From Heterotrichella gracilis (taxonomy: Eukaryota > Sar > Xanthophyceae > Tribonematales > Xanthonemataceae): a DNA stretch of 50,063 nt. The notes under the pieces are model-generated. The model did not search any database. It saw only the letters and a program-made list of their open reading frames with translations, and was not told the DNA's origin. Shown piece by piece: positions 1 through 50,063 of the stretch (positions are counted from its first letter, which is position 1; each line of letters starts with the position of its first letter). Position numbers and translations under genes: made by a program. The stretch spans positions 1 through 50,063 of the forward strand of contig JAULBX010026286.1 of the NCBI GenBank assembly GCA_032358255.1, in the 5' to 3' direction.

Positions 1-74
<74 letters not shown>
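1..74. repeat. poly-G homopolymer at the window start
   Basis: The first 74 bases are an uninterrupted run of G. In the frame of the exon that follows it would read as glycine, but a run this long at a sequence edge is more likely a sequencing or assembly artefact than a coding tract. I do not use it to extend the neighbouring gene. Confidence 0.9.
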
Positions 75-75
<1 letters not shown>

Positions 76-88
76 GGACCGCTTGCAG

Positions 89-3032
89 GGGTGAAAAGCC
101 TGTTGAAGACCCGCAGCCTTAAGGGGTTGAAAGAATCGATGAAATCGGGGATGGGGGGGAGCGGGCGACTGCAGGGGGTGAGCCTTAGTGCTAAAGAGGT
201 AGGCGGAGGGGGTGGGGGTGGAGGGGTCGCATGGAGTGGTTAAGTGTGTTAAGTAGTTGTTGTAAACACAACACCAGTTTCTATTCGTTTTGTGACCATG
301 TTGTGACGTCTTTCTTTCTTATCTCATATAATCTGATCCAATGTAATCTACCTAACAGGATTCCTGTGGGTGGGCAACGGATTGTCATAGAAGAGTGGAG
401 TAAGCGAATGTAATTTCTGATATTATTCCTGCTTTTTTTAGAAATATACAATGGAAAAAACATTCCTGCGTGTAGGAGGAGATTGCCCGGCTGACCAAGA
501 GCGACAGGCACCCCCACAGCACCCCACCCCAGGCCGCCAGCTCAGGAGCCAACATAGGATCAAGCCCAGGACCCCTTGCAGGGCTGCCAGAGGACCAAGG
601 GGGAGAAAATGCTGCCAAGGAAACAGGGGAGGTCAAGGGGGCGGCAACGGGGGCGGTCAATGTGGTGTCACCGTTCGGTGGAATTTCCTCCCCAGCGGCG
701 GGGGGTGATGTTCCTCCCCTTGGTGGTGTTGGGGGTGTGGGGGGTGGCGATGCAGGGGAGGTGGCACCAGCAGCAGCGGCAGCGGTGGTGGTTAAGGTGG
801 TGTCTCCGTTCGGAGGTGGTGGTGGTGGGGTGGGTAGTGGTGGGACAGTAACCAGCCCATTTGGTGGGCCACCACCACCACCACCACCACCACCACCAAA
901 ACCAAATTCAGTGGTGTCCCCATTTGGTGGCTCTTCATCACCACCATCACCACCAGTACCAGCAGCACCACCACCACCATCATCACCACCACCACCACCG
1001 CCGCCGGTGGTATCCCCATTTGGTGGATCTTCATCACCACCACCACCACTACCATCACCAGCCTCCCCATTCGGTGTCCCCTCCCCCCCTCCACCACCAC
1101 CACCAATACCAGCAGCAGCCTCCCCATTCGGGGGTGGTGCCTCCCCATCACCCTCGCCCCTGCCCCCACCACCCCCTCCCGCACCCACCCCGCACCCCAC
1201 CACCAGCGATGCTGCCCTGACACCCACCCACAGCGATTTCAGCAGCGAGGGGGTATCAAAAAAAAGCGAAAAGAGAAGGGCGCCGGTATTTGGGTCCCGG
1301 GGACGCAAATCTGGGATGCTGTCTGGGATGTCGAAGAAGATGATGGCCCTAGGGGGGTCCATCAGGGGGGGATCCATGAAGGTTAAGAGTTCAGTTGAGG
1401 GGACGATGGAGGGGCCGGAAGGTGGGTGTTGAATGGAAGTCTCCCCTTTGGAAAAACCTATGCACCGGTGAAAACCCTTTGTGGACATGGGGAAACCCTG
1501 TGCAACCCTACAGCAGGGTCTCTGAGTAGCTATCTACCTGCTCCCCCCCAACCCTGACGCTGACCCTAAACACTGTTGCCGAAAACCCTATAGGGATGAG
1601 CCGGCGCTCGCGCCAGCCCTACGCTAACCCTGAACCCCAATGCAACTATAAAGCTGACCCTAAACCCTGTTGCCAAAAACCCTACAGGGATGAGCCGGCG
1701 CTCTCGCCAGCCCAGCAGCGTGTCCCGAGTGCAGTTGGATGGCGGTATGGAGATAACCCGGGATGATGTGGTGGGGTTCGACTTGCTTGGTTCAGAGCAT
1801 TCCAGGGTAAGTGAAATAGTTGGTGGGCTTTGATGTTAATGCAAATGTGATTGGGTGTGCGGAGTGAAGGTATCTTGAGGGGATCAAGCAATCCAAAGAC
1901 CTTCCCAGGTTAACCTTGCCTTGATAGGCCAGACCCTAGGCTAGGGTTTCCGACTAACCCTATCCACCGACCCCACAGGCCCTTCTGAAGACCGCCAAAC
2001 AGAAAGCCACCAAGCTGGCGGCATACGAGCGGCTGTTCAGTTCAGGGGGGATGGACCCCGCTACCACCTCCACCCGGGGTCAGGGGCTGATGCCCGCGAC
2101 CTTCAAGGGGGGGAAGGAGGGCGGGGGCGGAGGGAGGGTGGGGGCCAATCGCTTCATGCAACCTTCTGGATCGGTGAGTGGAGGGTGTGGTGGTGGGTGG
2201 TGGCGGGTGGAGGGATGGTGGTGGGACGTGGGGGTATTCTGAGGTACCAGTATGTGGCGGTTTGACAGGCTGCGTCATGCAATGCAGCTACTGTGGTGGC
2301 GTGCTGGGTGGTGGGGTGGGTGGCACTAGGTAGGGTTGATGAGTGAGGTGTGAGGTGGTGGTGGGAGGGCGGGAAATGTGGTGCATACAACCCTCTTCTT
2401 GACAACATGTATAGAAAGGCACAGAACAAACAACCCAGCACCAGACACCTCCCTCCCCTACCAGTATTCTCCGGGTAAATTGTGTGTTGACTGCAAGATC
2501 TTTCCTCCCACTTTCCCAGGTATTTGAGCGCATGGATCGCAACATCTCCGACATCCTTGAGAGCCAGACAGTGGTCGAGCAGCTGTGCGAAAACAGGATT
2601 GCGTCACTCGAGCGCCTGCTGGCATTCGAGGTGGCATTCTACCACATGGCCCTCCCGGTGGCCTCCGCATGGTGCGCAAACCCTAGGACACCCCAAACCC
2701 TACTCCAGGGTCCCTATCCGTGGCTATCGCATGGTGTGCAAAGAGTCCCAAGTCCCACACATTGCAACCCTGACCTCCCTCCGCTTGGTCGCACCCCCTA
2801 GAATCATCCCTAAGCCCCACTGGCCGATGCACATGTTGCCAGGGGCCGCATTGCCTCTTGCATTCGTGGCAAAGAGGGTGTATGGTATGCTTTGAGTGGG
2901 TCCTTAATCCGCACGGCAACATGTTGGATATCTCTATGCCCCTCCCCTTGCAGGCCGCTGAATTTCGATGTGAGCCGCAGCCAGAGCGGGCTGAGGATTG
3001 CAACCACAGCAGCGCCCGTGTCGGGACACTAA
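89..3032 (+). CDS. Proline-rich SPFGG-repeat protein, 5' end missing
   Basis: I do not recognise the family. Exons that join in phase: 89-177, 476-1421, 1688-1806, 1979-2173, 2520-2671 and 2954-3032 (TAA). The first exon is basic (Lys/Arg-rich) and stays open to the left, so the start lies outside the window or in the poly-G. The long second exon begins EEIARLTK and then encodes seven SPFG(G/V) motifs, most as VVSPFGG or ASPFGG, separated by polyproline and polyglycine runs. Its end is basic and serine-rich (KSEKRRAP, KSGMLSGMSKK). Exons 4-5 encode amphipathic helix-like sequence (ALLKTAKQKATKLAAYERLF; VFERMDRNISDILESQ) and the last exon ends PVSGH. A scaffold or cytoskeleton-binding role is possible from composition only. 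Several alternative donors near 1421 were tested; only the one used here joins the 1688 exon in frame and leads in phase into 1979. Confidence 0.6.
868..1110 (+). repeat. ACC/CCA trinucleotide microsatellite inside coding sequence
   Basis: Runs of (CCA)n interrupted by SPFGG-encoding segments make up most of this stretch. In the coding frame they read as polyproline; in the other two plus frames they read as polyhistidine or polythreonine-like sequence, which explains several spurious overlapping open frames. Length variation between alleles is likely. Confidence 0.85.
1558..1620 (+). repeat. Ghost copy of the start of exon 1688-1806
   Basis: This intronic segment repeats 1649-1713, including the intron end with CCCTA(T/C)AG and the exon head GGATGAGCCGGCGCTC. 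The true exon follows about 91 bp downstream. A matching tail ghost of exon 2520-2671 (GCATGGTG.GCAAA) lies at about 2720-2752. Confidence 0.75.
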
Positions 3033-5194
3033 ACCCTACGCTAGGGTAATGTGCTGAGGCATGGAACCCCATATTAGGGTGTGGCGGTGGAACCTGCCAA
3101 CCGTTGGGAAGGGCCCTAAACCCTCCTCCAGGGTTTTGTGGCAGGGGTCAAAAACCCTTCATTCGGTTTTAATTGGTGGGGCACGTCGATTGCAGACAGT
3201 GTGCAAGGGTGTGGATATGACGGTGCTTCAGCATTTCATTTTCCTTGCGTGAATCCCTGTACAAGGGTTTCTTTACAAGCTAGGCTCCACGGTAACACAG
3301 GCAGGCTGCCCATTGAAACCACTTTGACAACAGTATATTTTACACTGTACCGTTTGTGTTTTTTCCAAGCTTTCGCCCCAAAAATCCATCGCTCTACACC
3401 TGCTCAGTCAAGAACGTGGAAACTGCTATTATCACTGTGTTTTCTCAACCGCGCTGCTATGTCTACCTTGGTACGAAAGAGCGACTGCTATTGCTATCAT
3501 GTAAGCTACTGGTGGTTTTGTTTACACAAGCACCGCTACCAGCTTGGCACCCCTTAAAATTTGTTTTTTATAGTACCAGCCCACCTGGGAAATACACTAT
3601 AACAGGGGGATAGACTCAAGCGTGATAAATTTGAAATTTGTACGTGCGTTCCCTTAGTGTTTACGGTTTTCCATTCAGGATTTCCATCAACGAGGATGGT
3701 AAGTGGGGCATGGCCCTAATTTCAATTGCTTTTGGCACCTTTTGATGGTGACCATGCACGCAGCACCAAGGGTAATAGGATAATAGGATTGTTATTTTCT
3801 GACTATTATATTATTATACCTTGGAAGCACGCACAAGCTTCCTGCTGCGCAAGACCCGATGCTTTCTAGCATCGTTTGCTTTGTTTTATTTGCTTCAATT
3901 GGGTACAAAAATACTTAATTGGTTAGTTTTCCGCCCTGGCTCTACCCAATTTTATGTGCAAGTTTTCAAGACACTTAGTACTGTGGTGGGCTGTCAACTA
4001 CTTGTAGTGGAGGTATACTATTATGACTGTGGTGCGCAAAGACCAGTGCTTGCTGGCGTATTGCCTGGACGTTTGTTTCCTTTCTCATCACGTGATAACT
4101 CCTTGGCACATCACTTGACTGCGCCAGGCATCGCTCTGCGCAATTTCAACTTTCAAATTTCAAACATCAGATTTCATGTGCCGCGTCCCGACACCTAGGC
4201 GGCATTGTGTTGATTTGTCCATTACTTGCCAAGCACTATTGAATGGTTTGTTCTCATTTGAATTTGTGGCAAGTATCATTGTGCGATGTTAATCCAAGTG
4301 CGTGGGCTGCGTGTCAAGCACCATTCGATGTGTAATTTTAAACCAATTTCCCCTGGGCTTCTCTAATATATGTGTCCATACAACAGCTTCAACACGTTTT
4401 CATCTGGTCAACTGTGACAGCCATTTAGGGTTTTCCCCACCTCTCAGGTTTGCCAACCTTCAAATACCCTAGGGCATTTTTGGCTGGCGGCCACACCACG
4501 TGCGAATAAACACCTGACCCTGTTTTGGATAACGCTCGCTCGTGTGCTGCTTAGCTGTGACCAGCAAAGACACGCGTAAGTCATTGCAAAGTGTTATCTT
4601 GTCCTTGTTATAAACGCTGTTCGTTGAAGAGCGTTTGTAACGCGAAGAGGACCTTGGCAAGGTTTGGAACGCGAGGTACTGGGCGAGTCGCACACTGCTT
4701 TCCACACTGTTGTAACGTTGGCGGGCGTTAAACAAGGCTGGTTGAACACCATACACTCGGGCCTGAACTTCATAACGCTGCACAAGTTAGAGGGTTTAAC
4801 ACAGGTAAAGGGTACAATGCATGCTAAAGTCAGTTGCATGCATGCTGTCATGGATGCTTAGCGGCCACTCAGCGGTAGCGTTAGACACCTAACCAGTGCC
4901 TGCACGATAGTGCCAAGTCGTCAATTTGTCTAAAAACTGCGCTGAATCTTTGACCAACGTCCAGCATTTGCACCTTCCATCGCCCCACCGCATGCCTCCA
5001 CAGTGAAGTAAATCAGGTCACTGAGGTAACACAGGTCATCTTTCTCACAGCCTTCCTCGTCTTTCGCATTCCTTTCCCTCACGTTCCATCTTCTGGCGTG
5101 TTGCCTATGCATCCATTCGCGTGGCAGGACATCTTGCCTGCCCCTGCTTTGCATATTGCTGCGTCACTCCACAACCCACACCCACACCCCAGCC
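3033..5194. other. Intergenic, no gene supported
   Basis: Between the proline-rich gene and the dehydratase the base composition drops in GC and only short overlapping open frames are present, without recognisable protein motifs or coherent splice structure. It holds one palindromic element (3767-3823). The promoter of the dehydratase must lie near the right end but I see no defined motif. Confidence 0.6.
3767..3823. mobile_element. Diverged copy of the palindromic mini-element
   Basis: A 57-bp imperfect inverted repeat beginning CAAGGGTAATA and ending TATTATTATACCTTG. It is flanked by near-identical 7-mers, GCAGCAC at 3760-3766 and GAAGCAC at 3824-3830, matching 6 of 7 bases. The ends are those of the two better preserved copies at 28632 and 42762. 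No coding capacity. Confidence 0.65.
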
Positions 5195-8100
5195 ATGGCA
5201 TGCACGCATCAACACTTACCTTTCTCTGACCTCGCCCATCTTCCCCACCCACCCACAGCCACGATGCTGGGGGCCCGCACCACCGCAGCCATAGGCGCCA
5301 GCCCCCACTCCGCCACCAGCCCCCACCACCACCACCAGCGAAGCCAAGCCCCCACCCGGCACCATGCCCTGGAGGGTACCCGCACACGCAGGCAACCCCC
5401 CACCCTCGGCAGCATCCTGCTCAGCGGTTCACTCATCAACTCCATCCCCCTCGCCTACACACACACGCAGGCCTCAAAGGTGAGGGCCACTGCTGGATAG
5501 GTAGTGCACCTTGACAGATTTGTAACCACATAACTAGGGTTGGGACACTTTGGAAAATGCTAAGCCCTAAACCCCGAATCATTTAGGCATGATTCTGGTT
5601 CAAAAACTCCCTGGGTATCGCCATCTTCCTGGCCTACATACACATATGGGAGGCACGTCAGTATTGTGCGTTGAATTCCACCCCTCATAAGTATCAGGTG
5701 TACTAAATGGATACCTCCCCCCTCCCCTTTGCAGTCTGACCAAGTCCCCAGCTCCCTGCTTCAGCGCGTGGCCTACCAGGGGGTTCCGGGTGCATACAGC
5801 GAGGGGGCAGCGGGCAAGGCATGCCCTGACTGGGAGCTGGTGCCATGCGCTCAGTTCGAGGTGCGGGAAAAACCCGGGCAGAACCCTAGCTTGAGGAATG
5901 TTCAGCTAGGTGGGGCTGCTGAGGCCGCTGTGCTCCCAAAACCCTAACCATGACGGCTGAAACCCTAAACTCGACCATCAAAACCCTAGCCATGGCGGGC
6001 ACAAACCCACCGCAAACACTTGTACCTTTGGTTGCTTACCAGGGTGCTTAGCCAGTGGGCGGCTGAGCGCGTGGTGCTTCTTAAACCCTAGCTATGGCCA
6101 TCATAACCCTAATGCAAAACCCTTGCCTTGCAGTCTGCTTTCCAGGTGCTTAGCCAGAGGGCTGCTGAGCGCGCAGTGCTGCCCATCAAGACCTCACTTG
6201 CGGGGTCCGTTTATGAGCAATAAACCCTAGGCCTACACCCTTTATCGCAGGTGCTCAGCCAATAAGCCGGGAAACGAGCTGTACCGGTTATCACACTAAA
6301 ATTTAAACCCCTAAAGCCTCAAACCATTGCCCCGCAGGTTGCTTTCCAGGTGCTTAGCCAGTGGGCGGCTGAGCGCGCGGTGCTTCCCATTGAGAACTCG
6401 CTGGGTGGGTCGATCCACGCGGTGTATGACCTGCTGCTGCGCTACCGCATGCACATAGTGGGGGAGGTAAGCGACATGGGAAGGAGGGGGGGAGAAGTGG
6501 GGGAATGGGGTATTCACAAGCGCCGTTTGGGGTTGAATGTGAAAGCGGAGGAAGGGGTGGGTGTGGTGGTGGTGATTATGGTGGTGGTGGGTGGATGGGT
6601 TTATCCAAGCTGTGCATGACCTGCTGCTGCGCTGCCGCATGCACATAGTGGGGGAGGTAAGCGACATGGATGTGGGGAACGGGGAAGGAATATAGGGTGG
6701 AGGAAGGAGGGACGATATGGGGTGTGAGGAGGGGAGGAGAGTGGGGGGTTGTGTGTGTGTAGTGGTGGATGGTGGGTCCATCCATGCTGTTTATGACCTG
6801 CTGCTGCGCTACCGCGTGCACATAGTAGGGGAGGTAAGCGATGGTTGTAAGGAATTGGAGGGGGTGTGGGGTGTAGGATGGGATGATGTGGGATGCGAGG
6901 AGAGTGGGGGAGGTGGCGGGGTGGGTCGGTCCATGCGGTGAATGCCCTGCTGCTGCGCATGCACATCGTAGGGGAGAAAAGGAATGGTTTGAGGGAAGGT
7001 GGGGGGTATGAACATGCATCTTTTGGGGTTGAATGTGAAGTAGAGGAAGGGGTGTGCGATGGCGGTGGGTGGTGGGTGTCGTGGCGGTGGGCGGGTGGGG
7101 TCATGCATGTGGTGTATGACCTGCTGCTGCATGTGCTGGGCGTGCACATTGTGGGCAGGTGTGGGGTGTGAAAGTGGGGATTGCTATGTTATTGAGGGGA
7201 GGGCAGGTATGCCCGAACAAAGTTGCAGTGGGGAGGGGTTATTGTGTATGGCTGGTTTCTGGGTACCCTACCTCCCATGCGTTATATCCCTAAGCGCTAA
7301 ATCCCAAAACCCGCCCCCCGCAGGTGTATTATGAGGTGAACCACTGCCTGTTGGCCCTGCCAGGCACCCAGAAGAGCGACATCACGCGCGTGCTCAGCCA
7401 TCCACAAGCACTGGCACAGGTATGGTAGGGGTGGTGGTGGAAGTGGTGGTAGTGGGGGAGGTGTATTGATGTCATTTTGTCAAGGGTGACATTGCGCGCC
7501 TGCAAGGACTAGTAATAAAATAGATGGCTTTTTTTTTTTCAAACGGTCATGCATTCAGCGGAGAAAAGGGCTATTATCGCCTGTGGACCAAAATTTACTT
7601 CCTGCAGGTGGACACGTATGTGCGTGAGAAGCTGCCAGGGGTGGTACGAGAGGCGGTGGATGACACGGCGGGAGCAGCCAAGATCATTGCTGAGAACAAC
7701 TGGACGTGAGTACCCTAAGCGAGGGTTTGTAAATGGTATTGGGTGCTCCTACAGGCAGGGCATGTCGTGACGGGGCAGGGTGGATGCGGGCTCGTTGTCT
7801 TAGCATTTGTTGAGTACCTAAGGGTGGTAGTTAGGGTCTGATGGTGGATGACATGGCGGGAGGGGCCAAGATGGTGGCGGAGGTCAAGTGGACGTGAGTA
7901 CCCTAAGCTAGGGTTGTAAAAAGTATGGTGTTTGTTTGTATTGGTAAGCAACAACTTAGGGTAACTGAAGTTGGAGTCAGGGTAGAGTTGGGGTTTGATT
8001 CTAACGCACGACCCATCCCTGCCAAAACCTACCGAAACCCTACCGAATGCCTCCCCAAAAGAATGACGGCCAGCAAGGTGTGCGATCTGAAAGCGACTGA

Positions 8101-9359
8101 AACCCTGCCAAACCCATATCGCAACCCTGCCAAAATCGTACCGAATTGTCTTCCACCCTGCAGGAATGCAAGTTGCGGCGGCCATCCGGCAAGCGGGGGA
8201 GCTGCACGGTTTGCAACCCACCCAAACCCTCCTAAAACCCTACCAATACCCTACCAAATCCCTGCCACAACCAGCTCAAACCCCTTCCCCTGCAGGAACG
8301 CGGCAGCGGTGGCCAGCCGGCGAGCGGGTGAGCTGTACGGCCTCGACATCCTAGAGGAGGGTATTCAGGACATGGCGGACAACGTGACTCGCTTTTTGGT
8401 GCTTTCCCGGGATCCCCTGGTGACCACGGGGGGTAGCGCGGCGCAGTACAAGACATCGGTGGTGTTCTCGCTCAAGTAAGGGGTGAAGGGTGTGAGGGTC
8501 TGCATGCAACTTCAAGGCTTAAAACAACACGCAGTAATACCCTCCCCTGTGCACGGGAACACTGACCAGCATCCTCCTAAACCCCAATGCTCGACAACCC
8601 TGAAACCCCTCCCATGTCGTAGGCACGGCCCTGAGCGTGTTTGCGCTGCGGGGAATCAACCTCACCAAGGTTCAGTCGCGACCGCTTCGCACCCAGACAC
8701 CCTCGTCTAGGCTTTCAAATTTCGCCTTTGAACCCCCAAATCCTACGACCCTCAAATTTTACCCTAAAAATGTGAGTTCCCGCTTCCGCAGGGAGGGCCC
8801 CGGCCAGCTGTTCAAGGCCCTGAGCGTGTTTGCCCTGCGGGAAATCAACCTCACCAAGATTGAGTCGCGGCCGCTGCGCACCGATCCCTTGCTGCCTGCT
8901 ACCCTACCCAACGGCAATGGCAATGGCGGGGGCCACAAGCAGTTCAACTACCTGTTCTACATCGACTGCGTGGGCAGCCTGGCTGAACCCGAGGTGCAGA
9001 ACGCGCTGCGCCACCTGCAGGTGCGAATGAGAAAACCTAGGGAACACCCTAGGGTGCGAGCGGGGTACAGCCTGGAAATGCGAAGTGTAGGGTTGCTGGG
9101 GTGAAAAGTTAGGAAACTGGAAAAACAAACCCCAAGGGAAATGGGCTTGGGCATTTTTTTTTATAGAGCACAACGTTGTTTTTTTTATAAAGCACAAAGT
9201 ACTTCCTGTTCTACATCAACCATGCAAACCCTAAACCCTTTTTCAAACCCTACGCCCCGGTTCCATACCCTAAATCCCCCCCCCCACTGTCCCGGCCTTT
9301 AGGAGATCGCGCCCTTCCTGCGTGTGCTGGGCTCCTACCCAGCGGCTATGGACAGCTGA
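5195..9359 (+). CDS. ADT: Arogenate/prephenate dehydratase, plastid type
   Basis: Converts arogenate (or prephenate) to phenylalanine (or phenylpyruvate) by decarboxylation and dehydration. Exons 5195-5479, 5735-5860, 6338-6466, 7324-7419, 7608-7705, 8296-8475, 8792-9020 and 9303-9359 join in phase to 399 aa, near the usual plant length. The start ATG has a GCCATGG context; the next in-frame ATG at 5264 is an alternative. Residues 1-95 are rich in His, Ser, Thr and Arg, consistent with a plastid transit peptide. The catalytic domain runs from [13 protein letters not shown] through [19 protein letters not shown] and NHCLLALPG to DNVTRF (catalytic Thr about 276). The C-terminal ACT domain has [10 protein letters not shown] and NLTKIESRP (about 306-332), the phenylalanine-binding regulatory signature, and ends FLRVLGSYP. 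Whether arogenate or prephenate is preferred cannot be read here. Its introns carry many ghost copies of exon edges. Confidence 0.95.
6040..6295 (+). repeat. Three ghost copies of the head of dehydratase exon 3
   Basis: At about 6041-6090, 6133-6215 and 6248-6290 the intron repeats GGTGCTTAGCCAGTGGGCGG-like sequence, often with the preceding CAG acceptor. The second copy continues to an equivalent of [10 protein letters not shown] and then breaks. The true exon starts at 6338. None stays open in a form that could replace it. Confidence 0.85.
6596..7165 (+). repeat. Four ghost copies of the tail of dehydratase exon 3
   Basis: At about 6596-6662, 6773-6838, 6925-6978 and 7100-7160 the intron repeats the exon end encoding [19 protein letters not shown] followed by GTAAGC or a degraded donor. 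The first two still have an intact donor; the last two are shorter or mutated ([17 protein letters not shown]). Between them lie G-rich spacers repeating GGGGAATG/GTGGTGG-type sequence, so the duplicated unit included the start of the intron. Confidence 0.9.
7838..7920 (+). repeat. Ghost copy of the tail of dehydratase exon 5
   Basis: GGTGGATGACATGGCGGGAG onward repeats the end of the exon encoding [10 protein letters not shown], with its donor and the following intron start GTGAGTACCCTAAGC(T/G)AGGG. It lies about 190 bp downstream of the true exon end at 7705. Confidence 0.85.
8155..8225 (+). repeat. Ghost copy of the head of dehydratase exon 6
   Basis: CCTGCAGGAATGCAAGTTGC begins a decayed copy of the exon head encoding [16 protein letters not shown], here reading approximately [14 protein letters not shown]. 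It includes the acceptor and lies about 130 bp upstream of the true exon at 8296. Confidence 0.8.
8618..8700 (+). repeat. Ghost copy of the first part of dehydratase exon 7
   Basis: This segment reads [20 protein letters not shown], a slightly mutated version of the ACT-domain [20 protein letters not shown], and lies upstream of the true exon at 8792. It keeps an open frame over this stretch, so homology search would hit it as an apparent duplicate ACT segment. Confidence 0.85.
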
Positions 9360-10494
9360 GGGGGGGGCTCAGGGGCCGCACGCCCAAGGTCAGGACACAG
9401 AAAGGGAGCAAGGCTACTCATGAGGGGACGTGCGGCGCAGCAAGCCAATGATAGTGCACACCCTTCAGGGGTTTTACGTTTTTCACTGCCCAAGGCGCCT
9501 GCAAATATGCTCCAGGGTCTTGCTAGCTAGCTCTGCACATCTCTGGCTTGCACTGTGGGATCATCAACCTTGGCAATTTTTGCAGCTGTCTATGTGAGTA
9601 CTGTGGACTAGTCGATTCGCAAGCACCTGAGAATTGCATATGCTATTCAGCCTGAAACTGCACTGCAGCTGGTTTCGTTTCACCCGAGCGTTGAACATCT
9701 GCCACTGTTCCCCCACAGCTTAGGAACGAGGGTTGGGTTGAGCCCTTTAGGGTTCGACGCGCCAGAAGGTGTGTGTCAACCTGCGCCTGTCCTATGTGCT
9801 TGGCTTCTGCCCACCGAGGGGCGCAGTAAAACCCTGTGCTTGTGTCTTAGAGCCTTGTGCCTGCCTTATGAAAGAATAAATGAAGCGCGAACCACTTCAA
9901 GCATGCGGGGCAGGTCCTCAGACCAGGCCATTATCACCCATGGGCACGGCAGCATCATGCACACATGCAACTGGTGCAATATATGGCCTGACAGAAACTG
10001 GCTGTCGGAGCTTCCAGTTCCTCTTTGTAACACGGCATGCTACCAGCCTGGGTGACAAAGCTTTTGCAAAAATGTATCAGCAGTAGGGCGCATGTTTTCT
10101 CCCCGTTAAGTTTTGTACCTCTTCCCCTGCTGGCATGAGTAACGCAGTTTCGGATGCAGGGGTACCGCTTGTTTTGTGCCCCGCAAAATTCTCTACTAAC
10201 GAATGATCGCACGCCACCTGGTGCTCCACGAGACCGATTGATTAGTAGGCCGTCGTGTCGATCGCTGGGCTCAAGACGCACACTCGCTCCTGGCTTTACG
10301 CATGCCCCCAACGGGCACTTGCATGCATGCATGTGCCCATGCCTTACGCAGGCCTTTAATACACTGGAGCACATAACAGTCCCGTGGTTGCATGGCACCA
10401 TATGTTTTTGGTCGTCATTTCCTTGCCTCGATCACTTCCTGGACCCCATCACAGGGAATTCCTTCGAAGTCTTTGTTTCATTTTAGCAATTGCG
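9360..10494. other. Intergenic, no gene supported
   Basis: The space between the dehydratase stop and the secreted-protein start. Short open frames exist but lack family motifs or splice support. It must contain the 3' end of one gene and the promoter of the next. Confidence 0.6.
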
Positions 10495-13400
10495 ATGGCT
10501 AGCCACACCCTATCGACCCTAGTGCTGGTGCTGCTCGCCAGTGCGAGCGCATCGCATGCCTTCCCTCGGCTCCATGGCCATGGGAGGAGGCTTTTCCAGA
10601 TGGTGGCGCCATCGGTGGACGAGATCCAGCCGGCCCCGGCTTCTATCGGCACGGACGTGCCCCTCACCTACTTCGGCACCGCACCCAGCACCGTGGTCAA
10701 GGAGCTCATCGGGCCCTACCAGCTGATGAAGTCAGGTAAATTGTTTTTTCAAAAACTGCCTGGCTCTAGCTAGTGCCGAGGTCGCGGCGTAGGAGAGGTT
10801 GGGTCACGGCATGTGGGTACCCAATTCCGTTTGGCAAGTGCCTCTTGGACTGGTGCACGTATCATACGTATCGGTATTTCGGCACCCAGCACCGTGCAGA
10901 AAGATCCCACTGGCCCATAACAGCTATAATAGCTGATATAACCAGTCGAGCGTTATAGAAAGCCTGGCTCAAGCGCATGATGTCGAGGGTGCCACACAGG
11001 AAAAAAAGTGGGGTTTTGGGGTTGGGGTTGGGGTTGGGGGGTTACTAGTACTAGTACTGGTCGCAGGTATCGCAGGTGTACCCGACCGGATGAACTCTGC
11101 TTTTCCCATGCTCTTAGCTGACTTCCTCCTCCCCCTGTGCAGGCACTGTGGACCTGGCCACCGGCACCATCACCCTCCCCCTGTACATGGGCACCGTCAC
11201 CGTCAACGGCGCCAACCAGACCATGTGGTATGTGGTGACTGACACGTCGGACCAGGTGAGATGGCTGGAGGGCTGTAACGTGTATACTGTATATACTGTC
11301 ACCTTGGTAGACAGGGTTGTGTGGGTTGTATCCTGCATTGCTACAGCTACCCACAAAACCCTACATCCTGTTCATTTTTCCTGTGAAGCCCACCAAAAAC
11401 CTAATGCTGTTCCTTGTCAAATCCACCCAACCAGGCTTGATACCTACTTTCCCATTTCCGCAATCCTGCTGGTGTGCCGTACAGCACAAGCTGTTTGATT
11501 ATGAGCCTTGTTTGCCCCTCTGGTCTGGGGTAACTGTGCCAGACCATGGTGGTGTTGCAACTAGTATACTACGTAGCAACACATTAGGTGGGTGCATTTG
11601 CAAGGGCTTTCAGCCAGCCAGACCCTAGTGAGCAGTTTATGCCAAGGTTAGCTGCGCTGCCAGGCTGTGGGGTGGGGGCTCTTGCCTACCACCTGGGTAT
11701 GCGGCTGCCCATTGCATAACCTCCTCAATGGTGCCTGGCAGAAAAGCCCTTGCCAACTCACCCCCCGGGGCCTACTCATATGTTAGTTGTGAGCCTCTCT
11801 TTCTGTTATGCATGTCCCATCAACCCCCCCCACCCCCCTCATGGACAGCAGCCCTGGCCATCAACTACAGCGCCAAGCTTAAGCTGGCCTACTCCATAGC
11901 ACCTACTTCTGCACCCTTAACCCACACAGGCGCCCTACTTCTGCACCCTAAACCCAAACCCTAAACCCTAAACCCTAATCACTACCCCTCCAGTTTCAGC
12001 CGACACCTCCAACGTTGTGTCCTAACTGTGCCACCCTCTACCCACAGGGCAATGCCGCAGCCCTGGGCATCAACTACAGCGCCAAGCTGGCATACTCCAT
12101 AGTGCCAGGTGGCACCCGTACAGGCGCCCTGGACGCCCAGTCCCGCCTGTACACCACCTCAGGCTGGGTGGACTTCACCCCCGCAAGGAGCGTTTTCCCT
12201 GGGGAGGCACCCAACTTCTTCCCCCCTGCCAACTTCTCCATTCCCTCCATGGGTAGGTGAACGTGCACTGCATGATGGTGTAATATTTATTGGGGGGCGT
12301 TGTATTATTTTTTAAATTGGCCCTGTCAAATGCATGTACATCACGTTAAAATGGTGGACTATTTCTCCCCCGCTAGGAGTGTTTTTCGGGGGAGAACACC
12401 CAACTTCTCCCCCCCTGCCAACTTCTCCATTCCATCAATGGGTAGGTGGCAGCCCATGTGTTGAAGGTAGAATCATGACAGGAAAAGGTGTGTGCTCAAA
12501 TTTGTGTATAAGAATGCACCATGATGGGATGTGGATGCTGTAGATGATCGTGTGCCATGCTCAACTTGGCACCCTCCCTAAACCACCCCTGCCCACCTGA
12601 CACCCTAAACCCTAAACCCTAAACCCTAAACCCAAGATCCTTCCCATTCCCTTACGCATAAATGGCCATGCACCGCACCATGTTCTACCCATGAATCCCC
12701 TCCCCAGGCATGGACGGCTACACCCCCCTTGTGACCATTGGGGGCAACGTGTACAATGCACCCATCATTGCCTTGACCCTCAACACCAGCCACCTTGCAC
12801 CCTACTGCTTTGAACCAAATTCATGGCTCCACACCAAAGTAGTAGCATGATGCATCGCCATGAACCCTTGACTCCCCTGCCCACCCGCTTCTCTCATTTC
12901 CTCCCCTTTTTTCCTTTCAGGCATGGACGGCTACACCCCCCTTGTCACCATCGGCGGCAACGTGTACAACGCACCCATCATCGCTGGTAACCTCAACGCA
13001 AGCGACCTTGCGCCCTATTGCAACGGGGTCATGGCAGCAGATGCCGAGGAGGCCTATACCATGTTCCATGGGAAGGTCAAGGCAATCTGCCTCAATGCGG
13101 ATGGCACCGGTGGTACCGTGACCCTGGATCTGTCAGCTGGGTTCAGCTTTGGCAAGCCAGTGCTGTACTTGAGGTGGGCGGGGGTGGGGACATGGGAGGG
13201 TATTACCCTAGGTTAGGGTTTGGAGGTTAGGGTTTGGGGAGGGCAGCATACCCCATGTTCCATGGGAATGTCGAGGTGAGGCGCTGAGGCACTGGGGGAA
13301 CAGTCTCTCTGGACCTTTCTGCTTGCTTCAGCTTTGGCAGGGCTGTGCTCTATTCAAGGTGGGGTTGTACCCTGTGCTAGGTTGAGGGTGTGGCTAGGGT

Positions 13401-15619
13401 GCGGGTGTGGGTGTGAATTGGATGTAGGGTTTTGAGGGCCTAGCCTGGGTGCGCCACAGCCATATTTGCAGGTTGATGTGAACAGTGCTGTACTAGTTGG
13501 GTGGCGGTGCGGGCATGAATCAATGTGACCCTAGGCAAGGAATTTTGAGGCACAGTGCTGTACTGCGATGGGGTGCAGTGCAGGGCATGAGGGGGTTTTG
13601 CCCTAGACTAGGATAAACCTAACCCAGGGTTGATTGGGTTTGGTATGGTTATTCACTGTCATGCACATTTGCAGCATCGCACCAACGCAACCCAATAACC
13701 CTCCCCCAACACCCTCCTAAATCCCCCACCTACCCACGCAAAGAATTCCTCAAAACCACGCCTCATTCCCTCCACCTCAACCACCAGCGCTCACACCCCC
13801 TCCCCCTCCCCACCCCCACAGTACCGAGGCCAGCGTGGACATCGCCGCGGCCATTGAGGACGCCACCCTGTCCCCAGGGCTCAACAACATCCGGGTGGCG
13901 GGAGATGACTCCCTTTTCTCGGCAGTGGAGCGCATTTTTGTGGTCACCAACGGGTTTGACAACACCCTTATGGGCAGGTAAAGTTTTCTTTAAACCATCA
14001 GCAGTAGGTTCAAGTATTCCAAAAAAACCAACAACACGAGGACCTTTTTCTACGTTGCATGGAAGTCGTGATTATAGCTCTTTACTCTGCTACAAGCCTT
14101 AATAACAACTTTTCGTTCTGCTACAGGCCTGCCAACTGCTCTAGCGACTCAATGAGTATGAAGAGCGATGCGATGATGGTGTCCACCCGCAGCCTGGAGG
14201 GAGGGCCAAATGAGACCGTGCACCCTCTGCGCCAGGTGCGCAAAACCTTAACCCTGAACCCTATACCCTAAGGGCACTGGAAATCGACCTTGGAGGGAGG
14301 GCCATAGCGAGTCTGTGTCCACCCCTTGCCTCTGAACCCTAAACAGTACACCCTAGTCTGCATATCCCCTGCTATGAGAGAGCTGAAAACCTAGTTAGAA
14401 TTTTGATAGGTTTCAAGAACCGCGATGAATAGGGACCCTGCTGATGCACGCAGACTGAACACTGGTGCCACATTGCCAAAACCCTAAATATGCATGATGA
14501 ACCCACAAACCTCATGTGCTTGTGGAGGGTCTAAGCTGTGTCCTAGGAGTTGCCACTCCAAATTTTTTAGTGCATTCCAACCCCAAATGAGTCAAATGTG
14601 GACCCTGATCTGCATGCCCATGCCCATGCAGGGCCTGGGCAGTGCGCTGCGCGGGGAGGGGTCTCCCCTCAACGTGCTTGGCGGCATCCCCACAGTCGCC
14701 ACCGATTACTCCCCCCTGTGGGACATGAACCTGGGGGAGTGGACCCCCTACGCGGTGGAGTCGGGCTACCGCACTCGCATCACGGGGGAGTTTGAGGTGA
14801 GACCCTAAACCCTAAATCCTGAAACCCTTAAACCCTAATTCCTAAAACCCTTAAACCTCTANNNNNNNNNNNNNNNNNNNNNNNNNNNNNNNNNNNNNNN
14901 NNNNNNNNNNNNNNNNNNNNNNNNNNNNNNNNNNNNNNNNNNNNNNNNNNNNNNNNNNNNNTAAACCCTAATTCCTAAAACCCTTAAACCTCTATACCCA
15001 AGCCCTAAACCCTACGCGGTGGAGTCGGGCTACCGCACACGCATCACGGGGGAGTTTGAGGTGAGACCCTAAACCCTAAATCCTGAAACCCTTAAAACTC
15101 TAGACCCAAGACCCAAACCCTATGCAGTGGAGGTGGGCTACTCCATGCGCATCACGGGGGAGTTTGAAATGAAACCTTACACCCTACACTCCAAATTCCT
15201 ATATCCTAAACCCTGCGCGGTGGAGGCAAAGTGTGCTCTGAGAGCTTTTCTTTGCTCACCCTTTCCTCATTGGTCACATTGAATGTGCCAGGTCAATCCA
15301 AGGCTGCGTCAGCACTACTCAGTGTATGATTGGTACCCTGCCATGTTGCCACATGCACAATCACCTGCAATAATAATTACTAATTACTGTTAATAATTGC
15401 AGATGATCGGATCAGACCAGAGGAAACTAGAGCATCACTGATCATCTGTGTCCCCCCCCCCATTAATGTTCTACCACCTACCAAACCCAACCACCTGTTG
15501 CACCTTTGCAGTACCTGGGCTTTGCGGAGCGTGGTTTCCTGGGGAACCCCGGCGGGGGCGCGTTTGCCGGATCATCAGGCATCATCGTCAACTGCCCAAT
15601 CGTGCAGCGCTTCCTGTAG
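10495..15619 (+). CDS. Secreted protein of unknown function, 449 aa
   Basis: Exons 10495-10735, 11143-11255, 12048-12252, 12921-13173, 13822-13977, 14127-14235, 14632-14796 and 15512-15619 join in phase to 449 aa. It starts MASHTLSTLVLVLLASASAS, a clear signal peptide, so export to the secretory pathway or cell surface is expected. The mature part has no further membrane segment. Distinctive blocks are GTITLPLYMGTV, WYVVTDTSDQGNAAALGINY, NFFPPANFSIPSMG, GGNVYNAPII, LNVLGGIPTVATDYSPLWD, LGEWTPYAV and a C-terminal GSSGIIVNCPIVQRFL. From memory this resembles an uncharacterised family of secreted proteins common in bacteria; I cannot verify this or assign a reaction. A 100-N gap lies in intron 7. 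Ghost copies of its exon edges fill several introns. Confidence 0.82.
10868..10935 (+). repeat. Ghost copy of the tail of secreted-protein exon 1
   Basis: ATTTCGGCACCCAGCACCGT repeats the exon 1 end that encodes YFGTAPSTV, followed by a decayed GGCCCATAACAGCT corresponding to GPYQL. It lies downstream of the true exon end at 10735. Confidence 0.7.
11845..11950 (+). repeat. Ghost copy of the head of secreted-protein exon 3
   Basis: Repeats the sequence for AALGINYSAKLAYSI with a 6-bp AAGCTT-type expansion, then a decayed TGAL segment. It is upstream of the true exon at 12048, in direct orientation. Confidence 0.85.
11945..11980. repeat. Telomere-like AAACCCT heptamers in an intron
   Basis: Several consecutive AAACCCT units, the plant-type telomere heptamer, inside intron 2 of the secreted-protein gene. 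Similar short arrays occur at 12601-12636, 24558-24588 (as TTTAGGG), 35125-35150 and 35192-35210, and single units are scattered in most introns. Confidence 0.9.
12345..12448 (+). repeat. Ghost copy of the tail of secreted-protein exon 3
   Basis: Repeats the exon end encoding VDFTPARSVFPGEAPNFF to IPSMG, including the donor ATGGGTAGGTG, with indels that break the frame. It is downstream of the true exon end at 12252. Confidence 0.85.
12705..12840 (+). repeat. Ghost copy of the head of secreted-protein exon 4
   Basis: CCAGGCATGGACGGCTACAC starts a near-copy of the exon head encoding GMDGYTPLVTIGGNVYNAPI, with its acceptor; the frame breaks soon afterwards. The true exon starts at 12921. Confidence 0.88.
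13245..13380 (+). repeat. Ghost copies of the tail of secreted-protein exon 4
   Basis: A decayed copy of the exon end (FHGKV, TVTLDLSA, SFGKPVLYLR) followed by a GTGGGG donor equivalent. Still shorter copies of GTGCTGTACT lie near 13485 and 13553, so the tail was duplicated more than once. Confidence 0.78.
14285..14345 (+). repeat. Ghost copy of the tail of secreted-protein exon 6
   Basis: TTGGAGGGAGGGCCATAGCG and the next bases repeat the exon end encoding LEGGPNETVHPL, then degrade. It lies directly after the intron start CCTTAACCCTGAACCC. Confidence 0.65.
14862..14961. other. Assembly gap of exactly 100 N
   Basis: The gap is in intron 7 of the secreted-protein gene. The 30 or so bases to its left (CCCTAATTCCTAAAACCC and neighbours) reappear to its right, so it sits inside a tandem repeat. 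The true missing length is unknown and might be zero or negative. Confidence 0.98.
15010..15230 (+). repeat. Ghost copies of the tail of secreted-protein exon 7
   Basis: Two clear copies, about 15014-15066 and 15122-15175, repeat the exon end encoding PYAVESGYRTRITGEFE; the first keeps the GTGAGA donor, while the second ends GAAATGAAACC with no GT donor. A short remnant GCGCGGTGGAGG follows at about 15214. No acceptor precedes them, so they should not be spliced in. Confidence 0.9.
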
Positions 15620-15805
15620 ACCAGCAGCTGATCATGCTATTATTTGATCGGAGTTTGTTTTACAACATCTCGTCAATTGCCCAATCATGCAGCGCTTCCT
15701 GTAGATCAGCAGCTCAGCTCAGGCTGATCATACTATTATTTGATCGGAGTCAGTTTTACAACATCGTTTTAACTGCCCAATCGTGCAGCGCTCCTGTAGC
15801 TCAGC
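15587..15805 (+). repeat. Three tandem copies of the secreted-protein gene end
   Basis: The last codons (encoding NCPIVQRFL and TAG) and the next 60-70 bp, including a CAGCAGCTGATCA segment and TATTATTTGATCGGAG, recur about every 85-100 bp. The first copy is the real end of the gene (stop at 15617-15619). The other two are in the 3' untranslated or flanking DNA. Confidence 0.88.
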
Positions 15806-16897
15806 AGCTGATCACCATAGATCATCATCACCATTGATAATCCGACTTGGCAAGTCGGATTATTGTGATCATTGTCAAGTGAGGCACCGCGCCATTTACC
15901 AGCGGCGCCGCCTGTAGGGCACAATATTACTGTAGAAAATCAACTTAATGATACTTAGTGGGATATTCTGGTGATCTGACAATAATATATATACGTATAC
16001 GTTACATTACCAGAATCACTGCAAATGTGTAACAGGTTGAACAAACGCTATTGAATGACAAGTTGTCTATTTTCAAACTGACAAGACATCAGCCTGTCAG
16101 ACATGCCATGAAACCACCACCTTATTAGACATACAAACATTGTCAAACAGAAAGGCATTCCCAGCCGATGTTGGCGTATTGCCTTGCACATGTGCAGTGC
16201 ATGCAGCTGAAAAGGTACGTGTACCGCAAAGCGCTTTCAAAGGCACTCAAGTGAATCATCGGATGTCATTTCCCTCGAGCTGGTTGCAATGGATCAAAGG
16301 GATCAGGATCACTGTAGCAGAGTTTGACTCATACTGAAGTTCAACGACATTGTTTAGCCCCGTTCAACGACATTACCCAGCCCCAGGGCAAGTGTCCGCC
16401 CTCGCTCAAATAGTACTTTTGTTCCTATGAAAACCATTGGTTATGAATAATGTCATTGAACGAAAAAGAGATAAAAGGCAATTGCAAGCTGGATCCACAA
16501 GGTGGCATAATCATTGGGTTAATGACCAATGATTGTGCCACACAAGGGGTATATACTGGATATTATTACACATGACTACCAGGAACGGTGGATCAAAGGA
16601 AGGGGATATAGACGGTTAATGCACAAGCTGTCATATTGCAATGAAAAGAAGCAAATAAGTGAAGTCTTGGTCTCATTACTTCCATAACAGTAGCAGGAAC
16701 ACAAAAAGAAGAAGGGAAAAGGGATTGGCAATGAAAGCAGCACACAAAGGGATCACATAAAGAAAATGTATACATTTGGATAACAGCATGCGGGCAGCAG
16801 TATGCAGCATTTTGTCATTGCCATAAACCCTACCAAATTGCCACAAACCCTACCATATTGCCGCCACATGAAAAGCCACAGGGAGAGTGCTGGCACA
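15620..16897. other. Intergenic, no gene supported
   Basis: Contains the tandem gene-end copies, a 27-bp palindrome at 15837-15863, and AT-rich sequence without recognisable coding content. The two flanking genes converge here. Confidence 0.6.
15837..15863. repeat. Perfect 27-bp palindrome
   Basis: ATAATCCGACTTG and its reverse complement are separated by a single G. Transcribed, it would make a 13-bp hairpin. It lies about 220 bp past the secreted-protein stop codon. I see no target-site duplication around it. Confidence 0.85.
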
Positions 16898-19800
16898 TCA
16901 AAAGCGCTGCGCCGCTGCACACAGCGCGCCCCATGCCGCCGACAATCCCAGCAGCCCCAGCCAGCCCCCGCAGTACATCCCTAACCCTTTGGCAATGAGC
17001 AACCTCTCCTCGGGGTCTGTATCCATCCTCAGTACCCACTCCAGCCCTGCTTGGAACCACCGGCTGGCCCTTTGGCCCAGTGCGACTAGCCAGAGTGGTG
17101 GCTGGTGTGCTGCCGCTGGGGATCCCGGCTGGGATCTCGGGGATCCCTGGCAGTGGATGAGGACGAACTGCGCCCTGCTGCGGCGCTCGATGTGCAGAGA
17201 GAAGAGTATTGGCAGGGTGTTGCACAGGGCAAAGAGAAACACGCGGCTGGCCACGCACTGCTGCAGGGGGGACAGCTGGAACGTGCAGGCAGGGGAGGGG
17301 ACCAGGGAGCACAGCGGCGCCTGGAGCACGAGGCACACACAAATTAAGGGGTCTATTGTGTACATTCAGGGATGCGCGTGAAAGACTCTCGGGGTTGATT
17401 TTTGTACACCCCTTGCCTGGATGGCGCGAAGTAGCTGGGGTGAGACAGCTGATGCACACATTGGGAGCTTAGGTTTTAGGGTTCAGGAGGAGCTGGGGTG
17501 CGCAAGCAGAGGGAGGGGGCCAGCAGCGATGAAAATTGGTGCCTGGGAGCAAAAGATATAATTATCTATGTAGTCCCTTGCTACATGGTACCAGTATCAA
17601 GGAGTACATACGTGGAAAAACATGGACCGGCGTCTGGGCAAGGACATTCCTTGTTCATTCAATGCCGACAATACAATCAAGGGGTGCCTAGTGAGGTGAG
17701 TGCTCAGGTTGTAGCGATCAGGGGCCAGGGTGTGGGGTCCGGGCGTAGGGTTTCTTGCCTGGACGACTCGGAAGAGTTGTGCTGTCACCGCCGCTGTGCA
17801 TGGCTCAAGCTGCAGCAGCGCCCTGCACTGGCCGTGGAGCCCCCGAGCCAAGTCCTGAGGGCAGGAAATGCCACCCGTTACAAGAGCAATGATAATGACA
17901 CTTCAGTGTGCTGAAGATAAATTAAAACTCGAAACAATTTATGGCTAGCTTAAAGTTCAGCCAAAAGTCCATAGATTTGGAACTGGATGACTAATTGCGC
18001 AGCCTGCCAGGTAAACCATCGCGCTGGTTGAGGGGAGGAGGTACCAATGGGAAAGAGCTTTTGACCTCCTGCCCACTTGCTTTTTACCATTACCTTTTGC
18101 TGAACTGCTGGCTTTGGTGCTGGAAAACGTGTTACAATAAATAAATAAAATACCTTTTTGGCCCAGAAGGTGTAGATGATGAGGTTCCACAGGAGGGTGC
18201 ACACCCACTGCTGCAGCTGCAGCAAACCCACTAGGGGGGTAACGAAGAGGCGCAGGACAAAGGAGATGCCCACCTGCAACCACAATTACATCGGTAATCA
18301 CATCTGAATCACACTGATGATCACGGATTCAATCATGGGGCCCAACTGCGTCCACACATGAAATTAGGAAACAAATGGAATTGCAACCACAGTCAAATTC
18401 AAAAGGGTTACAACGATATGCGGGAGAAGAGACAGGCCTACCTACAAAGTACGATTACACCCCTAAGATTATGATTACAAACCACGCAAGGTCATGTCCA
18501 GGATTAGGGAGAAGCCCGCCCAATGATCATGTGCTAGGTGGGAACATTCGGCCTAGGTGCAATCATGTAACTGTGATCATGTGGTGGATGCAATCATGAA
18601 GCTGCAGTCATGTGCTGGATGCAATTATGTAACTGTGGTCATGTGGTGGATGCAATCATGAAGCTGCGATCATGTGCTGGATGCAATTATGTAACTGTGA
18701 TCATGCGCTGGATGCAATCATGAAGCTGCGATCATGTGCTGGATGCAATTATGTAACTGTGATCATGCGCTGGATGCATTCATGAAGCTGCAATCATGTG
18801 CTGCATGCAATCATGAAGCTGCGATCATGCGCTGGATGCGATCCAGTGACTGTGACAACGACGGGAGGGTGATTGTGGCTTACAGATTGTGGTACGTACC
18901 TGCGACCACACATGTCTGGCGCACCCTCCCTTGCCGCTTGTGTAGTACGCCACCGCATACTTTGGAGAAACAATCATGACCGCCACCAGACTGACCAGCA
19001 GCAGCCAGTCCCTAACGTAGGGCCAGAAGGCGGTGGGGTGTGCCTGAAGTGGGGCCAGGTGGGCGGGTCAAATACAAGTCTGCTTTTGGCACCAGCAGAG
19101 CAAACTGGTTTCACCTATGTGCTTCAGTGTGAGCAGCCCTAGCATCTCCTCAAGGTAGGTCCAGCCAGAGGCACAATAAATCACGCATTCCGTTGTTTAA
19201 GGAGTATTAGTCTACATTCCAAGGGTTTGGGGTTCAGAAAAGCGCACGGGTGTAGGAGGGCAAAGCGGGTCTAGCTTGTAGTGTAATTGGTTAGGGTTTT
19301 GGGTCAGTGGCCCCGCTCACCTGCCTACAGAGGAACCCTAGGGTGCTGGTCAGCAGCAGCAGGACCTCCAGTCCTGCGAACCCAAGGCAAGCCTTAAAAC
19401 CCTAGACACACAAGGCAAACCCTGAACCCTAAATCTTCAGTCCTGCACACTCGTTTACACTGGTCACTAGGAGTGTCTGTGAAGTGCAAAGTACACTAAT
19501 ACTACAGGTGCAGAACCACGTGCACCGATGTTCCAGACAAGCAACTTCCCCGCACCGTAGAACACAACGTCTTACTGGGTTTTGGTCTGCCCACCAGACT
19601 GCACCGATGACACCACCACTGATAAACCACTATGTTTCATCGACCCCAGAAATGAACTACACACGCTTTCTCCCCCCAATCATGATACTACACTGGTGGA
19701 TATACCAGCTATCCTGTAGCTGGGTAAACGAGGTGAGGCCATGGGTAACAGGCTGGTACAGCCTGGTACAGTGAGCCTAGCGCTACGTCAACCTCCGGTC

Positions 19801-20112
19801 TAGCTGGGTGTTCAGTGGGTGAATCTGACAGCTGAAAGCCTTTATTGCACGCAAACCGCCCTCACCTGATACCCACGCTGGGTCGGGCTGGCGAGGCACT
19901 GGCGTGGCCCTGTCAAAGTGCAACCTCCACAGGCACAGCACCATGACGACCCCACCCAGGACCTCCCCGGTGCACGTCATCCAGTGCGAGCTGCGCCATC
20001 GCAGGTAGGCAGCTTCCAGCTGGGCGTCTTTGAACGCCAAGGGCTGGTAGCGGGCCAGGCAACCCAGCCAACGCAGGACCACAGGCCCATATGGATGCAC
20101 TCGTTTCCTCAT
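16898..20112 (-). CDS. Multi-pass membrane protein family, copy 1
   Basis: Unrecognised family. In transcription order the exons are 20112-19866 (A), 19373-19321 (B), 19043-18900 (C), 18273-18154 (D), 17854-17759 (E) and 17320-16898 (F), giving 360 aa in phase. Hydrophobic stretches in A (GEVLGGVVMVLCLWRLHF), B, C (WLLLVSLVAVMIV), D (two) and F (two) suggest about seven membrane passes. Conserved hydrophilic signatures are RYQPLAFKDAQLE...LRWRSSHW in A, HIERRSRAQF in F and LEWVLRMDTDPEERLL in F. The start ATG begins MRKRVHPYGP; an in-frame ATG lies further upstream. The E-F intron begins with GCAAG. The head of exon C reads AHPTAFW in place of the usual VHRGAFW. No catalytic motif is visible, so transport, channel or scaffold roles are all open. 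Confidence 0.78.
18556..18845. repeat. Intronic satellite, units of about 31/62 bp
   Basis: Alternating units built on ATCATG.GCTGGATGCAAT with either CATGAAGCTGC or TATGTAACTGT are repeated several times inside the C-D intron of copy 1. The higher-order period is about 62 bp. Confidence 0.85.
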
Positions 20113-20652
20113 CGTGCCCAGAGATGACTCAATTGAAACCAAAGGAAAGCCAGGAACCGTGTTCAAAACGGGACAATAGCACAGGGGTTGACTTCACACG
20201 CCAAGGGGCAAACCTGGCCATCAGTTGCACAGCCTTTCAAAGCTGCGCAGGGAGACCATGGGCGGGCACCAAACGGTGAAAGATGACTAAATGGAGGGTG
20301 CAAACACTATTGATCCACTTGCCCTGAGTTGTTCACTTCAACTTTTTACCAACAGTGTGCACTTCATCTAATTTGTCTGAAGCCTGCAAGGTGCAAGGAG
20401 CCAGAGTGGGTATCGAGATACCCACACAGGTAGGATAGACAACACTTGTCAAAAGAGGGCAGCACCTGTCCCTGTACCAACCTGTACCTGATGACCCCGG
20501 GGCCTGTGTGGTCAACCCTTGGCAAGGGATTTGGACTCACCTGTGCTGCACCTAAAGGCTCACGTGTACAGAGCCTCAAAATTGGCGATCGCCCACCAGA
20601 AATGCTGCCTGCGTGAAACCTGCCGAAGCATCCAAGGCCCTGCCCTGCCGCA
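20113..20652. other. Spacer between copies 1 and 2
   Basis: Holds the region upstream of copy 1 and downstream of copy 2, both on the minus strand. Short open frames only; nothing recognised. Confidence 0.55.
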
Positions 20653-23441
20653 TCACAAGCGCTGCGTCGCAGTGCACACCGCCCTCCATGCCGCCGACAG
20701 TCCCAGCAGCCCCACCCACCCAAAGCAGAACATCCCCAGCCCTGTGGCGATCAGCTGGCGCTCATCGGGCTCAGTATTCATCCTCAGCATCCATTCCAGT
20801 GTGGTTTGGAACCCCCGGCTAACCTTCGCAGCCAGTGCCACGAGCCAGGGTGGTGGCTGGCGCTGTTGCTCCGAGGCAGGGGTTCCCGGGCAGTGGATTT
20901 GGCAAAAGTGCGCCCTGCTGCGGCGCTCAATGTGCAGGGAGATGAGGAGCGAGGCGTTGATGCTCAGGGCAAAGAGGAATGCACGGCTGGCCACGCATTG
21001 CTGCAGGGGGGACAGCTGGAGCGCGCAGGCAGGGGAGGAGACCAGGGAGCAAAGAGACCCCTGGTGCAATGGGCGCAGATACAAAAGTCAAGGGTTGTAA
21101 ATCTTGAAGGTAAGAGGGGGGAATGTAGAAGCAACAGCACCAATACGATGTTGCTCAGTGCAAGCCCTTGCCTGGATGGCAGCAAACAGCTGCTCCGACA
21201 CCTCGGCTGCACATGGCTGCGTGTCTAGGAGCTGTCTAGGGTTTAGGGTTTTTAGGTGTGCCACTTGCCTGGATATCGCCAAACAGCTGTTCCGACACCG
21301 CGGCTGCACATGGCTGCGTGTCTAGGAGCTGCCTGCACTGCCCATGGAGGCCCCGAGCCAGGTCCTGCAGTACAAGCAGTAAATTAGGGTCAGACAATTA
21401 TTTCAGTCCAAAACAAGGTCCTTTTCCAGAAACCCGTTCCAAAACATTATGAACTTTTCCTGAAACCTTGAATCACGTGCTCTTTAAATATATATAGTTT
21501 ACAATGAATGCATTTCGGAGAAGGCCCTTTTCCCCCATTTTTGGCTAAGGCTAATGCGTTATTATAACTGTAAAACTGGCATGCTAGTCTGGGCCTACAC
21601 AGGCTGGGATGCACCGGGGCTTACGGCTTAATTAATACTCACCTCCCCTACAGGGATGCTGCCCCTGTCCCAGCGTGTTGTCTATGTCAACTGGGGCACA
21701 GCGGGTATATTATTATTTTTATTCTTATTTTTAATACTCACCTTCTTGACCCAGAATATGTAGAGGAGAATGTTCCACAGCAGCATGCCCGCCCACTGTT
21801 GCAGCTGCAGCATACCCATCAAGGGCGGAATTGCAAAGCGCATGACCACGGATGCACCCACCTGCAACCACACGTGTAGCTACATTCACAGTCCACACAA
21901 TCAAAGTATGATTACAATTACGATCAAGGGCGCAGTTGCTAGCGCATGACCACAAATGCACCCACCTGCAACCACACGTGACACCTACCACAATCATGGT
22001 CGTGCTTATGATTTTGTGACCAGTACGGTAGCAGCCAGTCCCTAAGGTAGGGCCAGAAGGCGGTGCGATGTGCCTAAAATGGGGTACAATGCAATATATT
22101 TTTGTATTTTCCTTATTTCTTGGTACTCAATTAAATTCAGTTGACTGTACCTGTGTCCACATGCGCTTGGCGCAATCCCCCTTGCCGCTAGCAAAGTATG
22201 CCACTGCGTACTTTGGCGTGATGACCGTGATTGCCACCAGGCTAAGAAGCAGCAGCCACTCCCTAAGGTAGGGCCAGAAGGCGCCCCGGTGCACCTGCGT
22301 AGGTGTATACAAGGAGGGCAGGTGGGTGGGTTGAGTGTAGGAATGCTGTTGTACTTTGTTTATTCACCATATAGGTTACAAGTACAAGGACTTGAAAAGA
22401 GAATTTAACATGATTAAAAATCCAGTCACCAAGCTCAACATCATCAGCCCTTCCCTGAGGTAGGGCCAGAAGATGCAGCGCTGCACCTGCAAGTGCAGGT
22501 TTCTGGTGGCAACAAAAACAACATGACGTGACCACTTGACCTATACCGCCCAATTTGCAAGGGGGGCTGCCACCACATGGTACACACAGGTAGCAAGTCT
22601 AGGTGCTGGGCTAGGTGTTGGGCTACATATACGTATTTCATGTTTGAAATGCCCGCAACGAGCAGTGGCCCCCTCCATCTCAGAGAAAGCAATACAAAGC
22701 TGGTCATCAACACCGAAGGGTTTAGGCTTTAGGGTCATCCAGCTCACCTGCCGGTAGAGGAACCCTATGAAGTTGGCCTGCATCAGCAATGCCTCCAGTC
22801 CTGCACACACAGGGACAAACCTCAAACCCTAAGCACACAATGCAAACCCTGGAACCTAAACCCTAAACAGCAGCGCCTCCAGTTCAGCGCCGGGTATCAT
22901 GCCTGTATTATACAGCCCACTACAACCAGAAGGTATTACAGACTTTTGGCAAAGAGTTCAGGCTTTGGAAATCTGTAGCTGTGGACCTTGTTGGCCTCCT
23001 TATGTGAAACCCTAAAACTCAGACCCTAAACCCCAACCCCATGGCCAATTCTTTATCTCAAACCATAACCACTGCTGGGACGGACCTTCAAAGCCAAATA
23101 ATGCTTCAGAAAATAAGCGCCCCCACCCACAAAGGCTTCTCACGTCAACACGGCTTGGGCTCACCTGCTACCCACGCAGACTCTGGGCCGCGGTCCGAGT
23201 ACGTGGGTGCTGTAGTGCCGAAGTGAAGCCTCCGCAGAAACCTGCCCAGGAGTGCGACACCAGCCAGGACCTCCGCAGTGGTCGTAGCCCAGTGCGAGCT
23301 GCGCCATCGGAGGTATTGGTCCTCCAGCTGGGCATCTCTGAACGCCAGTGGCTGGTAGTGGGCCAGGCCACTTATCCGCCGAAAAAAACCATGCGCGCAA
23401 CGCCGAATTGAAGGGAGCCAAGAGCTTAACCAGGGCGCCAT
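20653..23441 (-). CDS. Multi-pass membrane protein family, copy 2
   Basis: Exons in transcription order: 23441-23165 (A), 22800-22748 (B), 22294-22151 (C), 21861-21742 (D), 21364-21269 (E), 21060-20653 (F), giving 365 aa in phase. The N-terminus MAPWLSSWLPSIRRCAHGFF differs from copies 1 and 4-6 but is shared in DNA with copy 3, its head-to-head partner. Family signatures are intact: LAHYQPLAFRDAQLED, VHRGAFWPYLREWLLL, QLQQWAGMLLWN, HIERRSRAHF, LEWMLRMNTEPDERQL. A second, shortened E-like segment (21231-21172, 20 codons, with acceptor and GCAAG donor) follows E in phase and could be an extra exon. A D-head ghost lies near 21925-21985 and a C-head ghost near 22018-22075. Function unknown. Confidence 0.78.
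21172..21231 (-). other. In-phase partial duplicate of exon E in copy 2
   Basis: Encodes LLDTQPCAAEVSEQLFAAIQ, the last 20 residues of exon E, with an AGACAG acceptor-like sequence before it and a GCAAGG donor after it. Its length is a multiple of three and both ends are phase 0, so inclusion would insert 20 residues without a shift. Whether it is used cannot be told from sequence. Confidence 0.6.
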
Positions 23442-23943
23442 GCTCAAAACGGAAGGACAGCTGAGAGGTTCACCTCTCAGGTCATTTCGACAAAAGGTTA
23501 GCCTGGCCAACAGGTGTGGTATACATATGTCTGCCAAAAGTCGTCATCGTAACAAGTTGACAGCTTGGTCCCCATATGTTTGGGGATCCCAAGGAGACAC
23601 AAACCTCCAAACTGTTGTTTCCAAGGCACAGCAGACTGCAAGAGAATCATGGTATGTTCCTTTTAGAGGGAAGAGGAGCTTAGCGTGTGAGTTTTTGGTG
23701 CGGCGTTGCCCACTGGGAAACATATGGGACCAAACTGTGAACTTGTTACAATGACGACTCTTGCCAAGAGTCTTGGCAGACAACTTGGGTGTACCACGCC
23801 TGTTTGGCCAGGCTAACCTTTTGTCAAAAGATTTTACCTGCGAGGTGGAACTTCTCAGCTGTCCGTCTGTTTTGAGCATGGCGCCCTGGTTAAGCTCAAG
23901 GTTCCCTTCCTTTCGGCCTTGCACGCATGGGGTGGTGAGCTAG
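23442..23943. promoter_or_regulatory. Shared upstream region of the head-to-head pair 2/3
   Basis: The two genes diverge from here and the flanks are inverted copies of each other: sequence around AGGCTAACCTTTTGTC occurs on both strands (near 23500 and 23815), and so does a stretch around GTAACAAGTT...CATATGTTT (inner ends near 23585 and 23712). A unique core of about 125 bp separates the arms. This is where bidirectional transcription would start; no TATA-like box is obvious. Confidence 0.55.
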
Positions 23944-24926
23944 ATGGGTGGCCTGGCCCACTACCAGCCACTGGCGTTCAAAGACGCCCAGCTGGAGGAC
24001 CAATACCTCCGATGGCGCAGCTCGCACTGGGCTACGACCACTGCGGAGGTCCTGGCTGGTGTTGTACTGGGGGGGAGGTTCCTATGGAGGCTTCACTTCG
24101 GCAATACAGCACCCACATACTCGGACCGCGGCCCAGAGCCTTCGTGGGTAGCAGGTGAGCCCAAGCGGTGTTGACTGAGAATATAGCCTTTGTATACGCT
24201 GGTGTACAGTGGGAGGCGCTGACGTCTGGAAAATGGGTTGGCTTGGCTTGTAAGATCCAACCCATCAGTGGGCATGGCTATGGGTCGATGTACAAGCTTT
24301 TCCCAGCTCCCCTAATATGAACAGCCTATCTCCAGAGTCATTGGCTTTAGGCGGAAGTTTACAACGTCTCTCTGCCCACTGGACTGCAGCCAAGGCCAGG
24401 GGTGGGCCCACGGTTTAGGTGGTAAGTTTTAGGGTTTCATATATGTGCACAGCTGCTGTCTTCAAAAGCCTTCAACTCTTTGCCAAAAGTCTCGACTCCT
24501 GGCTATAGTGGCATGAATGATACAGGCGTGATGCCCGGCGCTGGACTGGAGGCGCTGCTGTTTAGGGTTTAGGGTTTAGGGTTTGCATTGTGTGCTTAGG
24601 GTTTGAGGGCTTGTCCTGTGTGCAGGGCTGGAGGCGCTGCTGATGCTGACCAGCTTCATAGGGTTCCTCTGTAGGCAGGTGAGCTCAACAACCCTAAACC
24701 CTAGATTCTAAACCCTAAACGCGTTGGTGTTGATGACCAGCTCCTTAGTATTCCCTCTCGAGGCAGATGGAGGGGGGCACTGCTGGGTACGTGCAATTCC
24801 CTGCGTACACCAAGCCCAGCACATGCACGTGCTACCGGCGTGTACCATGTTGTGGCAGCTACCCATGCAAATGGGCGGTATGGGTCACGTGGTCACGTGA
24901 GTCTTGTTGTTTATGTCCTGTCGCAG

Positions 24927-25173
24927 GTGCACCGGGGCGCCTTCTGGCCCTACACTACCTTAGGGAATGCCTGCTGCTGATGAGCCTGGTAGCAGGCACG
25001 ACCATCACAAAATGGAATAAAAAATGACTTCAGATTTGCGCATTTGGCCTGCCCAACCCCACCTGCCCCCCTTGCAGGTGCACCGGGGCGCCTTCTGGCC
25101 CTACCTAAGGGAATGGCTGCTGCTGGTCAGCCTGGTGGCGGTCACTGCTATCAGGCCAAAAGCCTATTTTCAG
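24927..25173 (+). repeat. Two ghost copies of exon C head in copy 3
   Basis: The first (24927 to about 25012) starts VHRGAFWPY and then shifts frame to an early stop. The second (25078-25173) reads 32 codons, VHRGAFWPYLREWLLLVSLV and onward, between a CAG acceptor and a CAG/GTCGTT donor, length a multiple of three. The true exon is at 25264. The second copy could in principle be spliced in. Confidence 0.85.
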
Positions 25174-25520
25174 GTCGTTTTACAATGCAATCATCATACT
25201 AGAATATACAACTGGTTCATGAACCTCTGCATTTGACCCGCCCAAACTGAACCCCACTTGCAGGTGCACCGGGGCGCCTTCTGGCCCTACCTAAGGGAAT
25301 GGCTGCTGCTGGTCAGCCTGGTGGCGGTCACAGCTATCACGCCAAAGTACTCTGTGGCCTACTTCGCCAGGGCCAAAGGGGATTGTGCCAAGCGCATGTG
25401 GTCGCAGGTACAGTTGCTTTAGTACAAACGCATGAATACAAACAAGTAAATACAATGCATTGTACCCCATTTTGGGCACACCTCCTGCCTCCTGGCCTGA
25501 CCTAAGGGACTGACTGAGAT

Positions 25521-25749
25521 TGTAATCACACGTGTGGTTGCAGGTGGGTGCATCTGTGGTCAGGCGCTAGCAATTTCGCCCTTGATCATAGTTGTACTCA
25601 TATCTTTGGATGTGACTGTGGGTTGTAATCACACGTGTGGTTGCAGATGGGTGCATCTGTGGTCAGGCGCTAGCAATTTCGCCCTTGATCATAGTTGTAC
25701 TCATATTTTTGGATGTGACTGTGGGTTGTAATCACACGTGTGGTTGCAG
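25521..25749 (+). repeat. Tandem ghost copies of exon D head in copy 3
   Basis: Two units of about 100-106 bp, each with GTAATCACACGTGTGGTTGC, CAG and the exon D head ending in an in-frame TAG (GGTCAGGCGCTAGC), precede the true exon at 25750. The third unit is the true exon, which has ATGCGC in place of AGGCGC. Confidence 0.9.
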
Positions 25750-27126
25750 GTGGGTGCATCCGTGGTCATGCGCTTTGCAATTCCGCCCTTGATGGGTATG
25801 CTGCAGCTGCAACAGTGGGTGTGCACGCTGCTCTGGAACCTCCTTCTCTACATATTCTGGTCAAGGAAGGTGAGTATTACTTAAATAATACGGTGCACCA
25901 GGGAATATGTATGGTGTTTGGTAGGGTAGAGGGGGCAAAGGGGGTAGGTAAGCCAAGGGCCACGTGGGCTGACTTACTCCAGCAGGACCTCAAGTCGCGT
26001 GGGATCAATAAGTGGTTCAAACAGTGCCAGGAAAGAGCTGCGTGGCGCCGCATATGCAAGACCGACTGCTAATCTGGCTGTATTGCTGGAATGCATGTAA
26101 TTAAGTAAGGGAATATTTCAGCCTGTGTAGGCGTAGGCTTGGGGGCAGTTTTGACATGTATGACCACATCAAGGGGGGAAAAGGGCCTTTTCCGAAATGC
26201 GGTCCAATGTAAATGACATGTACCGTACATGGAAATCTCATGATTCAAGGCTTCTGAAATGCTCATATTGGTTTGGAATGAGTTTGCGACAAGAGCCATC
26301 TTTTGGGTTGAAATGACCCCAAGAAAAAGCGAGTAAATTTGTACCGCAGGACCTGGCTCGAGGCCTGCATGGGCAGTGCAGACAGCTCCTAGACACGCAG
26401 TCATGTGCAGTCGAGGTGTCGGAGCAGCTGTTTGGCGCCATCCAGGCAAGGGATGGGGGTGGGACCTTGGCAACGGTAGTCCAATAATTTTAGTCCTATT
26501 ATCTTGTTACCCCTGAGCTTGAGCCTCACATCTGTTCGCTGGGGACGTTTCTGTGATGCATCCCTTGAAGGTTGTTCCAGCTGCCTCCTTTCGTACTGCG
26601 CAATCTTTGTGCACTGCGCAATACCGCATCGGTGCTGTTGCTTGTAATTTGTTTTACTCATGCCTCTCACATTCTCTATTTTCACCCCTTGACTGTTGTG
26701 TCTGTGCCCATTGCTCCAGGGGTCTCTGTGCTCCCTGGTCCCCTCCCCTGCCTGCGCGCTCCAGCTGTCCCCCTGCAGCAATGCGTGGCCAGCCGCGCAT
26801 TCCTCTTTGCACTGAGCAACACCGCCCCGCTCCTCATTTCCCTGCACATCGAGCGCCGCAGCAGGGCGCACTTCTGCCAAATCCACTGCCCGGGAACCCC
26901 CGCCGCGGCCCACCAACACCAGCCGCCACCCTGGCTCATTGCACTGGCCACAAGGGCCAGCCGGGGATTCCAAAGCACGCTGGAATGGATGCTGAGGATG
27001 GATACCCACCCCGATGAGCGCCAGCTGATCGCCTCAGCCTTGGGGATGTATTGCGTGGGGTGGGTGGGGCTGCTGGGACTGTCGGCGGCATGGGGCGCGG
27101 TATGCACTGCGACGCAGCGCTTGTGA

Positions 27127-28871
27127 TGCGCTGCTGCATTTTTGGGTTTCGGGTTTATGTGCACTGCGATGCAGTGCTTGTGATGCGGTAGCGTCATGCG
27201 TCACCAACAGGTTCATGCGGGCAGCATTTTTATAACTCCACTTTGAAGCAGGAGCGCTGCTGATGCGGCAGCACTGTCGGTGGGCGATGGGCACTTTGAC
27301 AGGTTCTAGGGTTTTAGGGTGTAGGGTTTTGGTTGGCGACGGGCTCTTGGGCGCAGGGACCTTTACGGCTCCTTCCAGGTGAATGCCATTGCTGTACACA
27401 AAGGCATTCCCTCTCGACTGCCATTCCTGTACAGGCAAGTGTAGGAGGCATTCCCTCTCTTCTGCCATTGCTGTACCGGAGGCACGTGCAGGAAGCATTC
27501 CCTCTCGAGTGAGCTACTTGGCACCTATATGGTATGCACCGCCACAGATGCAGAAGTAGGTCGGGTATCCCCCCGTCCGTATTCAGATAACTTGAACCAA
27601 TCCAATTTTCACTCCAATTCCAATTTTACTATCAGTTCCAATACTGCAATTTTTGTGTGGCAAGGTCAATTTTCTGGGCGGGTCATGTGTGAACGACCCG
27701 TCATGTGATGATGCGATCCGATCCGATTTCGCTATGCCTAGCAGCGGCGATCAAGCATTTTTTGCTCTTGCCACTCAGTGTGCTCCCCAATGCAGTATCA
27801 GGCAGCATACTGATCCATACCATACTATGACGAGCTGTTAGGGTGCAGGGTACCATGACGAGCTTACCGAATGACCATATAGGATAGTTCAATGCTTTCA
27901 ACTTTCTGATATCATCCGCAGTGTGTTCCTTCAGCTGGCAGTGACACTCTATTGCTGCTTGTCCATTTTTAGTGATCATTACCCTGATTGTTTTTCCTAT
28001 AGCAATTATCACGGGCTGTTGGATGCTTTGGCGCCTATCCACGCTCACAGTCTGATATATTATGTCCTTCCTTTTCTTTTTCTTCCCATTTCCTGTTGTA
28101 TGACTGTCTATTGTGTTGATTCATGGGGGGTTACATAGTGTAGTTCATGCCTGAATAAGATGTGTTGCAGCTAGTTGGGTACCAGTTCTCCTCTGGCGAT
28201 CCACACAGTGAACCTTAATCCAAAGCCTAATGAAATTATGTGCTTACTATTTTAAATGCTATTGGTAGGGCGTTAGCCGTTGGAAAAAACCTGGCCGGAT
28301 TGCTGACAGCAAGAGCAAACAGGATTCAGTTGCCGAAGTTGAAGCACAAGTAAATCACGGTGTATACAAATATGAACCAAAAGCATGCCTCGAGCAAATA
28401 CAGTACATGCAAAGGGTTCAAGTGCGGTACTTAATTAACTTACAGCCATGGCCTTGCAAGCTACAGCTGTAGAGGGTTGCTTTATCTGGTGAGGTATCAG
28501 AGGCAGCTTGCAGCTGGACTGGCACCACGGCCCATTGAGTGGAAATGCCCACCAGCTACCAAGGGGTTTAAACCAGTTAGGGGTTGAAAACTTATCAGGG
28601 GGTGAAAACGCAGGTGACCTCCTCCTGTTAGCAAGGGTAATAAGATAATAATAGGACCTATTATTATCTTATTACCCTTGCTGTTAGACCATGTGTGGGT
28701 TGCCCTTTCAAGAACCGCTTCATGAAGTTCAAGCCTGCAGTTTGGATTCTTACGAGCCTTGCAAGCTTACAGTGAGGCTTGTCATCTGACCTGCGAGTTT
28801 ATACCAGGCTGTTTCGTGGGGTGGGTTCCTGCAATGCATGCATATCTGAAAGCCCTTTGTAGATAAGCAAG
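27127..28871. other. Spacer between copies 3 and 4
   Basis: Contains a decayed second copy of the end of copy 3 (GCACTGCGATGCAGTGCTTG at about 27160), direct repeats built on GGCATTCCCTCTCG and TGCCATT.CTGTAC at 27380-27510, and the palindromic element at 28632. No gene supported. Confidence 0.6.
28632..28680. mobile_element. Palindromic mini-element, perfect copy
   Basis: Two 24-bp arms, starting CAAGGGTAATAAGATAATAA and ending in its reverse complement, are separated by one A. Identical 7-mers CTGTTAG flank it at 28625-28631 and 28681-28687, the pattern of a target-site duplication. It has no coding capacity and lies about 190 bp upstream of the copy 4 start codon. Confidence 0.82.
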
Positions 28872-31563
28872 ATGGGGACTAAATTAAAGCCTGTAATGCG
28901 TTGGCTTGGTGCCATCGCACGCTACCAGCCCTTGGCGTTCAAAGACGCCCAGCTGGAAGACCAATACCTGCGATGGCGCAGCTCGCAGTGGGTAACGTGC
29001 ACTGGGGAGGTCCTTGGCGGCATTGTGATGGTGTCGGGGCTGTGGAGGTTGCACCTGGGGGGTGGGATACCTGTGCATCGCCACCGAGACCCAGCTTGGG
29101 TAACAGGTGAGAGCCCCACAGGCCTGGTTTTGGAAGAAAACCCCAGTTGACTAGCTACCTCGCTATTGGCTAAACTAGCCGCTACAGTAGCTACTAGCCC
29201 TATGGTGGTGCTGTGCCCGTCCCTGGCTGACTAGCGAACTATGTAGGGTATTTCCTTCCTCGCAGCGTTCTAACAGCCCAGCTTTACTGACCCAGTGTGG
29301 CAGATGGTGGCCAATATGTTGATGGTTAACCAGCCTGGCGTCTGGTTGGCCAACCAGTCCAGGCTTGGCGAACCCAGTGTGGCCCCGTGATGATTAACCT
29401 CTTGTTATGTTGTAGAAGTATCTGCCAGCAGGAAAGTGTGTAGCACTATTTCTCCCCTCTCGCAGTACACGTACTGAACCCACAGCGCGTTCCTTACTAA
29501 CAGTACGCAAGAGTGCATGTGGTATAGCACCTTACTATGGTCCCCGACCAAAGTTGTACGACGTCTTGGCACATTTAAAGTTTGGTAGGCATGGTGCAAG
29601 GCCTCTTAGTAGGCAGCTTGCCCTGATGTGCGCAGGACCACAGGCGCTGCTACTTAGGGTGTAGGGTTTAGGATGTAGGGTATGCCTAGTGTGCTTAGAG
29701 TTCAATGCTCGGGCTGTGTGTGCAGGACTGGAGGTGCTACTGATGATGGCCAGCACCCTAGGGTTCCTGTCTAGGCAGGTGAGTGGGAGCACTGGCCCTA
29801 AACCCTAAACCCTAGAAAGCCCCGCCACACACGTGTACTCAAGGTACTCAGAACTATGCTGATCACCTTCCCACATCCACGTGCTGTAAAACCCTACACG
29901 CTGAAGCCTAAACCTTAAGTATTTTGGGTATTATTTTTGTTGTTTGGACTGGACATGAAGCACCCCCCACCCCACCCCCCCTGTGTAGGTGCACCGGGGC
30001 GCCTTCTGGCCCCTTGCAAGGGACTGGCTGCTGCTGGTCACTTTTGTGGCCATACTGGTCATCACGCCAAAGTACACAGTCACCTACTTTACCAGCAGCA
30101 AGGGGGATTGTGCCAAGCGCATGTGGTCGCAGGTGCGGTCACACCCACACCGACAAGTCTTTCACAGTCAAATTCTACGTAGAGACAGTTCCAGTCAGCG
30201 TTGCCACAGTTCCTTTACTTCAGAGCCCCCAAGAGGTTGTGTGCCAAGCCCATGTGGTCGCATGTACAGGTTGTGATTCTCTGCGGTATTAAGGCTTGCC
30301 ACTGGGACCTTGGCTGTAGATTTGTGAACTGCAGGTGTAATCATCACAACCCTAATTATGATTGTGACTGCAATTGTGAGCACGTGTGGGGCATGTCCCG
30401 CACCTCATCATGACCCCAATGGCTGTGGTTGCGATTGGTGATCACAAATGTAGCTCCGAAATTCCTTGTTTTTTGTGTGGTCCCAGGTGGGCATACCTTG
30501 CGCCCCCTCATGACCCCCTATGGTTGCCATCCCAACCGTAATCACCATTGTTGTGATCGAAGATGCAATCGTGGTGTGCAGGTTGGCATCTCCCTTGCGG
30601 TGCGCCTCTTCATGACCCCCATGGTGGGTCTGATGCAGCTGCAGCACTGGCTGTACACCCTGGTGTGGAACCTAGACGTCTACCTATTCTGGGCACGGGA
30701 GGATACGCATCGGGGTTTGTATGGCCAGTGCAGGCAGCTGCTGGAGCTCGAACAATGCACAGCAGCGGTGACAGCACAGCTCTTTGGCGCAATAAAGGCA
30801 AGATATTTCTTCTCATGTTGTAAATCTGTCATGGTTCTGTAAAATAAAGTAACTTAAAATGCACGACGGCGGTGACAACGCGGCTCGTTGGCGCAATAAA
30901 GGCAAGGATCATGTACCGTATAATGTAAATTGTATATTATTATCGTAAATCAATATAAATGCAAATCGAGCCACAACCAGCGGCGGTGTTTAATGATCTG
31001 TCGACAGCCAATTTGAAGATCATATCCTTGCTTAGACGCCGGGTCATCTGTTTTTCTGGTTCTTTCCATCTTCATTTTTCCTTTCTTTCCCACGCTGTAA
31101 CCGTTGATACCATACAGGCAATCTACTAATCAGAGATTCCCGCCCATTGTTCCAGGGACCACTGTGCTTCCTGGTCCCCTCTCCCACCTGCGCGCTCCAG
31201 CTTTCCCCCCTGCAGCAGTGCGCAGCCAGCCGTGCGTTCCTCTTTGCCCTGTGCAACACCCTGCCGATGCTGTTTGCTCTGCACATCGAGCGCCGCAGCA
31301 GGGCGCAGTTCTTCCAAATCTACTCCTCCGGAGCCCCTGCCTCGGCCCACCAACGCCAGCCACCCACATGGCTCAGCGCACTGGCTCAGAGGACCAGCCG
31401 GGGGTTCCAAACAGGGCTGGATTGGGTGCTGAGGATGGATACAGACCCCGATGAGAGGCTGCTGGTCGCCGCTGGGCTGGGGTTGCTCTGTGCAGACTGG
31501 TTGGGGTTGCTGGGTTTGTCGAAGGCGTGGGGTGCGCTGTGCACGGCAGCGGAGCGCTTATGA
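28872..31563 (+). CDS. Multi-pass membrane protein family, copy 4
   Basis: Exons 28872-29106 (A), 29726-29778 (B), 29989-30132 (C), 30582-30797 (D and E fused) and 31156-31563 (F) join in phase to 351 aa. There is no intron between D and E, unlike copies 1-3. The intron after E begins GCAAGA. Signatures: RWLGAIARYQPLAFKDAQLE, VHRGAFWPLARDWLLL, QLQHWLYTLVWNLDVYLFWA, HIERRSRAQF, LDWVLRMDTDPDERLL. Its C, D and E segments are closest to those of copy 5, which lies tail-to-tail with it. D-head ghosts lie near 30385 and 30486, a C-tail ghost near 30228-30270 and an E-tail ghost near 30865-30908. Probably an integral membrane protein; function unknown. Confidence 0.78.
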
Positions 31564-32780
31564 GTATTGGTGATGATGGGGCGACACTGTATGTTTCCTT
31601 TCATGTGGCGGTCCTTTTCATGGGGCAGCCTTTTGACACGTCATTTTGTAACTTGGCAGCCGCTTCTGATGCGGCTGGGCCAGGTTCTGGTGGGTGCAGC
31701 TGTTTTGACCAAATAAGAGTGCCCGCGATATGCATGCTCAATAATGCTCAAAGAGCGGGCTTTTCCGAACCGTTTAATGACTATAGCAGCTCTCTGCTGA
31801 ACAACCTTTTTCTGCCTGCTTATAACAGGAGACCATGGTATCTATGGTGTTATAAATTGCTACAGGTGTTGCTACCCGGGTGGCCAAACCCTTTGGCAAA
31901 CCGATTGGAGCCTTGCCAAGATTCTAAGACGGTCTTAGAATCTACACATCTGTTCTGTAATTGGAACTTTACATTTGAAGCAAGTGCACTCTGTCCACGT
32001 GGTACAGCGTCACACAATTATTGTGTATTAAATGGGGCCTTAGAAGTCGAAAGAAAGAAAAGGGACCGTCCCGCACAAGGGCGTAGTTAAGTGGCCCACT
32101 GATTCGCACAAGGGCACCGACTAGCCGCCGCTCTGGCAGAACGGACCGGGTCAAGTAGTTGCCTTAGCCAGCCTAGACTGCCAGCACGATGCCTAGGCCT
32201 AAGCAGCTGCAACAGCTTGCTGTTTGCCGGTTTGAAATCTGATTCATTTAAATCATTTGAATTCAAACATGATGTTCACAGCTGAGCTTGGGTCCAAGGA
32301 TTTTGAGTATGCGCGCTAAGCAAGCCTTAATGCCACGGTGGGTGAACCAGACACCAACAAACATGGCTGGCAGCCAAACAGGCTTGCAAGGTGCTCCGCT
32401 AAATCCGCTTCCTTAACCAACGCGCCTGTGGCAAGGACAGGCTGCGCAGAAATATTTATTCATCTATTTTTCTACAAGGTGCTCATTCACGTTGGGAAAA
32501 ATCTAGATGCATTGGGATGACACAATTCTCTAAGGCTGGCTCTCTCTCACTCTGCCCCTGGAAAAAATCTAAACAGTTTTTTTTGTTGATGAGTTCCTCG
32601 ACCAACGCCCTCGTGCTCGAGATGAATGCGCTATTTATTTATTTATTTATAAAGCACACTTATTTGTTTATAAGAAAACACTTATTTGATTTGAAGAGCT
32701 GCACCAATCAGAACCTTGTCAGGCGCGCGCCAAAGTGCGCTCCCAGGTTTAAGATGCGACGTGTCAAAGAGCTGCCCCAA
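31564..32780. other. Spacer between convergent copies 4 and 5
   Basis: No gene supported. It contains a perfect 25-bp palindrome at 31919-31943 (AGATTCTAAGAC, G, reverse complement) and AT-rich sequence with ATTT runs. Confidence 0.6.
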
Positions 32781-33509
32781 TTAGAAGGAACCCCACACAC
32801 AAAGAAAAAAAGAGGTGCTGACCCAACACAGTCTGTGCACAGCGCACCCCGTGGCTGAAAGGGTGTAAATGGTCCACCCTTGTACACATGGCGCCGCACG
32901 CAATGGACACCTGGCGCTGCGTCCAGATGCCCATCGCCCACCAAAACCGCTGCCCCACACCCAACGCGCAGCCGCATCAAAATCACCCAAAAGCGCTGCC
33001 GCCCAAAAGCACAGGGCATCACAATCGTGCGCTGCCATGCACACAGCACCCCATGTGGCCGACAAACCCAGCAACCCCAGCCTGCCTGCGCAGAGCAACC
33101 CCAGCCCAGCGGCGATCAGCAGCCTCTCATCAGGGTCTGTGTCCATCCTCAACACCCACTCCAGCCCTGCTTGGAACCCCCGGCTGGTCCTCTGCGCCAG
33201 TGCGCTGAGCCAGGGGGGCGGCTGGCGTTGGTGGGATGCCGGGCCGGGTGTTCCCGGGGAGTGGATTTGGAAGAACTGCGCCCTGCTGCGGCGCTCGATG
33301 TGCAGGGCGAACAGCATCGGCAGGGTGTTGCAGAGGGCAAAGAGGAAGGTGCGGCTGGCCGCGCACTGCTGCAGGGGGGAGAGCTGGAGCGCGCAGGCAG
33401 GGAGGGGACCAGGGAGCACATCGGGCCCTGGGACAAAGGGCGTTATTGTTAATTGATATTGACAATATGTGGTGATAATTGATTACTTCATAAGAAAGTT
33501 CTTTTGGGG

Positions 33510-33550
33510 AAAGAAAGCACAGCGGGCCCTGGGACAAAGGGCGTGATTAG
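33510..33550 (-). repeat. Ghost copy of exon F head in copy 5
   Basis: The plus-strand sequence CGGGCCCTGGGACAAAGGGC at about 33519 repeats that at 33423, covering the acceptor and first bases of exon F. It is upstream in the direction of transcription. Confidence 0.8.
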
Positions 33551-33814
33551 CTATTCAATTCAATTATTTGCCGTATGGTACCAAAGTTACAGCGTGGAAG
33601 AGAAAAATAACATACACGAATGAACCGGAAAATGAACGTATTGAAGTCTGGACATGGGTAGTCGTCAGACAAGTAAAGAGTGTCAAGTCTGGGTTTTGAT
33701 GTATGCATATTTCCTGCTTTTAAATGCCTCCAAGCACTTGCGCTTTCAAGACTGCTGCAAAGCGTTGCGGGACAAGGATTTAGGTACCAGGACTTTAGGG
33801 TTTTCATTGTGATT

Positions 33815-33870
33815 GCCTTTATTGCGCCGAAGAGCTGACCTGTCACCGCCGCTGCGCTGGGCTCAACATA
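33815..33870 (-). repeat. Ghost copy of exon E tail in copy 5
   Basis: On the minus strand it reads AAAVTGQLFGAIK followed by GCAATC, a decayed copy of AVTAQLFGAIK with its GCAAG donor. It is downstream of the true segment in transcription. Confidence 0.82.
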
Positions 33871-34224
33871 CTTATAGTAATCATCTAACAAAACCATGGT
33901 GTATTTACAAATTTAAGAACAAGAAGAATCCCTTGCCTTTATTGCGCCAAACAGCTGCGCTGTCACCGTCGATGTGCAGGACTGGAGCTCCAGCACCTGC
34001 CTGCACTGACCGTACAGGCCCCGATACGTGTCCTCTCGGGCCCAGAACAGGTAGACGTCTAGGTTCCACACCAGGGTGTACAACCAGTGCTGCAGCTGCA
34101 TGAGGCCAATCATGGGGGTCATGAAGAGGCGCAGGACCAGGGAGCTGCCAACCTGCAATGGCACGGGAAATAGCTTGGAATCGTGAAAAAAGAAAAACTA
34201 GTAAACTTTGCTTGCCAATCACAT

Positions 34225-34565
34225 TTACAACCATGGGGGTCATGAAGAGGCGCAGGAACAGGGAGATGCCCACCTGCAATGGCACAGAATATACTACATA
34301 TGGGGTGGAAAAAGACCTGCATATTATTATTGTTACGATTACAATCATAATCGGCAATTGCAACCGTGAATGTGATTACATTGTGAGAGGCGCGCTAGTA
34401 GTTGCAACCTGCAATCGCAACCATGGGGGTCATGAAGGGCACAGGACCAGGCAGACGCCCCAATGCACCCATACCAAATCAGGACTATGGGATTATACTT
34501 GTGATGACTCGATTGCAACCATAATCACGGGGGTCATGAAGAGGCGCGGGACATGCCGATAGCTA
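34225..34565 (-). repeat. Three ghost copies of exon D head in copy 5
   Basis: ATGGGGGTCATGAAG on the plus strand (minus-strand CTTCATGACCCCCAT) occurs near 34232, 34422 and 34528 with progressively less of the surrounding exon. All lie upstream of the true D segment in transcription. Confidence 0.85.
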
Positions 34566-34649
34566 AAATCACACCAGTAATTGGTTGTGACGGTTGCATC
34601 TGCAATTCACAACTTACAACTTAAATCCCAGTGGCAATCATGATACCCA

Positions 34650-34730
34650 AAATCCTTTACTTGCGACCACATACCCTTGGCACACTCCCCCTTGCCTCCG
34701 GTGTAGTAGGCCACCCCGCGCCAAAACCGA
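34650..34730 (-). repeat. Ghost copy of exon C tail in copy 5
   Basis: The minus strand reads VAYYTGGKGECAKGMWSQ followed by GTAAAG, a mutated copy of the C exon end. It is downstream of the true exon C (34806-34961). Confidence 0.85.
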
Positions 34731-36356
34731 GCATGCACATGGCTGCAAATACTTGGTCTAGTGAGTGCGCCTATAACCAAGGTGCGGGCGTGGCTTTGAC
34801 CGTACCTGCGACCACATGCGCTTGGCACAGTCCCCCTTGCCGCTGGTAAAGTAGGTGACTGTGTACTTTGGCGTGATGACCAGTATTGCCACAAATGTCA
34901 CCAGCAGCAGCCAGTCCCGTGCAAGGGGCCAGAACTTCTGCCAGAAGGCGCCCCGGTGCACCTGCAAAGGGGGCGGCGGGTCGGCGCGTCTTTTTCAGCT
35001 CTTTTTCAACAACAACCCCACACTTCTAGGCTTCAACGTGTAGGCATATTACAGCACATATATGGGGAGGAAGGGTATCAGCAGTCCCCTGAGTACTCTG
35101 ACTATGTGCATGCGGCAGGGTTTTGTAGGGTTTAGGGTTTAGGGTATCAGCAGTCCCTGAGTATTCTAGTACACGTGTGCGGCGGGGCTTTCTAGGGTTT
35201 AGGGTTTAGGGCCAGTGCCCCCGCTCACCTGCCTACAGAGAAATCCTAGGGTGCTGGCCAACATCACTAGCACCTCCAGTCCTGCGCACACAGGGGCAAG
35301 CCTTAAACCCTAAGCACACGAGGCATGCCCTTAACTATAATTCGTATACCCTAAGTAGCAGTGCCCTCATCCTATGCGCATGTCAGGCAAGCCTCATGAT
35401 TATCAGGGCCCGGCGAGTTCAAGACCCTAAACCCTAAAGTATATTATAGTACGTTTCATGCGCGCGCTCCAGCAAAACAGTGAGATTGGCATCCAGCCTT
35501 GCACGTTCGGAGAGGTTTATATCCTACATCGTGCAGGTTGCGCGTAGGGGATGTTTGCATTGCGCAGATTAGTCAGCAAGTGTACTGGGAGCGGGGAGAA
35601 GGAGCTAGACTCGAGTGATACACGGTTTCCTGCAGGCAAAATACTTCTATTACAGGCTGGGTCACACTAGGTTCGCCTAGCTAAACTGGTTGGCTACCGT
35701 TGTGCACTACTGGTATGTGCACCAGCTAGAGTATCAACTGGTTGAGCACCATCTGCCACACTGGGCGAGAAAAACTGGGCTGTTTGGCCACCCTTGTGCA
35801 CCAGCTGGACTATTTACTGGTTGACCACCATCTGCCAAACTGGGCTAAAAAAGCTGGGCTGTTGGAGGGTGTCCAAGGTGCTTGCAAAACGCTCAAGTGC
35901 TGACAGTGCAAGGAGCAACGTCTGCATCTTGGTGTGTACGGCACGGCCAGGTCGACGGTACTGGTGTGAGGCAGACAACACTGTACCCCCGGCTAGTGGC
36001 TAAGTAGCTAGGCAACCACCGGCGGGCACAGCACCAATACACTGATTGGTTCGCCAATAGCTTGGTGGCTAGTCAACCAAGAGAGGGTCTCTCAACCAGT
36101 ACCAGGCCTGTGCGGCTCTCACCTGTCACCCAACCTGGGTCTCGGTGGCGAGGCACCGGCGCTGCATCGCCCTTGTGCAGCCTCCACAGCCCCAACACCA
36201 GGACGATTCCGCCCAGCACTTCCCCAGTGCACGTCACCCAGTGCGAGCTGCGCCATCGCAGGTATTGGTCTTCCAGTTTGGCGTCTGCGAACGCCAAGGG
36301 CTGGTGCCTAGCGATGGCACCTAGCCAACGTCGCAGCATCACAGGCCCATATGCAT

Positions 36357-37025
36357 GCAACGGCTCTTTTGTGTGCCTAGATGCATGCAGGCGCTATGGG
36401 GCTAGGCAACCACGACGGGAAGCCATGTACGAAGCCAAGTAACCTTCCACGTCAGACAGGTGAGCCTGATCAACGCTTTACGCGGCCTGTCACACCGCAA
36501 GCCGTGCTGATAGGTTGCTATTGGCAGGAAGGCACTGGTATCGAGGGGGTTCCTCTATCAGAATGCCTGTAAATGTTTATCTCTGACACAAAGCCAACTG
36601 TAAACAGACCATGCGTATGCGTTGGAACAAGTTCTGCGCCGCAGTACTGCGCCGTGTGCCATGGTTGTGAAGCCCTATGAATACCCTACTAGGGTTTAAA
36701 AGTACCCCACTAGTCACTAGTCTAGTGCAGCGAACACCATGCCCGGTGCCACATTCTAGCTAGGGCCAGTTGGGTGAGAACGTGTTCAATCGTATGCGCA
36801 AAATCTGTAGGAGGTAACCGTTTGTAGGCACTTTGAGAGAGGAACCCCCCCCCGTAGCTTATTGCGGAGAGCTAACCTAGTAACACGCCTTGCGGTGTAA
36901 CAGGCCCGCCAAATCGTTGATATTCGGCTCGCCTATTTGAAGCAACGTGGAAGGGAACTTGGCTTTCTTAGGTGGCTCCCTATCGTGGTTGTCTAGCTTC
37001 CCAGTGCCTGCCTGCATCTGGGCAT
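36357..37025. other. Upstream region between divergent copies 5 and 6
   Basis: Head-to-head spacing of about 670 bp. No gene supported and no long inverted arms as clear as those between copies 2 and 3. Confidence 0.55.
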
Positions 37026-39856
37026 ATGGAAAAACGACTGCATGCATATGGCCATGCGATGCTGCGTCGTTGGCTGGGTGCGCTCGCTCGGTACCAGCCC
37101 TTGGCTTTCACGGACGCCCAGTTAGAAGACCAATACCTCCGATGGCGCTGCTCGCACTGGGTGACCTACACTGGGGAAGTCCTTGGCGGCATTGTCACGG
37201 TGCTGTGTCTGTGGAGGCTGCACTTTGACAGTGCAAAACCAGTGCCACGCCAGCCAGACCCAGCGTGGGTATCAGGTGAGAATAGTGCGTGCGTGCCTTT
37301 CCTTTTCTAGATCATCCTGGTTGTAAAGGCTAGATCTTGGGGGGTAAGCCCTGTGGGGAGAGTTGGGAGTCGGCAACTGGCACGAGTCTGCAGGCTATAC
37401 AGAATAGGGCCCCCAGTTGCACGAACCCACCATCTGGAGATGTGAACCATGGGTGCAACTGTGCTGTAGTGACACGATACGAGGCAGCAAACAATGCCCT
37501 AGGGTTTTATCACCGCGAGCTACCCCATGCAAGGCATAGCACCCTGTAACCCTGACCCTATACCACAAACCCTAGACCCTAGACCCTAGACCAACGAGGC
37601 CCCTGGTTGCTGAAGCGGGGCTTGTGCCTTGTGTGCAGGACTGGTGGCGCTGCTGTTAAGGGTTCAGGGAATGGCTCGTTTAGGGTTAAGGGTTTAGGGC
37701 TTCCCAAGTGTAGGATTGAGGCTTGTGTTGTGCGTTGTGCGCAGGAGTGGAGGCGCTGCTGATGCTGACCAGCTTCATAGGGTTCCTCTGCAGGCAGGTG
37801 AGCCCACTGACCCTAAACCCAAAACCCTACTGACCCTGTCAACCCTAAACCTTTAGGTGCTGGTGATAAGCTGCATGGGGTTTCCTCTGTAGGCTGGTGA
37901 GGGGGGCATTGCGCACTGACCCTAAACCCTCACCTTGACCCGTGCTGCTGTCGACCAGCTTCATAGGGTGTCGAAATCTTTAAATATACTTGGAAAAGAC
38001 ACTGCTCTGTGACCCTAAATGTGCACCCCAAACCCCGAACACCATGTCCTACAGCACTTTGTCCCTCCGTCACCTGAAGCTGACCCTTGCACGCCAGCTA
38101 CTAGAAACCGAAAAAAATATCCGTCAATTCAGTTATTTAGTCATCTGGGATGTTTTGCAGAGTATCTTCTTGTTATCGCGGCTGCACCGAGGCCCTACCT
38201 CAGGGTTAACCGCAGGGATAGGCTGCCACTGGTCATCCCCCGTCCCCCCTTGCAGGTGCACCGGGGCGCCTTCTGGCCCTACCTGAGGGACTGGCTGCTG
38301 CTGGTCAGCCTGGTGGCGGTATTCATCATCACCCCAAAGTATGCGGTGGCATACTACACCAGCGCCAAGGGGGGTTGCGATAGGCGCATATGGTCGCAGG
38401 TAAATTACAATTGCTGTTGTCAATATCATATGGCCCATGAGTGAGGGTCGCATGTACAGCCACTGGCATCAAGTGTAGGAAGAAAACAATAGGAACTTTT
38501 ATGGGCATCATGGCTTTGACGACTATGTGATTGTGATTTGGTGATCACTTCTACCTAATACTCGGATTACCCCTGCGCCATCATTTCCATGTGATCTTAG
38601 GTTGTGATCTTGATTGGTTCCACCAACAATAATTGCTCATAAATGCAATGGCGGCTCCAGGTTGGCATGTCCATCGTGCTGGGCCTCATCATGACCCCCA
38701 TCGTTGTAATCGTAGGCCGCAATCGGCGCCTTGATCGTATCTAACTGCTATCGTGGCGCGCAGGTTGGCATCTCCATCGTGCTGCGCCTCTTCATGACGC
38801 CCATGGTGGGTCTGATGCAGCTGCAGCAGTGGGTGTGCACCCTCGCGTGGAACCTGATTGTCTACATATTCTGGGCCCGAATGGACTTGGATCAAGGCCT
38901 GCACGGGCAGTGCAGGCAACTGCTTACCCAGGAGCCATGCACAGCTGCGGTGACGGCACAGCTCTTTGGCGCAATACAGGCAAGGTTCAGTAAACCCTAA
39001 ACCCTGCGCCCTGAAACCTAAACCCTAAAACCTGAGCCTCTTGGAAGTTGCTTACCCAGGAGTCATGCACAATCGCAATGCTGTTGGAAGCAGTTCAGGC
39101 AAGGGCCATACATTTGAAACCTGACTTCTGGTCATAAAACCCTGAATCCGGACCCCTGCTACCCTGTAGCCGCACTGTAAATTGCGGGGAAACCAAATGC
39201 ACAAAATCACAACAATATAATCCTTAATTGTTGAACCGTGAAACATTGCCTTCCCTGCAAATTTGGAAGCCCTACCGCACCTGCCTCTTTGCAAGGAGCA
39301 TACTGTTAACCCTTTGCCGCTCCTGGCGGGTATACCTCCCTTGCATGTGGCTAAGACACTAACTATATACCCCTTGCTGCAGGCGCCGCTGTGCTCCCTT
39401 GTCCCCTCCCCTGCCTGCGCGCTCCAGCTGTCCCCCCTGGGGCAGTGCGTGGCCAGCCGCGCCGCCCTTTTCGCACTCAGCAACATCGTGTCGGTGCTGT
39501 TGTCGCTGCAAATCGAGCGCCGCAGCAGGGCGCATTTTTGCCAAATCCACCGCCCGGGATCCCCGGCGGCAGCTGGCCAATTCCAAAAGCCACCATGGCT
39601 CAGTGCGCTGTCCCAGAGGACCAGCCGGGGATTCAAAACAGGGCTGGAGTGGTTGCTGAGGATGGATACCCATCCCGATGAAAGGCGCTTGATCGCCACT
39701 GGGCTGGGGTTGTATTGCATGGGGTGGGTGGGGCTGCTGGGGCTCTCGGCCGCATGGCGCACGCTGTGCGCTGCGACCCAGCAACTATGTATCCGCGGCC
39801 CTTGGGGTGCGCCAGCAAGTTTCTTGCCAGGAGCACTTCTGTCACCCCACTTGTGA
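37026..39856 (+). CDS. Multi-pass membrane protein family, copy 6
   Basis: Exons 37026-37275 (A), 37745-37797 (B), 38256-38399 (C), 38764-38979 (D and E fused) and 39383-39856 (F) join in phase to 378 aa. It starts MEKRLHAYGHAMLRRWLGAL. No intron lies between D and E; the intron after E begins GCAAGG. Signatures are intact: ARYQPLAFTDAQLED, VHRGAFWPYLRDWLLL, QLQQWVCTLAWNLIVYIFWA, QIERRSRAHF, LEWLLRMDTHPDERRL. The C-terminus runs about 20 residues past the usual end (QQLCIRGPWGAPASFLPG), because the normal stop just after QQL is missing. Ghosts flank its exons (B near 37638 and 37850; C near 38180; D near 38659; E near 39050). Function unknown. Confidence 0.78.
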
Positions 39857-40395
39857 TGCCGGAGCGCTGCTGATGTGGCAGCAAAAGTGGTGAGGCTACT
39901 GGGATTGTCAGCTGAATATTTGTTTGTTTCTGTTTCGAACTGCTGTGGCTGCGCCGCAGCAACTCTGACGCGGCAGCTCCGGGGGTGCGCCAGCAAGTTG
40001 CATACCGGCAGCACTTTTGTCACGGGGCCCCACATTTGATGCGGGAGCGCTGCTGATGCGGCAGCACAAGTGGTGGGGCTGCTGGCCCAGCAGTGATTGT
40101 CAGCTGCACTATTTTTTGTTTGGGACTGCTAGGCCTGTCTGCTGAATGGCGCGGGCCGTGCGTTGCGGCGCAGCAATTATGACGCGGCGGCCCCTGGGGT
40201 GCGCCAGCAAGTGACATGCCGGCAGCACTTTTGTGACCCCAGTTTCTATGCGGGAGCGCTGCTGATGCGGCGGCAAGTGTGGTGGGGCTGCTGGGATTCA
40301 GCTGCGCGTTTTTTTGTTTGTTTTTGGGACTGCCAGGCCTGCCAGCCCGTGGCGCATGCTGTGCACTGCGATGAGCACTGCGCTGTTGAGCTGGC
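39785..40395 (+). repeat. Tandem copies of the copy 6 gene end
   Basis: About 190-bp units recur three times. Each contains a decayed GGACTGCTAGGCCTGTCTGC-type segment (encoding LLGLSAAW), a GCGCAGCAA..ATGACGCGGC end, GGGGTGCGCCAGCAAGT and GGGAGCGCTGCTGATG. They are 3'-ward duplicates of exon F's last part plus flanking DNA. Confidence 0.85.
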
Positions 40396-41843
40396 AGCAT
40401 CCTTGAAACAGAGAGGAGTTGGTGTGGAGCAGCGCTTTGGATACTGGGCACCGGTTTGGTGGGCAATGAGCAGTTGGCGCGGAACATGTGAGGAGAGCGG
40501 TTGGTGTCTCTTGGGTGGGGCGTCATGTGCACCCGGGGCAAGGGAATGCCTTCAGTCACGGTGTTTGCTGTGGATGTCTGCCAATGAGACCTGTACAGCA
40601 TATTCATTAGGATTGACACACGTTTAAGAAGCTAGAGCTGGTGGTGCCATTCATGGTAATATGGTACGCCATCTCAAACGTTAGGGTTTAGGGTTTTGCC
40701 TTGGGCGCCCAGTCAGGGTTGAAGTTTGACTAGGACTCGTGCTGCACAGTGAACCGCTAGCCAGCTATGGTTGTCAATAATTTGCTATGATGGTTGATGT
40801 ACAACTTGAGACAGCATATGTGCCCCCTTCAGGTTGCATCATTTTGCCGCGTTTGTTGGACTGCTAGGCGATTCTTTTCAGTATACTTTTATTGTGGCCC
40901 AGCAGGGGCCTGTAGGGAAAAACGTGATTGACCCTATGCTACATATTTTCAAACTTGACCTCTGGACACCCACCCACCCCCCATATCTCACAGAATGGGA
41001 CAAATAGGGTGTCAAAATGTCATTGACCTTTGCGCAGTCTTCAATCCAACCGAATGGTTGACGGTCGGGGAAAGTTTGTAAAAAATATTTACAAACGGAC
41101 TAACATATTTCCAGCACAGTATATTATGATACTAATATAATAATCATATGCATATTGAATATATTTAATCATTGTTAGTTATATAACCAATATTATTATC
41201 ATGAAGTACCCATGCATGCATATAATGCATCAGCTATATGCCCCTTTTGGTCAAGTACAACCAGTCCAATAGGTGTTACTATTATATCGAGGTCTTTACA
41301 CCTGCTGTTGCTTATAGCATTGCCCAAGTTGATCCAACAACCCCCCAAAAACAGTTGAAGGGCTTTTTGTTATTGCCATCAACTTTTTCAAAGCGTCCTC
41401 AGACAACCCCCCTTACCCCCCCTTACAAAAAGGTTACAACTTTTTAACCTTGATACAGGACGTCTCTAGGGACTTTTAGGGACAACCCCTTACATTTCTG
41501 CTGGAAACCAGCCACTCCGGCAAAGGGTCAAAAAGTTAACTACAGACCATTTATTTATTTATTTATTACAATTATTAGCTATAATCAGTACAAATAACCG
41601 GTTATAACCTGCGTATAGTTGGCACGAGATGGCTGCGCAGGAAAGACTGACTGCTGTAGCAGAACCGTAGACTCCTGCCTAGGCAGGACAGTAGACTGCC
41701 ACCTGGGCTGATTGTATGCTAAGCATATAACAACCTGACAGAATAGGTTTCAAGAAGAAACAATTGCCCCCGTATGCATACACGGCGGCATACCAAAGCC
41801 AGCATTGCTAAAAACGCAAACAGGCCGGGCAGCAGTCAGTGGC
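40396..41843. other. Intergenic, no gene supported
   Basis: AT-rich in its second half, with ATTT runs at about 41550-41565. Short open frames only. The promoter of the GT34-like gene must be at the right end. Confidence 0.55.
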
Positions 41844-44800
41844 ATGGGGCGTGAGTATCGAAGTATCAAATTGTCAGTGGAACATGGCTTGGGTATCAAT
41901 TTTCAGGGCATCAACAAGTCAGCTGCGCACGTGCACGCTACGGGAATTGCCATCGTGCTGCTTGTGTCTGTAGCTGCAGGTAAGGATATGTGCACTGTGT
42001 GCACCGTCTTCCTCGTTTACACCCGCTGTGGTGGCGGTGGTTGTGGTTGTGATGGTGGTGGTGGTGGTGGTGGGCCTACCTATGGCTTGCTGGGGGATTG
42101 CCTTGCTGGCCTTGGGGCAAGGTGTTGCGGAGGACATGAAAGTATTTAAAAATGCAGGCAAACACAAGGCCTTTGGGCGGTCAACCTGATGTTATCACGT
42201 TTTGAACTGCTGATGTTGTCACATTATGGATTGCTGAGAGTTGGACACAGGTTATGGGGTATGCGGGGTTGTCATATCCCTTGCATTGTGTGCTTCAAGG
42301 CTGGCGCTGACTATTATTCTGGCTACTTGTCACTTGTCGTTCAACATTGTGAACTTGTAAGCCGAACACTGCAAGTTTGAGTCCAAGTTAAGGTGTAGAA
42401 GGTAATATTAAAGAGACAACCATTTGCAGAACATCACCCTGGCCCCGAGGGGATCACCACTGCCTTGCTTGCAGTAGCCAAACTGTAGACCACCAGCTGC
42501 AGGACAGCATGCCCCTCTAGAGCACACTACAAGCTCATACTGCGCGTCCCCGCCCGCAGTTGCCATCGCTGCAGAGCCCAGTAGCTTGAGCATCCACCGC
42601 CACCACCGGGGTGGCAAGATGATGATCGTGAGTGCGCTGCCCCCCGAGGCCTGCGACACCAACCTAGGGGGCTACATCTACACGCTGGCCATGAAGAACA
42701 AGGAGGACTACGCCAGGTGGGTGCTGGGTCCAGGGCTGAGGTAGCTGTGGGCCAGTCTAGGCAAGGGTAATAAGATAATAATAGTCCTATTATTATCTTA
42801 TTACCCTTGATCTAGGTCAGGGCGCGGTCGTTGCCTAAATCCTAGTCTATTAAGCCCCCAGCCTACACCGGGAAGGACCATACCAGGTGGGTACTGGGCT
42901 CAAGCTGGCTAAGTCTGTGCCTAGCCATCAATTCAGGACATAACCCCCCAGCAAGGTGGGTGGGGGGTAATGTCCACGCCCAAGGTGCATGGCGCGCAAT
43001 ATAGACGTGTGAGGATGGGGTTAGGGTTTAGGCTAGGGCTGCAACTACCCTAGCTGTCAGGGAGCAGGGTGTATGTCTGCTTGGTCTGTAACCCTTATCT
43101 ATAAACCCTACTCCAGGGGACTACGCCGGGTACACCACACAACACAGCACGACACCCACCACAGGTATTTTTGCAAATGCAGACACCACCCCCCACCCCC
43201 CACCACACCACACCCACCCACCTGCAGGTACCATGGGTACGACTTTTGGTATACTATTGGTCTGGCCAACAATACTTGTGGTGAGCGTTGGAACAAGGTC
43301 AACCTCATGCGCATCGTTGCAAACAAGGAGGAGTACCCTTGGCTCATGTGGACAGACTACGACACGTTGTTCCTGAACATGGCGCAGGTAGGGAAGTTGA
43401 ACCCTACACCTTTAGTCCATATAGGGAGGAGTGCCCTTGGTTTTTTGAACATACTACAACATCGTGTTCCTCAATATGCCACAGGTAGTAGGGAAATGCG
43501 GGGAACAAGTTGCATCACAGGTCTGACACGCTCCTTCTTCAAGACTTCCCTCCCCGTCGCATATTTGAGGCTGGCCTCTTGCTCTGTTGTATTATTGTCT
43601 GCTATGGAAGAAATGTCTTTATTCACTTCAATTCTTTTTGTTCGTCCAATGTCACACCCTTTGATGACATGAAGGGCAAAGGACCTGACCAACAACGTTG
43701 GCATGGCTCAAGATTCATGGGTTATCTCCGGGAATCATATTATTGGGGGGGTGATTTCATATTGATCGAGCTTTGTAAAACGTAATGACTTTGATTTAAT
43801 GTTTGGCAAAGCTTATACTGGAACCCACAAGACTGGTGATTGTGTATCGATATGTTATCCGTTCAAATGCCCTAATATGTGAGCATCGCATATCGCTTTA
43901 TATTACTAATTTTATTGTTTTTGTACCTGTTGTGGTGCAGGCCATACCCTTTGAGGACTTTGAGGGCAAGGACCTGATCATTTGGGGGGATAAGAAAAAA
44001 TTTTATGGGACAAATGACCCACTGAAAGGTGGGGAACTGCTGCGTTGGGAATTCAGGCTTCCCCTAAACCCTCATCCGGCATCTTAGTTTGTTATTATAG
44101 TCACGCGTTTTGGCTGTATGTCAAGGCTAGTCATTAATCTGCTTCAGGGTGGGAGGTTGTTGCATCGAGCGGTGTCTATAACCCCCTTGTCTCTACACCC
44201 TCAGTCTTGCATCGACCAGTTTGGAGATTTGGAGAATGCCAAATCATCGCCTTGGTTGTAAGGCTTCTATCATGAACCTTCCTTCACCGTCCCTCCGGCA
44301 AATCTATTGTCTTACACCCTAGTGCATATCTATGGTGGTAGGTTATTGTAAAGCCAACATCCGGAACCCTTATGCAATACCCTTGCTGCAAACTATACAA
44401 ATCCAACATCCTATACCCTACAGCACTGCCCTCCCGTCTAGCACCCAATCCAACCAACTGAACATGAAGGAAGTTTGCAAGCATACTAATTGGAAACGGC
44501 ATAAAAGCTGCAGATGGACTATTTAGGCATCTGAGATTGTGCTAATGTGATGCCAAACCAACTGCCGGCAGTCCTCCGCTGACGACTAGAAGCGTGAGCG
44601 TAATGAGCGTCCGGTTACCCATGCACGTTAAACACGCAATGAGGGTTGTGCAAATGGGGGTTGCACATACCACTTGGTATGTATCATGTGGACCATTGCA
44701 CCTTAGATCCTACATCCCTCAAACCCTAACATGTAGTTGGGTGTGCTGTGACAAATTGCGTCCTAAACCTCAAACTCTCTTGAACCCTAACCCGAACATG

Positions 44801-46258
44801 TACCTTGGCGTGTGCAGGCTGCAACGGCGGCGTGTGGATCGTTCGCAACACCCTCTGGGCACGCAACCTGCTCACCCAGTGGGCGTCCTACTGCTTCAAT
44901 TGGCAAACCAACGATGTGCTGCACGCGGTGAGGATTTAGACTTATGGTCAAGGGTGGCTGCACGAGGCAGCTTCCAGATATTAAATTGAACTGCTAGGGT
45001 TAAGAGTTAGGGGTAACAAGAGCTAGGGAGGGCACATGGCAAGTTGGTGGTGGCACGGAGATCTTGAGGAGAGGGAATATGGCCACGACGGAAGTGGTGT
45101 TTGGGTAGTTTGGGTGGTTGGGATTCCTAGGATACTAATGGCCACTATGGCCCTATAGGGCTGGCTGGGTAATGGGCATCCTCTAAATAGTAACCTTGGA
45201 AATGGAACAAGCAGTGTGCGGACAAACGTGGCAAGATGTGGTACACCCCGCTGCCAATCTTGTTGCTGGCCAACAATTCAGGCAATTCAACAATATAGTC
45301 ACATGCGCCCCAGCAGATCGGCATGGTCCGATCGCCCTCGCTCACCTGGGTTCTTCTGCGGGTGGCACAACACCCATTTATGTCCTGCAGACTATACTTG
45401 TATGGGCCATCCCTGTCCATGTGTAGTCTCAATCCCTAGGGTATATACATAATTCAGGGCATGCAAACAAGTGGTGCATTGAATGGTTGCCCTCTCCCCC
45501 CAACCTTGACCCTTGCGCACTCCTAGGACGGAGATGAAGAAGGATCTAAGCCAAGGGCCTAACCCGTACGGGTATGACCGATGAGATGTTGCGCTAAGAA
45601 CCACCATCCAAGATCCTTACTTTCTTGGGCGTTGCAACAAGCGTTGCGCGGAGCCGCCGCCTCTTAACATTGCCTCCCCCCTCCTTACCCCCCATTGTTG
45701 CCCCCACAGGAGATGAAAAAGGACTTGGGCGACATGTTCAACCCCCGCGGGAATGACCAGCAGGGCCTGGTGCACCTCATTGGCCACCACCCGGAGCGGA
45801 TACCAGGCTTCAAGGAAAAGATCATGATCCATGGGTGGGGATCCAAAGGCAAAGCCAACAACCATTGGGCTATGCAGGCCGTGTGGCCCGTGGTACCGGT
45901 TGCAGCAGGTAGGGTATCACAAGCCCCCAAGACAAACTTTGCTGGCTCATTTGTCAAAAATCTAGAGCTTGCATCGGAACAATGACCTCATCATTCTTTG
46001 GTTGGTGCAGACTTTGGCCTAAAGAACCTCATCTACCCTCCTGACACCAGCTACGGTATCACTGCGCTCATTGTGCACTTTGCGGGCTGCAAATTCTATG
46101 GTCCCAAGCATGCAAAATTCAACCTGACTGAGTGCACACACGACTTCCTCGCCACATACGCGCACGCCTACCGGTTGGCGCTTAACAAGCAGGGATTTGG
46201 GGAGGTGATGGATGACTTTGATTGGCGGGCGCCACTGCTGACCTTGGAGATGCATTGA
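41844..46258 (+). CDS. GT34-like (GMA12/MNN10) glycosyltransferase
   Basis: Expected to transfer a hexose or pentose from a nucleotide sugar inside the Golgi. Exons 41844-41979, 42560-42716, 43228-43387, 43941-44028, 44818-44927, 45710-45908 and 46011-46258 join in phase to 365 aa. It has type II topology: a short N-terminal tail and one membrane anchor at about 32-48 (TGIAIVLLVSVAAVAI). The fold markers of the family appear in order: YARYHGYDFWY, ERWNKVNLMR, WLMWTDYDTLFLN with the metal-binding DxD (about 141-143), DLIIWGD, CNGGVWIVRNTLWARNLL, NDQQGLVHLI and a C-terminal VHFAGCKFYG (His about 306). The acceptor sugar cannot be inferred. Ghost copies of exon edges sit in introns 2, 3 and 5, and one palindromic element is in intron 2. 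Confidence 0.86.
42762..42809. mobile_element. Palindromic mini-element in intron 2 of the GT34-like gene
   Basis: Two perfect 23-bp arms (CAAGGGTAATAAGATAATAA and onward) around a TC centre, 48 bp in all, nearly identical to the element at 28632. Flanking 7-mers GTCTAGG (42755-42761) and ATCTAGG (42810-42816) match in 6 of 7 bases, as expected of an ageing target-site duplication. Confidence 0.8.
42862..43140 (+). repeat. Ghost copies of the tail of GT34-like exon 2
   Basis: GGAAGGACCATACCAGGTGG at about 42870 and GGGGACTACGCCGGGTAC at about 43116 are decayed copies of the exon end AAGGAGGACTACGCCAG and its GTGGGT donor; the first is followed by the same GGGCTCAAGC..GG-type intron start. 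Both are downstream of the true exon. Confidence 0.72.
43405..43500 (+). repeat. Ghost copy of the tail of GT34-like exon 3
   Basis: From about 43427 the sequence GGAGTGCCCTTGG...GTTCCTCAATATG repeats the exon end encoding EEYPWLMWTDYDTLFLNMAQ and its GTAGGG donor, with indels. Confidence 0.8.
43645..43702 (+). repeat. Ghost copy of the head of GT34-like exon 4
   Basis: ACACCCTTTGATGACATGAA and following bases match the exon 4 head ATACCCTTTGAGGACTTTGA...AAGGACCTGA. It is upstream of the true exon at 43941. Confidence 0.75.
45520..45592 (+). repeat. Ghost copy of the head of GT34-like exon 6
   Basis: GGAGATGAAGAAGGATCTAA starts a decayed copy of the exon head encoding EMKKDLGDMFNPRGND (here EMKKDLSQGPNPYGYD, then TGA). 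It is upstream of the true exon at 45710. Confidence 0.85.
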
Positions 46259-47491
46259 GCCATGACCATGTGAATGCGTGCGGGCTATAGGTCTCCTTAC
46301 CACGAGGAATTGATGAAATTAATACGCAAGCCAACAACCGCCACGTGCAAGGCTATTGGTGACGCTCGATTCTGCATAATCTAGTAAATGTTAGAAGGCA
46401 CATCTATCACAATGGTTGACATGTTGACCATGCTCTTTAGCAGGCGCAGTTGTTCCAAACATCAGTTGCTATTTGCATGTCGGTGCCTGTACAGTGCCTT
46501 ATTCTAGCTTGCTTGGTGTTTTACTCGTAACTGTTTTACAAGTACTGAAAAACAGTTGCGCTGTAAGTGTGGCGCTTGCAACTGTTTAGAATTTGAGAAA
46601 CTCAAAAACCATGCTACAAATATTTATTACAAGATTTACAAGATTTTATTGCTGCCCCCTTCCCTCTATTTCTGGCTGTTTTCCAGGCTTTTTTGGGGGG
46701 TTTTCCATGCTTATATCATATTGCTGATCATGGTGTGTTGCAACATAACCTTTCCATTTGGGTTGGAAAAGCGTGGAAAAGGTAGACAGCCATTGCAATT
46801 CCATGACCAGTGAACAAAGGGTAATAGTATTGCAGTCAAAAGATTTTTTCCAATATTTTTCTATGTTTTTTTTTTTTTATGAAGGGTTTTCAAACTCCAT
46901 TTTTAGAAGCTGGCTGGCCAAACTTTGACAAGCTATCCACACCTTTCTAGTCTGATTTTTGGTGAGGTGCCTGCAGATGATCCCAATATGTGTGGTACGC
47001 GATGTGCTTGTCAGTAAACGACGACGCATGCATGCATATGTTGCGCAACCCATGTCGTGAGACGCTATAGTATGACTTCATGCGGACAGTGTAATTCATT
47101 GCTGGTTGTGGTTTGCCGCCGTGTGTGGGGGCGTTTTGTTTCATTCTTTCTTTCTTTCATATACAGAACTTGAGCGACAAACACGCAGCTGGGGATTGCC
47201 GTGCTTTAATTACACAGTTGGGGATTGGTTACACTCGGCCGTACCGTAAAATTGCGCGCGTCTTGAAAAGGTGAAAAGGTGAAGCGTTTTCGCCCAAAAA
47301 TCGCTGCGGTCATCGGGTTTACGTCATCGGGGTATCAAGACCCAAACCAAGTCCAGCACCCTAGCTCAACGTCTCCCTCGTTTAGACAAAAACGATGAAC
47401 GAAGGGTCGATTTTATGTGCCGTCTTTGCAAGCGCCGACACCCTTAAACTATAGTGTGTCACAGTGGTGGAGCAGGCCACGCTCTGCCAAC
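46259..47491. other. Intergenic, no gene supported
   Basis: Lower in GC than the left half of the window, with T and A runs near 46620-46880. No recognised motif apart from short open frames. Confidence 0.55.
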
Positions 47492-49312
47492 ATGCTTCTG
47501 TTGCCGGTGTTGCTGCTGTTCACCCGTTGCGTGTTCACCGCAAATTCCCCCGTCAACTGGTTGTCTTTACCTGCGAAGGATTCCAGCGCGGCGCAAGAGT
47601 TGCTGCAATCTTTTGAGCGTCAAAACGTGCGTGGCTACCTGCAGGCACTCCCAACAAGTCCTGGACACCGCAGGCTAAGTAGGTGAGGCGCTCTTTTTTC
47701 TCACAACTTGGTAGTTTCTTGCGTTCCAGGCTGGGACTGTCCAGGAATACAGGCAGAATAGCAGTCAGTCACACTTGGTGTTTTAAAGGCGCGTTGTCAT
47801 TTGAGGCACACTGGTGTGGCAATGTGGGCAGAATGCACACCCGCCCAACCTTGCAGATACGTGAAGTTAAGTACTAGTGACTCTGTGTTTATCCTTTCTG
47901 CAGCATTGCGCAACCCCTCATCTGGCAACCCCAGAGTGTAAGGCGACGTGCCCTACGTGACGGCACCAAAACCGCGCGGTTTCTGTCGAAGGTGTGCCTG
48001 GAACGTGTTGCTTGGACGTTTGATATTGGGCAACGCCGTCATGGGAAGATGCGTGCACTTGAAAGGAAATGGCGTCGCGTCCCATATGCACCAGAACTAT
48101 TGAAGGCCAACCCTTATCAAAAAACACTGGTATGTGCTTATTTGGCATGATGTCTTTGTCGCGACTTTGTATTTGTCTAATTACTTACGCCTTGTTGCTG
48201 GCAAGCTGAGTGGTCACAGCGTGCCTGGCATGGCGGTCATCAACAGCCCTATGTGTCCTTTGATTGACTGTGAGTTACTTGCCAAACCTACTAAATTTAT
48301 AGATTTTTTAATAACAAAATACAGCTCGTGATGGCCGCGCACTTTGTTGCAGGAATGCACATCAGGTTTCAACCTCCACATCTCTACAGCCAATGGCAGG
48401 TTTGGCAACAACATGATACAGTTGAGCTGTGCGATCTTTGCTGCCCAACAGACCTCGTCATTGGTTACATTGGGACAGGAGTTCACCGCCAAAGTGCAAT
48501 TGAATCGCGCAACTTGGGACTTTCGCCGCAATCACAGCATTGCCCAGACAGTTTCAAACCCATGTTCAACTATTATGGTTGCACACAAGTTTTTTCATCC
48601 CTGGGAATGCAGCTTTTGTGAGCCACACAGATTGGTGCCGTTTGTTCGCCGGCAGGTTTTGCTCCAGCATGTGGTGCCATATGTGCCTATAGCACAATCA
48701 TTCCTTAATACTTCGACGTTGGTAATACATGTACGCAGCGGGGACATTTTCACTACCTCAAACGCGCAGTCGATGAACGACGAAAACATGAACTGGTATA
48801 TGCAGCCCCCCTTGGCATATTATCAGCATGCCTCGTTGTCGGGTAACTACAGTCGGGTTTTAATGTTGGCAGAGGACAACAACAACCCTGTGGTCGATGC
48901 TCTGCTAGCGTGGAGACCAGAGCTGATCAAATGGAGCAACGGGACAACGGAGGAGGATGCTGCATTATTGCTAGGCAGTGCACATGTGGCGACGTCCATC
49001 AGCACCTTCAGCAACATGCTATCTCAAATGGCGCCAAGGCTGCATATGCTGCATGTACCTGGTTGTTCACGAGAGTCCTTCTTGAGACTTGACCTTATGA
49101 GTGTACCAGGAAGTGAAGATATGCAGGTGTTTGGGGATGATGTGACCGGAGAGGGTTGCAAGTCTTTGTTATTGGGATATTGCTACGAATTCCCGAATTG
49201 GCCCATAGATGAAACGTCTTCCTTTGGGGAATATAAAGTGCAGCTTTTGGAATACCCTCTTACTAGCATAGTTCGTCGGCGAATCATTGGCTGTCGGCCT
49301 TGGCCTGTTTGA
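47492..49312 (+). CDS. Fucosyltransferase-like protein
   Basis: Exons 47492-47682, 47904-48129 and 48353-49312 join in phase to 458 aa. The start ATG opens MLLLPVLLLFTRCVF, a signal peptide or membrane anchor, so a secretory-pathway location is expected. Exon 2 is basic and was placed by its open frame and splice phase. Exon 3 has ANGRFGNNMIQLSCAIFAA (about 152-170), like the glycine-rich loop of fucosyltransferases, and STLVIHVRSGDIF with the HxRxGD motif (about 265-270), which in alpha-1,2/1,6- and protein O-fucosyltransferases contacts GDP-fucose. Later blocks are RVLMLAEDNNNPVVDALLAW and GSAHVATSISTFSNML. Assignment to one CAZy family (GT11, GT23, GT37 or other) is not safe. Unlike the other genes it has no ghost exon copies and only two short introns. 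Confidence 0.72.
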
Positions 49313-50063
49313 TGGGTGTTCTTAATTTTTTTATTTATCTTGAAGATCACAATATTTCCTTCAAAATTCCCTTTCTTTTTTCTCTTTCTTTCTTTCTCCA
49401 AACTAGAAGATCAGAATGGCATAATGGCACAATTTTTGACTTGGGACTTGTGCAAAAGCCATAGGGTTGAGTTAGACAGCATCATGTTGAAGATGAACAC
49501 CACTTACACCACTTTATTTTTTGAAGTCCACAGTACCACGACATCAGAAGAAAAACATTTTATGTTTGTTGTGCTAATATTTCCAGAAACTTGTTTAGTT
49601 TTTTTGGTAGTGAATGTGGGGTTAATGTGGCTCCATTATTTCACAGACTTTTAGTAAGCAGGGTGACTTTATCATAAAGCGCATCCAACAGTCTTGTGAG
49701 TACAGGCCGGCTATCTGATTGTGCCTGTCAAATAAGTTCTTGTAAATCTCGTATAACATCATCTTGTATATCATGATTTTTCAACTTACAAGTTGCAACT
49801 TGCTCCATTGTGATCCAATATAACAGGTTGGTGTGTGCCACAAGGTTGAACTAGAAATGGATTTTAAACAGATACCCTGATTAATCAATTGATTCCTGTA
49901 TTCATTATCCCGACGCAAAGTTCATGGTATGCCCTAGATCCATTATCCCGACGCAATGTTCATGGTATACCCTAGATCCAGAGGTAAAGCCGGTGTGACA
50001 ATTGCAATCAGAAAGGACTTTGCCCCCTCAACAATGACCACCCGACACCCCATCCCTCGCAAT
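49313..50063. other. Downstream region with a 38-bp direct repeat
   Basis: AT-rich 3' flank of the fucosyltransferase-like gene. Two adjacent 38-bp units, 49903-49940 and 49941-49978, begin CATTATCCCGACGCAA and end CCTAGATC and differ at two bases. No further gene seen before the window ends. Confidence 0.7.

Follow-up and report, generated by a model that had tools for sequence, protein, structure and literature searches.

Intron growth is usually attributed to transposons, and tandem arrays of the minisatellite and satellite kind undergo concerted evolution. Few cases have been traced in which tandem duplication affects exon-intron structure, according to the introduction of PMC4974935. The case described there is the potato RdRp gene, in which a tandem genomic duplication runs across an intron-exon boundary (Ma, Lan and Niu 2016, PMC4974935). 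The same paper outlines the model of Hellsten et al. 2011, in which duplication of an exon-internal piece containing AGGT yields a new intron. Small tandem duplications are also ascribed to repair of breaks with protruding ends, for instance two adjacent nicks on opposite strands (PMC5730883, citing Schiml 2016 and Vaughn and Bennetzen 2014), and CST-guided fill-in by Pol alpha-primase is described in PMC8355091. In a Drosophila survey, small duplications are frequent, many of them tandem, and form a standing mutational input (PMC6380325). Here we analyse a window of 50,063 nucleotides from Heterotrichella gracilis (contig JAULBX010026286.1 of GCA_032358255.1, positions 1 to 50,063, forward strand), in which introns hold decayed copies, or ghosts, of the edges of adjacent exons. 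The head ghosts share the geometry described for the potato RdRp gene (PMC4974935), where the tandem segment runs from the 3' part of an intron into the start of the following exon and the upstream copy carries the exon head with its acceptor.

Polarity of exon-edge ghosts in five loci

The five loci are a proline-rich gene, a dehydratase gene, a secreted-protein gene, a membrane-protein cluster of six copies and a GT34-like gene. Exon models of the cluster come from a six-way paralog comparison, and those of the other four genes from splice signals judged by eye together with Pfam matches (for part of the dehydratase; sub-threshold for GT34). Each exon with 60 nt on either side was compared by BLAST with its own gene, modelled exons masked (E ≤ 1e-3), and rows with less than 12 nt of exon were excluded. 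Polarised ghost copies at exon edges are confirmed. Pooled over the five loci, 18 head copies lie upstream, 24 tail copies lie downstream and one head copy lies downstream, and no inverted exon-edge copy is found in any of the five at this threshold. This bears out the claim of the sequence-only reading that heads lie upstream and tails downstream. Its count of over 25 cases with one clear exception was also right in number and place, the exception (22030-22075, minus strand) falling within the 22018-22075 it had given.

The cluster contributes 29 rows: 12 heads upstream, 10 tails downstream, 1 head downstream, 5 internal and none inverted; one tail upstream was discarded, being a real exon of the adjacent gene copy. 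The other four loci (21 exons, 25 rows) give 6 heads upstream, 14 tails downstream and 5 internal rows, with none inverted and none on the wrong side. Among the tail rows six count as weak: five sit at the end of a last exon (three at E6, two at SEC8) and one is a doubtful SEC6 row at distance 960; two SEC4 tail rows hold just 16 nt of exon. Without the six weak rows the count at splice edges is 36 versus 1. Because rows are not independent (ghosts may be common to paralogs or belong to one array), we also counted by distinct splice edge with paralogs merged, which gives 18 as predicted and 1 against.

Outside the cluster, all ghosts lie on the plus strand. In the proline-rich gene, a head ghost (1549-1619; spacing 94, identity 88.7%) precedes exon 1688-1805. 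Exon 6338-6466, which by eye we take to be a real prephenate dehydratase (PDT) exon, is flanked by head ghosts before it and tail ghosts after it; Pfam PF00800 is matched by an exon further along this gene. Its head ghosts are at 6010-6080 (spacing 307, 84.5%) and 6117-6207 (spacing 204, 82.4%). Its tail ghosts at 6592-6669 (distance 190, 91.0%) and 6771-6841 (distance 367, 91.5%) keep the donor GT, and that at 6916-6981 (distance 516, 79.2%) has lost it. PDT exon 7608-7705 has a tail ghost at 7843-7931 (distance 188, 82.2%) and PDT exon 8296-8475 a head ghost at 8101-8209 (spacing 135, 71.6%). The head-side ghost of ACT-domain exon 8792-9020 (8624-8693; spacing 189, 90%) begins 21 nt into the exon. 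In the secreted-protein gene, exon 12048-12252 has a tail ghost (12332-12448; distance 187, 79.7%), exon 12921-13173 has both a head ghost (12705-12808; spacing 213, 85.6%) and a tail ghost (13288-13363; distance 185, 75%), and exon 14632-14796 has two tail ghosts (15010-15214) past a 100-N assembly gap at 14862-14961. The GT34-like gene has a tail ghost of exon 43228-43387 (43418-43488; distance 98, 75%) and a head ghost (43653-43691; spacing 290, 82.1%) of exon 43941-43987, the far end of which is uncertain.

Cluster copy 1 (16898-20127, minus strand; E1 20127-19866, E2 19373-19321, E3 19043-18900, E4 18273-18154, E5 17854-17759, E6 17320-16898) shows no edge ghost in BLAST of its own exons at E ≤ 1e-3. 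When spliced, copies 1, 2, 4 and 6 give one open protein each, and copies 3 and 5 have a one-base shift in E6. Copy 2 (minus strand) has an E5 tail ghost with its GC donor kept (21167-21237; distance 97, 90.1%) and head ghosts of E4 (21923-21980; spacing 104, 89.8%) and E3 (22427-22490; spacing 192, 78.1%). In copy 3 (plus strand), the E2 tail ghost (24721-24769; distance 87, 75.5%) has lost its donor GT. Two head ghosts of E3 (25264-25407), at 24923-25008 and 25040-25160 (spacings 337 and 189; 82.6% and 90.1%), both keep AG. The two E4 head ghosts (25511-25689) belong to a tandem array at 25520-25793 (103-bp unit, 2.7 copies, 95% match) that continues into the real exon 25750-25869. Copy 4 (plus strand) has tail ghosts of E3 (30230-30265; distance 131) and of E4/E5 (30858-30906; distance 104, GC donor kept). 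Copy 5 (minus strand) has a mostly intronic E6 head ghost (33516-33548; spacing 101), tail ghosts of E4/E5 (33813-33863; distance 120) and E3 (34658-34710; distance 145), and E4 head ghosts at 34228-34293 and 34418-34459 (spacings 121 and 310). Copy 6 (plus strand) has head and tail ghosts of E2 (37611-37655, spacing 106; 37858-37901, distance 98), the weakest head ghost of all at E3 (38178-38238; spacing 74, 68.9%) and an E4 head ghost (38640-38704; spacing 102). Copies 1-3 have an intron between E4 and E5 that copies 4-6 lack, and at E ≤ 1e-3 it contains neither an E4-tail nor an E5-head ghost.

The one exception, in copy 2, is a ghost of the E3 head that lies downstream of that exon. It is closer to E3 of copy 1 (90.9% over 55 nt) than to its own E3 (84.8% over 46 nt), suggesting that it arose by exchange with the copy 1 paralog. 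The five internal rows of the cluster include its counterpart in copy 3 E3 (25487-25516), also from the head side and downstream.

Local duplication and intron length

Local repeats are mostly direct, with 75 direct versus 3 inverted in 220 kb of the genome and 37 versus 7 in the window, where all 7 inverted pairs lie at 1-3 kb (BLAST). A diagonal scan of the 220 kb gives 151 local direct repeats and order-2 shuffles give 0, which excludes chance. Hairpin-type arms, counted unmerged, number 7 in 80 kb, versus 66 direct pairs of spacing 60-420. In low-GC contigs of the same assembly (30 kb) there are 0 direct pairs within 1 kb. Nearest-neighbour spacings have two peaks, at ~103 and ~192 bp, and fall abruptly past 220 bp, in the random sample and the window alike. 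The count of intronic telomere-like repeats per 10 kb tracks the duplication count (rho 0.79). None of the 40 nearest pairs in the window has both copies inside modelled exons. Open frames do contain repeats, with 5 pairs in the proline-rich one at 476-1432 and 17 pairs (16 spacings) in another at 9163-9978, and all of these spacings are divisible by 3.

On the intron side of the unit, duplication likewise reaches z ≥ 3 in 12 of the 30 cases tested. In the other 18 (for example the ACT head and S10a) the intron half stays below z = 3 though the exon half is 75-95% identical; here the full unit was presumably duplicated, and indels, later insertions or another mode of copying could account for the weak intron half. 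The match fills the whole spacing in PHD (149 bp matched at 152) and in copy 3 E4 (104 bp at 103), and many pairs match over less than their own spacing.

The lengths of the 24 cluster introns follow their summed ghost units (permutation p 0.012), a relation clear by eye for intron 2 only (277, 210 and 267 nt without ghosts versus 453, 585 and 458 nt with them). Introns 3 and 5 of copy 1 are long (626 and 438 nt) yet ghost-free. The visible copies account for 14% of the bases in introns. Elsewhere in the genome, among 12 Pfam-matched coding frames selected for a nearby repeat (HIR1, Ssu72, pyruvate kinase and PHD among them), 11 have ghosts and all direct ones are on the predicted side. Some inverted pieces do exist there: one S10 exon has two on its upstream side, a HIR1 exon has a 19-bp piece, and kinase loci have three flank-only pieces. 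Among kinase exon matches taken regardless of repeats, 1 of 27 has exon-overlapping ghosts, and 8 of 22 sampled 10-kb stretches hold no pair of spacing 60-420. Of the gene-region pairs, 13 of 39 touch no exon and 26 touch one, versus ~47% expected if pairs were placed at random; easier detection can account for the surplus. The length relation supports growth of introns by repeated duplication. The pairs do not show the process aiming at junctions, and it is patchy.

Decay and origin of the ghosts

Across 43 of 44 ghosts, ghost and exon differ at 118/85/163 of the 819/825/819 sites at the three codon positions. This is near the 1:1:2 expected for a freely drifting ghost and an exon that changes chiefly at third positions, and the ghosts look neutral. 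Frame-changing gaps occur in 13 of 43 ghosts, with 6 in-frame stops, and for these 43 neither codon positions nor frame gaps indicate coding constraint. Of 18 heads 15 retain the acceptor AG, and of 22 tails 18 retain the donor GT or GC, figures that are biased because matches were counted only if they reach the edge. Such intact dinucleotides would suit functional parts under selection (alternative or poison exons, regulatory decoy splice sites), as would HIR1a, where the classified changes between exon and ghost are 5 synonymous and 1 non-synonymous, and some ghosts that are more identical than their own intron flanks. However, the pooled codon pattern, gaps and stops fit drift, heads come without a donor copied from their own exon and tails without such an acceptor, and we regard function as very unlikely. 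A false local duplication through read errors or merged haplotypes is hinted at by the N gap inside one tail array and by the E6 shifts of copies 3 and 5, which lie near C runs, but divergence from the exon is graded (2-35%), several ghosts are common to paralogs and ghosts occur in many contigs, leaving an artefact a negligible chance. Introner elements have a size range overlapping the ~100-200 bp units, but each ghost matches its own adjacent exon, directly and at short distance, and no common foreign sequence was noticed among the units read; that a mobile or introner-like insertion brought the exon pieces in is hardly credible.

Homogenisation deserves more weight. If arrays that include the exon edge evolve in concert, by unequal exchange or gene conversion, the ghosts would be older than they look. 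E4-head ghosts with units of 102-121 bp occupy the same place in copies 2, 3, 5 and 6 and stop at almost the same exon position (44-46). Their identity follows their own lineage: those of copies 2 and 3 are 86-89% identical to the identical copy 2/3 exon heads only (exons of copies 2/3 versus 4-6 are 55-64%), and that of copy 6 is 89% identical to its own exon versus 75-83% to copies 1, 4 and 5. Given this lineage-specific match of the copy 2/3 ghosts, a single old event does not suffice for the E4 heads, which would be either recurrent events at one place or homogenised copies. The 95% match of the copy 3 array and the apparent exchange between paralogs at the exception also favour concerted change. 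Against it, independent duplications after the lineages split would give the same picture, the copy 5 ghost is nearly as near the copy 4 exon head (40/45) as its own (39/42), and ghosts in other genes are mostly single or in short arrays. We consider homogenisation unlikely, though a serious contender.

Frequent local tandem duplication, leaving polarised and neutrally decaying ghosts and longer introns, is very probably the explanation. The nuclear genome of this photosynthetic alga would undergo frequent direct, local, tandem duplication of ~50-220 bp segments. A segment across an acceptor would leave the old acceptor and exon head upstream as a ghost, with the inner copy joined to the exon; one across a donor would leave its ghost downstream; and a duplication fully within an exon would be kept only if it preserved the frame. 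Geometry and selection together would thus give the polarity, and neutral decay with repeated rounds would lengthen the intron. In older cases the copies were presumably adjacent at birth. Direct copies on the predicted sides support duplication across the junction as the cause of the geometry. The polarity is real but is no separate discovery: after direct tandem duplication across a junction only the inner copy stays joined to the exon, so polarity follows from this and the need for an intact exon. The likeliest molecular cause is fill-in and joining of breaks with two nicks ~100-200 bp apart, a tentative proposal with slightly less than an even chance. It is decidedly doubtful that chromatin or lagging-strand units set the duplication length and that telomere-like repeats mark or draw repair by CST with Pol alpha-primase. 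That idea comes from the two-peaked spacings and their abrupt fall, as if breaks were fixed relative to the nucleosome; if true, introns would grow in nucleosome-sized steps, legible genome-wide as polarised ghosts.

Significance and comparison with known systems

Dozens of junction duplications of graded age can act as a clock for the process and reveal its size spectrum. The ghosts are a natural set of putative decoy splice sites at known distances from real sites, and their arrays are a ready test of how the spliceosome chooses the inner site. They are also a warning to gene annotators, as ghosts can pass as exons in gene calls.

The E4 region of copy 3 (103-bp unit, 2.7 copies) resembles minisatellite and satellite arrays, but its terminal unit holds the head of a real exon. 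The potato RdRp case, as described, is one recent event with a new spliced intron and RNA reads (PMC4974935), whereas here many decayed copies, of heads and tails, are known from DNA alone. As in the Hellsten et al. 2011 model outlined in that paper, local tandem duplication changes exon-intron structure; unlike there, the unit here crosses a junction already in place, and an intron that was present before becomes longer. Break fill-in, as reported in PMC5730883 and PMC8355091, likewise duplicates a short segment directly; its copies are adjacent at birth, as those here presumably were. Those reports concern mouse and human cells in which breaks were induced, with overhangs down to 43 bp, while in this genome the spacings exceed that size and peak twice, at 103 and 192 bp. 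The Drosophila survey shares frequent small, often tandem duplications as mutational input; it reports duplication-derived sites below expectation in introns, where we see copies, but the two measures are not equivalent (PMC6380325). The process is already known; what is new is how dense it is in this genome and which size spectrum it shows. The ghosts are a real and legible record of intron growth, not biology of a new kind.

Gene content of the window

The window spans one complete contig (C378, 50,063 bp) from an assembly of 68.5 Mb in 903 contigs, and it starts with a run of 74 G (1–74). TTTAGGG/CCCTAAA-like repeats are present in the window and light-harvesting proteins have 43 exon matches in the genome, which together indicate a photosynthetic eukaryote, presumably a green alga. 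The five loci with decayed exon-edge copies (ghosts) are a proline-rich gene, a gene for an ACT-domain prephenate dehydratase (Pfam PF00800, E 2.2e-11; PF01842, E 1.2e-7), a putative secreted-protein gene, a six-copy cluster and a GT34-like gene, whose GT34 match lies under the Pfam cut-off. The secreted protein and the putative membrane protein of the cluster keep their labels from the sequence-only reading; the two scanned E6 pieces of the cluster gene gave no Pfam match.

Each cluster copy has five or six exons, with edges fixed by comparing the six copies. Copies 1, 2, 4 and 6, when spliced, form one protein family. In copies 3 and 5 the reading frame of E6 (26720–27126 and 33019–33427) slips by one base close to a run of C, either an assembly error or the mark of a pseudogene. 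The intron between E4 and E5 is present in copies 1–3 and absent from copies 4–6; intron gain in copies 1–3 was considered and dropped, as matching ghosts are not found there. A GC donor (CAG or AAG, then GCAAG) is found at E5 or the fused E4/E5 in all six copies (e.g. 21268 and 30798); in copies 2, 4 and 5 the GC is also retained by the tail ghost of this edge. Exon E3 has relatives on three other contigs (C106, C632 and C249; fetched stretches L003, L006 and L008), so the gene family extends beyond the window cluster. The open frame 48332–49312 on the + strand (326 aa) has two homologs by protein search and no Pfam match at E 0.01; by eye, one motif makes it look fucosyltransferase-like.

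Polarity of exon-edge ghosts

The sequence-only reading had proposed that head ghosts, which carry the acceptor, lie upstream of the true exon, and tail ghosts, which carry the donor, lie downstream. This polarity is confirmed: the splice-edge rows follow it by 36 to 1, and with paralogs and arrays merged the count is 18 distinct edges against 1. In the cluster, where each exon was compared with the introns of its own copy, 29 rows were obtained: 12 are heads lying upstream and 10 are tails lying downstream, a single head lies downstream, 5 matches are internal, and none is inverted; one row with a tail upstream was removed, being a real exon of the neighboring gene copy. The 21 exons of the other four loci give 25 rows (6 heads upstream, 14 tails downstream and 5 internal), none of them wrong-sided or inverted. 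Both searches omitted rows with less than 12 nt of exon, and the 24 tail rows include five where a last exon ends and a further one that is doubtful. For 42 against 1 a sign test gives 1e-11, with rows that are not independent. The dehydratase exon 6338–6466 is the clearest case, being flanked by head ghosts upstream and by tail ghosts downstream. In the tally of splice dinucleotides, one GT-to-GC change was scored as kept, the edge of the Ssu72 exon outside the window, one base off, was scored as lost, and three heads were not alignable.

The single exception, a head ghost downstream of E3 in copy 2 (22030–22075), has a counterpart in copy 3 (25487–25516), so the two probably stem from one old event. 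For both, the best-scoring match is the E3 head of copy 1. The ghost in copy 2 is 90.9% identical to it over 55 nt, including 10 nt ahead of the exon, and 84.8% identical to its own E3 over 46 nt; the corresponding values in copy 3 are 77% over 53 nt and 83% over 30 nt. Judged from sequence, an exchange between paralogs would be the simplest reading.

Outside the window, 36 candidate coding frames overlap a repeat; 30 were scanned against Pfam and 12, in eight genes, were used, with weak or stray matches left out. Eight of the 12 pass the Pfam cut-off, and the other four belong to the same genes. Ghosts are present at 11 of the 12, and every direct ghost is on the predicted side, as judged by the repeated side of the Pfam-matched part, with some edges unfixed. 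Inverted pieces are seen upstream of one S10 peptidase exon (two pieces) and at a HIR1 exon (a 19-bp match). These frames were selected for a repeat and thus measure polarity, not frequency. Frequency was taken from 27 exon matches at 12 kinase loci, chosen with repeats ignored: exon-overlapping ghosts occur at one exon of the 27 (two tails, both downstream). The kinase flanks hold four direct and three inverted flank-only matches, and two of the direct matches may represent tails that lie past the end of the Pfam-matched part.

Local direct repeats, their spacing and telomere-like motifs

Twenty-five stretches of 10 kb were fetched elsewhere in the assembly, and three of low G+C (L009, L018 and L022) were excluded by G+C before counting, leaving 220 kb. 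A diagonal scan of these finds 151 local direct pairs, and the same scan of order-2 shuffles finds none. The window is denser, with 76 pairs in 50 kb. Across eight stretches (80 kb) the scan gives 66 direct pairs at spacing 60–420 and 7 inverted arm pairs, the latter unmerged and unfiltered. BLAST pairs within 3 kb number 75 direct against 3 inverted in the 220 kb and 37 against 7 in the window, where all seven inverted pairs are at 1–3 kb, the range in which gene copies stand in opposite orientation. Eight of the 22 stretches have no pair at spacing 60–420. Contaminant contigs do not seem to be the cause of this patchiness, as the empty stretches have 0–49% ORF cover, like the others. Two of the excluded stretches, L009 (contig C1) and L022 (contig C180), are bacterial-looking, with low G+C and ORFs of at least 200 aa covering 80–86%, so the assembly seems to hold contigs of other organisms.

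The distribution of nearest-neighbor spacings (156 pairs) has peaks near 103 and 192 bp and drops sharply beyond 220 bp. Pair counts in the ranges 90–120, 120–160, 160–220 and 220–420 bp are, respectively, 27, 12, 32 and 4 for the random sample and 12, 9, 14 and 2 for the window. A two-component fit to spacings of 50–350, with 22 of the 156 pairs omitted at 20–50 bp, has a BIC of 1382.5 vs 1392.7 for one component. The valley ratio between the modes is 0.60 (0.31–1.03 by bootstrap), so support for two modes is moderate. BLAST self-searches show almost no spacing below 80 bp, where suppression near the main diagonal is suspected; a sharp lower size limit of 80–94 bp is rejected, as the diagonal scan shows shorter pairs. 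The repeat can fill the spacing, as at the PHD exon outside the window (149 bp at 152) and E4 of copy 3 (104 bp at 103). Similarity extends to the intron half of the unit at z ≥ 3 in 12 cases out of 30, and this half has z < 3 in 18; in one of the latter, the HIR1a exon (z 2.4), shared words split by indels are seen by eye in both intron parts.

Telomere-like motifs occur in repeat spacers at 4.0/kb in the random sample, vs 0.95/kb across that sample, and at 3.5/kb in the window. Window introns hold 76 in 20,252 bp (3.75/kb), so the spacers are no richer than introns. A motif lies near a pair at 0.43 vs 0.28 under random placement in the random sample, and at 0.38 vs 0.33 in the window (p 0.33). 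Given the intron level and the lack of a window excess, these motifs are rejected as the cause of duplication. Motif and local duplication counts correlate over the 22 random stretches (L010–L033 without L018 and L022; rho 0.79), which may reflect intron content alone. The motifs are also unevenly placed along introns: the first 100 nt of 44 window introns contain 21 CCCTAA and 3 TTAGGG, and the last 100 nt contain 9 and 12. In several copies (e.g. copy 3, 24560–24740) the 53-nt exon E2 is preceded by TTTAGGG and followed by CCCTAAA motifs, and these could pair across the exon.

Origin of the ghosts and intron growth

The best reading is that local tandem duplications left the ghosts behind as scars. 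After such an event across a splice junction, the inner copy alone keeps its join to the exon, and polarity is the necessary result; the earlier proposal of this cause is upheld as the best explanation. Ghost–exon differences at codon positions 1, 2 and 3 are 118, 85 and 163 over 819, 825 and 819 sites, near 1:1:2 (43 of 44 ghosts, one with more than 30% difference being excluded), and 13 ghosts carry frame-changing gaps, the outcome of a ghost drifting beside a constrained exon. Homogenization of exon and ghosts in concert is rather unlikely: the exon heads of copies 2 and 3 are identical to each other, and the ghost in copy 5 resembles copy 4 almost as much as its own exon, both of which speak against it.

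Tandem duplication is also seen away from junctions. Among the 40 nearest window pairs, 26 touch a modelled exon by one copy, 13 touch none, one is outside gene regions, and in no pair do both copies fall within modelled exons. Exon contact (26 of 39) exceeds the 47% expected (p 0.011); we do not claim junction targeting, since a copy on the exon side is more readily detected. Inside open frames, the proline-rich frame 476–1432, which lies outside the modelled exon set, has 5 repeat pairs and the frame at 9163–9978 of stretch L011 has 17. Every spacing in the two frames (5 and 16 different values, respectively, not independent) is a multiple of 3, as expected if coding sequence tolerates in-frame duplications alone.

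Visible copies make up 2,825 of 20,252 intron bases (14%) vs 8% outside these genes, and the 14% is taken as a lower bound since older copies will have faded. Intron 2 of the cluster measures 277, 210 and 267 nt without ghosts and 453, 585 and 458 nt with them. Over 24 cluster introns, length is related to summed ghost units (permutation p 0.012, with unit lengths partly hand-assigned), and to ghost number alone with rho 0.36 (p 0.08). Other cluster introns are less clear; introns 3 and 5 of copy 1 are long without ghosts, the former due to a 31-bp minisatellite (18558–18843) repeated about nine times.

Related events are known. PMC4974935 describes a tandem duplication over an intron–exon boundary in a potato gene that gave a new spliced intron, along with the AGGT model and examples. 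PMC5730883 reports tandem duplication in mouse cells at breaks with protruding ends and cites work on Arabidopsis and human, and PMC8355091 reports tandem duplication by CST and Pol alpha-primase. Among the literature matches listed, mostly without subscription journals, there is no genome-scale survey of junction ghosts, duplicated splice sites or such intron growth. Compared with these cases, what is new here is the density of the duplications, their size spectrum and their graded record.
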